Shown here piece by piece: positions 1-64,000 of a DNA stretch of 64,000 bases. The DNA lies in contig NC_057925.1 of assembly GCF_018873765.1 (NCBI RefSeq), forward strand, positions 50,976,010 through 51,040,009, given 5' to 3'. Both the position numbers and the translations under genes were made by a program. The notes under the pieces were generated by a model that did no database searches, was not told the origin of the DNA, and saw only the letters and a list, made by a program, of their open reading frames with translations. Numbering within the stretch: the stretch's first letter is position 1; each line of letters opens with the position of its first letter. This DNA comes from Telopea speciosissima. Its lineage: Eukaryota; Streptophyta; Magnoliopsida; Proteales; Proteaceae.

Positions 1-240
1 GTTTTTGTTTTTGTTTTGGTAAAAGTACTTTTGTCCATTCATCTCTTATTTTTTTTGGGTTCTTCTTAGAAGGGTAATTTTGTCAATTCAAGTATAATTT
101 TTAACAGTATTAGTCATGAAATGGACTTATTTGTTACCATTTGCAAACCTCACAGGGTACGTAGAATTTTTCATAACTGGGAGTGAAAAAATCCTTTCGT
201 CAAACCTCAGGGATGATATGTGTAAATTTCCCTTAGGGTT
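1..240. repeat. Fragment of a foldback-type repeat at the window edge
   Basis: The stretch holds T-rich sequence and then the phrases cctcacagggtacg and aaacctcagggatgat, ending in gtaaatttccctta. This resembles the end of the short inverted-repeat element at 17.4-17.8 kb, whose ends read gggtaaattacatgttac. No gene is visible. The left end lies outside the window, so the family is a guess. Confidence 0.3.
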
Positions 241-295
241 TTTTCCCTTCTGGCTTTCTTGTTTCGCTCATAGAATCGAGCGTTTTTAATTCTTC

Positions 296-1301
296 TTGCT
301 TTCATGCTATTTTCCTGGCTTTTCCTTTGCTCTGTTCTCTTTTTTTGCAGCATTTTTGACTATCATGTCTGCTAGGGCTTCTGGGTCGCGCCATGATTCT
401 AACTACCGTAGGCCGGTTCAACAGAATTTCCGTTTCTCTGAAGAACGTTCTCCCCACTTCTCTACATGGAAAACCAGATCCAAAGATGTCTCGACTAATG
501 TATCTCTCTCCTCCTCTGATATGGTCATTTCCACTTTGGCCACAGCTCCTGCAAAGGTACCTACTGCGATGGAACCAACAAAGACTACTCCCAGTACAGC
601 CGGCCCGTCCTCTTTACCACCTATGGGGGGGGGGGGGGGAATTTTACAATACCCACTCCTTCTCTGTTTTCTGTTGCTGAGGAGCTTCAATGGTCTTTCC
701 CTGAACCGGCTGCTGCTTCACTTGCTCCTTTACCACAATCGTTCGGTGGTTTTCAAGAATCTATGCTGCTATCCACCACTCAACAACAATGTTTAGACCC
801 AAACTTTCTGAATCCTGCTCTCAATGGGTTGCAGTTCCCGGGACCAGGGTTGTCAGGACCGGGGTTATCGTCTCAGGTTTTCTCTGCAAGTTCTATTACC
901 TCAAGCATGTTTATAGGGAGCATTAGCAATCTACCGGCTCTAAAGAAAAGAAAGCTCTCCTTGCCGACCTGGAACAGCTCTATCCTGTCTGAATTTTCTA
1001 GCATCAAAGAAATGCTCTCTCAGTCTCTCCTGTCATCATCTGATCCTCAAGCCCTCATCGGCCTGTTAAAGGACTGGCTTTCCGAACTCTCTCCTGTTTC
1101 TGATGGCGTATCCATGCCTAATTTCTTTGGGCCATACCTCTGATTGCACTGCCACTGACCTAAATGCACCAAATCCGATCCAGGTAAGTGCTTTTTCCCT
1201 ATATTTCTTTGACTTTTTTATATTTTGGTGTGTTTTTTTCATGCTTTTCCTCTCTATTTCCTGGTGTAGATATTCTCTGGACTGCAAAGCCAAGTCACAG
1301 T
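296..1301 (+). other. Unrecognised coding-like stretch, interrupted
   Basis: I do not recognise this stretch. Two overlapping open frames (296-796 and 763-1143) have low-complexity Ser/Pro/Thr-rich protein composition, with the phrase LKKRKLSLPTWNSS and a helical-looking segment around SSDPQALIGLLKDWLSEL. A run of about 13 G at 627-639 lies between the frames, and its length sets which frame is read. The sequence continues to about 1300, is split by the hAT element at 1302-2298, and resumes after it. A GT at 1183 (caggtaagtg) looks like a splice donor. It could be a decayed host gene or the front part of a LINE. No domain is assigned. Confidence 0.3.
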
Positions 1302-2298
1302 CTTAGTTGGTAAATTCGCGTATCATACGCGTCCCCGTATTTTTAAACGTATAATACTTCCGTTTTCATATTTTTTTGTATTTTTATAAAAAAACATGTT
1401 TTTTAATTGATTGAGTATTATACTTGTATAATACACATATTATACGTTTTTAAAAAAAAAAAAAAATTACCCAAAAGATTAGAATTTAGGGAAACGATTT
1501 CACTTTCCCTTTCGTCCCTTTCGATTTGCGTTGAACATCCAACCGTAGCAGGCAACAGTAGCCGCCCTCCATCTCCAATCATCCTCGCCATCTCCGTTCA
1601 ACAAAGCGGCACTTAAGTCTTGTACTCTCCTCTTGTTTCTCTGGTCTTTGAGCTTTGATGGTGGTAGTGAAGCAAATGAATCTAGTGTGATATTGGCGAG
1701 AACGGCTCAATCTCTATTCTATTTTATTCTTGTTTTTCTGTCTCTTGTAGCTAATGTGTACAGTGGAGATCCATATCTGGAACTCTCCCTCTTGTCTTGT
1801 GTTGGTTAATTAGTGGGGGACTCACCCCCCTTCACAAGAACACATCTGGTTAAAAATATATGGTTATCTCATTGTAGATAGAAAGAAATGTAATGTTGGA
1901 AGAATGATTTAATGATAAGGTAATCAACTTGCTCATGTCATTTTCAGACAATCTACATTCATTTATTGTAGATTATTGATATTTTGGTATGTTAAATGAT
2001 AATCTTAGAGATGTTATATAGCATATTATATTATTGTGTTTATTTTAGTTAATAAAATCATGATATTATTTTGTTTATTAGGTGGTGAATGCATGTTATA
2101 TAATGAATATATGTCCGTTTTTTTAAAAGTATTATTGCCGTCTATGCCGTATTATACCTGTATTAAACGCGTACCGTATTATTACCGTATGCATTTTATG
2201 AAGTCGGATTTTTGAAAAGTAGTATTACCGTCTAGTTCGTTTAATTGCCGTACGTATCCGTTCCCGTTCAATTGCCGTTCCCGAACTTACTAACTAAG
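1302..2298. mobile_element. hAT-like DNA transposon, non-autonomous, 8-bp target duplication
   Basis: The 997-bp element is bounded by a perfect 8-bp direct repeat, gtcacagt, at 1294-1301 and 2299-2306. The ends are imperfect inverted repeats: cttagttggtaaattcg on the left, and the right end reads cttagttagtaagttcggg on the other strand. Eight-base target duplications are typical of the hAT superfamily. The interior is AT-rich, holds a 14-A run near 1453 and subterminal cgtat/ccgt-rich motifs, and shows no transposase. The 1.5-1.8 kb part is more GC-balanced and may be captured host sequence. Confidence 0.8.
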
Positions 2299-2390
2299 GT
2301 CACAGTGTTTCATTCCTCGTAGATGCAGGTGATCTCCCAACAAAGGACACAAAGGAAGCGGAGCTATTTGGAGTTCTACAAGGATGGGAA

Positions 2391-4081
2391 GGATCCACAT
2401 CCTCTACTTCCATTATTTGTAATTCCATCCTACTTCCAAGCCCTATGAGAGTGCCAACTGGCGTAATTCATATCCAATGGTTGACACCAGTCAAATTCAA
2501 AATTTTTTAAATGTCATGATTGAACCACCTTAAACCCCCACTCAAATCGGATCATCCTTACTCAAACTGAACCAACCCAACCTATCCTTAAACCAAACTA
2601 GGGTCTAAACAATTCAAACAAAAATCTCCAAATAGATTTTGCTCGTTCTTCTCTTCCTCTTCCCAAAAACGCAGAGCAGAGAAGAAGCCCATAACCACAT
2701 AAACTTTCAGGAAAAGACTAATGGAGATTCTAAACTAAAGCTTTTCGGATTTGCAGAGAAGCAGACGGTGTAGAGGAGAAGATTCAACTAAATTCTGGAG
2801 AGAGAAAGGCGATTCAATTGGGATTTTATCACAGAAGCTTGTAGGAATAGTATGAGATATAGATGGAGAGAAGAGAGTGGATTAAGAGCAAGAAAAAGGA
2901 GAAATCCAATTTCCTTTCCTCTTTGCATTTTCCTACTCCTGTGTAAGGTTCTCTTTTGGACTTTGAAATTCAGAAGTGAAGAACTTTGATGGATTGCGGG
3001 GTTGAAAGATTTCACTAGTTAAACAGAGAAAATGTTGTAACACAGAGAATCCATTAACAAGTTCTACTTTTTTTTTTTCTTTCTTTTTATCTCTTCTCCA
3101 GTTACAACTTCTGAATACTTCTCTGTTTTCACTGCTCATGTCATTGGAGGGTCATATGATGAATAAATGTCTGGATCTCTCTATGGAGTTGAGTTGGTCC
3201 CTAATCCTTACACTTTATAACATGATGTGACCTCAACAATGGTGATTATTCGACATTTTTTGAGGCCAAAATCGAAAGTATATTAGGGTGGAGCAACAAG
3301 TCAAAAAAGTATTTCATCGTTCTAATCAGATTTCCAGAGATTCGTAGCCTCTATATACTGTAGCCTGGATTTTTTATTAGTACAAAAGAATTAAATTTGA
3401 TCAAATTGCAAATAGTTCAGCATCTCTTCACTTCCAGTATCCTGACCCTGTGAAATTAAAAAAAAAAAAGAGAAGAACGAAATGATGCAACTCGTTTTAA
3501 GGTTTTTCAATCGAAATGAAATGGCGATTTCTGAATATGAGATGAGTTTAGTTTGATAGCATTTTTGGGAAGAAGAAGAGAAGAACGATGGATGGATGGA
3601 TGAAGCTCTAGGGCTTCTCGTTCGAAATAAAGAACGATGGATGGTGACAGATGGTGAGGCAATTTAGAGTTTTAAGGCAACTCAGAGTTTTAGGTCGTCC
3701 AGTTCCTTCCGCCCCACTTCCCACTCACGGTCTCGGCGATTTCAACTCGTTTTAGGGCCTCTCTTGCTCTGCTCTGCGTTTTTGGGAAGAAAAAGAGAAG
3801 CATGAAGGAGATATTTGGGGTTTTTTGTTTGAAACGATCCAAACCCTAATGCTTGGTTTAAGGGTGGGTTGGGATCGGTTTGAGGGAGGCCCTTTAAACC
3901 GATTTGAGTGGGGGTTTAAGATAGTTCAATCATGACATGGATGAAATTGAAAAAAATTGAATTTGACTGTTGTCAACCGTTGGATACAAGTCAGTCCTGA
4001 TGGCGCTCTCATAGGGCTTGGAAGTAGGATGGAAGTACAAGTGATGGAAGTACAAGTGATGGAAGTAGAGGATGTGAATCC
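2391..4081. mobile_element. Element with ~300-bp terminal inverted repeats (MULE-like)
   Basis: The left arm (about 2391-2690) and right arm (about 3765-4081) are inverted copies of each other. They share ggatccacatcctctac, catcctacttccaagcccta, aacccccactcaaatcgg and cccaaaaacgcagagcagag with scattered mismatches. A short gtgatggaagtacaa unit is doubled in the right arm. The ~1.1-kb interior is purine-rich and has no transposase frame. Long inverted ends suggest a non-autonomous Mutator-like element, but I could not find a matching 9-bp flanking duplication, so the superfamily is inferred from arm length alone. Confidence 0.65.
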
Positions 4082-5943
4082 TACAAATAATCATCCTATT
4101 CCTTGGAATCTTATAAATACTTTTTTTTTTTTTTTTGTTTTAACTGATGCAACTGATAATTTTAAAAATATGAACTTTCACCACTGTACATACTTGGAAG
4201 GATCTATCCTTCCTCAGATGTATCTATCTTATTTCCACTGTACATAATGCAGTAGCGAAAGCCTCATGCACTAGGATGCTCTTTTAACCATTGGGATAAT
4301 CCACAATTATAGTTAGAACCTTAGCAGCTATTTACAGAATTGGGTCTTTGCAAGAGTTAGAAAACTCAAAATGAAAATTTGTTTTTTGTTAGTATCTTAG
4401 ACAAAAGGCATCCCTTAGCCTAGCTTAAGTTAGAGTAACATAATGATTCTCTTCCCACTTTCTCAAAATTTCATTGTGGATTTTGGGATTTAGTGAATCA
4501 CTGTGTTAGTGGATATTGATTTCAACATTGACTTAAACCACAAGAAAATAAGATGATTGCACTTGAAATGCATGCTAAAGGAGCATTAGTGATTCTCCCC
4601 AAAAGAATGTAGTGGAGGAGAAAAAAAGGATGTAGAAGGCTTTTGAAAGTGGTTTCATTCCCCCACTTCATTATGTTTTAAGCACTTGCATAGTGTCTTA
4701 ATTAAGGTAGTTGTTTAATATCTTAAGCTTGAGATGTTTTGAGCAGTGTTTTAAGAGAATGATGGAATTGCAGGGTTTATGTCTTATATTTTATAAGGCC
4801 TACACAGTTATTATTGGACTTGTATATGTTTCATTAGGTTGATTGTTGATTAATTCTATGTACATGGATAAAATTACAATTGCATAGAGTTAGGGTTCTT
4901 AGGGTGCCTATTTATTGTCACTTTAGGGAAAAACCTAGTAGAGAGGTGTAGACCTTTTCCTAGTTAATAAAAAAGATCTCTGATTTATCAGGTGGATGTA
5001 TGCAATCGTGCTGAATCATGGTAAATTCATTGCATTTGTGTGTGATTGTATGCGTTTCTTCATTCTCGTGATTGCACATTCGTCTCAACAAGAACAATGT
5101 TTGAAAAAACATTTGGGGTGTTCACATCATGTAATATTGGGAAGTTTTGACGACACACTGCATCATAACTCGAGGGAGTTTACAAGTTTAGCAAGTTGGT
5201 ATCCCCCGTTGGTAACACTAATTATGTGATGGGGGCAGTTTGCCTTCACCCATGGCCAAGGGGTTCTCCCTTGATCGAGGGGTTTGGATGGTGTGCAGAG
5301 GTTATCGGGGAACAATGGGGGGTTGGTATTATCGACTTCGTACTTAGGGGGCAAAACCTTTATAACCCTAGATGAGTGTCCTTTTGCCTCCACTCACAGT
5401 GTAGGAAAACTTTTTCCTTATGTGACAGCTGAAATAAAACAAACCTAGACCATTATTTCATCATCGTTATTGAGTAAATACTGATTTACTACTTAAACTA
5501 TAAGCATATGAGAACTTTATTATGATTATTAGATTATGTTGTTGTCACCAAAATACTGAACTTATTGTAACCTTCTTTTGATTGCCCTGCTCTTAATTTT
5601 AAAAGTCCTTCAAATCAATAGTAAGAATAGATTTTTATCATTATGTTTCTATCAAGATCTGTCATTGTTTTGCCCGTTTTCTCAAATTGACATGTAAAAT
5701 GATAGGATTAATTTACCCTAATTGAAGAAAAAAAATGTATTATACTAAAAAGGTAAAAATATACAGTTACAAATTTTTTTAACCAAACTTGGTTACAACA
5801 ATATTTTCCCTTACAAATTACACAGGCATCACATTATTGTGTACATGTACATCATAAGTTACATATACAATAGCTACACCCAAGGGAAAAAAAAGAGATT
5901 AAATGCATAATAAAAAACAGTAATATGAGAGAAAAAGCACTTC
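4082..5943. other. Intergenic stretch, no gene seen
   Basis: AT-rich sequence with only short open frames and no recognisable domain. The part from about 4.9 to 5.4 kb is more GC-balanced and includes two T/G-rich phrases typical of old retroelement ends, but no terminal repeat could be paired with it. It is downstream of the ENTH gene, which ends at 5944 on the minus strand. Confidence 0.4.
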
Positions 5944-8068
5944 TCAATATCTCAAGGAGAACTGACGATCAAGTTTCTTCTTCATGGCCTTCCCAACATC
6001 TGAGAAGCTTCTAAGGAAAACCCCATTTCCCTCATATTTTGATGGACTACTGGCACCAAGTTTTGAGCAAATTCCACCAAAGAAATTATTTGTTCCTTCT
6101 TTTTCTTCCTCAGAATCAACCAGTGAACCTGATTCCTGAATAGGAGAATCCCACAGATGTAAACCTTCATTGTTTTCACTATTTGTGTAGTAAGTACAAA
6201 GCTTTTCTGATGGTAATCCTTCATTTACTGAGTTCTTCTCATTAAGATTCCTAGAGGGTGGTGGGTGTTGTTCACTTTTGCTCTGTTCATCAGATTCATT
6301 CAAAGTACCATTAGAATATGAACCAAAAGATGAAGTTCTTGAATATACAGAGGTTGGTGAGGAAGAGGAAGAAGAGGCCATGGAATTGCCAAAGCCTTTG
6401 ATCTCCTTGGTCACTTTGAGAGCTTTGTAACGTGCTAGTTTGAGTACCTCTCCACCCTGTAAGAGTTTCAGTAATCTCTCTGATTTCTTTTGCATATTTG
6501 AACCCCAGTTGAACCTGAAATGAGTCAGAAACAGAAAGATAATGAAGGAAAGAGAACTAATTAGTAACTACAATGAGAAGAAGGAAAGGGTTGTAAATAT
6601 TAAGGCCTAAGATCAGATGTAGACTATAAGTATCCAATCCAAAAGCTCGAACAAATATATGAGGGGACAGAAGGTCGCAGGGGTAACCAATGTGAGACTA
6701 TTTTCCCAAAACTCATCCTCTGTTCTGGAGACACCTGCCACAGGATTGGAGAAAATCCGCTCTAATACTCGAACTATTGGGTGGAGGGACTCAAAGTATA
6801 TGAGGGGACAGAAGGTCTCAGGGGTAACCGATGTGAGACCAACCTTTTCTCCTCTCCATGCATTAGACTTTGGTCATTTGGATGCTTAACTTAACTTGAA
6901 ATAAGTAAAATTAAAGAACTACCCCTTTTCATCTATGTGTTCAAATGTTCCAAGCTCTTCAATGACTTCCTTGTCACATTGGAATTCTTCAACAAAGTCT
7001 TCAGCACCATGAGTGAGTAGGAAATCAAGCAACACCAAGGACTTGTATGATTGCCTCCATTGCTTCCAGTCAACTATACACAACCTGCATTATGACAAAC
7101 CCTTGTTATTACATTACAAAAAACGATGGAGGGTCCAACTCAAAACCTTAAGGTATTCGGTGAAGAGAGCTCCTCAAAGTATATAAAGGCACCAAAGACC
7201 ATAATAAACCAATTCGCGACTACAAGTCTACAATTCCCAAATCTAAACAACAACCATAAGGAAATGACAACAAACAAGGAAAAAAATTTAGTAATGTTCC
7301 TGCGACAAGTGTAGCAGCAAAATTTCATCCAAAAAACAATGACAACAATAAATGTAGGCTGTGTTTGATATGCATTCTAGGTTAATTTCTCGCATTCGCT
7401 GGTGATAAAATAGTTGTTTTTACCATCAGAGAATGTGAAATTGACCAAGAATGCATTCCAAGAATGCATTCCAAATACAGCCGTAATTTATTACTAAAAC
7501 ATTGCAGTGAGCAAGGATTGAGATCTCGGTTTCGGACCTGGTTTAGATCAGGCCCAAAACAGAGACGTGTTGGATCTCGTTTTGAGGTTTCGACACTGGG
7601 TTTCGACCATGGGTTTCAACTCTGAGTTCTGTTTCAGCTAGGCCTGAAACCGAGACAATTTGGAGATTTCGATCAGTTTCGACCGAGATTTAGTTCCATC
7701 TACTTGATTGAAATTACCTCCTGTGAATAACATCAACTATTCTCCAATAATCATCTATGTCAAAGGATGCCTCTGCAATTCTAGTCATTGTTTTTGCATC
7801 AGGGCCACATGTATCACTCTCTGTTGCTTCCTCAGCCAAACTTGTAAAAGAGGAAAACAATAAACAGATTATTTATTTTATCCAAAACCATTATTCACAA
7901 TTTATAATATAAATTATCCATTTTATTATCCATTAATTAAAACATGTAAAGCAATACTTACAGTTCTGCTGGAGTAACATCAGTCAAGGCAAGCTTAATA
8001 GTTTTGTATCTCTCTTGAAGGAAGAAAGATGCTTGCTTCTTAAAATTACCCAAGGACACAGTACCCAT
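5944..8068 (-). CDS. ENTH-domain (epsin-like) clathrin adaptor protein, four exons
   Basis: Exons on the minus strand are 8068-7962, 7840-7718, 7084-6923 and 6514-5944. All introns are GT-AG and the total is 963 nt, 320 aa plus stop, with the frame kept throughout. The start is the ATG giving MGTVSLGNFKKQASFF, which matches the usual beginning of small plant ENTH proteins. Residues ~1-150 form the ENTH fold: ALTDVTPAELLAEEA, FDIDDYWRIVDVIHRR, WRQSYKSLVLLDFLLTHG, EELGTFEHIDEKGFNWG and ARYKALKVTKEIKGFGNS. The rest is a Ser-rich, probably disordered tail ending KKKLDRQFSLRY. ENTH domains bind membrane phosphoinositides and such proteins act in clathrin-coated vesicle formation at the plasma membrane, Golgi or endosomes. 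The gene looks intact. Introns 2 and 3 hold repeats. Confidence 0.9.
6658..6839. repeat. Pair of 41-bp direct repeats in the ENTH gene intron
   Basis: The phrase starting tatgaggggacagaaggtc occurs at 6658-6698 and again at 6799-6839 with two differences, 141 bp apart. Both lie in the third intron of the ENTH gene. The spacer contains gctctaatactcgaactatt. It looks like a remnant of a dispersed repeat rather than gene sequence. Confidence 0.7.
7357..7482. mobile_element. Short MITE in an ENTH gene intron
   Basis: A 126-bp foldback. The left end reads ggctgtgtttgatatgcatt, and the right end read on the other strand gives ggctgtatttggaatgcatt. The centre is AT-rich with no coding content. The flanks both carry gta, a possible 3-bp target duplication. 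It lies in intron 2 of the ENTH gene. Confidence 0.7.
7505..7700. repeat. Repeat rich in gtttcgac / gagatctcg motifs
   Basis: The segment repeats gagatctcg, gtttcgac and aggcctgaaaccgag in both orientations, giving an imperfect foldback. It is in intron 2 of the ENTH gene next to the MITE at 7357. It resembles in style the gatcgg-rich palindromes at 13.1, 15.6 and 25.9 kb, but exact ends are not clear. Confidence 0.45.
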
Positions 8069-8660
8069 TATGGTCAAAAGAAAATCTCAGGAAACAGAGC
8101 TAGAAGATTAGAAAGTCTCAAAGTATACAAAAACCCTAACTTTCTATTATACAAACAGAGAGAAACTTCCCAAGAACAAAAAATGCCTCTAACTGGATCA
8201 TTCGAAACCAGATCAAGAACCCAACTTTTTAATTCAGAGTTAAAATCCAAGAGATTCAGATGCTAAGACAACCACAACTATTGTAGGAAAAGCAGAGATT
8301 TTACTGGGTAGACATTAATTTTCGCTCAGAAATATAAGGAAGACCTGATTCAAGTAGAAAGTAAGGAATGGAACTAAGATGGACGGATAATAGTAGCTCA
8401 TAAATCTAAAAAATTCCGCTCTTTTAGGCCAAGAGCTTCATGGGTTTTGAACTTTAATAAACTAGAAATTGGGATCTTGAGCATTCTTCTCGGCTAAATT
8501 ATTTTCCAAAAAGTGAGAGGGAATTATGGATTCAAATAATGTCGAAGTCAAAATTTTCATAATTGAAGTTTTCCTTAGCCAAACAGTCCATCTCTTTGAC
8601 CGTCAAATACAGAAAGAATGGATGGTTCTGACTCTACAGTTATAGAGTTTTTGGATTAAA
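8069..8660. promoter_or_regulatory. Upstream region of the ENTH gene
   Basis: This stretch lies 5' of the ENTH start codon on the minus strand and should hold its promoter and 5' leader. I see no clear TATA box at a convincing spacing and no other gene. The open frame at 8015-8266 on the plus strand overlaps exon 1 antisense and looks like chance. Confidence 0.35.
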
Positions 8661-8858
8661 AAAGAGAGAGAACGTTACCTGGGTGTGTGGGATACACTGT
8701 CCCTGCGCCCAAATACAGAGATGCATGAAATGACCACCACGCTCCTAGGAAATTTCATCTTTAGATGGGGGCACGACGATGTTCATTTTTGGACGTATTT
8801 GTGCATGGGTACAGGGGCAGCACACCGCATATGCCCAATTAGCGTTCTTTCTCCCTAA
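8661..8858. mobile_element. Foldback MITE with agagagaacgtt ends
   Basis: Left end agagagaacgttacctggg. The right end read on the other strand gives agggagaaagaacgctaatt, and the arms stay complementary for ~60 bp, including caaatacagag against caaatacgtcc. The centre contains gaaatgaccaccacgctcct, a motif shared with other foldbacks in this window. Ends are approximate. Related sequence is seen near 40.64-40.78 kb. Confidence 0.6.
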
Positions 8859-9728
8859 ATAATAGTATCCTCTAGAATCTTCTATATCCTCATGACTTCA
8901 TCCTATATTAATGAAATTGTTTATATTTTTTCTAAAAATATTCATTCAAAATTAAAACAAATAGAGTGTATTTATATTAAATAATTGTTTATGCCTTTTT
9001 ATATAAAGAGTAAAATTATATTAATTAATTACTTATATTTTTTTTACAAGAGTAGGTTTTTGGGTGTGGCATATGTTATGGAACCGTATAATCGTTTAAT
9101 AAACAGTTCGGGTTTGATTTCTATCTCTGATCTCGTAAATTGAATCATACTGTTTAACAGAAACTACGCTATTTAACAACTTTAACTTTATGATTGAATT
9201 GAGTAAGGTCACAACTATCGGCTTCAAATATCAATACCTATCAGTTAAATTGGTCTGTTTCGGTCTGAAATGGTCTGGATCATTTTTTAGGATCAGCCAC
9301 TATATCATATTATCATTCATTTAAAGTGTGAAAGAACAAGTAACAGTTTACCAAAAAAAAGTGTAAGAAAGAATAACACTAAACTACTAAAACCAGTTAA
9401 GGGAGACCAAATATCAAGTCAATCGGAGTTGAAATGAAGGGGATCAAGCAATTAGAATTTCGGAATTTAAGTTATAAGGCAAGTTGCAGGTTTTTACCAG
9501 TATCGATTGAAATGGCTGATCCGATCACAAATCCGACACCATGACCAATATGATCAACTATGATGGAATTGAATAGGTATCGGTATCGGGTACAAGTGGT
9601 ACCAATGTGATATTGATACCTTAAACCATGGATAGAACATGACCTATTTTCCATCTTACCGCTACACACCACTTGGGCTCAAAGAATGTAAAATTTGACC
9701 CATGGCCAATTACACTAGTCGCTGGATC
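8859..9728. other. Intergenic stretch, no gene seen
   Basis: AT-rich sequence with no recognisable protein or RNA gene. The part around 9.57-9.62 kb carries ggtatcggtatcggg, a fragment of the gatcgg/ggtatcgg repeat class found elsewhere in the window. Confidence 0.4.
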
Positions 9729-9872
9729 ATTATCTGGTCCAGTTCCTCAAGTTCCTCAAATAGAAGGGGAGGGGGAGGGGAATGACCACACTATCCCCTG
9801 CCCGAATATACTGTCCAGGTGGGGTCTACACTCTCCTATTAGAGGAACTTGAGGAAATGGAATAGATAATTT
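9729..9872. mobile_element. Foldback MITE, atgaccacc family, member 1
   Basis: Arms: left ttcctcaagttcctcaaata. The right arm read on the other strand gives ttcctcaagttcctctaata, and the outer ends share attatct. The centre reads aatgaccacactatccc. Four more members are at 36.2, 42.4, 52.3 and 54.2 kb. No coding capacity. Confidence 0.7.
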
Positions 9873-9985
9873 TCCCTAGCCACTTTAATTGTTAACAAAT
9901 ATTTCCCTTGAGGCTATTGACTTGAGATGAGTCTCTACTCTCTACGTGTCTAACCTTTTTGAGCCTAGAGAGGTTGAGCTCATAA

Positions 9986-10745
9986 GTAGGGCTGCAATGG
10001 GTCGGATTGGGCCGGGCTTTTTAAAACCCCAGTTCAACTTTGAGTCCCTTAGCTAGACCTAGGCCCATCTCGACCCTGACTTAGAACCTAAAAAATGCAA
10101 CCCTAACCTGCCCTCAGGGCCAGGCCGGGTTGACCCTTATTGGCCTTGACAATGAACAACTTTGGGCATGAGGAGGACTGATCTGGTTCTTCTGAATTGG
10201 CCAAACCACCAGATTTGTTGGTTGATTAGAGCTCGCTAACTAAAATAAAGGATTTATCAATCACAAATGAAAAAATAATGACACTCAAACATCTGCAAAA
10301 AGATCTACGCACCTCATGCCCACCCTTGGGACTAGAAATACATGTAAAATATCATAGGCTTTGAGATATTATATTAGAATTCAACATGAACAACTAAAAT
10401 TAAAAGCCACTAGAGAGTCAACACCCATGATATACTTCCTTGTCCATCTCAACCTTCAACATTATGCATAACACAAGTGGAAGATGAAATATGAATTTCT
10501 GGTCCAACTCTTTTAGAGAAGGGGGAAGGGAGATGCAGGGGTTGGGCCAGTCCAAGGAGAAGAAGAAGAAGAAGAACAGGGTCGCGCTAGGCCATGCCAG
10601 GCTCAGCCCAAGGCTTCAACCCTAGCTTGGTTCGGCCTTGATTTAGGGCCAGAATTTCTCAGTACTACCCTGCCCTCAGGGCTAGGGTATCTTAGATCAA
10701 GCCCTGTTCGGGCTTGGGCTAGTAGGGCCAAATTTACAACCTTAG
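9986..10745. repeat. Two facing arms of a ggctgcaa/gccggg repeat
   Basis: The left arm (9986-10140) begins agggctgcaatgggtcgg and is rich in gggcc/ggccgg and aggccc words. The right arm (about 10570-10745) carries the same words and ends near ggccaaatttacaacctta. Both contain ctgccctcagggc. The ~430 bp between them is unrelated AT-rich sequence, so this may be one foldback element with an expanded or interrupted centre. A gaa-repeat lies at 10560-10577. Confidence 0.5.
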
Positions 10746-11929
10746 TGATAAGCCAATAAATGGAATAGTATGCCCACAAATTAGCCACTTGTCAAATTTG
10801 GGATTCCACATCAACAATATGACCAATCATTTTTGAGCTTTGGATCGTATATTTTCAATGCTTAAATCTTCTTATAAAAGTTGAATTTTCCACATGGACA
10901 ATTTTTCCAAACTTTTTATATCCACATGAGAAAATGCACATACATTCATAAAAGATTAGCACCAACTAATACACCAATTAAGGAAAAGATATTGGAATTG
11001 CGTTGATAGGTTGTCTACATTGGACCTTGTAAAGGACATTGCCCTTCTAGGTATTCTCATGTGACAAAATGGGATGCAAACTGTTTCTTGGAAGGCCAAT
11101 AGTATAATAATAGAGATTTTAGTGTAACCTCCAACAAATATTTTTCCCTCTATGAATATGAAATTTGTTGTGTTCTTGAAGGGATTAAGTTTTTCTTCAC
11201 TTATGGAAAAGGAAGAATTTCTTCACCACTAGTAATGCTAGTAATGCGAGATCATGTGGTTGGAATCCGGCCTCATCCTTAAGTCTTATTCCCTATTGTA
11301 CAGGTCAAAAATATCATTCCTCATGTCAATCAAAGGGTCAAATCTCTATAATAAGTAGATTACAATTGTAAAATACCCTTCTTCACACAAAGTTTGGGGG
11401 AGGCAGGCAGGTTTTGGTTTATGTGGTTACTCCCCTCACAATGAACTCTCAAAGCTAGCATAACTGCATAAGTCTTCTTCAATCATATGTATGCAACCAT
11501 CTTTATATTTTACCATTTTTTGGGAATTTTTTTTTTTGCATTTTGTTTGTTGCCTCATTATAAAAACGTTTCTAATTAGAGAAATTACTAGGATTGCTAG
11601 AGAATGTCAAACACAAGTAAAAGGTTGAGAATTGAGAAGCAACGAGAATGGGAAAAAGGGAAGGAGAAATATTCTTCCACTTTGTTACTCTTTTTTAAAC
11701 TTTTTGTTTTTTTGGATGAAAGTGTAATCACACAAACCACACACCAATCCCAAAAGGTTAATCGATATTTAGGATCATGGAATGACGGATATAGACAACA
11801 CACACCACACTCACACACCTGATGTGGGACTAAACCAACACACTCATGTTTTTTTTTTTTTTTTTTTTTTGATGAAAAAAGAAGTTTTTTTTAAAAATTT
11901 TTCTTTTTTCCTTTCAACTAAGCAAACAA
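10746..11929. other. Intergenic stretch, no gene seen
   Basis: Only short overlapping open frames on both strands. A T run of about 22 lies at 11850-11870. The segment around 11.70-11.79 kb (cacaccaatcccaaaaggtt) is repeated near 28.56-28.63 kb. Confidence 0.4.
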
Positions 11930-12250
11930 CATTCATATAAGTCAATGGAAAATAGCTGTAACTTACGAGAGGTATTTTTATCTACTCCATTTCTTGTCCG
12001 ATCCATTAAATGAAGTTACAATCATCAAATACAATTGTGTGACTCTTTTCGGTAAAATTTCATACGAGTGTAAATGAGATTAATGGCCTTTATTCAACTA
12101 AATATGTAAACAGACAATTACAATGTAGAGATAGAAAGTTTCCTCTTAATGAGCTTTATTCATCAAAAGACTGAGGTCTAACAGTCAAATGCAACCACAA
12201 TGAAGAAGTTCATGCCTTCCTAGGCAGCAAAAAGAGGGGTTTCATTACGT

Positions 12251-14120
12251 TTATTGTTGTTGCCTTATCCTTGAAACCATATTCTCGGACATCTGAAGAG
12301 CAGCAACGATGAACAACAAGAAAAACAATTATTAGCCACACATATCCAAGAACAAACAATATGCATCAGATTTAAATGCAAGTAAAATATTGCAATAATT
12401 GGCTGATCATCTAATTTAATCAGTTATATTACTTTATTTTTTCAACTAATGACAAATGATTTGTTTTGAATACATGTAGGTGAAAAATTGTTTATTGACA
12501 AAAGGATTAAATTAAGATTACAATTGAAGGTTTAAAACCTAAGTACATGTTTGATCAATGTAAAACAACTCATGTCTTTTATGGGAATTAGTTTTCTGTT
12601 TGAGAATGTGATCTACGTCAGCACTACCATGTACCTCTTTTTTCCCCATTTCTTCATTTCATTTGTTTCGTTTGGATCCAAGTAACCAACCCCATTAAAT
12701 TGGGATAAGACTGAGTTTGTTGTTGTTGTTGCTCATATAGATTCACCAAATGTAAAATCATTCCAAGGAAAAATACGAAAGCAAGAAAAAGGGAATTACT
12801 GACCATCTCAGAATGTGGAAGATACTTCCCATCAAATGTCACAACAACACGATCTTTCCCATCAGCACCTTTAATTTTGTCCACGAGCATTAGAAGTCTA
12901 TAGCTGACATACTATATCCAAAATGAAGAAAAAAAAAACAAAAATCAATCAAATGAACCTCAATGTATTCAGGATAAGTTGTGCAACCATCAAATGAAGA
13001 CTTATCCATCAAAAGGGGAAAAAAATCAAATGAAGACTTCTATTATTGGGGTGAGATTCATAGTTCGTGATCTCGGTATCGATTGGATCGGATCGGATCG
13101 GCCGATACGATTCAGGATCGCCCAAACTTGGGCAAATATGACACTTTCGTTCTTGTTTTCTTATAAAAAAAAATATTTTTTTAACATTTTTACCCCTGTC
13201 CGTTCAACTGAATCGGATTGGTATCGGGATCAGCCTCGATCGATACCTATCCGATCCGACCAAAATCGACCGATCCGATCCAATACCTCAAACCATGATG
13301 AGATTACATTTCCAATAACAAAGTGAACAAGGAAACATGATGATTCAGCAACATCAATCTAATGGCAATATGCTATTGGATGGTGGTCCCATTTACGAAG
13401 TCAAATCAATACATTCTAAGAAGAAAAATTTGAATATCTATCTCATCAAATGTCGTAAGTTTCATACCAAATCCCATCAATCTAATCTATATAATATTTA
13501 ATCTGAACTCTCATTTAAAAACCCCAATTCTTTAAAGGGAACCTTAGTAATAACCCCCCACCCTCTAAAAAAAATTCTGATTTGAAAGAATAAATATAAT
13601 ACAACTTACATGCCATCACCAAAGTCCTCATTGATGATCTCCTTAATGCTCTCACCAAAATGCATAACAGCTTCATTAAATCTATTTAGAATCAGAAAAA
13701 TATGTTAGAATCTCTACTCTGCCCATTCAAAGGGGGAAATTTGAATTAGTTCAGAGAGCATCAACCAGTACAAACATTAAAATCTCATCTTTTATGATGC
13801 ATAGAGAAATTTTAGGAATCAAAGTTCCAAAAATTAGTACAGAAGAAAACCCACCTGTAAATTGCAGGTTCTCTGATAATTTCAGGATCATAAGACCTCA
13901 TAGGAGGATTCATCATCTCCTGGATGAGGTCGTCGGTGAGGTCCGGAAGTGAAGCCCTAAGTTTAGAGACAGTAGAGGGCTTGAGTTGAGCCTGCCTCCG
14001 CAATAGCTGACCCACATACACATTGGTCAGTCCTGTCTCCTCCGCAATCTCACTATAACTCTTACCGGACTTCTGTTTCACAGCAAGAAGACGGTTCACC
14101 ATGCTTGCTTTGCTCTCCAT
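12251..14120 (-). pseudogene. CYN: Cyanase (cyanate hydratase) copy 1, broken in exon 3
   Basis: Exons on the minus strand are 14120-13855, 13681-13610, 12911-12804 and 12292-12251. Exon 1 encodes the N-terminal helix-turn-helix-like region ([38 protein letters not shown]). Exon 2 gives [15 protein letters not shown] and INEDFGDG. Exon 4 gives [12 protein letters not shown] then stop. In exon 3 the codon after MSAIDF is TAA where copies 2-4 have TAC (Tyr), and one base is missing a few codons later (exon is 108 nt against 109). The reading would stop after 119 residues, losing most of the C-terminal part. All splice sites remain GT-AG, so the gene was probably disabled recently. Intron 2 carries a gatcgg palindrome absent from copy 2. 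Confidence 0.88.
13060..13295. mobile_element. Palindromic gatcgg-rich element in cyanase copy 1 intron 2
   Basis: The left arm has gtatcgattggatcggatcg and the right arm has ccgatccgatccaatac, which are near-complementary. The centre is AT-rich (acatttttacccctgtcc). At the matching place in copy 2 (about 24.15-24.20 kb) this block is missing, so it is an insertion relative to that paralogue. Exact ends and a target duplication could not be fixed. Confidence 0.6.
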
Positions 14121-14480
14121 TATTGCCCACAAATACAATACAATAGAACTCTCTTCTCTCCTTTCGGCTTTTAATTAGCAACACAATTGCTTTAGATTAT
14201 GTGAATGGCTCTCTCTCCTGCAATCTCGCTTCAATTTAAATGGTTATTTTCACTCATTCTTTATTCTGAAATTTTTTTGGGGGGCAGAGTTTTGAGATGG
14301 CTTAAAAAACCCCTTAAGGGACAGAGTAACAAACAAACGCTCAAGGCTCAGACTCAAGGGACGTATTAAAGGATAAAAAACAGTAGTTGATCTGTATGGC
14401 GTGCAACGTGGATGTAGAGAGTCGTGGAAGAAAGTCCAACTCACGCTTTTCTGCCTTAATAAGGAATTATCTTATCTCGA
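14121..14480 (-). promoter_or_regulatory. Upstream region of cyanase copy 1
   Basis: Sequence 5' of the copy 1 start, matched by 25.02-25.40 kb upstream of copy 2. Shared phrases include cacaattgctt, ggcagagttttgagatggct and gacgtattaaaggataaaaa. The atttaaat at 14235-14242 (aatttaaatggtt) is a possible TATA-like box about 120 bp from the start codon, but this is a guess. Confidence 0.35.
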
Positions 14481-14524
14481 ACCCTCTTTTTGCCCCCTCG
14501 AGACCAAATAAGAGGCACTAGTGC

Positions 14525-14680
14525 TCACTTGTTGAACGCTTGGTCACGGTTCAAGTCTTGGAAATAGATTCTCTGGAAACAGGGGTAAAGTTACGTACAT
14601 TTGGCCTTCCCCAGACCTTGCTAAATGCGGAAGCCTTGTGTACTAGGTACGGCTTTTTCATACATATTATGAAAGTCGAA
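14525..14680 (+). mobile_element. Au-type SINE (tRNA-derived), unit A
   Basis: The stretch has the Au SINE body order: ggtcacggttcaagtcttgg (box B-like), then gaaacaggggtaaagttacg, ccttccccagacc and gcggaagccttgtgtactag. It is diverged. The paralogous sequence near 25.56 kb in unit B lacks it, so it inserted after, or was lost from, the duplicate. A clear target duplication was not found, so ends are approximate. Confidence 0.7.
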
Positions 14681-14991
14681 TCCTTCTCTAGTTTACCAAA
14701 AAAAAAAACCTCTCCTTACAAATCACAGATATTGTTGCTTGTCAGTTGTCACAAACTAATAAAGAGAAAAAGAATGCCACCAGGTTGCTCCAGACACGTT
14801 GCACCTGTGTCATGACAAAATGACCGCCACACCCTTGGTCATAAACTTTTTATTCAAAATAATGAAATCTGGATCATTGATTCTTATACCCATGTCATAT
14901 TAAAGTTTCTAACGTTCTCAAATACAGAAATTCATAATTTCTTCCAATTTACGGTATACTCCTCCAATATGAAAGTTTCTAACTTCCTCCC

Positions 14992-15524
14992 TATTGTGAC
15001 AAATTCTGACTCGAGCAGTGGTCCACCTGGTCGGGTCGTCCTGCACAGATCAACCACAAGAAAGACAAAGAAGTGCCGGCCTGAGCCGGTTAGTACACTC
15101 CGATGCCTTAGTAAGAGTTTGCAACAGATAGAAATCTCAAGCTAGTGAGCTTAAGCAAGAAGAAATGAAGTGAATCCATACCTTGGCTTGGCATGGCCAT
15201 TTATAGCTTTGAGCTACTAAACGGTACCTAAACTTTACCTGTTTATGGACGATAACTTTGGTTTTATGTCGTCCTCGGTGGTATGTTCTCTGGTCGACAC
15301 GTATGTGACCTAGAGTCATGCGGGAAGTGTGATTAGGGTCATGCGAGAAGCATGTCCCTAACCTGACCGGAGTCTCTTACTGGGTTGAGTTAACCATCGA
15401 CTCTGGTCAGGTGAGATTATCCCGAGGTCGGTATCTCGATCCGAGCTCCTGGCGGTCGAGCCGGGGCTGACCTGTTCGTCCACGTGTAATGTGGGGATTG
15501 GTTCTGGTCAATTATGACCTATCA
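14992..15524 (-). mobile_element. LTR-like insertion, 533 bp, 5-bp flanking repeat
   Basis: The block is flanked by ctccc at 14987-14991 and 15525-15529. In unit B the matching position (about 25.87 kb) reads straight through cttcccaactcgg with no insert. On the minus strand it begins tgataggtcataattgacc and ends near aatttgtcacaata. The size, TG start and 5-bp duplication suggest a solo LTR or small LTR-element remnant. No coding part is seen, and the family is not identified. Confidence 0.55.
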
Positions 15525-15549
15525 CTCCCCAACTCGGACTTCGACTTGC

Positions 15550-15660
15550 GATCATGTTTTGAGGAATCGGTATCGATCGATCTGGCCTATTCGGATCGGT
15601 ATCGGTCTCCCCCGATACCTATTCATGACTGATCCTGTATCAGTGGTGGATCGAACAAGG
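15550..15660. repeat. gatcgg/ggtatcgg palindromic repeat, unit A copy
   Basis: Contains gaggaatcggtatcgatcga, tcggatcggtatcgg and cccgatacctattc, which partly fold back on each other. It is paralogous to 25.90-26.07 kb in unit B, so this copy is older than the duplication, unlike the one at 13.06 kb. Confidence 0.5.
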
Positions 15661-16310
15661 GTACAAATAAGAACACCCCCTGAAGAAAAATATATATAAG
15701 GGAAGCATTCCTCTTAGGCAAACTATCTGGCGGCTCTCTATGACGAATTAGTTTGATGACTATACTTGCAACTTCTGACGAGTATGTTGATCTCCTTCTC
15801 TTCAATCCCTCTCCCCCCTCCCCCTTCGTTTATATGCGCAATTAGGGGCAGAATAATACCTGGCCCTCTATGAACTCCTCTCTGCTATCCCTCCCCTCCC
15901 CCTTCCCCTTAGAAACCCTCTTTGTGAAAATAGCTCCACGATTAGTCAAGTTGTAATAGTTCACATGAGACAGTAATTAGTTGTAACAACTTAATTCATA
16001 GGTAGTTATATCAATAGGAAGAAAAATTGATCTTAGTGATTCATCAATATAGTCTTCCACAAAAATATCGAACACTTCTCAGCTCCGTCAGTATATAATT
16101 TGGTTGAAACCTTTTTAATTGACATCTCCCTTCTTAAGCAGGACAAATAGGTCATCACCTCTTTGCTGGCTATAACGCTCGATTTCTTTTTGATATTTTG
16201 GAATGATGGCCTATTTCAAAATACCAAACCCAATCCTTACCAGGTTTTCCAATTAATTGATCGATGGTCCTCTAATATTAAGTCTTTTTCTTCTTCATTT
16301 CATATGTGTG
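15661..16310. other. Unit A spacer without a recognisable gene
   Basis: Short open frames only. It holds two CT/CCCTCCCC-rich stretches near 15.80-15.91 kb. No protein family was recognised. Confidence 0.35.
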
Positions 16311-16828
16311 AGAATCTTATCACTAATCCTCTTCATAATGTTGTCCTTTCCATTGAAGATTACCAAGGATTATCACATGAGATATAACATCTTTTGATTT
16401 GAAATGGTAATTTTGAGCCTTCTTCAAGAAATGTAGGGTTAGGCGTCAATTCTACTATATAACTCTCAATTTGCGTGACTTCCATAAACAATAGTTTTGT
16501 TGGGACAGATTGTAAGCAGGTGGTTGAATGGATCATGCAAGATACTCAAAAAGGGTGGCCTTGGGGAGTATTCAATTTAATATGTTGTTGGATGTTTCAA
16601 TACTAATTAAGTCCTTTGATGCTACCAATCCTTTTTGATGCTATTAATATTCAAAAACAAAGAAAAGATGTTATTTCTATTGCTAATAAACGAGCTTCTT
16701 AAGGCCAGAGTAGAAAAGTTGAGTCTATTAGTATTGGACGATGTGTGAAATACCTTTATCACTAATTTATTTTTTTATTTTTTTTTCATCAATAAAAAAA
16801 AAATGTTGCCTCTTATCTCAATTATATG

Positions 16829-17238
16829 TAGGGGTGTCAACGGGCCGGGTTTGGCCTTGACCCTAGCCCAACCTTGACAGCCTTAACCTAAACCCAAGCC
16901 CAACCTGACCCTGCCAAGGCCAAGTATATCCTCAACCCAGCCCGACCTTGGCAAGGTTTTCTCAAGCCTGGCCCGGCCCTGAATAATAAACTGCCCATCA
17001 CAATCCACTTAATATATATATATTCATATAGCCCCAACCCACTTAACAAAGCCTATATTTATTAAGTGCAAACGGGGTCGGGCTGGCCTTGCCAGGGCCA
17101 AGGCTCAACCCAGGTCCAGCCCAGCCCTGCCATGGCCAAGAAAATATTAAATCTAGCCCGACCCCAGTACGAACAACCGCCTGACCCAGCCTTGTCTGGG
17201 CTTAGGGCGGGTTAGGCTGGGTATTTTTTACACCCCTA
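16829..17238. mobile_element. hAT-like gccggg-rich element, unit A copy
   Basis: Ends are taggggtgtcaacgggccgg on the left and ttttacacccctaa on the right, inverted to each other. The flanks attatatg (16821-16828) and attatacg (17239-17246) are an 8-bp target duplication with one mismatch. The interior is a series of gcccagcccgacc-type words without coding. A paralogous copy at 27485-28050 shows it predates the A/B duplication. Confidence 0.75.
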
Positions 17239-17379
17239 ATTATACGGTTCACAATGTATGAATTTTCTTATAAAATTTACCAAGAAATACAAACAAAATG
17301 TAAAAACTATATAATAAGGAAAAGTGGAATGTAGAAAGTCGATATCCCATATTAAAGCTCAACCAAATTTTAAATTTTA

Positions 17380-17763
17380 GGGTAAATTACATGTTACCTC
17401 CTGATTTTCAAACAAAACTCAGATCACCCCCTGATTTTTTTAAAAACTCAAATCACCTCCTAGTTTAAACCCCAATATGACAAATTAGTCTCTAACGTTA
17501 GTTTTATGCTGTTAAGTGATTATGTCAGCCAGTTAAATAAATTTAAATCCTTAAACTACCCTTGACCAATGTTGAAGATGAAGGAAAAATAGTATTATAA
17601 ATTTAATTCTAATGTTTTAGTATAAGGGTAAAATAGTCCTTTCACACCAATAACTGACAGCAAATTAACACCGTTACTGTAGAGGGGTGATTTGAGTTTT
17701 TTCAAAAACCAGGAGGTGGTCTGAGTTTTGTTTGAAAACCAGAGAGTAACATGTAATTTACCC
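17380..17763. mobile_element. MULE-like MITE, 384 bp, 9-bp target duplication
   Basis: The ends are long inverted repeats of more than 80 bp: left gggtaaattacatgttacct, right read on the other strand gggtaaattacatgttactc, with tttcaaacaaaactcaga in both. Flanks are taaatttta (17371-17379) and aaaatttta (17764-17772). In unit B the same site near 28.19 kb is empty, reading accaaattttcaattttatt. No coding content. Confidence 0.85.
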
Positions 17764-18184
17764 AAAATTTTATTAAATTTTAACGCATTTAGTGTTAAAT
17801 TTAATTATTTAAAATGATTACAATAATCTTATTATACTAATAATGAAAAATGACAAAAATATGTACGGTGGGCTCAATTAAATACACATGAGACGTGTCA
17901 TGCATTTAGATCTCCTCTAATTTTTTTTGGGTAAAGGAGGATGCGTTTTTTAATGGATTCATTTGCAGCACATGTCCAACCACCAATTAGGTTAGGTTAA
18001 CCTTGAGTTCATCTATTTGTATTTAAATAATGAGGAATAATTTTGGTAATTCGTATATACCACTATAACCTATACCAAAAAAAGTATATACCACTATAAC
18101 CAAAAGAAAATAGTTCCCCACCCACGTCACCGATCTGTGTGAATCCTTAACCATTAAATATCGACCCTCCAATTATAAGCCAAT

Positions 18185-18540
18185 TTGGCGATTTCCAACC
18201 GTCGATGTTTCTCCCCTACGCAGTTCTCCTTCTTCTCTCGATGTTATTCCCAAATCCCATTTGTAAGTCCCTTCAGTCACTTTCTTCATCTTCCCCCAAA
18301 CTGTTCTTTCTCTAGTATCTATCTCTGTCTCTGTCTTTCTGATCTCTCTCTATCCATCTATCTTCTATTCATACTTGTAGTTATTAGTTTTATGTTGAAT
18401 CCAGATTTTGAAGCTCTAGCCAAGAAAATGTGGGTTCTGTTTCCAAAGGAGATTGAAATGCTGCATTATGTTTGGAAGGTAGCCAAATTTGGCTTGGGTG
18501 GCATTGGGAAATTTCCCAGAGAAATATTATTTTAGAAGTT
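18185..18540 (+). pseudogene. Unrecognised transcript-like fragment, copy A
   Basis: A CT-rich leader-like stretch (tctctgtctctgtctttc) precedes an open frame with MLNPDFEALAKKMWVLFPKE and IEMLHYVWKVAKFGLGG. The same leader and the KEIEMLHYVWK phrase recur at 28.67-28.97 kb, and the leader with MLNPDFEALAK recurs at 36.94-37.21 kb. In copy B the open frame begins MKLGGDVLDLGSNPG, where VLDLGxxPG resembles motif I of SAM-dependent methyltransferases, but nothing else supports that family. Each copy ends differently, so these look like broken duplicates of one gene. Confidence 0.4.
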
Positions 18541-19600
18541 TTAATTAATTTTAGTTTAGTTTCATTGTTATTGTGTATTTTTTTTTAGATTTATAAAACA
18601 AGTAGTTATTAAGGTGGGTTACATTTGGAAAAATAACAAAATAGCGAAAAGACAAAAAAAGTATTACATAATAAGAAATAAAACAAATATGTATCAAGGC
18701 CTTGAGAACCCTTCGCGGTTCAGTTTGATGATACCATGGGCGATGAAGGTGTAGGAGACGAGGATGAGCGAGAAAAGAGCGGGAGCAGGAGTGATAGCAA
18801 GAACGACGATGATGAAGAAGATGAGAATGATGAATGAGTTTTTTGCCAGCTGCGGATGTGTCTTAGATTGTTGCTATTACCCTTGTTGGTTCGTTTTATC
18901 CGGTCTAATTGTATAGTTGTTCTTGGTTGGACAACCTAGGCTTTCTCTCTTTTCATCAATCACGATGGTCTCGAGGACCTCTATTGTCTTCCTTGGCTCT
19001 GTTTCTCCGATTATTAATATAACGGCCAAGGTATCCTCTTTAGATGAGACTCTCAATTTCTGCCTTGAGATGTTCACACTCATCTGTATTGTGAAACCTA
19101 CAGAATTTATTTGAATTTCACCTTTCGGGATGCCTACTCATGCCTACCCATCTTCGACGGCCACTCGACGAATATCTCGTTAACAATTTGGACATTTCAT
19201 TTTTTTTTTATTAGAATCTCATATTTATGTTGTAAACTGACATTTTAAAAGGATGGATGTTCTCTCCTCTCTCAGTTACGCAAATGTGCTTCTCCCTCAC
19301 TCAACCGCTTGCCGGAGAAGCCGTCGAAGAACCTAGTCTCACTCCACTTTGGAAGAATTTGAGTGAGAAGGCAGCACAAATGGGCCATGAATTTAAAAGT
19401 TATATTGAATTGATTTGCTTGTATGTCTGGTTATTGTTCGAAAGGGTTTACATCAATTAAATTTGATACCATCCACAGAAACAAGGAAGTGGAAAACCAA
19501 TCTTTTATGTCAAAATAGACACAGGAAGCAGATTTGAACATGAAAACTAAGACAGAAAGTTTCAGCACAGCTGAACAGTAATATTCATTTAATAGTAGTG
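18541..19600. other. Stretch with possible exon debris, no intact gene
   Basis: On the minus strand 18.69-18.85 kb has an open, strongly hydrophobic reading (KNSFIILIFFIIVVLAI, then LILVSYTFIAHGI, then KLNREGFSRP and stop), which could be the last exon of a membrane protein but was not recognised. The plus strand at 19.26-19.46 kb reads SLTPLWKNLSEKAAQMGHEF, also unrecognised. Confidence 0.3.
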
Positions 19601-20420
19601 CTAATCAAAAAGCAGCTCCAATATATCATTAGTTCCCTTTTTTCCCCCTTACATTCATGACCCACATACCCGTAACAATTAAATTCTGAAGTTCTGAATG
19701 CACATGCAATTTAATCAAGTTACAGTCTCCTATCTTTGAATCTTTGATGGCAAGAATCATGGTATTAGAATTCATCGTTATAGAATCTACAGTAATAGGC
19801 CTTCTCAATGACCACATGGGCATGTTTGTATCACTGATGACAAACATAAATTTACTTGTTGGATTCCATTGTAACATTGTCAAGATCACACCAGCTATCA
19901 AAAGAGAAACAAAAAGACCACACAGGTAACTTCTTCAGAAGTACAAGGGAACTGAATACTTCCAGTAATCAGAATAGATAGCAGAAACATCCAAAATCCA
20001 ATAATGAGAATATGATTTATTATGGAGATCTGAAGAAATTTGAGATCTACCAAGGCTTTGTAAACAAACTCACCATTCTATCGAAGGTCTTTTCCCACAT
20101 CCTTTTGTAGTCTTCCACTTGAATAAAAAGCAATACATCAACCATTCCATTTCCTACGTAGTCCCGTGGAGTGTAATGCCCACAACCATCAAGCATTGTA
20201 ATTAACTTCACCAGACAGCAGGAAAGAACTTAAAACTTCTTTTTCTTTGTTAAGAAATAATAGGTACATTGAAGGAGCAAGTATGTAAGTAAGCATTAAA
20301 CAATTGATAATTAAATAGAAGCTCTTGGGAATACTTCGGAAACCATCAAAGTCAGTAATAACTTTTGACTCGAGGCATATGAAATTTAACAGGGCTTCTG
20401 GCCTATCTAGCACCAGCAGA
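19601..20420 (-). other. Unrecognised exon-like stretches
   Basis: A minus-strand reading at about 20.09-20.22 kb (MLDGCGHYTPRDYVGNGMVD followed by VLLFIQVEDYKRMWEKTF) ends in a good donor, atggtgagttt. A second open stretch at 19.63-19.90 kb reads GVILTMLQWNPTSKFMFVIS. Neither was recognised. They lie downstream of the SPOC remnant on the same strand, but nothing shows they belong to it. They may be captured or decayed exons of another gene. Confidence 0.3.
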
Positions 20421-21514
20421 GGTGGAGGCTATATCCAGCTGATTTCAGTCACTCTTCAAGTTAAGAATGCTCAGCTCCATGATGGCAAGGAAATAAAAGG
20501 TTTCAACTTTCAAGAATGAAGATTAACTGTAGCTTCTGCATTAGAAACAACCTGAAAACTGAATGGACTAGGTTAACTACAGATCCCAACTGTTTCTTAG
20601 TTACAAACACATCACACTTCTTAATAAAATAGTGAGTATCAAATAAAACATGACAACCCATGGCCATATCACCTCATCAGACTTCGAGAGCAGACAGGTA
20701 AACAAATCAGAACCAGTCCACATTTCTATGGATTCACAACCGAATATCAATGCTCCTTGGAGAGAGAGAGAGGGAGTCCCAAGGCATGGTCCTTTTCTTC
20801 CACAGTTTGTTATATTTGAAATTCCTCATGTTACCTTGGGCTCCCTTCCCTAGTTATCCTCCTCAACACCTAGTAAGCCTATTTGGTTGAGTTGAAGGCC
20901 AAAAAGCCTATCTCACAACACCATTCCTGGAACTCAGAATAATATTAGTAATATCAACCACATCCCCGGGGTCCAAGGAAAAATGAGAAATTTTAGTATG
21001 GTCCAAACAGTTCCATCCAAATTTTGTAACCTTCAAAATCTGCATATGTCAAACAAGGTTTTCTTAAACCCTCAGAAGAAAGAATCAAACTGTTCTACCA
21101 CACAAAAACCAACTCCATATTACCAGTAATCTAAACCCATGTGATATTTAAAAAACGCAAGAGCCTTGGATAAACCTTTCCAATACCAACCCCCCCCCCC
21201 CTCTTCTTTGTCACATTGACTATTCCAGAGGGTTGAAGCAGGACTGTAATAGCTCTCAGAATCTTATGGCTTGGTTGACTTTCATCCTTGCAAAGCAGAG
21301 AAATATTATTACAGTTAACTGTATCTTATGACATAGCTCTTAACACCCAAACAATAAGTAATCATCCTTTTCAAACTAGGAGAACTGAACTGCTAACAAT
21401 AACAGCAGATTTATCAAAATTAATTGACTGAGAACCATGAAGTTAGAGATTGTTACAGTGCTTTTCTTAGATTGAAAGGAAAGAGAAGCAAAGAGAATTT
21501 CTTACCCAACAGGT
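20421..21514. other. Spacer, no gene seen
   Basis: No recognisable domain in any frame. It contains a C run at 21190-21200 and an ag-repeat at 20762-20774. Confidence 0.35.
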
Positions 21515-21883
21515 TCAGATGTGAGATTTGAATACTTGCAAGCCAGTAATGAACACCACTTTTACAAAGTGCACCTTGCCATTTATATTGCAAGCCCTTT
21601 TCCAAATTGGAAGATTCAACAGCATGTTGAAGTGGAGGAGGGGAACTGGGAGGAGGTGGAACAAGGGGCTGCTGAGAGAGAGAGGTAAAGGAGGGGGTGA
21701 TGGAGGTAAAGGAGGTGGCACGTCTGGAGGGGGAGGTGGTGGGGGTGATAATTGTGGTGCAGCAGGCAGGAAAACCATTTGATCAAATCGCTGCATTGAA
21801 CTTCCTGATAACTGGGCTACTGGAGTCACAGAAGCAGTAGGGAATGGGGCAGCAGCTGCATTCACATGAAGGTTATTGGTCAA
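21515..21883 (-). pseudogene. Exon remnant of a SPOC-domain RNA-binding protein (FPA-like)
   Basis: On the minus strand one frame reads a proline-rich linker ([39 protein letters not shown]). A second frame continues [20 protein letters not shown] and then [16 protein letters not shown], which is the opening of the SPOC domain in plant RRM-SPOC proteins (FPA and its relatives). The two frames meet at a ct-dinucleotide run, consistent with slippage. After SGVHY the sequence jumps to [11 protein letters not shown], so ~10 expected residues are missing, and it ends at a donor-like gtaaga. The rest of the SPOC domain was not found, so this is a broken fragment. Such proteins act in nuclear RNA 3'-end processing. 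Confidence 0.6.
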
Positions 21884-22017
21884 ATAAATTTTTTGAGTTC
21901 AACACAAGTTCAGATTTTTTTGTGGGTGGTGTTGGGGGGGCGGGGTGGAAGAATTTATTCCCTGCTTCTTTGACTTGGGGACACATGATTTGTTTTCTTG
22001 TATGATATAAAAATGAC

Positions 22018-22560
22018 CATTTTTTTTAATAGGTCTTGATTTGAATATTTCAGAAAGTGCAAAAAATACAAGTTTTGGGTTTTAGTTTGTTATTTTCTAC
22101 AAAAATCATTTGAGTTTTGGAATTCGAATTTCGGAGTCTTCGTTTTGGGCCTGGGATCATTCTTGATCTTTAGTCCAAAACAACTTGGCTTACTTTAAAT
22201 CTGTCCATGGTCTTTAAATTTTGGGTTTTGAGTTATGAGTTAGCTCACAAGGTCAGGAGGTTCAGATATCTACTTCTTTGTTTGTCTTTGGGCTAGAAAT
22301 TAGCCCATTAATTGAGTCCCAATTCGGACTTGGTTCGGGTCCAATATTGTTTAGTCTTAGTTTCCCTTTTTTGGGGAGTTGGCCATGTAGTTTGCGAGTA
22401 TTTTTCTTTTGATAATGAGTTGGGTTTTATTCCCCTCCTCCTCCCTCCCAAGTCCCAACCAAGAATATTCCTTCCCAAACATGGTAGTTCATTTAATTTC
22501 TCACTTCAAGTTAGGATATATAAAAGATCACCATGCCACATTTATTTCTCTATTTCAAGA
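22018..22560. repeat. Cyanase 3'-flank repeat (F segment), copy 1
   Basis: Begins ttaataggtcttgatttgaa and includes gttttggaattcgaatttcg and ggagttggccatgtag. The same block recurs in direct orientation at 26.39-26.89 kb, and in part at 37.97-38.24 kb next to cyanase copy 3. It is the 3' flank of cyanase copy 2, so the copy at 26.4 kb marks a second, cyanase-less duplicate end. Confidence 0.7.
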
Positions 22561-22903
22561 TGAAAAAGGATTAACATAAGTGAAAAAGATAATTCAATGC
22601 CCACATTCAATTCTTGTTTGAAGAAGAAATGAAGTATTAATTTAACTGCCAAAAAAAATGTAAATGAAGTTATAGTCGTCAAAAACTACCGTGCGACTCT
22701 TTTCGGTAAAATTTTATACAAGTGTAAATGAGATTAATGGCCTTTATTCAACTAAACATATAAACAGAAAATTACAATGTAGAGATAGAAGTTTCCTCCT
22801 ACTGAGCTTTATTCATCAAAAGACTGATGTCTAACAGTCAAATGCAACAACAATGAAGAAGTTCATGCCTTCGTAGGCAGCAAAAGCAGGGGTTTCATTA
22901 GAT

Positions 22904-25016
22904 TTATTGTTGGCTTATCCTTGAAACCATATTCTCGGACATCTGAAGAGCAGCAACAATGGACAACAAGAAAAACAATTATCAGGCATACATATCAAAG
23001 AACAAACAACATGCATCAGATTTAAAAGCGATTAAAATATTGTAATAATTGGCTGATCATCTAATTAAATCAGTTATATTATTTTACTTTTTCAACTGAT
23101 AACAAATGACTTGTTTTGAATACATGTAGGTGAAAAGTTGTTTACTGACAAAAAGATTAAATTAAGATTACAATTGAAGGTTTAAAACCTAAGTACATGC
23201 TTGATCGATATAAAACAACTCATATCTTTTATGGGAAATTGTTTTCTGTTCAGGAGTGTGGCCTATGCCAGCACTACCATGTTGCTATCTCTCTCCTCCT
23301 CAAAACAAGGGGGCAAAGATGTCTTTTCATATGGGGAAGATAGAGACAGACTCTTGGACAGCATTCTTTTTCCCATCTTTTATATATTATCCCTTTTCTA
23401 ACATGGTTTTAAAATGAAATACAAGAACTTTTCTCAAGTAAACTCAAGCACCATCTTTCTACAATTTCATTATTTCCTCAGCAACTCAGTTCACAAAATA
23501 TATAATTTGACCTTCATAAGATTTTAAAATAAAAAATATATACAAATAAAAATGAGAAACCAACATGTTTCCTTAACAAATTGAGATTGTATTATAAGCA
23601 AAAAATAAAATTTCCCTTTTCCTTTTTTGGGGAGGGTGATGATCGGGGTCATTGATCGGTGATGTCTGAAGGGATTGTGGGAGATTTAAAATGAGTACCA
23701 ACCCTACAAATTAAGAGTGTATGCTCATATAGATTCACCATCTCATCGCCTTCCCACCCCTCTTTTCCCCTCTCTTCATTCCCTTTGTTTCGTTTGGATC
23801 CAAGTAACGGATCCCATTAAGTTGGGATAACGCTGAGTTTGTTGTTGCTCATATAGATTCACCAAATGTAAAATCTTTTCAAGGAAAAATACGAAAGCAA
23901 GGAAAAAGGAATTACTGACCATCTCAGAATGTGGCAGATACTTCCCATCAAATGTCACAACAACACGATCTTTCCCATCAACACCTTTAATTTTATCCAC
24001 TGAGCAGTAGAAGTCTATAGCTGACATACTAATTCCAAAATGAAGAAAAAAAAATCAATCAATTGAACCTCAATGTATTCAGGAAAAGTTGTGCAACCAT
24101 CAAATGAAGACTTATCCATCAAAAGGGGGAAAAATCAAATGAAGACTTCTATTATTGGGATGGAGGAATTTATCCCCTATGACAACATTTCTAATGACAT
24201 AGTGAACAAGGCAACATGATGACTCAACAACATCAATCTCGTGGCAACATGCTATTGGGTGGTGGTCCTGTTTACGGGGTCAAATCAATACGTTCTAAGA
24301 AGAAATATTTGAATATCTATCTCATCAAATCTAGTAAGTATCATACCAAATCTCATCAATCAGATCATTTTTTCAATAATTAATCCATAAAATATTTAAT
24401 CTGAACTCTCATTTAAAAACCCCAATTCTTTAAAGGGAACCTTACTAATAACTCCCCACCCTCTAAAAAAAATTTGATTTAAAAGAAGAAATATAATACA
24501 ACTTACATGCCATCACCAAAGTCCTCATTGATGATCTCCTTAATGCTCTCACCAAAATGCATAACAGCTTCATTAAATCTATTTAGAATCAGAAAAATAT
24601 GTTAGAATCTCTACTCTGCCCAATCAAAGGGGATAATTTGAAATTAGTTCAGAGAGCATCAACCAGTACAAACGTTAAAACCCCATCTCACGATGCATAG
24701 AGAAATTTTAAGAATCAAAGTTACAACAATTAGTATAGAAGAAAACCCACCTGTAAATTGCAGGTTCTCTGATAATTTCAGGATCATAAGACCTCATAGG
24801 AGGAATCATCATCTCCTGGATGAGGTCGTCGGTGAGGCCCGGAAGTGAAGCCCTAAGTTTAGGGACAGTGGAGGGCTTGAGTTGAGCCTGCCTCCGCAAT
24901 AGCTGACCCACATAAACATTGGTCAGTCCTGTCTCCTCCGCAATCTGAGTATAGCTCTTACCGGACTTCTGTTTCACAGCAAGAAGACGGTTCACCATGC
25001 TTGCTTTGCTCTCCAT
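22904..25016 (-). CDS. CYN: Cyanase (cyanate hydratase) copy 2, four exons
   Basis: Exons on the minus strand are 25016-24751, 24578-24507, 24028-23920 and 22942-22904, all with GT-AG introns, giving 161 aa. Cyanase is a cytosolic decamer that turns cyanate plus bicarbonate into carbamate (then ammonia) and CO2. Residues 1-88 form the helical N-terminal domain ([40 protein letters not shown]). The C-terminal catalytic part has R89, E92 and S115, matching the spacing of E. coli Arg96/Glu99/Ser122. The Arg codon is split by intron 1, and Ser is in exon 3 ([20 protein letters not shown]). The end is [12 protein letters not shown]. Differences from the other copies include Gly60 for Asp and Ile71 near [10 protein letters not shown]. 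Intron 3 has ~480 bp (about 23.28-23.75 kb) absent from copy 1. Confidence 0.92.
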
Positions 25017-25433
25017 TAATGCCCACAAACACAATGCAATACAATACAGTAGAACTCTCTTCTATCCTTTCGGCTTTTGGCAACACAATTGCTTAGATTA
25101 TGTGAATGGCTCTCTCCCCTACAATCTCGCTTCAATTTAAATGGCAGTTTCACTCATACTTTATTCCGTCAAGTGAACTTGTTTTGGGGGCAGAGTTTTG
25201 AGATGGCTAAACAAACCCCCAAGGGACAAAGTAACAAACAATCAAACCCTCAAGTATTAAACTCAAGGGACGTATTAAAGGATAAAAAACAGAAGTCGAT
25301 CTGTTTGGCGTGCAACGTGGATGCAAAGAGTCGTGGAAGAAAAAGTCCTGCAGTTTTTCCACGCTTTTCGGCCGAATTATCTCGAACCCTCCATTTCCTG
25401 CCGATTCCGGATCAGTTATATATACATGGGACG

Positions 25434-25530
25434 GGTGGGGATAGATCTGAACACTCCATGAGGCGTGTGACCCATAGGTGAAACTTACACCCAATGGAGG
25501 AGTCAGATCTGTCCGCACCCGTCCCCATGT
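25434..25530. mobile_element. Short foldback, acatgggacgggtgggga ends
   Basis: The left arm has acatgggacgggtggggata and the right arm has cgcacccgtccccatgt, which are complementary, and both are followed inward by agatctg/cagatct. Related sequence with acatgggacaggtggggaca lies at 37448-37530. No coding capacity. Confidence 0.65.
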
Positions 25531-25894
25531 GGGTAGCAGATTGCCCCCTCAAGACTAAATAAAATAAGAGGCACTCATAGCACCCGGTAGCTCCAGGCAT
25601 GCTGCACCTATGTCCTAAAAAAATGACTGTCGCACCTCTGATCATTTCAAGGGTTTAGGGGTGTGCCGATCAGGCAAAAGGTTTACTGATCGGTAGACCA
25701 GCTAATCGTATTGGTAGTCGATGGTGATCTTTACATTTCATTTAGAATAATGAAATCTGGACCATTGATTTTTATACCCATGTTATATTAAAGGTTCTAA
25801 TGTTCTCAAACACAGAAATTCACAATTTCTATTAGTTTACGGTATACTTATAAGTGTCTAACTTCCTTCCCAACTCGGACTCCAACTTGCGATC

Positions 25895-26075
25895 ATGTCT
25901 TGAATCGGTATCGGACTCCATTGAAATCGATTCTTAACTGATCTTGTATCGGTGGATTGGTACGAATAAAGATAAAAATGAGAAGGAAAAAAAAAACTAG
26001 TTTTTTTAATAAAAGAGTGTCGATCCAGACTGATACAACCAATCTGGATCGGTATCAATCTCGACTACTAAAACC
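25895..26075. repeat. gatcgg/ggtatcgg palindromic repeat, unit B copy
   Basis: Carries ttgaatcggtatcgg and, further right, aatctggatcggtatcaatc around an AT-rich centre with a run of A. It corresponds to 15.55-15.66 kb in unit A. Confidence 0.5.
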
Positions 26076-26387
26076 CTACTTGCAATGCTCAGAGTGGTAT
26101 AACAGTTGGGAGACACTGGCAGCCAGTAGAAGCTCATGAAGGAGAACATGGCTTTCTCCATCCTAAAGCAAGAGGTGATTATGCTCAAATTCTCATTTGT
26201 ATCGAATAAATTTGCCCCTGATCTTCCTTGAAAAATAGGTTTTTGATTGATTTACTCATTACCCCTTGTTCGTACAGTGTCACCGATACAGTATCAACAC
26301 AATATCGGAATCATCAAGGTGTAAAATCGTTGGATCGCACAGCACTTAGAACCATGTTTTGGTTCGTATGGTTATTATTGTTATTTT

Positions 26388-26890
26388 TTTTAATAGGTCT
26401 TGATTTGAATATTTCAGAAAGTGCAAAAAAAATAAAAAGGTTTTGGGCTTTAGTTTGTTATTTTCTATAAAAAATATTTGAGTTTTAGAATTCGAATTCG
26501 GAGCCTTCGTTTTGGTGCTGGGATCATTCTTGATGTTTAGTCCAAAACTACTTGGCTTACATTAAATCTGGCCATGATCTTTAAATTTTGGGTTTTTAGC
26601 TTTGAGTTAGCTCACAATGTCAGGAGGTTCAGACATTTGTCTTTGGGCTAGAAATTAACCCATTAATTGAGTCCCAATTCAGATTTGGTTCGGGTCCAAT
26701 ATTGTTTAGTCTTAGTTTCTCTTTTTTTGGGGAGTTGGCCATGTAGTTTGTGAGTATTTTTCTTTTGATAATGAGTTGGGTTTTATTTCCCTCCTCCTCC
26801 TTCCCAAGTCCCAACCAAGAATATTCATTTCCTAACATGGTAGTTCATTTAATTTCTCACTTCAAGATGGGAAATATAAAAGATCACCAT
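26388..26890. repeat. Cyanase 3'-flank repeat (F segment), copy 2
   Basis: A direct duplicate of 22.02-22.56 kb, sharing aataggtcttgatttgaata, gagttagctcacaatgtcag and tgataatgagttgggtttta. It is not next to a cyanase 3' end. It joins directly to the block that matches 16.31 kb in unit A, so a duplication breakpoint lies at about 26.90 kb. Confidence 0.7.
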
Positions 26891-27484
26891 GCCACATTTA
26901 TTTCTCATTAATCCTCTTCATAATGTTGTCCTTTCTATTGAGGATTATTAGGGATTATCACATGAGAAATAACATCTTTTGATTTGTGATGGTAGTTTTG
27001 GGCCGCCTTCAAGAAGTGAAGGTTCGGCGTCAATTCTACTATGTAACTCTCAGATTGCGTGGCTTCTATAAACAATAGTTTTATAGGGACGTCACAAGAA
27101 TCAGAGGTATGGGGAGTGCTTCAAGACTGAAGTAAGCAAAGGAATAAGACTGGGGAATAGTAACGATTTGGATAGATTGTAAGCAAGTGGTTAAATGGAT
27201 CATGCAAGATACTCAAGAAGGGTGGCCTTGAGAAGTGTTTAATATGTTGTTGGATATTTCCATACTAATTAAGTCCTTTGATACTATTAATCCTTATTGA
27301 TGCTATTAATATTCAAAAACAAAGTAATATGTTATTTCTATTGCTTATAAACGAGCCACTTAAGGCTAGAGTAGAAAAGTTGCGTCTAGTAGTATTGGAC
27401 GATGTGTGTAATACCTTTATCACTAATTAATTATCTATTTCTTTTTCATTAAAAAAAAATGTTGCCTCGTATCTCAATTATAAG

Positions 27485-28050
27485 TAGGGGTGTCCACGGG
27501 TCGGGGTTGGCCTTAACCTAAACCCAAGCCCAGCCCGATCTTGCCAGGACCAAGCATACCCTCAACCCAGCCTGACCCTTGCAGGATTTTCCTAAGTCCA
27601 GCTCAGCCCTAAATAGTGAACAGCCCATCACAGCCCACTTAAAAAAGTTCCAATCCACTTAACAAAACCCCAGCCCACTTAACATATATATATTATCTAT
27701 TCACATAGTTCCAGCCCACTTAACACATATATATTATCTATTCACATAGTTCCAGCCCACTTAACAAAACCCACTTAACAAGTCCCATATTTATTAAGTT
27801 CAGCCTTAAAAATGCACTAGAGTATTATTAAGTGGATACAAGATTGGGCCCATATTTATTAAGTGCATACAGGGTCAGGCTGGCCCTGCAAGGGGCAAGG
27901 CCTCAACCTAGACCCGTCTAGGCCTTGCCAGGGATAGGAAAATATTAAACCCAGTCCGATCTTGGTAGTAACACAGGCCTGACCCATCTCTATCAGGATT
28001 CAGGAGGGCTAGGGCCAAGTCGGGATGGCCGGGTTTTTTTGAGACCCCTT
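27485..28050. mobile_element. hAT-like gccggg-rich element, unit B copy, with expansion
   Basis: Paralogue of 16829-17238. The left end is taggggtgtccacggg and the right end gagacccctt. Flanks attataag and attcatac are decayed 8-bp duplications. It is longer than the unit A copy because of repeated cagcccacttaac units: two ~41-bp tandem copies at about 27671-27752, each with tattatctattcacatagtt. Confidence 0.65.
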
Positions 28051-28639
28051 ATTCATACGGCTTACCATGTATGATTTTATCTTATATAGTTTACTAAAAA
28101 ATACATACAAAATGTAAAAATTATAGAATAAGAAAAAAATGGAATGTAGAAAGTGGATATCCCATATTAAAGCTCAACCAAATTTTCAATTTTATTAAGT
28201 TTTAATGCATTTACTGTAAAATTTAATTATTTAAAATGATTACAATAATATTATTTTACTAATAATGATATATGACATAAATATGTACGGTGGACCCAAT
28301 TAAATACACATGTGTTCTACCAAAAATGGGCTTCCTTTTTTTTCGGTAAATAAAAAATGTCCAATAACCAATTAGGTTCGGTCAAACCTTTTGTATTTAA
28401 ATAATAAGGAATAATTTTGGTAATTCATGTGTACCACTATATAAACAAAAGGAAATTAAAAGAAATTTTCTCATCCACGTCAGCGATCTGTGTGAATCTT
28501 TATCCATTAAATATCGACCTTTCAATTATAAGCCATTTTGGCGATCCCAAACGTCCATTTTTTTTAATGTTTTTTTGGTTAAAATGTAGTCATACAAATA
28601 ACACACCATTCCCAAAACGTTAATCGACTAGGACGGATC

Positions 28640-28970
28640 GGATCCTCTGCTGCCTTTTAGGAACCCGATTTGTAAATCCCTTCAATCACTTTCTTTCATC
28701 TTCCCCAAAGCTGTTCTTTCTCTAGTATCCATTGCTAGTTCTGTAATGAAATTGGGGGGAGACGTTCTTGATCTTGGATCTAATCCCGGTGCGTCTCAGA
28801 TTCAGAGGATATTTGCTTATCATGACTATGATAAATTCCTCTTTAAGTTTTTTGCAAAGGAGATTGAAATGCTGCATTATGTTTGGAAAGATAATCAAAT
28901 TGGGCTTGGGTGGTGTTGGAAAAAAAGTGAAGCAGACACAGTTGTAGTTAGTATTACTGCTGAATCTTGA
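28640..28970 (+). pseudogene. Unrecognised transcript-like fragment, copy B
   Basis: Same leader as copy A (ctgttctttctctagtatcc), then an open frame at 28746 reading MKLGGDVLDLGSNPGASQIQ, later FFAKEIEMLHYVWK and EADTVVVSITAES then stop (74 codons). VLDLGSNPG looks like SAM-methyltransferase motif I, but the fragment is too short and too different between copies to assign a function. Confidence 0.4.
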
Positions 28971-29945
28971 TGCACAACAAGGAAGATAAAGTAAAACCCG
29001 TGTAAGAGGTTAAATTACTCCTTAGATATTCCACTTGAAAATGATGACTCATTACTGCAGCTCCTCCACTGTCTGCAACGTTGTTCAAAGATAGTCAAAG
29101 ACGAATTCCTCTGGTGTCGCGTGTCCTTCCCTATACCTATGTTTATCGACAGTCCATCTTGCCCCCATTTTGATTATTTCTCTCCTCTATCGCGGCACCC
29201 CCGAACCTATTGTGCCCTCTCCCCAACCTCACATAGCACCCCTCGTCCACCGCTCAACAGAGGACACGGCGCTGTTTCAGATACAACTACAAATTGGTAA
29301 TTTAATTGGATTTTGGAACAATTTGATAGATATTGACAACAACAATATGCAGTCCGATAGAATCATGGATGGTAGAGACTGGAAATTCCAAGCTCTCTCA
29401 ACGGGATTGGGATGTACAAAGAAATCCCAAACCGGCTTATCAATGTGATATGTGATTACCTTCCATTGGTTGGGCAATTGGGGCAAATGGGTATCTGTAT
29501 TTATAGAATTTTTTTTATTCTATGTAATAACTGATTTTTTGTATCCATCAATGGATTCATTTCATTGACTTCATTTTCGCCTCTCGATGAAAAAACCTTT
29601 TGGCTTATGTGTATTAGGATTTTTGCAGACAAAGAACTTGCTTTGAAATTTGCAGCTAATTCTCTCTTATCTGTTTGTTTCTTCCCTTACTGTTTGTCTC
29701 TGTCGCCCCTAATTTCCTTCGTTTTGTACTGTTTCAAGCTGCAGAGGATGGGGCAAAGAGGTGGGGAGTTGCAGAGGGTGGAGGTGGAGTTTGACTGTAG
29801 AGGGTGGTTCCAGATTTTAGTGTGGTGCATCGTAACCACCCCAATCCTGCATCTTCAGCGCTGGATCTCTACATGGACGGCGCTCATGCTCAATAAGAGA
29901 GAAGGAAAATGCCCAGAGAGGGGATATGTTTTTTTGGTAATAAAG
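28971..29945. other. Spacer next to the LINE, no gene recognised
   Basis: Contains open frames of up to 131 codons, none recognised. A 40-base block around 29613-29652 (cagacaaagaacttgctttg) recurs inverted at about 36764-36806, so part of this spacer was duplicated on the far side of the LINE. Confidence 0.35.
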
Positions 29946-30016
29946 CTTCACTCTTTATAGTTTTTGTTTTTTGGAGAAAGGGAGCTCTTATATTAGATTA
30001 ATAGGTAGTATGGAGT

Positions 30017-33000
30017 TTACATACGGTAATATTTCTTCTCGTTCGAGTCACTCCGTATATTGACGGAAAGAGCATCCGGAAGGCACGCAACACAAAGGTG
30101 CAACTCTTGACATGAGTTAAGAAGTCCAGCCAGAAAGTCAACGCAGGAATTGATCCCGCGGATGGTGGTCGAAAGTGCAATGACTAAAGTAGGTGCGTAG
30201 CTCTTGAATATCTCCCACAATCCCAAACACATGCCATGGGTTTTGTATTTGGCCAAGGATGATCTGGATAGCCATTAGTGAGTCAGATCGGATCTGGACA
30301 CGTGATAGGTTCATGGACTTAGCTTTCTTCAGCCCACTATAGATCGCCTTGAGCTCCATATGAAGGATGTTGTCATCTCTGATCGCTCCCGCAATAGTGA
30401 ATGTTGGTTTGCCAGCTCCATCTCGTCCAATAGTTTCGTATCCACCCAGGTCTCCCCGTATTGAGCCATCACAGTTGATCGCCACCCAGCCCAGGGGGGT
30501 TTGGGCCATGTCATAATGCTAGGCTGGTGGTGTGTGAATGCAACGCCCATCCTCCATCGATGGAAAAAATCCCTCGCTTCCCCTGAGTCAGGCACCTTCA
30601 GTTCTATGTCACTGAATCGATTCCTAGTGTCCTCGATGACCCGAAGTATGGTGCTCTCAGCACTCGCACTCCGCTGTTGGAAGATTCTATTGTTCCTCTC
30701 GCACTAGATCCGGTAAATCGTTGCCGTCAGACTGAATTTTTGAACCTGGCAGATTATTGAGTCTCCTTTGAAGTGTTGTATCAGCCAGATTATCTCTTCT
30801 TGCCAACTGTGGAGAATGTGTCAATTGTAGCCATTGACCTTAAGGACCCCTTCCCATATGGCAGCAAAGTATGGGCATTGAAAAAAGAGATGGCCCAGGT
30901 TCTCGGTCCCTCCTTGGCATAGTACACACGAGGTGTCCATGCCTGCTCCCCACGACGCCAGTCTGCTGCTTGTTGGTAACCGTTGCCAGATCGCCAGCCA
31001 CGATGTGAAAGCAAATCTCGATTGGGCTGTGGGAAACTAGATGAGGCTATGCCATTCGACCTTGTTGCTATGTAAGCGAACCGAGTGCCATGCCGATTTA
31101 AGTGAAAATAGGCTGTTGGGGGTAGGTGTCCAGACTGCCAAGTCCTCTTGGAGCCAATCATGTATCCTGGTATTGATAATTTCTTCTTTTCGACTGATAA
31201 TATCTACGTCCATCATGGTCTCATCCCACATCCCCTCTTCCGATCGAATGGAGCCAACCCTGTCAAATGTGTGACGTCCCAAAGCCTCTAAAACTATGGT
31301 ACCCAGTCTGCAAAGGGGACCACTCAGCAACCAAGGGTTGTACCAAAGCAGGGTTTCATTCCCTGCTTTGAGAAGATAACGAATATTTCCAACAGCTATG
31401 GTGTGGGTCTTCAATATAGCTCTGAATGTGGGGAGCAGACCGTTGGGGTGGGTAATGACCATATGGAGTGGCAGCGTAGCCACCGTTGCTTCACATAAGA
31501 GATCCAACAGTTGGACGTGTTGGCTGCAATGTTGTATATCTGGCGCATTAAGGCCGCATTATTCCAGTCAGTTAACCTCTGCAGGCCTAAGCCACCCTCC
31601 TTCTTTGGTAAACACACTGCTGCCCATGCCACCTTATAGGATCCTTTTTGGGCAGTGCCCCACCATAAGAACCTCCCCATGATGCCTTCAAGCTTTGTAA
31701 CAATCGGTTTTGGTAAACGGATCGTGTTCAGCCAGTGCGCCAATGTACCCATCAAGACTGATTAAATGAGGGCGAGATGGCCCGCATATGAGAGTGCCTT
31801 TGCTTGCCATGAAGACAGCTTCCTTTCCACCCTGCAAATAAGATCAGTGAATTCGTGGGTCTTCAAGGGCTTCGATGAGAGTGGTACCCCTAAGTAAGTA
31901 ATCGGCAGACTCCCAATAGTGAAGCCGAGGATGGAACAAAAATGGGCTTCTATCTCTGTAGGGCAGTTGGAAAAGAAAATATTTGATTTTCTTGTGTTGA
32001 TGGTCAGCCCTGAGAGCGTAGAAAACTGCTTGAAGAGTAGGTCCAGGTTATTGGAATTGGTAGTGGATGCTTTCCCAAATACAAATAAGTCGTCGATAAA
32101 GCATACTGACGTAATTTTTGGCTTGGCACAGAACTGATGATACTCAAAGGCAACCGTTTTAGCAGCTGCGGCAACCGAATCCGTGAATACTTGGAGGACA
32201 ATATTAAAGAGGAAGGGTGACATTGGGCAACCTTGTCGCAATCCCCTCTTTGCCGAGAAGCGAGGAGATTGTGCACCATTAAGAAAGACCGCATAGCTTG
32301 GATTTATGACGCACTTTACAATCCATCCAATGAACACAGGAGGGAAGTTCAACCGGTGCAAATGTGCAATAGCGTGAATAAGAAACTCCATTGGACCGAG
32401 TCGTACGCCTTTTCAAGATCAATCTTGGCAACGAACCGAGGCATACCTGTGTTAGTATGATAACCGTGCAGGAGTTCTTGGCATAGGAGGATGTTGTCGG
32501 TTATCTGCTTCCCCTCAATAAATGCAGATTGGTTCTCCCCCACTAGCTTGTGAAGAACGCCTTTGAGTCTATTAGCAAGGAGCTTAGCTATGAACCTGTA
32601 TAGGAACGGGCTAACCGTAATCAGTCTATAGTCACTAAATGTGTTCTGCCATGTGCCTTTGGGAATCAGAGTTAGCTTCGATAATTTCAATTGTTCAAGA
32701 AGCTTCTGAGTTCTAAAGAAGAAGAGGATGGCCTCACATGCTTCATAACCAATGATCCCCCAAGCTTTTTTGAAAAAGTACGCACCAAATCCATCAGTAC
32801 TAGGTGCACTATCGTCATCAGCCGCGAAAACCACGGCTTTGATTTCTTCCAGGTTGAAGGGCTTGCATAAGTGAGCATACTCCACCATGTCCAGGGAACG
32901 ATCAACTGGAAGATCGAATGGAGTGCAGGTGACCTGCGGGGAACCCATAAACGCTTGTTCAAAAAAGTGTGCTGCTTCTTGCCTTATAGCGTCATCACCG

Positions 33001-34178
33001 GAGATCCATGTGCCATTGCTGTATTGGATGGAGGAGATCCAATTCCTGGATCTTCGAGTTTGTAGAGATCGGTGAAAAAATGCCGAGTTCCTATCTCCAT
33101 GTGTAAGCCATCTTACCCGAGATTTTTGGCGCAGCTCCGATTCTCTCGCATTCATCAAACGCTTGAGGTGGGAGACGTGGGCTCTTTCAAGGCTTAATGT
33201 GTCCTAATCAGTGCAGCCAGAGTGGATAGAGGCCTGGAGAAGCTCCACAGTTTGAGCTGTAGCTTTGATTCGATCATCAAGGTTACTGAACGTGAAGTGG
33301 CTCCACCCCTTCAACCTGTTTTTCAGCATTTTAAGTTTAGAAAGCAATATGAACATGGGCGCATCGGTTACCTGTTGGCCCCAGACATCTTGGACAAGTG
33401 GGAGGAAATCGTCATGGTCTGCCCAATGATTGGAGAAGTAGAATTGCTTGCCACGTCGCATCGGTGGGGGTTCCAATGTGACGACCATGGGACAGTGATA
33501 AAAAATGCTTTGATTATGAAAGTGGACATGAGCAGTAGGGAAAGTGGTCAACCAATTGCTGTCCACCAGAGTCTGATCAATTTTTGTAGATATACGGCCC
33601 ATTCTAGTACTTTGAGTGCTCCATGTGAACCAATTACCCGACCAGTGTAGATCCGCCAGGCCGGTGTCAGAGATGCAAGAGGCGAGAGGCTGCGTCATTG
33701 CTGTTGTAACCGGCCGCCCTCCTTCCTTTTCACTTGGGTCACTTATGGAATTAAAATCGTCGAGGAGGATCCATGGCAACGAGTTCCCATTACTGATTTA
33801 TCGTATGTCATTCCAAAGTTCTTCCCTGTCTGGTGCAAAATTCGCTCCATGAATAATAGAGATATGTATAGGTTGTTGCGACTGCTTAATGCAAGCATGG
33901 ACATGGATTAATTGTGATGATGTCAAGATAGGATGGATATCAACTTGTTCCTCATCCCATAGCAGCCATATGCGTCCTGCATCACTGGAAGTGTAGTTGT
34001 TCAGGAATTTTCAGCGACTGCCGAATATCCTCACAGAGTTCTCAAAGTTGCAATGTTTGACATGTGTCTCTACTAATCCGGCAATAGCAAGCTGGTTCGA
34101 AGCCATCCAATCTTTCATCGCTCTACATTTACCAGGGTCGTTTAATCCCCTGGTGTTCCACGCACCAACTTTAATCAT
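30017..34178 (-). pseudogene. LINE ORF2 (endonuclease, reverse transcriptase, RNase H), decayed
   Basis: Start MIKVGAWNTRGLNDPGK at 34178. Apurinic-type endonuclease motifs are LVETHVKHCNFENSVRIFG, ILLDDFNSISDPSEKEGG and WSGNWFTW. Reverse transcriptase: LTLIPKGTWQNTFSDYRLIT, ANRLKGVLHKLVGENQSAF, AKIDLEKAYDSVQW, GLRQGCPMSPFLFNIVLQVF, and the catalytic box FIDDLFVFG (F-I-D-D). A zf-RVT part (CVLCQGGTENLGHLFFQC) and an RNase H (WVAINCDGSIRGD, HMELKAIYSGLKKA, SDSLMAIQIIL) follow, ending CLPDALSVN. Breaks seen include a TGA for Trp after RIFGSR, a TAG after SGCTD, a one-base shift in WSFL/IHAI near 32385, a TAA after GHLALI, and shifts near 31.5 kb and 30.14 kb. RNase H in the L1 ORF2 is a known plant LINE feature. 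Confidence 0.85.
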
Positions 34179-35702
34179 TGAGAACTGGTGAGTGGAGAGC
34201 GTTTCGCAAGGGTGCTCCAGACCAGGCTTCGTTCACGTTCATGTGGGATCATCATGGTACCATTCGCATCTACCTGGGCAGCCTCATCAGATTGCAGGGA
34301 TGCAAACCTGTTCTCAGTGTTGGAAGGCCTGGGGAAGGAGGTCGGGTTGTTCTCCTTGTTTCCGTTAATGAAGTGTGCCATATCCTTAATCGATGATTTG
34401 GAGCGACATGGTCCCTTGGGTTGCTGATCGCCTCTATCCCTGACCCGGGATGGTTCGACCGTGCCACTCTGATCACCGGGAGGTATCGTGGGGACAGAGG
34501 GAGCAGGAGGCGTAACCTCTTTGGGGTGTGCCACCTCTGGAGTGGGAAGAACCGTGTGCATGTTAGTCACGCCTCTGGAGGTGTTTTGGATATGGGTAAC
34601 CCCCTCCATATTCGCGGATAAATCGGAACTAGATGACGCCACATGACTTGGTTTATCTTTGATAGCGAGAACGATGGGCCCCTTCTTAGCATCTGAGACT
34701 GTATAGCGTGAGAAATTCAAATCTGAGAGAGTGTTCATTGAAGACTGCACTGCGGACGCCGGAGCAGCAGAATCCGACGGGGATGGTACAGTTGCCTCGC
34801 GTGATACACTCCTCTTCCCCTTACCACGGCGTCTAGTAGATTCCTGCCACTCCGATTCCATGCCTGCTACTGTATTGTTGGTGTTCGCATTTGCAATGTG
34901 CTTCGCAGTAAGGATCAGGCATGACTTCTCATTGTGGCCAGTCGTATTTCACTGGTTGTTCAAGTAATGACCCATCATCCTGCATAATGGACACTGTCAA
35001 AGGTAATCCATCCTCAACTTTAACTAGGACGCAAACACGGGCAAAGGAGAGCCTCTCCTTCTGGGCTCTTCAGCGATCAGCACAAATGGGTTTACCAATG
35101 ACACTGGCAATTTTCCCTAGCGTTTGAGACCCTCAAAAGTGAAGGTTGAGTCCGTAGAACTGTACCCAAAGGGGTAGCTGTGATTCTTCTTTCTTCACTA
35201 AGGACACCTCTGGTGACCATGCCCGAAGAATTAGTGGCCTCGCACCAAAGGTCCATGGACCTACATCAATAATTTGACGACAAATACTTGCTTCCTGGAA
35301 ATCAAACACAAAGATCCCGCTCTCCAGTCCGTATACTTCCACTGCTCCCATGTGTGCCCACTTCTCTCGAACGAATTGTTTCATCATCGCAAAGGATGGT
35401 TTCGGACCAAAGACGTATCCCACAAGAGCGGCTTCCCAACGCCCTTTTTCTTCGGATAGGTCTGCACTATTGCACCTTGCTACTCTCTTCCCATCTATGA
35501 TCTCAGGTTCGATGAACGGAATCGTATTCTCCCTCTCTGGACTAGTTTGACCAGTGACAAGGCTTGCCCATGTTCTCGTTGCACCATTACACGCCTCCTC
35601 ATTGATAGCAACTGGTGGAGGGGAGACAACCATCTCCTGGTCCACCGAGTTGGGGTTGCCTGTGTCCATTCTTGCCAGGGGTATTCCGGCAGGTGCTACC
35701 AT
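34175..35702 (-). pseudogene. LINE ORF1 (nucleic-acid-binding, DUF4283 type), decayed
   Basis: It reads from MVAPAGIPLARMDTGNP at 35702. The DUF4283-like region has GRWEAALVGYVFGPKPSF, GIFVFDFQEASICRQI, DVGPWTFGARPLILRAWSP and PLWVQFYGLNLHF. The first stop (35135-35133) is a TGA where a Trp codon is expected, and a second TGA follows in ADRWRAQKERL. At the zinc knuckle the reading jumps from YDW to HNEKSC, so ~8-10 residues of the knuckle are lost and the frame shifts. The tail (34861-34175) begins MESEWQESTRRRGKGK, is basic and Ser/Pro-rich, and ends KRSPLTSSQ. Its TGA overlaps the ORF2 start as ATGA. LINE ORF1 proteins bind element RNA. Confidence 0.8.
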
Positions 35703-35808
35703 CCAATCTCAGTCTCTCTCAATCGCCTCAGGATAGGAGTTTAATAATAGAGAAATTCTTGTTATTGTAATCTTAATTTTTTTGTTTTTTTCTTCACTCT
35801 TTATAGTT

Positions 35809-36234
35809 ACGAATAGGATTTTTTTTTTTTTAAGCCCATAGGCCATCGTATTCGAATATTTATCATGGACATACATTTCAATTTTCAAGAACAAGCGGGG
35901 GTGGGGACGTGTGTGGAGAGATTAAGGCCATGAGTGTACAAAACTGTAATTTAGGATCCAGCCATATTTTGAATCATCACTCAATTATAATAATTGCATC
36001 AAACTTCTACTAGGTTTACGTGCGGACCCAATGGTTTGTTCGGATGAAAGAATTTGGGCATTAATAGAAAATGGATTTGAAATTCACATGGTTTTATGCC
36101 CTGTTTGCAGGTCTCTAAACTTCTCATTCACTTTCCTTTTTTCTTGATAAATGCTTCTTATTTATCATTCTAAAGAAATAAAAATGTCTAAACCAAAGTA
36201 CATGAAAATTAATAAAGAATAAATTACTGAATTT
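35809..36234. repeat. Block duplicated at 38.27-38.42 kb
   Basis: The phrases attcgaatatttatcatgga and gtgtggagagattaaggcca, with gaatgtacaaa/gagtgtacaaa and gtaattt, recur at about 38265-38420 in the same order. This is another piece of the duplication mosaic, here cut off on its left by the LINE. No gene is seen. Confidence 0.55.
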
Positions 36235-36410
36235 TTATCACCTCCAATTCGCTGTCCGTTTCAATTCCCTCCAATCCCTCACATAGGAGCATAAATGACC
36301 ACCCTACCCCCACCTTGGGCAATGTATTCGGGCAGTGGGTAAGGTGGTCATTTTCGCTCTTATGTGAGGGATTGGAGGGAATTGGAGCGGGCAGAAATTG
36401 AAGGTGATAA
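36235..36410. mobile_element. Foldback MITE, atgaccacc family, member 2
   Basis: The left arm has caattccctccaatccctca and the right arm tgagggattggagggaattg, a near-perfect inverted pair. The outer ends pair as tatcacctccaatt and ttgaaggtgata. The centre reads aaatgaccaccctaccccca. Confidence 0.8.
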
Positions 36411-36479
36411 TGATTCGTAAATTACTCCCTCCTCTCGATTATCCCCAAATGATATGTCTCACCCCTGGGTATTGAGTAA

Positions 36480-37210
36480 TAATGCTCTTCTCCCCTAAAA
36501 TTGTCCAACCATGTGGTAGTATTTCCACGTTTTTCTGCCCTAACAAGGAATTATCTCAAGCCCTCTTTTTGCCCCCTCAAGACCAAATAAAAGGCATTCA
36601 TACTATGAGAGTCGAACCCACCTCTGGTTAAACAAATATCACAGATACTTCTATTTGGGATTTTGATTCTCTACATCTGGTTAGGTAGTGGCCATTGTGT
36701 GGCTCACACCCACTGCCCGAGCCCGAGTGGGGTCCATGCTCTTGCCAGAATTGAAATCTGCACCAGAAATTTCAAAGCAAGTTCTTTGTCTGGAAAAATC
36801 CTATCTGCCCGCCGTAGAGGATCCAAATTGTTCTGTTTGTCGCTTATCATAGATTATTAAATAAAAGGGAGATAGAACGCCACTCGGCCTCTCTAGACAA
36901 AATGACCGTCGCTGCCTTTTAGGACTGTCCTTTTTTTCTCGGTGTTATTCCCAAACTCGTTCTGTAAATCCCTTCAATCACTATCTTTATCTTCCCCCAA
37001 AACTGTCGTTCTTTCTGTAGTATCTATCTCTGTCTCTGTTCTCTCCTTTTTATCTCTCTATCCATCTATCTTCTATTCATGTAGTTATCTTTGTGGACTT
37101 CTAGTTAATTGTCCGGTAGATCTTATCTTTGCCACGAAGAGTGAAGCCTCTTCAAGTCTTATGTTGAATCCAGATTTTGAAGCTCTAGCCAAATTGGGCA
37201 AATTTTAGTT
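36480..37210. repeat. Partial duplication unit C without a cyanase gene
   Basis: It matches the far-upstream flank of cyanase copy 1 (ctaacaaggaattatctcaa and ccctctttttgccccctcaa, as at 14.45-14.50 kb) and then the transcript-like leader. No cyanase exon lies to its left; the LINE-bearing region does. The block is therefore a truncated or rearranged duplicate. Confidence 0.6.
36940..37208 (+). pseudogene. Unrecognised transcript-like fragment, copy C
   Basis: Shares the CT-rich leader (gtagtatctatctctgtctc) with copies A and B and then reads MLNPDFEALAKLGKF and stop. The KEIEMLHYVWK part present in A and B is missing. Extra sequence (ttgtccggtagatcttatct) stands before MLNPDF. Confidence 0.35.
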
Positions 37211-37974
37211 TAGTTTCATTGTTAATGTGTTTTTTTTTGTAAGATTTATAAAACTCATATTTGGTACATATAGCGAATTCCTGTATGAAAGAGGATGTGT
37301 ATTTGCGCTCATGGTTCACCACTACCGTGAGTTTTTCTACAGTCAGAGTATTCAGTTACAGCCTACAGTAGTGACAGGTTCAGTGTGTGATAAAAGACGG
37401 GTACTATATAAGGGTTCCCTTGGATGACGAGTTCAGATCTGATACCTACATGGGACAGGTGGGGACAGATCTAAACCCTCCAGAAGGGTGTGTGACCCAC
37501 ACCCCATGGAGGGGTCAGATCCGAATTCGTGAATGACATGACATAAATTAAGAACATTGCCTCCAGATGAAACCATGGGACTAACCAATTTACAATTAAT
37601 CCATGGATGCTGGTATTCTTTATTTGATAAATTTCGGGTCAAATCAATATTCACGGTCTGGACCGTAATTGAAACTCAACTTGATTTAATGGAATAGGTT
37701 CAATGCAAACTAATTTGGGCTGTAGAATCAGGTTCGGACTGCTCTCTTTCTTTCATATCCATTAAGTTTGGTTTTGGGCGGCGTGGGTTCACAAGAATGA
37801 GCTTTGCTTAAATTTCACATTTAATTTTTGGGACACAGATTTGGCTAATTGGTCCAGGTTTGGGCCCGTTGGATCTTAGCCTAGTAGGTGTTGGGTTCTA
37901 GCCTATATAGTGGGATGAGTTTTCGTACTTGGATCTGGTTGTATGGGGTTTGGGTTTTGTCCCTTTAAACAAGT
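37211..37974. other. Spacer with a decayed foldback, no gene
   Basis: Includes 37448-37530, related to the foldback at 25434 (acatgggacaggtggggaca, then ccccatggaggggtcagatc). No gene was recognised. Confidence 0.4.
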
Positions 37975-38235
37975 TTTGGGCTTTAGTTTGTTATTTTCTA
38001 CAAAAAAAGAAAATCATTTGAGTTTTGGAATTCGAATTTTAGAGCCTTCGTTTTGGAACTGGGATCATTTTTTTATTTTTATAAATCTGTAGATGATCTT
38101 TAAATTTTGGGTTTTGAGTTTTGAGTTAGCTCACATGGCTAGGAGGTTCAAATCTCTACTTTTTTTGTTTGTTAAAGGCCTTTGGGTTAGAAATTAGCCC
38201 ATTGATTGAGTCCCAATTTGGACTTTTGGGTCTAG
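37975..38235. repeat. Cyanase 3'-flank repeat (F segment), copy 3
   Basis: Shares tttagtttgttattttctac, gagttttggaattcgaattt and agttttgagttagctcacat with the blocks at 22.02 and 26.39 kb. It precedes the 3' end of cyanase copy 3. Confidence 0.65.
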
Positions 38236-38833
38236 ATTAGGTGGTTTCAATATCTTGGCCAATCCGATATTCGAATCTTTATCATGAACATACATTTAAA
38301 TTTCCAAGAATCTTTTTTTTGAATTCCCTCCAAAAATTGAATCTGGGGTGGAGACTTGTGTGGAGAGACTAAGCCAATTATTGAGGCCATGAATGTACAA
38401 AGACCGTAATTTGGGACCTAAGATAAGAACAGAAATTACAAGATAAATCGGTTTCAAATTATTTTAAAAAGATTTACATAATCCCTAAAATTAGTTAGTA
38501 TTCATGCCACACAAAAATAAAATAGAAGAAAATTTTCAAAATTTTACAAGATTAGTCAGATTTAGGTTTACCAAATTAGCCACCCATTGTTTTGTTTAAC
38601 TAAATTATTCAAAACAAAAGATGGGTATTACAAAACTATCCAAAACAGTCCCCCACAGCCCCATCCTCCACACCTATTTTTTGTAGACATTTTTACCCCT
38701 GGCTTTCTTATTCCTTCTTCTTGCATTCGATCTACCAAAAGATCGTCAAATGTCATATGTAGTACATAATTAGATCAGTTGACGTATGTAGTTCATAATT
38801 TGATCTTTTGACAAAGTGCTTTAGATTGAAATG

Positions 38834-38992
38834 AGAGGGCGGGCCTTGGTGCAATGGTAATCCATTGTGACCAAGTGGTTAATAATTCGAGTTTGGAAAC
38901 AGCCTCTCTACGAAAACTAGGATAAGGCTACGTATATTATGACCCTCCCTAGACCCCACAATGGCGGGAGAGCCTAGTGTACTAGCTACGCA
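38834..38992 (+). mobile_element. Au-type SINE with 13-bp target duplication
   Basis: The 159-bp element is flanked by ttagattgaaatg at 38821-38833 and 38993-39005. The order matches the Au SINE: ggccttggtgcaatggtaat (box A area), aattcgagtttggaaacagc (box B area), ctaggataaggctacgta, gaccctccctagaccccaca, then atggcgggagagcctagtgt. The matching 3' flank of cyanase copy 4 (about 50.6 kb, inverted) has no SINE, so insertion followed the copy 3/4 duplication. Au SINEs are mobilised by LINE machinery. Confidence 0.88.
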
Positions 38993-39504
38993 TTAGATTG
39001 AAATGCCATATTTTTATTCCTCTCTCCTGCCTCTCCAACCAAAAAATATTCCTTACCGAAGATCATTATGCTACACGATAGTTCATTTTAGTTTCTCACC
39101 TAAATTTAGGAAATCGAAAAGATCACCCTAAAACATTCATTTCTCTGTTCCAAGAAATAGAAAAGGATTAATAAAACTGTAAGAGAAGATTCAATGCCCA
39201 CATTCAATTCTTGTTTGAAGAAGAAATGAAGTATTAAAATAGCTGCAAAAAAAAGTAACTGAAGTTACTTCCATCAAATACAACTGTAAGACTCTTTTCG
39301 GTAAAGTTTCATACACAGTGTAGATGAGATTAATAGCATTTATTCAACTAAGGGCAAAAACTAAACAGAGAATTACTGTGTAAAGGTATGAGTTCCCTCC
39401 AAATGAACTTTATTAATCAAAAGACTGAGGTTAAACAGACAAACACAGCAACAATGAAGAAGTGCATGCCTTTGTAGGCGGCGAAAAGAGGGGTTTCAAT
39501 AAGT

Positions 39505-41937
39505 TTATTGCAGCTTTATCCTTGACACCATACTCTCCGACACCTGAAGAGAAGTAACAGTGATAACAACAACAACAACAACAAAAACAACTATCAGGCA
39601 TGCATATCCAAAAAACACAGAAAATGCATCTGATTTAAATGCCAGTAAAAGATTGCAATAATTTATTGATGATCTAATTAAGTCAAGGGAAAAACATTCT
39701 CATGACGCAAGAGTACTATTACCCTCTCACATGGGATTCTTTATTATTTTCTCTCTTATTTTGATAATGTGGATTCTATGTGAATGATTCTAGTATCATC
39801 ACCGCCATTAATGTGGCGTGCAGATTCTTACCCACAATGGCCTCATGGAAAACCCTCTCCCCTGAAATCAATTATATTAGTTTATATTCTCAACTAAGAC
39901 TGCAGAATAGTAGTGGATTATCAAATAGATTTGGCAAATGTAAAATCTTTCCCAGGGAAAAGGAATTACTGACCATCTCAGAATGTGGCAGGTACTTCCC
40001 ATCAAATGTCACAACAACACGATCCTTCCCATCAACACCTTTAATTTTGTCAACCGAGCAGTAGAAGTCTATAGCTGACATACTAATTCCAAAATAAAAA
40101 AATACTTCAATCAGATGAACCTCAATGTATTCGGGAAAAGTTTATTCAATCATGAAATGAAGATTTACCCATCACAAGAGGGGATCAAATGAAAGTAATT
40201 TCTCCTATCTAATCTAATTACATTCCCCCATGACAAAATGAACAAGAAAACATGATGATTCATAAACATCATGGTTTGCAACCTACAAGAAATTTAACCT
40301 AAATTTAACCTCAACTCTTTAGTCAAGGACCAACCACAACACCCCCCCCCCCTCCCAAAAGAAAAGAAGGATTTAAAGGAAGAAAGATAATAGGACTTAC
40401 ATGCCATCACCAAACTCCTCATTGATGATGTCCTTAATGCTCTCACCAAAATGCATAACGGCTTCATTAAATCTATAGAATCAGAAAAATATAAGAGTCA
40501 ACAGATCAACAAAGAAATAACTCAAAGATATGCAAAAGGAAAGGATTCACACTTTATACAACTTTTCTCAGCTTATCAAAAACAAAAAGGCTCATGGATG
40601 AGAGAGAGAGTCAAGTAAAAAATTAAGGAAAGACTACAAGTGAAGGCAAAGGGGTGTGCGAAATAACAGTCACACCCCTTGGAACCCCAAAAATGATTAG
40701 AGATGCAGTGGTCATTTTTCATGCTCTTATGTCAGTGTGCAGGGGACGTGTCTGCGACTGGGCAGCGTTCTTTTCTCCAAAAAAAAAATAATATTGGTTA
40801 AAAAATCAGAACATGAGAAATGTTGAAAGGTCAAAAGCATCTTGACATCAGAGACATTTTGAAGTAATGACTTGACTGAGATCACATCCATTTTATCAAA
40901 AACAAAAAAAGACTGAGATCACATCCATTGGCCTAAAGCTTGCAGTGCAAGGGTCAGAACAGAAATCAAGAATTCAAATGAGACCTATGTTGTCTTCCTT
41001 CACCACCCCCCCCCCCCCCACAAGGTTATTCTACACAGTTTTAGTTGTTGAAGCTCTCTTTCTCTCAACTTTAGTTGTTGTCTGCATCTACTGTTTTGTA
41101 GTAAAAGAAAGAATTTTATTAGAAAGTTATCCAATCTTTTATCCAAATCAAAACAGGGATTCTCAAAACTTTATATTTTCTGAGAGAAGCACAATCCAGG
41201 GGAATGTATAGCCCTTGATTGCCAACCACTTCCTCAGTGTATCTATAATGGCAGTCCAGACCAAATACTTATTGAGAATGATTTGTAAATGGAAAGAGAA
41301 GACAGCCCATATTTTCAAGGATAAGTTTAATGATTTTGGTAAGATATTAAAACAAAAAAAAAAACTTAGGGCTTCAGAATTAGGCCTTGGAACCAATAAA
41401 TAAGAAATGAATTTGGACCTCTGTTCTACCCCAAAAAAAAATATAAAGAATTTGAACCTCTGTCCATGGCTTATTCAATAAATAGTCAATGATTTTAAAA
41501 TCTCTATTCTGCCCAATCAAAAGGCTGATCTGAATTGGTTGAGAAAGGATCAATCATATCAGTAAGCAAAAAACCAGCACAACATGAAACCCACCTCATG
41601 CATAGATAATCAAAGATTTTTTTTGATGAATAGAGAATCGAATTTACTAAAAAATAGTAGAGAAAACCCACCTGTAAATAGAAGGTTCTCTGATAATTTC
41701 AGGATCGTAAGACCTCATAGGATGAGACATCATCTCCTGGATGAGGTCGTCGGTGAGATCCGGAAGTGAAGCCCTAAGTTTAGGGACAGTGGAGGGCTTG
41801 AGTTGGGCCTGCCTCCGCAATAGCTGACCTACGTACACATTGGTCAGTCCCGTCTCTTCTGCAATCTCAGTATAACTCTTACCGGACTTCTGTTTCACAG
41901 CAAGAAGACGGTTCACCACGCTTGCTTTGTTCTCCAT
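39505..41937 (-). CDS. CYN: Cyanase (cyanate hydratase) copy 3, four exons
   Basis: Exons on the minus strand are 41937-41672, 40472-40401, 40082-39974 and 39543-39505, with GT-AG introns, giving 161 aa. It starts [20 protein letters not shown]. Exon 2 reads [15 protein letters not shown] and INEEFGDG, exon 3 [20 protein letters not shown], and the C-terminus is [12 protein letters not shown], with Val and Ser where copies 1, 2 and 4 have Met and Asn. The catalytic Arg89, Glu92 and Ser115 are present. Intron 1 is the longest of the four (~1.2 kb) and holds a MITE-like block near 40.64-40.78 kb and poly-C runs. It reads intact. It is the left arm of an inverted pair with copy 4, ~6.7 kb away start to start. 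Confidence 0.92.
40640..40780. mobile_element. MITE-like foldback in cyanase copy 3 intron 1
   Basis: Contains gcagtggtcatttttcatgc and ends near gggcagcgttcttttctcc, resembling the right end of the element at 8661-8858 (tagcgttctttctccc). The left half (ggggtgtgcgaaataacagt) folds weakly with it. Ends are approximate. Confidence 0.45.
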
Positions 41938-42170
41938 GATTGGCCACACAATACAGAGACACGCTAGAACTCTTCTCCTCTTTCGGCGGCTTCTAGCAAC
42001 AAAACTGCTTCAATTCAATTCTGTGAATGGCCCTCTCCCCCACTTCCACTCCACTTTATATGGTTTTTCTCTACGGAATTTTCTTTTGTCGGCAGATTAT
42101 TTTTTTCTTTTTTTGTGGGGATGGGGAAGGGAGCAGTTGTGGAAATAGCCAAACAAACCCCCCAAGGGAC
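41938..42170 (-). promoter_or_regulatory. Upstream region of cyanase copy 3
   Basis: It corresponds, in inverted orientation, to 48.45-48.64 kb upstream of copy 4: both share tctgtgaattg/caattctgtgaa, ccatataaa/tttatatgg, and ggctatttcc/ggaaatagcc with ttggggagtttg/caagggac. The tttatatgg at 42055-42063 reads ccatataaa on the gene strand, a TATA-like element ~120 bp upstream of the start that is kept in copy 4 (ccatataaat at 48528). Function is inferred only from position and conservation. Confidence 0.45.
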
Positions 42171-42380
42171 ATATCATCAGTTATCTCCTCTGATTATTTA
42201 TTCCGCAGGTGAAATGGTGATTTTGAGGGCACAATCGTTGACTTGAAACTTGAAATAGCTGAACACACCCGTCACGACTCACAAGCAATATAACATTAAT
42301 AATAAATAAAAGGGGAGGGTTGGGCATGCCGCTGCTCTAGGTATGTGGGTGGCCTGTTGCAGTGGGACGGGTAAGGTGGA

Positions 42381-42551
42381 AAATTATCGCTTGTAATTCT
42401 CTGACCCGTCCAATCCCCTAGTGTCTGTAATAAGAGGGGGGTGAATCCACCCAAATAGAGTATTCAGGCAGGAGTGAAATGGTCATTACGCTCTCTATGA
42501 GGGGCACCAAAGGAACTAAATTGGACAGAAAATTGCACAGGATAAAGATCC
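42381..42551. mobile_element. Foldback MITE, atgaccacc family, member 3 (diverged)
   Basis: The left arm has ctctgacccgtccaatcccc and the right arm aactaaattggacagaaaat. The centre reads gtgaaatggtcattacgctc, the family motif on the other strand. It lies between the promoter of cyanase copy 3 and the gccggg repeat. Confidence 0.5.
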
Positions 42552-42800
42552 ATTCTTTTCCTGCGTGCCCACCCTTTTCCCATAAAATAAAACAAAGTCT
42601 CTAAATGATGGTCTGTACAGTGTGCAACATGGATGCACGAGACTCATTGAAAAAAGTTCAACTATGAAGCATGAACTAAACAAATTGGATGATGTTTCAG
42701 AACTTTTTATTTAATTAAATTAGATTTTTTTACATAATAAAAAAAAAAAAACAAACAAACAGGGAGAAATAATCTTTCCACTCTTCCCTTTGAAAGCAAT

Positions 42801-42889
42801 TTGTGAGCAGATACTATCTCAGAGAGAGACTTTCAAATTGTGAGCAGATACTATCTCTCTGTGAGAGAGAGAGAGAGAGAGAGAGAGAG
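42801..42889. repeat. 36-bp tandem pair followed by a (ga)n microsatellite
   Basis: The phrase ttgtgagcagatactatctc occurs at about 42801 and again 36 bp later, and is followed by gagagagagagagagagaga at about 42862-42888. Confidence 0.7.
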
Positions 42890-42954
42890 CCCAAACAAGG
42901 CCTCGGCTGAGATATTTGGTCCTAAGGATGGTTTGGGATTGGAAATTTTTGGCC

Positions 42955-43402
42955 TTGAGTCAAGGTCGGATCGGGTCAAGCTTGAGGCCTTGGGTTAAGC
43001 CTGGTCCAGCCCGGCCCGGCCTGGCCTGGCCCTGTTTTAAGTTATACTATAAAATATATATTGATATAATATATATATTATAAACTTTAAACTTCACCCA
43101 CAGTCTGTTATATAATATATTATATATGAACATAATAAGTGATATAATACATTTTATTATAATGTTATTTTAAGTAAAATTGTTAATTTTTCCCCCGGCC
43201 CATTCCAGCCCATGCATTTCCTTTCCCCTCCCCATGATTAGGGCCAATCAGGGTTAGCCCAGCCCGACCTGAGGGCGGGTCAGGGTTTGATTTTTCAGGC
43301 CCTGAGTCAGGGTCGGCTCGAGCTTGGGCCCAGCTAAGGGGGCTTAGGGTTGGGCTAGGGTTTTATAAAGTCCGGCCCAACCTGACCCTGTTGCAGCCCT
43401 GG
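42955..43402. repeat. gccggg-rich repeat, ggctgcaa type
   Basis: Words such as cccggcccggcctgg and gggcgggtcagggtt flank an AT-rich centre (aatatatatattataaactt). The right end, read on the other strand, is agggctgcaacagggtcagg, like the left end of the repeat at 9986. The left end is not clear. Confidence 0.5.
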
Positions 43403-43595
43403 CTTCAAGTATAACATGTCATACATGGCAAAGTTCAAACGATCATCCCGAGGTAAGAAAAAAAATAAAATTAGGCGATCTAAATGGTGGGAAAAAACAA
43501 ACCCAACTAATGTTGCTTCCAATCTAGATTATTCATCTCGGAGGTCTTCCAAGTCACAACACAACTCGTTCTCCATCAATTATCCTTTCTTTCTT

Positions 43596-43636
43596 TTTTT
43601 TTTTTTTTTGGGGGGGGGGGGGGAGGGAGGGGAAGA
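43596..43636. repeat. Poly-T / poly-G tract
   Basis: About 16 T are followed directly by a G-rich run. The same compound T-then-G arrangement occurs at 49182-49220 inside cyanase copy 4. Length in such runs is unreliable in assemblies. Confidence 0.7.
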
Positions 43637-43641
43637 ACTCA

Positions 43642-46585
43642 TGTCACGCCCCTATCCCGATGTAAGATATCTTGCCACATAGGGGTATGACTGGGACAAT
43701 TACACATCATCCCAACACCTACTAGGATCGTGGATACAGTGTCCCGAGCCACATTCCACCCTGTCATCACATATTGATAACGGAAAGAAACGTATAAAAA
43801 GAAATAAATTGTTCCAGATACAGAGTTAACGGAAGCGAAATTAACTTAAATCATGTGAAATTATAGAGCATCGGTTCTCTAATGATAACACATATTACAA
43901 TTCTAACATAAGTAACCATTCATTACTCTCCCTATAAATAAATACACGGTTTATACATGATTGTGGAATGAAGACAGAAAATAATAAAATAACAAATAAC
44001 CACCACAAGGGCACCAGTCTTGGTGTACATCTACATCCAAGTCACAGCCTTGGGTTCCACTTGATTCGCATTCAACGGTGCTCATCTAAGTAGTACCTCC
44101 TGCATAACAACTAAAAAGGGGTTGCGCAACGAGGTTAACTATACTAGCTAGTGAGGGAGTAAAGGGGAATGTACATACACCATACAAACAATATCAATCA
44201 GAATGATGGATGCTAATGTTAGATTCATTTTCCACTTAACACACAATTCTATCGATCAAGTATATGCTACTGTGATAACTCGGGAAACACTGAGGGTCAC
44301 TTATCCTATCGCCCCAGTGAGTCCTCAATTATCACGAAAGGACTTGCGCCGATAGAAGCCATCATGACCACCCAGTGGCAAACCCCGATAGCCATCACTA
44401 CCCTTGCCTTGGCCTCTCCCACCTCCACAGACCGCAGGTGCTCAGACTATCCAATACATAAACCCCTGTTGGCAAGGGTCGTAGCATAAGGGAACAAGCA
44501 TCCTAGTCGTAGATATACTATATGCAGGGTCTTATCGTCCCGAGAGGTATTCCGGGTGCATCTACGTCTCATTCCATCTAATACCTGGGTACCAGCACGG
44601 CACGGCACATACAGATCAGGATGACATATAACAGTTTTCATAATTAAATAAATTGGGGTTCCGGTACCGGCACACCCGGCACCGTAGCCCGATACAATGG
44701 TGTGCTATCACATTCACAACAGTTCACAAATGAATAAAATGCAATGTGCACCATACTTATAATTATATACTAGCATGCTTAAGATTTCATATTAATATAT
44801 ATTCAAGCCCAACAAATCACCCAGAACCCACTCACCTAACACGGGACGCCGCCGCGTGTGGTTGATATGAATCTCACTTGGGCTCCCCGCCAACCATCGA
44901 GTTGGGTAGCCTAGGAATACAAAACAATCATTAAAGCATGCATAGAAAGGTCCCATATTAGGCCCATAAGGTTAAAATCAAATTTCAACCAAGACAGCAA
45001 GAGCGGACTCACGGGCAGTCTCAGTAGAGGTGAATCCGCCCCTGACTCCGTTCAGGCCAAAAGGTGAAAACAGAGGTAGCGGACCCATGAGCGGAACTTC
45101 TTGGTTGAATCCGGTCGTTGATCCGTTCAACACCTGAGACACACTTAAAAGGCAGCGGATCGCTGCATCCGTTCGATTTCCTGAGACAGACCCGAGAGCA
45201 ACAGGCTTCGGGCGAAGGCAAATAGAGTGAATCCGTGCCTTCATCCGCTCAGGCCAACACACAGGGTTTATACTGGGCGGACTAACGGGCGGTACCATGA
45301 TAGATGGATCCGATCGTTCATCTGCCGGCAGTCTCTTCCGAGATTACAGAGGGCTTCAGCTCCAGCTTGAAGCTTGGAGCTCCTTAGCACCTCAAGGTCA
45401 TGGAGAGGGTGTCTAAGCCTTCCTAGGGTCACTAGGTCCTAGGCTCACCTCAAGGATCCATGATCCTACAAGGTTTAGGTCTCACATTGGTCCATGGGTT
45501 GGGATTCAAGGTTTAAATCAAGGGTTCATTGGCCATGGCTGTAATTGCAGCACTTAGAGGCCTAGGTCAACATCCATTAGAGCTCCCAACTAGGGCCGAG
45601 CTTCACCTTGAGTCCCAAATGGAACCCTAGGCTAGCCCTAGCTTGAGAGACCATCAAAATTAAAGAGGAATGAGGGAGAGCTAGGTTTGGGGAGCTTACC
45701 TTGGTGAGCTTCCTTCTTCCAGCCACTCTATCCATCTCTTCTCCTCCTCTTTCTCTTCTCCCTTGGATCCGGCCAATTGGGGAAGAGGTGTGGGGATGCC
45801 AGCCACCTTGCCATGGCTTCCATCCTCTTGCCTTCCCCTCCTATTCCTCTTCTACTTCTCCTTCTTCTTCCTTCCTCTTCCTCCTTCTCCTTTCTCTTGT
45901 CTGTTCTCCTCCATGGTTTATAGGGGAGGGGAGAGATAAGTGAATGAGAGGGGTTTAAGTATCCATTTTAGGGGGTAGATGGGCTTTAGGTTGGTGTGTT
46001 TGGTTTAGGTACCCCAAATCACTTAGTAGCCCTAGGTCTTTAAATGGGTTTTAGTTTAGGTCTTAGGGCTTGTTTGGCTTTAGCCATACCCATTAGGTCC
46101 ATTAGGTCATGTTTGGGGTGCACCCTAAGTCCATAGGACTCAATTGTCCACTAGGGTCTGTTTGGCCTAGGCTAGGGTGTATAAACCCTATTGTTCACCT
46201 AGTTAAGCTTTGTGGGCCCCACTTCATGGCCCACTCAACCAAGCAATGGTGAGGACAAGGGTCCATATGGTCCAAAGGTTCAATTAAGATGTCTGGGACA
46301 CAGATATGTGGGTCCCACAGGAAAATAATCCGAAAATACTGATGACAGCACGAGCGGATTCAGCAAGAGTGAGTCCATTCGTAACTCCGGTGCTGCTGTC
46401 ATGGCCCAAACTTTAAGAAAAGTTGTGGGGCTTTGGCCCACATTTCCAAGTCTTCGAGGGAAAACTTTCTATGGTATTTCCAGTTCAAGGTCATCAGTGT
46501 TGACCATAGCCATAAGGCATTACCCATTAGGTAAGGTCTGGATTGCCCCGGGGTACAAGGGGATATTTGGGGTGCGGGTGTAACA
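43642..46585. mobile_element. LTR-like unit, 2.94 kb, probable solo LTR
   Basis: It begins tgtcacgcccctatcccgat and ends gcgggtgtaaca, so it has TG...CA termini. It is flanked by actca at 43637-43641 and 46586-46590, a perfect 5-bp target duplication. No gag or pol reading was recognised inside, so it is best explained as a large solo LTR, probably of a gypsy-type element (family inferred from the ends only). The perfect target duplication suggests it is not very old. It sits immediately left of the copia fossil at 46.59 kb. Confidence 0.7.
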
Positions 46586-46590
46586 ACTCA

Positions 46591-47470
46591 AGTGAATAAT
46601 CTCTTTTGGCATAAGAGAGCCTTGGAAGAGGCTAGCCTAGGATATGTTGGCGTTTGATGTCTTGTATTCCATCACTTGCATAAGTGGGCCGATAACATGT
46701 ATAGGGTTTCACTATAAATTTGTAAAAACAATTTGAGAAGAATACGTGAGGACGAGCAGCTGTAACTCTATTCTCCATTGATAGTGAGACAAATCTCATC
46801 TCACCATGGACGTAAGCAATTTTGTCGAACATTGTAAATCATTGTATTTGATTGTGTGATTGTTTGTTTACGATTTTCAATCTTTTATACATCGTTATAA
46901 GTTTTCATTTTTTCTACAAACTGGCATCAGAGCTTATAGGCTTTCTTTTTTGGGGGGTTTTCTATCAACATTGTGTGATTGTTTTTTTGTGATTTTCATT
47001 TTTTTTCTACATCATTGTAGGTTTTCCTTTTTCTACAAATTGATATTAGAGCCTCTAGTTTTTCAGTTTTTTTGGGTTTTTTATCACAATGGCAAAGAAG
47101 GGATCAAGTGTTAAACATGACATCGAGAAGTTTAATTGGAAGAATAACTTCACCCTCTAACGGCGAAGGATGAAGGATCTTCTGATACAACAGTGTTGGG
47201 CGAAGACTTTGCTGGGGAAGTCAAAGAAACCAAAAAAAGTGAGTGATGAAGACACGGAAGAGATGGAGGAGAAGACGGTAAGCGTTATCCGGTTGAATAT
47301 TTCATATGACACTCTACAATATGTGGTGGATCTCAAATCTACAGTGGAGGTATGGGTGAAACTTGAAAATATTTACACTACGAAGTCAACAAGTCTTTTG
47401 TTCACTGGTGTCAGACAGTGCTACGGTTGACTGTTGGAATGGCCAACAGAAGTGCAACATTGAGGGCTAG
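46591..47470 (+). mobile_element. Ty1/copia element fossil, 5' part only
   Basis: LTR-like sequence (46.59-46.92 kb) is followed by a primer-site-like phrase, tggcatcagagctta (46922), which is typical of the initiator-Met tRNA site of plant copia elements. A related phrase, ttgatattagagcc, follows ~120 bp later in a duplicated leader. A gag reading follows, with MAKKGSSVKHDIEKFNWK and later RLNISYDTLQYVVDL. It is broken and only the 5' portion is present. No right LTR was found. Confidence 0.7.
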
Positions 47471-48449
47471 GTTTTGTATTTTCAATTGCAAATTTTTCTT
47501 GCGTTTTTACATACGGTTTAATGAAGGTTAGGGGTGAGGGTAAAATAGACTTTTTCATTCAACCACTAACAGTAGACTAACACCATCAGATTTCATAAGG
47601 CTTCAAGTAAAAGTTTCAAAAGTTGGGTGTGTCAAGCAATTGGGCCATAGTATAGAGGTGTACAAGTAATTGGTAATGCAAGGCAATATGTTTAAGTGTT
47701 TTTGGTATCCATATGTTATGCCCTTCAATAGTCTGTCCCATTTCTTATAAAACTCTATTTAACCTGAGGCACATCGAGTCATAGAGGAATGAAATACATA
47801 GGCCTATCAAAACTGTTTTTTATATGGGAGAGGGATAGACACACCCCCACCCTGCAGTAAGCTAGCGGACGACACTAATTGGGGAACGGAACCGCACATC
47901 ATACAGTTGAGGCAGGGGAGTCATTCCAAAGTATGGGTGACTTTTCTATGATGAAACTACTTCATTTTTCATGACTAATGAAGTTTTCCTTTCATAATTA
48001 AAAAAACCAAAAAACAAAGAAGTATGTGTTGCTTATGTTTAATCTCAAGGGCAAAAATGGAGTTCTATAATTCATTATTAAGGCGATAGAAATGCTTGGA
48101 AATTACTCCATTATAAAGGAAAGAAGGATTATCTAGTTCATAGTTGATTTTTTGTTTCCACACTCTCATTCATCCATGTTACACACCCTATAGATCATTC
48201 TTTCAAGATTTTTGTTTTATTTTTTTTATTATTAATGTTTTGACAAAATTTATGTGGGGAGTGTACCGATCATGCCTAGACACAGAGGGGACGAAATGAC
48301 CACCCCGTGTCCATAAAAGACAGAAATCTCACCCCATTATGCCATTGCACATGCTCTCATTATGCCCATGCGCGCACAGGGACCACACAACCCCCCCCCC
48401 CCCCCAACACCACACACCACAGAAAAGGCAGATCCATGTTTTTAAAATA
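47471..48449. other. Spacer upstream of cyanase copy 4
   Basis: No gene was recognised. The stretches at 47.83-47.95 and 48.25-48.38 kb carry cacacccccaccctgcagta and gacgaaatgaccaccccgtg, related in style to the atgaccacc foldbacks but without clear arms. A C run of ~16 lies at 48390-48405. Confidence 0.4.
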
Positions 48450-48644
48450 GTCCCTTGGGGAGTTTGTTTGGCTATTTCCACAACTGATGCCCCCAAAAAA
48501 ATAAATAAATAAAACCGTAGAAATAACCATATAAATTGCAGTGGAAGAGCGAGACTAGAGAGCAATTCACAGAATTGAATTGAAGCAATTTTGTTACTAA
48601 AAGCCGCCGAAAGAGAAAACAGAGTTATATTTGTGTAGCCAATA

Positions 48645-49882
48645 ATGGAGAGCAAAGCAAACGTGGTGAACCGTCTTCTAGCTGTGAAACAGAAGTCCGG
48701 TAAGACTTACAGTGAGATTGCAGAGGAGACAGGACTGACCAATGTATACGTAGGTCAGCTATTGCGGAAGCAGGCCCAACTCAAGCCCTCCACTGTCCCT
48801 AAACTTAGGGCTTCACTTCCGGACCTCACCGACGACCTTATCCAGGAGATGATGTCTCATCCTATGAGGTCTTACGATCCTGAAATTATCAGAGAACCTT
48901 CTATTTATAGGTGGGTTATCTTCTACACTATTTTTTTGTAACTTTGATTCTCTATGGGTCACGAGATAGGGATTTAATGTTTGTACTGGTTTATGCTTTC
49001 TAGACCAATTCAAATCACCCCTTTGATTAGGCAGAGAAGAGATTCTAACATATTTTTCTAATTATATATATATATAGATTCAATGAAGCTGTTATGCATT
49101 TCGGTGAGAGCATTAAGGACATCATCAATGAGGACTTTGGTGATGGCATGTAAGTCCTATTATCTTTCTTCCTCCAAATTTTTTTTTTTTTTTTTTTTGG
49201 GGGGGGGGGGGGGGGGGGAGAGGGGATCCGGGTCCTCTACTTATGAGCTGCCCCTACTGCCATGCAACCCAGACACAGTAAGGCAGTAAAGACCGCCTTA
49301 CTCCCCGGTGAAACTACATTGACGGATAAGTTTTCATTTGATGATTGCACAACTTTTCCTGGATACATTGAGGTTCATCTTATTGAAGGTTTTTTTTTTT
49401 TTTTTTGTTCATTTTGGAATTAGTATGTCAGCTATAGACTTCTACTGCTCCGTAGACAAAATTAAAGGTGTTGATGGAAAGGATCGTGTTGTTGTGACAT
49501 TTGATGGGAAGTATTTGCCACATTCTGAGATGGTCAGTAATTCTGTTCTCCTTGCTCTCGTAAATTTTTTTGGAAAAAATTTTTACAAGTGGTATCTATT
49601 TGAGGGATAGGGTTCTCCGCCATGCCAATGTGAAAAAGAATCTATATACCACACTAATAGTGATGAGACATACATGGTCAGAGTAATAGAGAGAAAATAA
49701 TAAAAAATTCCATGTGAGATAAATAGCTTTGGCATCGTGGAAGAGTTTTTCCCTTGACTTAATTAGATGATCAATCAACTATTGTAATCTTTTACTAACA
49801 TTTAAAGATGATGCTTGTTATTGTTGTTGCTTTTCAGATGTCCGAGAATATGGTGTCAAGGATAAGGCTGCAACAAAGCTAA
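48645..49882 (+). CDS. CYN: Cyanase (cyanate hydratase) copy 4, four exons
   Basis: Exons on the plus strand are 48645-48910, 49078-49149, 49424-49532 and 49838-49882, with GT-AG introns, giving 163 aa. It starts [20 protein letters not shown]. Exon 2 reads [15 protein letters not shown] and INEDFGDG, exon 3 [20 protein letters not shown], and the end is [13 protein letters not shown]. Arg89 (split by intron 1), Glu92 and Ser115 are present. It is the most compact copy (1.24 kb), and its intron 2 carries a T/G run and a GC-richer insert at 49.18-49.32 kb. It is the only copy on the plus strand, head to head with copy 3. Its 3' flank is also conserved with that of copy 3. Confidence 0.92.
49182..49322. 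repeat. Poly-T/poly-G run plus GC-richer insert in cyanase copy 4 intron 2
   Basis: About 20 T and then ~20 G precede gagaggggatccgggtcctc, atgcaacccagacacag and ttactccccggtgaaactac. Copies 1-3 have no such block at this place, so it is an insertion in copy 4. Its class is not recognised; a reversed SINE-like element ending in an A/C tail is one possibility. Confidence 0.5.
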
Positions 49883-50268
49883 TGAAACCCTTCTTTTTGA
49901 GGCCTACTAAGGCATTTGCTTCTTCCTTGTTACTTCAGTTTTCTGTTTGGTCTCTTTTGATGAATAAAGCTCATTCTACCTTTACACAATAATTGTATTA
50001 TTTTTTTTTCTCTCCTTTAGTTGAATAAAGGCCATTAATCTCATCTACACTTCTATGAAATTATACCAAAAAGGAGTCTTACTCTTGCAGTTATGCTAAT
50101 ATATACTTCATTTCGTCTTCAGACCAGAATTGAATGTGGGCATTGAATCATCTCTTGCAATTATGTTAACCCTTTTCCATTTCTTGAAACAAAGAAATGA
50201 ATATTGTAGGGTAATTTTTTAGATTTCCTGAGTTGAGGTGAGAAATTAAAATGAACTACCATCTGCCT
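49883..50268 (+). terminator. 3' flank of cyanase copy 4 (probable 3' UTR)
   Basis: Contains gatgaataaagctcatt and gttgaataaaggccattaat, both with the aataaa polyadenylation signal, at about 49960 and 50023. The same two signals, inverted, follow copies 1 and 2 (gagctttattcatc and cctttattcaac), and related ones follow copy 3. Conservation over all four copies supports use as 3'-end signals. Confidence 0.55.
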
Positions 50269-50537
50269 AGGGATGTAAACAGATTGGATTCGGTTCGAAT
50301 AGTGCTATATCTGCATCCGTATCCAATTAGCTTTCAGACGAATTCAAATAGTGCTAAACGGATACGGACACGAATACGAATCGGATATTTTATCCTTTTA
50401 CATGTAAATATAGCTTTTTGGATAGCTATAGTCTATCCATATCCGCATCCGTTTAGCTTTCGGACGGATTCGGATAGTGCTAAACGGATATGAACACGAA
50501 TACGGAAATGGATTTCAACTATTCATTTACATCCCTA
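50269..50537. mobile_element. hAT-like MITE with imperfect 8-bp target duplication
   Basis: Ends are tagggatgtaaac and tttacatcccta, inverted to each other. The flanks catctgcc and tatctggc agree at 6 of 8. The interior holds two inverted or repeated blocks with atagtgctaaacggatac. The equivalent place by cyanase copy 3 (about 39.07 kb, inverted) has no insert. Confidence 0.75.
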
Positions 50538-52270
50538 TATCTGGCATAGTGATTTTCGACAAGGAATATTTTTGGTGGTGAGGGGGGAGGAGGCGGGGAA
50601 TAAAAATAGGGCATTTCAATCTAACATATTTTGTAATAATAGCTTGAGCTTTCAAAAGATTAAATTATGAACTACATACGTTAACTAATCCATCACCAAG
50701 TTAGCATTGTAAAAGATTTAAAGGGTGTTTTGACAACTATAAAGCTCCACTGCATTTGCCATTACAAATTTACAACCTTGAAATATCTTTCTATCTTTTT
50801 TCTCTACCGCATCTTGCAAGTTGTAGACACTTTCCATATATTTATGTGATGTTGTTTGCTTCATTGAATGGAAAATAAAAGTTTAATAAATTAACAAAGT
50901 GGAGGAACATTTCTCCTTTCCTTTCTCCCTTGATCCTTGCCTCTCCATTCTCAATCCTTGACTTGAATTTGACATTCTCTAGCAATCTCTTAATGTATGA
51001 AGAGTTGAAATCCAGTATGATCAATTTTTGTTTGCCACTAAAATGAATAGTTTAATCTTTGCTTTGCATGGCACTTATGCCCAAACTCACCAACTAAAAT
51101 GGCATTCCCTTGTGAGGTTGAATTTGTATGCAGAGTCTACTGTAAAATGCACTATTGTCATAGTAATTTTCTAAATTCTTATGGCATGGGAAGAAATAAC
51201 AATTGTGAAGTATATAACATTATCGAACTGAAAAAGATTGACAAAAGTCATTTGTTGTTATTAATTGGTTTAAAATGTACGATAAAAATGAATATCACTG
51301 AAGGATGATATTTTTGTAATTATTGAATGTTATGAACTTGCCATGTGGCCAGTATAGTTGAAATAATAGTAATTTTATGAAAATCCAACTTAGATCCCAT
51401 GTCGGTGGCATAATTGATTTAATATGTACTAGTCAGGAGGGCTCAGTCTATTCTGGGTAGGACTGTCTGGCCCAACTCCGACCCCTGTTTCTCTGTCACT
51501 GTTTCTCTGTCACTCCAGTTATGAGAGACAGTTTTGTAACCCGACTTTTTTCTCTATAAAATTATCTTTTTCTACCCAAAAAAAAAACAAGAAAATGAAC
51601 ATTATAGAACTAAGAAGACAAGACCTCCTTCCCTCTTACCCAAAAGATGGACGAAATTCTCCCGCTCTCCTTGTGGCTTCTCAAATTGTCACGCGGCTAG
51701 TATAGTTGTCTTAACATCAATTTTGTGATGCACTTTGGAAATCCGACTTAGATCCCAGATAGAAACCCCTTATATGGGTGCTCTTGCTGACGGGCATTTT
51801 TGTTAGTGTGAGGGTGTAATGGTATTTATATAATTATTGTTTGTAGTGGTAAGAAATGAATCTGTTAAAAAGTCTATCAAATGTTATTTCTGTTTTTTTT
51901 TTTTTTTTTTTTTTTGTTCTTGGAACAACTTTTACCAAAGAATAATCTTCAGCTAAAACACATTATGACGGAACAGGAGTGCAGCCGAACAGACCCTTAT
52001 CAAACACAATTCCATTCCCATTTTGTTTCCACAGAACACATGAACATCATAAATCACTCCCATGGAGTGCAACCAAACAAATAATTAGTGTCGTTTGAAA
52101 ACATTAGGCAGAAGTGATTCTTGTGATTTTTTATTCTGCGGGGACATTTTGAGTGATTCTGGGTTGATTTTATGTGCACATGTAACGAACAAAAACCGAA
52201 AATAGTATTTAAAAAATTCAAAATAAATAAACTCAGATCCTTTTTCTCGGAAACCTAATACTTCAGATTT
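50538..52270. other. Spacer, no gene seen
   Basis: The first ~200 bp is still paralogous to the 3' flank of cyanase copy 3 (ggaatattttt, gcatttcaatctaa). The rest has no recognisable gene. A T run of ~23 lies at 51893-51915. Two phrases, aatccaacttagatcccatg and aatccgacttagatcccaga, are repeated ~360 bp apart. Confidence 0.4.
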
Positions 52271-52410
52271 TTATCCTCTCAGGTTTCCTATCTGGTACAG
52301 TTCGTCTGGCTCCACTCATAGGGGGTAAAAATGACCACCTTACTCCCTGCCCAAACACTGCTTGGGTGGGTCCAACCTGTACCAAATAGAGAACCTAAGA
52401 GGATAATTTT
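52271..52410. mobile_element. Foldback MITE, atgaccacc family, member 4
   Basis: The left arm has ttatcctctcaggtttccta and the right arm agagaacctaagaggataat, which are complementary. The centre reads aaaatgaccaccttactccc. It is followed ~320 bp downstream by a second ctgcttgggtgggtccaa, which is part of this element's centre. Confidence 0.7.
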
Positions 52411-52729
52411 CCTCAATACTTCTGCTTCTCTCACATCCACTCCCATCAATGACCAACCCCTTCTCAATGCCAAGCCAAGTTCAATACCGAAGGTCAGGAT
52501 ATAATTCTCGAGCCATCCAATTTACACTGGAGGTATGACGGGCACTCTATCCTGATAGAAAGTGAAGGTGTAAGCGTCCATTTTACCCTGCTAGTGTGCA
52601 CATCGAGTTTGGTTCCACTACATGCACATACATGAGGCAACCACATGTCCTATTACGGGAGAGATATTTATGAAAATAAAATAAACAGGTGATTTTCTTG
52701 TTTCGGATTTCGTTGAAAATAAAATATAC

Positions 52730-54018
52730 TGCTTGGGTGGGTCCAAACATGGTTGCTCTACTTATTGTTGGTTTGATCCTTGGATTCCAATAGGCACAGG
52801 TATTACCATTTCCCCTTCTTGTTTGATTCCTAACAATTCTTATCCTCTTGTTTCGGATTTCGTTGATAGAATCCAGTGGAATACTAACAGGCTTCATGAA
52901 TGCTTTGGTTTATCTGTTAGTCATACCATTCAGAGCCTCAGAGGCTACCACTTTCTTTAGATGCTGATACCTGGACTTCCTCTCTTACACGCAATGGCAA
53001 ATTTTCTATTAAATTGGCTGCCAATTACATATCCAATTTCCCTTCTTAGCAGCCTCAGATTACTAAATGGTGGAAGTTTTTTTGGAAATTTAAGCTACAT
53101 TTGCGGTTTAAAGTTTTTTTTTTGGCATCTCTTGAATGCAGGGCTCCCTGTCAGGGCAATCTTTGCTAAATGGATCAATATAGACCCATCTTGTGTTCTT
53201 TGTGGCAATTGTGATGAATCGATCTGGCATTTATTCCTTGCATGTGATTGGTCTAAACGTATTGGGGCTTCTGGTCCGCTTGGACTAAGAACTGAGCACC
53301 TCTCAAACTCATCCTTCCTCAATCTCTACACCTCTCTTCATGCGTCGTTGGCCATGGACAAGCACTCTCGCATTTGGTGTTTTTTCTATGTTTGTTATTA
53401 CTTGCTATTTCCTCTAGTATGTAAGAAACAAGGTTCTTATGAAGGCTGCCAAGGCAGACCTCTGGGTGTTATGAACATTATTATTAAGTGGGCTTCTGAT
53501 CTCAGGATCTGGCCCCCTTCTTTCTCTACATCTGTCTTATTTTCCAGTTATTTTAATCCACTAACTTTGTGGTATCCTACTAGCACTATGACCCAAATGA
53601 CTGGTTTAATGGTCGCATGCCTCTATGAACCCGAACTTAATTTAGCAAAGTGGACATTTAACCTTTTGATAGATAGCAACAATTTTGTCACCAATGCAAG
53701 TTGTCTCAATGTACAGGACTCAACTACTGCAGCTCTTTATGGGTTACTACAGAGCTGGAAGAAATCTAAATAGGAGGGAATTATCGTTCATCATGTGTGG
53801 TTGCAAGACAAGGATCTGTTTTCGTGGCTCAACAATCCAGATGATGCCAACATCTCGTGGCATTCCTTACCTCTTTATTGGCAAATAGCTGAACTCTCAC
53901 ATAACTTTATGAACATTACTGTTCACTACTTACCAGAGAAGGAGATATCTCCTCCTTTTCCACCACATAATTTTCGTTTTTTATATAGATTTTTATTTTC
54001 ATCAACAAAAAAAAAAAC
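52730..54018 (+). mobile_element. 5'-truncated LINE fragment (ORF2 3' part)
   Basis: The plus-strand readings in two frames give STYCWFDPWIPIGTG, then KWWKFFWKFKLHLRFKVFFW and the zf-RVT box KWINIDPSCVLCGN with ESIWHLFLACDWSKR. A divergent RNase H-like part follows (FVTNASCLNVQDSTTAALYG). It ends in aaaaaaaaaaaac at about 54007-54018, a poly-A tail. Frame changes and stops show decay. At the 5' junction the 20-mer cttgtttcggatttcgttga occurs at both ~52698 and ~52849. No target duplication was identified. Confidence 0.75.
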
Positions 54019-54189
54019 ATGTGATTGGCTCTAAGATGTACATTCACCTACATGTACGTGCAAATGATCCATGTTCAAATCTCGTAGCCTTTTCTGTCCA
54101 TTCCTGGCTTCTCTTGAATGGGCAAAATATGCCCACCAACACTTACACTTCCCTCTTCAACTAGCCTTTCCCGGTCAACTATGGAAAAC

Positions 54190-54334
54190 CAGAAATTTGC
54201 CCCCTCCAGATCCCCCAGTGCCTCTAATAAGGGGGTGCAATGACCACCCTACCCCTGCCTGAACACACTGGCCGGGTAGGATTCTCCCCCACCCTTATTA
54301 CAGGCACTGGGGGAATTGGAGAAGATAATTTTCC
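54190..54334. mobile_element. Foldback MITE, atgaccacc family, member 5
   Basis: The left arm has tcccccagtgcctctaataa and the right arm ttattacaggcactggggga, a near-perfect inverted pair. The centre reads gcaatgaccaccctacccct. Confidence 0.8.
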
Positions 54335-55660
54335 GAGAAAACCTACCCAATTCAGTTGCTGATTTTTGAGTCGCCTGTCTCTACTTCAAGCGCTCTTATG
54401 GGTCGTTTTACTGGTTCAGATTTCACATGCTCTTTAGCTTGTACGAGGGGCACTTTATCCTGACTGAAAGTGAAGGCATACCAAATTCAGAGTTCAATCA
54501 AAGAGGAGATAAGCATTGTGCTAACCCCTGTGCTTGCCTTGGTTCTAGAACCAAAGCTGGGAGATGAGAATGACTGAGGGAGAACAGAGAGAGAGAGTTT
54601 TAACACTTCCGTTCCATGTCACCAAGTTTTAAAATACAGAATTGGTACCTGCACGGATTAAAATCAGCTGGAATTTATCCCAAAAACCCTAGAATCGGCC
54701 TTTGGATCCAAAACCCCAAAACACATCAATTCTAGGATTTTTTTTATGTGAATCAACAGTATGAGATCAGCGAGTCAAGATCAGTCATGGCCAGTTCCAA
54801 TCCAAATCGGCTAATTCACCAAACCGATTCCCCCTTCCCAATTCTTGAAACAATGCATATTACCAAACATGTTTCCACTCCAACACAAGTGCTCACCATG
54901 AAGCAAATCACAAAAAATGGCTTCTTGCTCAGAAATGCGCCCCCCCCCCCCCCCAACTAAAATGAAAATCTTGTCAAACGAGGCTTTTAATGCTCAGGAA
55001 ATGCATCAACCAAGCCAAGCTTAACTAGGAGGTCCTGCTACAGAACCTGCATCATTTTTCTAATTATGTTGATGATTTGTCAAGGTCACAACTCATCAAG
55101 CCAACTTGGTGGGCTCACAAATTATATTGTAAGAAGAGTTAGCCCAAGCCCCAGGCATTTTCTCCACTGCATCAATAGAATTGAAGGGCGACAGGGGTAC
55201 CTATTCCGGTGCACAAGAGTGGGCAGCTTAAAGACAGTACATCCAGGAATTTACTGACGGCTCACAGAGCCATTAGTATTAGAGTAAAAAAAGAGGGGGT
55301 GGGGGAAGGAAGTAAACGAAGAGATGACATACAGTTACTCATCATCAAAAGCAGGTAACTGGTTTTAGATTAAAAAATGTATTTTATTAGACAACGGAAA
55401 AAGAAATGGCATTTCATGAAGAGAGGATCTGAATACAAATGATCAAGGTATCTTTCCTTCCACCAAAAATCCAATAAAGTGAACATCTAAGGAGAAGAAA
55501 AAACCCAACGGAAAAGGACCAAAGATGTAACCATCGTACCCAGAATAATATGTGCCCATGAAGCTATTATGCCTGCTCAAACTTCACACAATGGACACGA
55601 TGAAAGAAAAATGCAACAAGACTAATAGAACAGCTTTCCTTACAAAAAGAAAAAAAAAAT
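54335..55660. other. Spacer, no gene seen
   Basis: Only short open frames. A C run lies at 54938-54954. Nothing else was recognised. Confidence 0.4.
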
Positions 55661-57073
55661 GTGACTGATAAAATTCTGAACTATTGTTACCTGGACGATG
55701 TTTACATCACTTTGTAAGCAACTGCCCCTCCATCCCAGGGAGGCACAGAGGGCATTTCCAAAAAGATTTGTTCTTTGTGGCACTCCCTAGTGCCCCGTTC
55801 ATTTGCATTATGGCCAGACTGTCGCCTGCCAGAAAAATAAACACATTTGAGACATTTTTCACATGGCAAGGCAGAAATTTTCTGCTGACGAGGGTGGATG
55901 TAGCAGCTAAGTTTGTTCAAAGAGGATTTTCATGTGACGAGTGTTCCTTCATTCAATGGCCAGGTTCACGTAAAAGCAGCCAAAGCTTTCTCATGTTCAC
56001 CTGGAGGGTAGAGAAGCATTTTCAGATCTAAATAGATTTTCAAAGAGACTGAAAAACAGAAACAAAATTTCCTGCACAATAAAAAACACAATCTTACATG
56101 GTGTAAATATATGACTAGTTCCTTCTAGCTTACATTCATATAGCATTTTCAAAAGATGGACAAACGCAGTAAGTGATCATAAAATGAGAGACAGCCCAAC
56201 TATAACACTAAAAAATGACACCCGATAATTAGCCAGGGCCACAAAATGTAAAAGAAATCCAGCCGCCATGACAACAATGTAAATATATCATTTCTAGGCG
56301 AACTTGACAACTATAGGAGTGTAAAACTTTGTAGGTACTGGTATTTTGTTACCATTACCGGCTACTCGGGCATGGCAAAGGATACACTAATTTTTCAAAG
56401 ATTACATTTCTTGTATTCTCTTATTGGCTTAAACAGTCCGAGACAACATGGCTCATAGTTTAAAATGTCTATTTAACATAGTAATTCTAGTTATCATGTC
56501 CATGTTGTACGCATAGTAGTCAAGGCACACCTTGTTGAGACTTCACGAGTTTTCATTGGTTTATGTTCATTGTTTTAGTTTTTATGAAGATGTTTATAAT
56601 ATATCCTATTCTTTGTTTATTATATATTGGTTTTCTCATATTAGGCTATTACTAGTAATTATCTCATATTGCATTGATATTGCTTCTCTGTTGCATATAA
56701 GCATTATTATAAAATTATCATTGCTATATTACAAATAGTCATACACCGCATACCTACCAACGCCTTGGGTAGCCTAGTCTTCGTGACAAGTATGGTTGTA
56801 GGCACAATCTCATCTTAAGAAGAAAATAGATACATTTGACTTTGGGCCTCTAAATGAAAAAACATAGCGAGACTGACCAGCCATCTTTGGCAGACACCCA
56901 TAGTGTCTGGCAAAGATACTAGTATCTGGTTCTAGACGGTACACACCAATAGTCATGTGATAACAAAGGCACCAACTAACTTGACAAATAATCAACTGCC
57001 GAGAAAAGAGGCAAGGGAGCAACACTGAAAATCAACAATCAAAAATGGAAGGAACCCACTTACCTAGTTGGAC
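55661..57073 (-). other. Region downstream of the PP2A B'' gene (3' UTR and beyond)
   Basis: Lies 3' of the PP2A B'' stop codon on the minus strand. The stretch at 55.68-56.03 kb is open on both strands (up to 115 codons), but neither reading was recognised, and it may be spliced 3' UTR or chance. No separate gene is supported. Confidence 0.35.
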
Positions 57074-57723
57074 TCAGAAGGGAGCTTCAAGTGATGACTC
57101 GTCCCAAACTTCCGCACTTCCATTGGAGGCATCCTCACCATCTTCTTCCATTGAAAGCCTTATATATTCTCTATGGGCAAAGCGGTCCCACTCTGTCAAA
57201 GTTGGATCTTCCCGTTCCTGTAGACAACATAGCAGCACTCTGGATGTCACTAAAACTGAGCTACCAATTGCCCATTGCTCACACAACTCTACTCATTCTT
57301 CTCAGATTTTGGTCACACAATACATGGAAATAAAGGAAAACATCATACCTGACGAATAAGAAATGGATCACGAGTTTCGAAGGCCATGAACTTATTAAGA
57401 TTGAATAGAATGTTGAAAACATTTCCAGAAAGTTTGCAGCCCTTTAAGTCACGCAATGTCAAATAACTCTCATTCTGCAAGAAAAAGTGTGTTAGTAATG
57501 GACTCACTTCAATTTGAACCAAAAGAAAGGAAGATTCAAACAACCAGGTTAAAAACAAAATGCAACCTCTGGCCCAATCATGTCAACCATCTGGCATAAA
57601 ATATCCTCAAAAAGCACAGGTTCTTGGGCCATACATTCCATCCGATGCAACTGTTCCTCATAAAAGAACTGCATTTCATTAGGAGTGAGAACTCCATTTC
57701 CATCCAAATCTATACACTTGAAC
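57074..57723 (-). CDS. PP2A regulatory subunit B'' (EF-hand), last three exons
   Basis: Exons on the minus strand are 57723-57567, 57474-57349 and 57217-57074, with GT-AG introns and an unbroken frame, giving 141 aa of the C-terminus. Exon 1 here reads [20 protein letters not shown], an EF-hand loop ([12 protein letters not shown]), then [20 protein letters not shown]. The next has [20 protein letters not shown] and [15 protein letters not shown]. The last has [20 protein letters not shown] and ends [13 protein letters not shown]. This is the conserved end of plant B'' subunits, calcium-binding targeting subunits of protein phosphatase 2A. The preceding exon (expected to end ...EYW) was not found up to the window end, so the upstream intron is at least 6 kb and holds a hAT element and copia fossils, or the gene is 5'-truncated. 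Confidence 0.85.
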
Positions 57724-58107
57724 CTGAAATATGAAATTCAAGGGTAAATTATATTTATTTTAGGCGGTGAATGAGCAAAAGGATACAATGTAACAAAAAA
57801 ACTTAAAACATAAACCACTTTGCAATTTTTAGAGCAAATCACTATGAGGGGCAGCAATACTAATCTCAATCCTCTATGAAAATCAGCATCAGTAAAATCA
57901 GAAAAAGGCCACTGTGAGTAATTTCTCTTGCATAGGTACATACATATCAGTACCTAGGCATTGCTCTCACATCTAAGAGAAACAAAAAGACCCTGAAAGT
58001 TTATCTTATCTTTCAAGCAAAGATTCTACTCAACAGACATTTATCTAAATAACATTTAAATCCTAAAAGTAGCATTATAACAATGAATGGGAGTAATAAT
58101 TAGATGC
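57724..58107 (-). other. Upstream intron sequence of the PP2A B'' gene
   Basis: Follows the acceptor tttcag before the EF-hand exon. No further exon was recognised before the hAT element at 58116. Confidence 0.4.
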
Positions 58108-58115
58108 GAGTATCC

Positions 58116-59210
58116 CATAGTTGTCAAGGCACCGCCTTGGCATCCAGGCAGTTTTGCTAGGGTCAAGACGACCGTCGCCTTATTGCAAGGCGCTTTGCAC
58201 TGGTTTTATTGGTATGGAACATGGTTTTTATATTTGCTATTTCATTTACTTAAGCTATTATTCATAAATAAGAACATACCCCTTATTTGAATCCAATAAA
58301 AACAGTTAAAAAATCAAATTCCAAAATGATAAAAAGTCAAACAACCCCCCCCCCCCCTAATTCAAGAACAAAAACTAAATTTTCGGCAGTAGGTGAAGTT
58401 TTCAACTGGCAAATGTTGGGGTTTTTCTCAAATCTAATTCTATAAATTTTAATAACGTAAAACATTGCTAAAAACCAAAAGAGGTAAATATTCATTTGTT
58501 TTGATATCTAAAAAAATATTTTCATTCAGAGAGATTTTGACAGCATTCGCGCACACCAAATAAGGTTTGACCGGAACATAACTCCTTCAATATAAATAAG
58601 ATTTAAGCAATCTTGGATTTATTGAAAAGCTGGTGTTGTGCTCTACCTAATACAAAAAGTCTCATGTAAAAATAAACTCATTTGACCTGTCAAACTACTT
58701 TAAGAACAAGAACATTTTCTACATTGAGAGCAGTTTAATTACTTATATATAAGATCATATTTTCTAAGAATAGTATAAACCAAATGTGGGACTAGGTATA
58801 CCAGGACAATGACCAATTCCAAGAACAGTATAAACTAAATGTATGTTTTGAATGTTTCAAACTTCAAATAGCTTGCTTCTTCAGTTCTGCTGTTTTCTAG
58901 TTCTATGTTGATTTTTAATGACTTGATGTGGCTTAATACTGATTTTTTATGACTTGATGGGACTTAATGTTGATTTTTTATGACTTGATGTGGCTTATGT
59001 TGTTTTTTGATGACTTGATGTAACTTAATGTTGTTTTTTATGACTTGATGTGCCTTGATGTTGATTTTTTATGATATAAGTATATATTGTAGCATAATAG
59101 ATATGTTAGAAAAGAGGGGAAATAAAAAGTAACACTTGGGCGCCTTGGTCGCCTTAGCGCTTAGGCACCCTCCACCACCTTGGGTCGCCTTGCCCCCCTC
59201 CACAACTATG
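58116..59210. mobile_element. hAT-like element, 1.1 kb, with 31-bp tandem repeats
   Basis: Flanked by gagtatcc (58108-58115) and gagtatct (59211-59218), an 8-bp target duplication with one mismatch. The ends are inverted: left catagttgtcaaggcaccg, and right, read on the other strand, catagttgtggaggggg with aaggcgacc-type words following. No transposase frame is present. It contains a C run at 58345-58357 and a tandem array near the right end. It lies upstream of the last PP2A B'' exons, probably in an intron. Confidence 0.85.
58918..59071. repeat. 31-bp tandem repeat, about five units
   Basis: The unit atgacttgatgtggcttaat followed by gttgatttttt is repeated about five times with small changes (gggactt, gtaactt, gtgcctt). 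It is inside the hAT-like element. Confidence 0.75.
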
Positions 59211-59218
59211 GAGTATCT

Positions 59219-60854
59219 ACTGCTAATGTGGAGGATTGCATTACAAAGGTTGATGAAGACGCAGTTAAAGCAGTAGTACCATATGAGGTCATAATTAAGG
59301 AAGACTTCAAGTACACTCTGCATGAAGTTGTCACCAACCCTGATGCTATTCTTACCAACTGAGAATTTGCTAAGTTTGTGATTCCCCCTCACTACTTTGA
59401 AAAAAAACCCCCTCCCAAGGTCAAAGACTTTATTCCTAACATCCCTACATCACTAGAGTTCTGTTTCGGAATGGTCAAAGTTGTTACTCACATGTTGTTT
59501 CTCCCTTGTCACTGCAAAACCCAAGGTCGAGTTTTTTTCAAGCTGGAGAGAATTGATGCAGTTAAATCACCTAAATGGGCTTATTTTATTAGAAATAAGT
59601 TTTGGATTGAATTATATATTTGTTGAGTCTATGGTCCAATGGGTCACTTTAATGGGCCAAAATTAGGGGGAGGTACGAATACTTGATTTACTTTATTAGG
59701 TTTAAGCTACATTATTTAAGTTAAAGACCTTTAACTAGTGTAGAGGGTTTCTTTTTAGTTTCCTATTGGCTATGTAAGCTGGGTTAGACAAGTCTCTTAC
59801 TGAGGTAGGGAGTCTTTTTTTTTTTAAATAGACTGCTTGTAGGCTATTTGGCCAACTAGCGATTTTTATTAATGAAGCGATGATTGTTGCCTTTTTGCTG
59901 CTGTCAGACTCGATGTAGAGTGAGAAACTCTTGGAATTGGAAAGATTCTAATATATGCTTGTTGATGGAAAATCATAGGGCATATCCCCTTCTCTATGTT
60001 CTGTTTTCCCTTCTGAAAAAAAGTGTCCCTCTGCACAAGGCTCCCGCTACTACAGAGTCTATTTTCCATTCTCAAGTAGTATTATTTCATCTACTGTTAT
60101 TGGTGATTGCTGAAGTTGATTTACCCTGAGTTTGGAAAGGCTGATCATCAAATTTTATTGTTGTTCATATACTGTTCATATTGAGATTTAAATCACAGCA
60201 AGGGATCCCCAAATAGAGGCTGGTGGCAGCCCCGTTTTTGGGGCCTTTTGGCTAAAATCGAGATTGGCAGTGAAAGGAGATTTATCCCTTGGATTCTGCC
60301 CAGACTTTAGGGATCATCACATAAGTGACCTTCAACTAAGGATTTAGTCAGATCAGAGTTGCTGATCTGCTGATGTGAAAAATTTATACTGTTTTGATTG
60401 TTGACTCAAATCTTACCATTGGAACGTTACTGTATTCTGGGGTTTTCTAATTCTAACAGTTTATGATCATTGACCAGATCTGAGTTCCATTGGAATATTG
60501 GATAAAGTTGACTTTGACCCTATTGTTGACTTAAATTCGGTTTTAGGGTTTTCTTCAGATTATGTTAAAAGGGATGTGTAATCTGAACCTATCTACCCCC
60601 CACCAGTATCCTTTCATAAATAGATGAATAAATAGGTTGTTAATTATCAAATATGTGAGAAATGTTTCGGTAAGGAATAGATTTCTTATTTAGTGGGTAT
60701 ATTTTTCACATGGCGACTCGGTTGGTGTTCAAACTTTATGAAAAGTGTCTTCCAAAATGAAGTTTTAAAGATGTGTTTTCCAAATTGAAGTTTTAAAGAT
60801 GTGCTTTGCTTATCCTCTAATCCTTCAATTCTCAAAGCAGGGAGTTCATGCCTG
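59219..60854. other. Unrecognised stretch between hAT and copia
   Basis: The plus strand at 59.18-59.36 kb reads EDCITKVDEDAVKAVVPYEV and continues YTLHEVVTNPDAILTN; later frames hold FEKKPPPKVKDFIPNIPTS. I do not recognise it. A purine-rich phrase, aattagggggaggta, at 59663 could be a retroelement tract. Two near-identical 27-base tandem units (gaagttttaaagatgtg) lie at 60751-60805. Confidence 0.3.
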
Positions 60855-63504
60855 TGTTAGAGTTTATGTTGTTAGGGGTACTATTGTCACTGGTGTCACC
60901 GTCTTCTTCCTCCTCTTCTCCTCCTCCTTTCCCTAGCTGTTAATCCTTGTTCCTTTACTGGAATTGATCCATTCCTAGTTTCTAACTTTGTATCAGAGCT
61001 GGTTTGAGAGTCGACCAAGCTCATTTGTTCTCTTCACCTCTCTTTGGAACCCCAGGAAGGTAGAGAGTTCCATTAGAGGTTATACTATGTAAGATACTAT
61101 ACATAGAAGATTTATTGGAGATCCATTCTCCAACATAAGACCTAATGAAGATGGTTTGAAGGTGTAGCAGACGATGGAAGTTTTAGAAGTTCAAGACAGC
61201 ATTACCGCCAGCCCCTTCTTTTCTGTTATGATTCTCTCTCATCAAGCCATCATTTGCGATGGCGAGGCTGGTTAGAATCGCCCAGCAGTCTTCTTTCAAG
61301 TCCCAAGGGACTCGGTTTGTGAAATGCAATGGTTTGGGAGCACATCTCATCATCTCTCAGCCTCACAGGTACCGCCAGATTCTGGTCTACCTCTTTGTTT
61401 CATCTGAAATGCTTTGCAGTTTGGTTGAAGATCTGTTTATTTGAAAGTTTTTTGGTAATGATGAAGTGAGGCTAAGGTGCACAAGGTGTATTTGCTTTGA
61501 TTATCTTCAAGAATCTACTGTTTGTTTACCTGCTGGTTTCATTTCTTTTGGTAGAGTGTACTCCCATTTGTTTAAGATTTTACAGTGGTGTGTTAAGTGT
61601 TTGCATATCATGACTGGGTCTGGATCTGAGGTCAGTGGACCTGGTGAAGCTTCATCTAGTGGTTTGGGTGGTACTTACCCCAACATGACTCCATTTGATA
61701 ACCCCAATACCCAAATATCTCTTGTGAAGTTGGGCAATACCAACTATTTGGATTGGTCTCACTTTGTGCAGTTGCCTTTGAGAAGTAAGGGGAAACTAGG
61801 GAACATTACAGGTTCTATCAAAGCACCTGCGATGACTGATCTAGTATACCTGGAATGGGAGACTGAGAACTCCACCGTCATGACCTGGCTGATTTTCTCC
61901 ATGAAACCTGAGATAGGTAGGAGATTTATGAGAAAGGAGACTACAAAGGAAATTTGGGACAGTGTATCCAAGACTTTTGACCAAGTGGGTGACTCGGCAA
62001 AAGTTTATCAAATTCTCCAAAAAGTCATCACTATGAAACAAGGTGTCCAAAGCATTTCTGAATATTACAAAACTGTCATTGGTCTCCGGAGGAATATGAC
62101 CACTATAGGGACCTCCATTTGTCCAACTCTAAGGATGAAGCAAAGGTGTATAGGACACTTGAGAAGGACAGTGTCCTTATTTTACTTTGTTGGCTTAATC
62201 CAGAATTTGAGCCAATCCAATTGCAGATCTTGGAGCGGCGACCTCTTCCATCCTTAGATCAAGTATGTAGCTACTTACAGAGTAAGGAGACTAGGAGAGT
62301 GTCCATGGACATTGTACCATCCCTGGAGAGATCTGTACTTACTTCTAGTTCTCACAGAGATTGGCGAGGAGGAGGGAGAGACCAAGGGCCAACCCGTGGA
62401 GATAACAGAGAGATTTAAATGTGATCATTGTGAGAATCTGGGGTACACTAAAGAAAGATGTTGGGTCCTTCAATGTCAACCCCCTTGTATGCGTGGTGGA
62501 TTCAATGGTACTCGTGGTGGTAGGAGAGGAGGTGCTAGAGCCCACACTGTTACAGCCGAGGCCGAATCATTAGAACTACAAGTTGACCCTGATTCCCTTT
62601 CTAGAGAGAATATTGCAGCACTATGCATGAAGATGTCTTGACTAGGCCACTCTTCTACTGCTCCTGCAACATCAGATTCTTCAGCCTCGGCCTGCAAGCC
62701 TCTACATCTACACCCTCTTGGGTCATTAAGTCTGGTGCCACTGATCACATGACTAGTATGTCTCAATGTTATGAAACCTATTCTATTTGCTCTGGTAAGG
62801 ATAAGGTTAGAGTTGCCGATGGTTCCCTTTCCTCTATTTCTAATAAGGGTAATGTTCGAGACACTTCTTCTATCTCTCTTGATTTGTGCTTTATGTCCCT
62901 AATTTTACCACTAATCTATTGTGTGTACGTTATCTAACCAAATCCTTAAATTGTTGTCACTTTCTTTCCTTCCTATTGTCTTTTTTAGGATTTGGTGATG
63001 AAGAGGATTATTGGGAGTGGACGTGAGGAAAAATGGCTCTATCTGCTCGAGCCTTGAACACCTGTTTTGCCTACTGCTCAATTCTATGTTTGTGGCTAGA
63101 GTGACAGTAGTACCATGGATTCTGTGATGCTTTGGCATCAACGTTTAGGCCACCTATATTTTGTTGTAATGAGAAAACAATTATCTCATTTGTTTACTTT
63201 TTTTCCTTCTTCTCATGTTTTTCAGTGTGAACCATGTATGTTTGCTAAACATTGTCATCCATCTTATCCTTACCAATATTGTACATTCTGATGTTTGGAC
63301 CTTGGGGACCTGCTCCTCACTACCTCTTTGTCTAGATATCGTTATTTTGTTTCTTTTGTTGATGACTAATCCTGGTCCACTTGGACTTTTTTGATGAAAC
63401 AAAAAAGTAATATTTATGATGTTTTCAACAATTTCTATCAATTGATTTGTACTCAATTTGGTACTCGCATCCAAATAGTTCATCCTAATAAGGGGGGAGA
63501 GTAC
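60855..63504 (+). mobile_element. Ty1/copia element fossil (gag, protease, integrase parts)
   Basis: A short LTR-like left end (60855-60985, starting tgttagagtttatgttgtta) is followed by the primer-site phrase ttgtatcagagctgg. A gag reading with LVKLGNTNYLDWSHFV and IWDSVSKTFDQVGDSAKVYQ runs from about 61.6 kb. Next come a zinc-knuckle-like CDHCENLGYTKERCW, a protease-like WVIKSGATDHMT, the pre-integrase motif LWHQRLGH and integrase-like sequence ending near HPNKGG. No reverse transcriptase part was recognised. The element is broken, with several breaks, and is an old copy. It sits beyond the PP2A B'' exons, possibly in the same long intron. Confidence 0.8.
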
Positions 63505-64000
63505 TATTAGAGTTTATGTATTAGGGGTACTTTAGTCCATGTCTTTGTTATAAGTCACTAGAGTTGTAATTTTTAACTTTTATTTCTTTTTATCTTTTAC
63601 CTCCCGAAGGAGGTCTTTGTAATTCCCTAAACTGTTTTAGTAATGTAAAGTAAATAGGTGTTAGGAGAATACTCTCCTAACACACACGATTCCCTCATCC
63701 TCTCTTCTTCTCTTCTTCTCTTCTCTTCTCTTCTTCTTCTCCTTCTTGCTGTAAAGCTCTCCTCCATTACCAGAATCTATTCACCTTTAAATCCTAACTT
63801 GGTATCAAAGCTAGGTTTGAGAGTCGACTAGGGTTCTAGCTGCCTTATATCCTTCTTTGGAACCCCAGAAAATGTGGAGGGTTCCAATAGGAGGTTATAC
63901 CATATAAAGAAATACACAAGAGTACTCTAATGAAGTTCTCTCATCATCAAGAAGGTCATACACAAGAAGTTTGAGAAGTTTGAAGGAAGACACTGGGCAA
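63505..64000 (+). mobile_element. Second copia LTR with primer site and leader, cut by window end
   Basis: The LTR (63505 to about 63797) starts tattagagtttatgtattag, like the left LTR at 60855 but longer. It is followed by acttggtatcaaagctag and a leader (ttggaaccccag, ggttccaataggaggttata) that parallels 60.98-61.10 kb. LTR, primer site and leader therefore occur twice in the same orientation, as in a tandem or nested arrangement. The rest lies outside the window. Confidence 0.7.

Follow-up and report, generated by a model that had tools for sequence, protein, structure and literature searches.

Cyanases are enzymes that degrade toxic cyanate. The plant representatives (EC 4.2.1.104), among them AtCYN and OsCYN, are active homodecamers according to the sections of PMC3070753 used here, and the land plant proteins listed in Table 1 of that article measure 154-168 AA. 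The same source names Arg96, Glu99 and Ser122 as catalytic and reports that AtCYN is salt-induced and that cyanate resistance of transgenic Arabidopsis increases with cyanase expression. It gives one accession per species, copy number being unstated in those sections. The bacterial counterpart, cynS (E. coli, PDB 1dw9), belongs to the same decamer-forming family, with the same domain and catalytic trio. Its genes carry neither introns nor a C-terminal tail.

Plant gene families that are arranged in tandem and evolve by birth and death form a general class. They combine multi-kb direct repeats, inverted copies, pseudogenes and retroelements inserted between copies. The locus described here, from Telopea speciosissima, resembles them in all these respects and is unusual only in that the genes are cyanases. 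Among the matches listed in the open-access literature (titles and beginnings of abstracts), none described a cyanase array.

Organization of the cyanase cluster

Gene models and splice sites identify four neighboring cyanase loci, c1 to c4, within 12251-49882 of the window (the whole stretch of 64,000 nt that was analyzed). The first position is the final base of the c1 exon-4 stop and the last is that of the c4 stop (Table 1). Exon sizes are 266, 72, 109 (108 in c1) and 39-45 nt in all four loci. Intron phases 2/2/0 are also common to them, except that a deletion shifts the phase of intron 3 in c1. The donors GTGGGT, GTAAGT and GTCAGT are identical across the copies and all 12 acceptors end in AG. 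Exon 1 of every copy was recovered by tblastn with E values of 1e-50 to 1e-57, which excludes chance similarity. Neither tblastn nor blastn identified a fifth set of cyanase exons in the window. With adjacent homologous copies, common flanks and retained introns, the locus is a local tandem array. The initial annotation is borne out in its four local copies of identical gene structure, one apparently dead and three open. The cluster represents local gene amplification on a modest scale, not a novel type of system.

Table 1. Features of the cyanase cluster (coordinates are those of the window)
Feature	Position	Strand	Description
c1, cyanase pseudogene	12251-14120	-	exons 14120-13855, 13681-13610, 12911-12804, 12292-12251; splice sites intact
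c2, open cyanase gene	22904-25016	-	161 AA; exons 25016-24751, 24578-24507, 24028-23920, 22942-22904
c3, open cyanase gene	39505-41937	-	161 AA; exons 41937-41672, 40472-40401, 40082-39974, 39543-39505
c4, open cyanase gene	48645-49882	+	163 AA; exons 48645-48910, 49078-49149, 49424-49532, 49838-49882
TATA-like, c1	14234-14242	-	CATTTAAAT; 122 nt before ATG; putative function
TATA-like, c2	at 25143		CATTTAAAT, identical string; 127 nt before ATG; putative function
TATA-like, c3	at 42062		CATATAAAG; 125 nt before ATG; putative function
TATA-like, c4	48528-48536	+	CATATAAAT; 117 nt before ATG; putative function
Tandem segmental unit, c1 copy	12007-18511		self-BLAST pieces against 22661-28923, 65-90% identity, gaps between pieces
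Tandem segmental unit, c2 copy	22661-28923		self-BLAST against 12007-18511
Orphan cyanase 3' flank copy	26353-26906		88.6% identity to 21984-22550; no adjoining cyanase exon (tblastn, blastn)

Copy c1 is a dead gene. In its exon 3, codon 120 has changed from TAC to the stop TAA, and a separate 1-nt deletion affects codon 122, so that the frame is not open through the catalytic domain.

Intron 1 measures 1199 nt in c3 compared to 167-173 nt in the other copies. The additional intron sequence carried by c2 and c3 shows no terminal inverted repeats in an end-to-end check. The window contains 114 open stretches of at least 80 AA, of which 36 were scanned against Pfam. Four of the 36 matched, all to retroelement domains; no unrelated gene travelling with the unit and no cyanide-pathway gene was identified among these 36, a search which short exons could escape. 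No Rfam match was obtained.

The open copies encode probable cyanases

The products of c2, c3 and c4 score 104.3, 103.7 and 103.1 bits against Pfam Cyanate_lyase (cut-off 25) and 117.0, 117.3 and 116.6 bits against NCBIfam TIGR00673 cynS (cut-off 113.3). They score 122-124 against a second, subfamily model, NF002773, which is below its cut-off of 150. For the N-terminal helix-turn-helix-like domain of cyanases, HTH_3 scores are under the cut-off of 23 (16.5 bits for c3 and 16.9 for c4; not listed for c2). The c4 protein aligns with PDB cyanases over its full length from residue 7. Its Arg89, Glu92 and Ser115 align with R, E and S of the 1dw9 chain and are the aligned counterparts of the catalytic residues of PMC3070753. 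The same trio is present in c2 and c3, in agreement with the initial annotation. As in plant cyanases, the cyanate lyase domain is followed by a short tail past the GKYLP motif (the aligned end of the E. coli chain), and protein lengths lie within the range of the land plant proteins.

A scan of bacterial genomes with two bacterial cyanase chains provided 80 bacterial relatives, 33-40% identical to the proteins described here; no relative was found when the plant proteins were used as queries. The trio glutamate and serine are kept in all 80. So is the arginine, which was part of the search pattern.

Among c2-c4, 16 amino-acid differences occur in 159 aligned codons, and only 3 of the 16 fall within residues 80-147. 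Three changes, E24Q, D60G and R159S, are private to c2. The idea that the first two are damaging was discarded, since the bacterial relatives most often carry Q (55/80) and G (42/80) at the corresponding positions. Copies c2, c3 and c4 likely encode ordinary cyanases whose subunits are nearly interchangeable.

Duplication history

The four-copy tree groups (c1,c2) and (c3,c4), with 144 supporting sites versus 9 and 10 for the other topologies among 1697 ungapped columns. Copies c1 and c2 are tandem and direct, about 10.9 kb apart, while c3 and c4 form an inverted pair, head to head and separated by 6.7 kb from ATG to ATG. Exons differ by 3-8% and introns by 9-31% between copies, c1-c2 introns being the least divergent. 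The sequences indicate that the copies arose by duplication at the DNA level, core promoter, introns and 3' end included.

The orphan 3' flank located within the c2 unit shows a sharp junction (~26902-26908) into a match to the distal c1 5' flank (16317 onward). The piece may be what was left after a copy was deleted, or a stray duplicate; had a complete unit been lost, neighboring flank sequence should adjoin its left side, where it is absent.

Selection on the copies

Pairwise dN/dS values for the three pairs among c2-c4 range from 0.138 to 0.191. They need correcting by branch because they mix recent history with the older common history of the copies. Branch tests were carried out on the four copies alone, without a plant outgroup. 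The all-branch ω is 0.18 (2ΔlnL of 34.2 versus ω = 1). Copies c3 and c4 are under purifying selection: ω = 1 is rejected on the terminal branch of c4 (ω 0.08, p = 5e-5) and on that of c3 (ω 0.21, p = 0.015 uncorrected, one of five single-branch tests, which would fail a Bonferroni correction). On the c2 terminal branch (ω 0.41) it is not rejected (p = 0.30), and the comparison with the common ω gives p = 0.28. In the test proposed in the initial annotation, in which dN/dS well below 1 for the three open copies would support function, the pairwise values are low and the c3 and c4 branches depart from neutrality, whereas the c2 branch is compatible with it. No branch model is significantly better than the common ω (p 0.14-0.80), and relaxation in c2 is accordingly not demonstrated.

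Origin and maintenance of the cluster

The four copies very probably constitute a small birth-and-death gene cluster with one dead copy (c1), two constrained copies (c3 and c4) and an open copy of uncertain status (c2). A single ancestral cyanase gene would have been duplicated at the DNA level from core promoter to 3' end, all four exons included. Its two daughters would then have generated the direct pair c1/c2 and the inverted pair c3/c4. Subsequently c1 would have died, c3 and c4 persisting as ordinary cyanases under purifying selection and c2 staying open. It is possible, although we lean slightly against it, that the array is simply decaying: only c3 and c4, or one of them, would work, c2 would be an early pseudogene which has not yet acquired a disabling mutation, and there would have been no adaptive amplification. 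The c2 branch resembles that of the dead c1 (ω 0.44), the two jointly give an ω of 0.39 for which ω = 1 is not rejected (p = 0.13), and c2 carries its three private changes. However, c2 is still open and has lost none of its splice sites whereas its sister c1 has two disabling mutations, the residues at positions 24 and 60 do not look damaging given their frequency in bacteria, and the common ω fits as well. An assembly artefact, in which alleles or homeologous haplotypes had been set side by side, is extremely improbable. Introns diverge by 9-31%, intron lengths differ through copy-private insertions, one copy is inverted, flanking units differ and the window contains no N in its 64000 bases; the haplotig alternative raised in the initial annotation is disfavored on these grounds.

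The copies might also have been kept because more, or differently regulated, cyanase is beneficial, for example in relation to the cyanide by-product of ethylene synthesis, to salt stress or to carbamoyl-phosphate breakdown. We consider this adaptive amplification doubtful. It is consistent with the constraint on both c3 and c4 since their split and with the expression-dependent cyanate resistance and salt induction reported in the cited sections of PMC3070753. Moreover, the core promoter is conserved, yet the 500 nt 5' flanks differ by 34% between c3 and c4 and by 47-49% between pairs. Neutral drift, however, produces promoter divergence too, and the ethylene-responsive element of PMC3070753, including a variant motif, is present in none of the four 1000-nt regions preceding the ATGs. 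A dosage gain, regulatory divergence or sub-functionalisation would be conceivable outcomes of the local amplification.

Implications for cyanase biology

Each open gene most likely yields a cyanase subunit assembling into a decamer, which would convert cyanate and bicarbonate to ammonia and carbon dioxide. Expression of the copies, mixed decamers and a benefit of dosage are conceivable extensions of this scheme. It is quite unlikely that two or three active cyanases with diverged promoters supply, according to tissue or stress, subunits with the same catalytic domain and different N-terminal domains and tails which mix into hetero-decamers. Plant cyanase has so far been described as a homodecamer, and such a system would amount to its sub-functionalisation. 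If the copies are expressed, the locus would offer a natural copy-number series for cyanate detoxification, with two constrained copies, one uncertain and one dead; otherwise it would be an ordinary case of local duplication and gene death. Such a series would allow one to ask why a plant needs more than one cyanase and where most of its cyanate comes from.

Gene structure and decay

The window (64000 bases, zero N) carries four cyanase copies with one exon/intron layout, as the initial annotation had proposed, and the frames of c2, c3 and c4 are indeed open, encoding 161, 161 and 163 aa. In the gene models, exon edges were matched across all four copies, each exon being aligned together with its surroundings. 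The exons measure 266, 72, 109 and 39-45 nt and the introns have phases 2, 2 and 0, with GT at every donor and AG at every acceptor. Copy c4 lies on the plus strand and the other three on the minus strand. The c3 and c2 products are 94% and 92% identical to that of c4. Each copy carries a TATA-like string 117-127 nt upstream of its ATG (CATATAAA in c3 and c4, CATTTAAA in c1 and c2). In all four, the first AATAAA lies 81-91 nt downstream of the stop.

Copy c1 is a pseudogene. Codon 120 has changed from TAC to the stop TAA, and one base is missing at codon 122, outside any homopolymer run, leaving exon 3 one base shorter. From the gene-model coordinates, the stop lies 86 nt upstream of the last exon junction, so that the transcript might be subject to nonsense-mediated decay. 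Two changes, P52S and V129A, are private to c1 at places where c2, c3 and c4 agree. The extra sequences in c2 intron 3 and c3 intron 1 show no clear terminal inverted repeats.

Cyanase loci, mobile elements and other features of the window
Feature	Position	Strand	Remarks
Open stretch	520-1143	+	207 aa; zero Pfam matches
Open stretch	5944-6567	-	207 aa, serine-rich, gene-like; zero Pfam matches
c1, pseudogene	12251-14120	-	
MITE-like insertion	13073-13290		intron 2 of c1 only; GGATCGG-rich inverted ends; perfect 15 nt arms at 13082-13096 and 13270-13284
c2, open gene	22904-25016	-	
Extra sequence private to c2	23282-23756		intron 3
Non-LTR retroelement remains	30138-35708	-	several open stretches; between c2 and c3
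Reverse transcriptase domain	32352-33203		within the non-LTR remains
c3, open gene	39505-41937	-	
Extra sequence private to c3	40497-41478		intron 1
Copia-type gag match	47161-47427		under cut-off
c4, open gene	48645-49882	+	
zf-RVT	52961-53773		
Copia-type gag matches	61445-62254		one of two over cut-off

Duplication history

The four loci were aligned together with 500 nt of 5' flank; of the 1697 ungapped columns, 144 support the pairs c1/c2 and c3/c4, and the two alternative groupings have 9 and 10. Since blocks along the locus give the same grouping, there is no sign of a large conversion tract. Without correction, c1 and c2 differ at 3.1% of exon and 9.3% of intron positions. The corresponding figures are 6.1% and 28% for c3 and c4, and 7.5-7.7% and 29-31% for comparisons across the pairs. 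The 5' flanks diverge over 500 nt by 24% (c1-c2), 34% (c3-c4) and, between pairs, 47-49%, near the level of unalignable sequence.

By self-comparison, c1 and c2 belong to directly repeated units, at 12007-18511 and 22661-28923 respectively, while pieces of the c2 3' flank occur again beside c3. Copies c3 and c4 are head to head. ATG-ATG spacing is 10896 nt (c1-c2), 16921 nt (c2-c3) and 6708 nt (c3-c4). Retroposition is excluded as the copy mechanism, since introns, promoters and 3' ends were duplicated as well.

The cyanase 3' flank also occurs as an orphan at 26353-26906 (88.6% to 21984-22550), where it adjoins, at about 26902-26908, sequence resembling the distal 5' flank of c1. This may be what remains of a fifth copy since lost.

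Selection

Low dN/dS had been proposed as support for the function of c2-c4. Nei-Gojobori values for these pairs are indeed low (c2-c3 0.191, c2-c4 0.156, c3-c4 0.138), but such pairwise values cannot demonstrate that c2 is functional because the dead c1 also gives 0.212 against c3 and 0.158 against c4. For c1-c2 the value is 0.386, statistically compatible with 1 (p = 0.15, Fisher test).

A codon model was fitted to the tree of the four copies, disrupted c1 codons being treated as missing. It gives a common omega (dN/dS) of 0.185 over all branches (2dlnL 34.2 versus omega = 1). Branch values are 0.44 (c1), 0.41 (c2), 0.21 (c3), 0.08 (c4) and 0.16 (internal), no single branch being significantly apart from the others in this model. 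Uncorrected tests reject omega = 1 on the branches of c3 (p = 0.015) and c4 (p = 5.4e-5) and on the internal branch (p = 0.0016), but not for c1 (p = 0.41) or for c2 (p = 0.30), the latter with low power since the sequence has only 159 codons.

Predicted products

Copies c2, c3 and c4 pass the Pfam Cyanate_lyase and NCBIfam TIGR00673 cut-offs and score under that of NF002773. The c4 product aligns to 14 distinct solved sequences (top match 1dw9, 1.4e-23). Thirteen are named cyanase; the other, 5uk3, listed as an uncharacterized protein, is a mite cyanase according to PMC11085660, which also describes some nematode cyanases as of plant origin. Alignment to the solved cyanases bears out the claimed Arg89/Glu92/Ser115 catalytic trio. 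Among 80 bacterial relatives, the glutamate and serine are each found in 80; the arginine is too, but was part of the pattern that retrieved them all.

The three products differ at 16 of the 159 aligned codons, with 10 of these places falling within residues 1-79, 3 within 80-147 and 3 within 148-159. With only 3 of the 16 in residues 80-147, the catalytic part is nearly identical. Changes private to c2 include E24Q, D60G and R159S. Those at places 24 and 60 look tolerable, judging by the bacterial relatives (Q in 55/80 and G in 42/80, respectively).

Protein length is similar to that of plant cyanases. Together with the Copia-type gag matches and the zf-RVT and reverse transcriptase domains, it suggests a plant host; an animal host, conceivable given the plant-derived nematode cyanases, is unlikely. 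From sequence, the gene product is probably a cyanase, converting cyanate and bicarbonate to ammonia and carbon dioxide. No report of a plant cyanase array was found in titles and abstract openings of the open-access literature, among the matches listed, which is weak evidence. In PMC3070753, AtCYN and OsCYN are active homodecamers, cyanate resistance tracks cyanase expression and salt induces AtCYN. The cluster could allow mixed decamers, a gain in dosage or sub-functionalisation.
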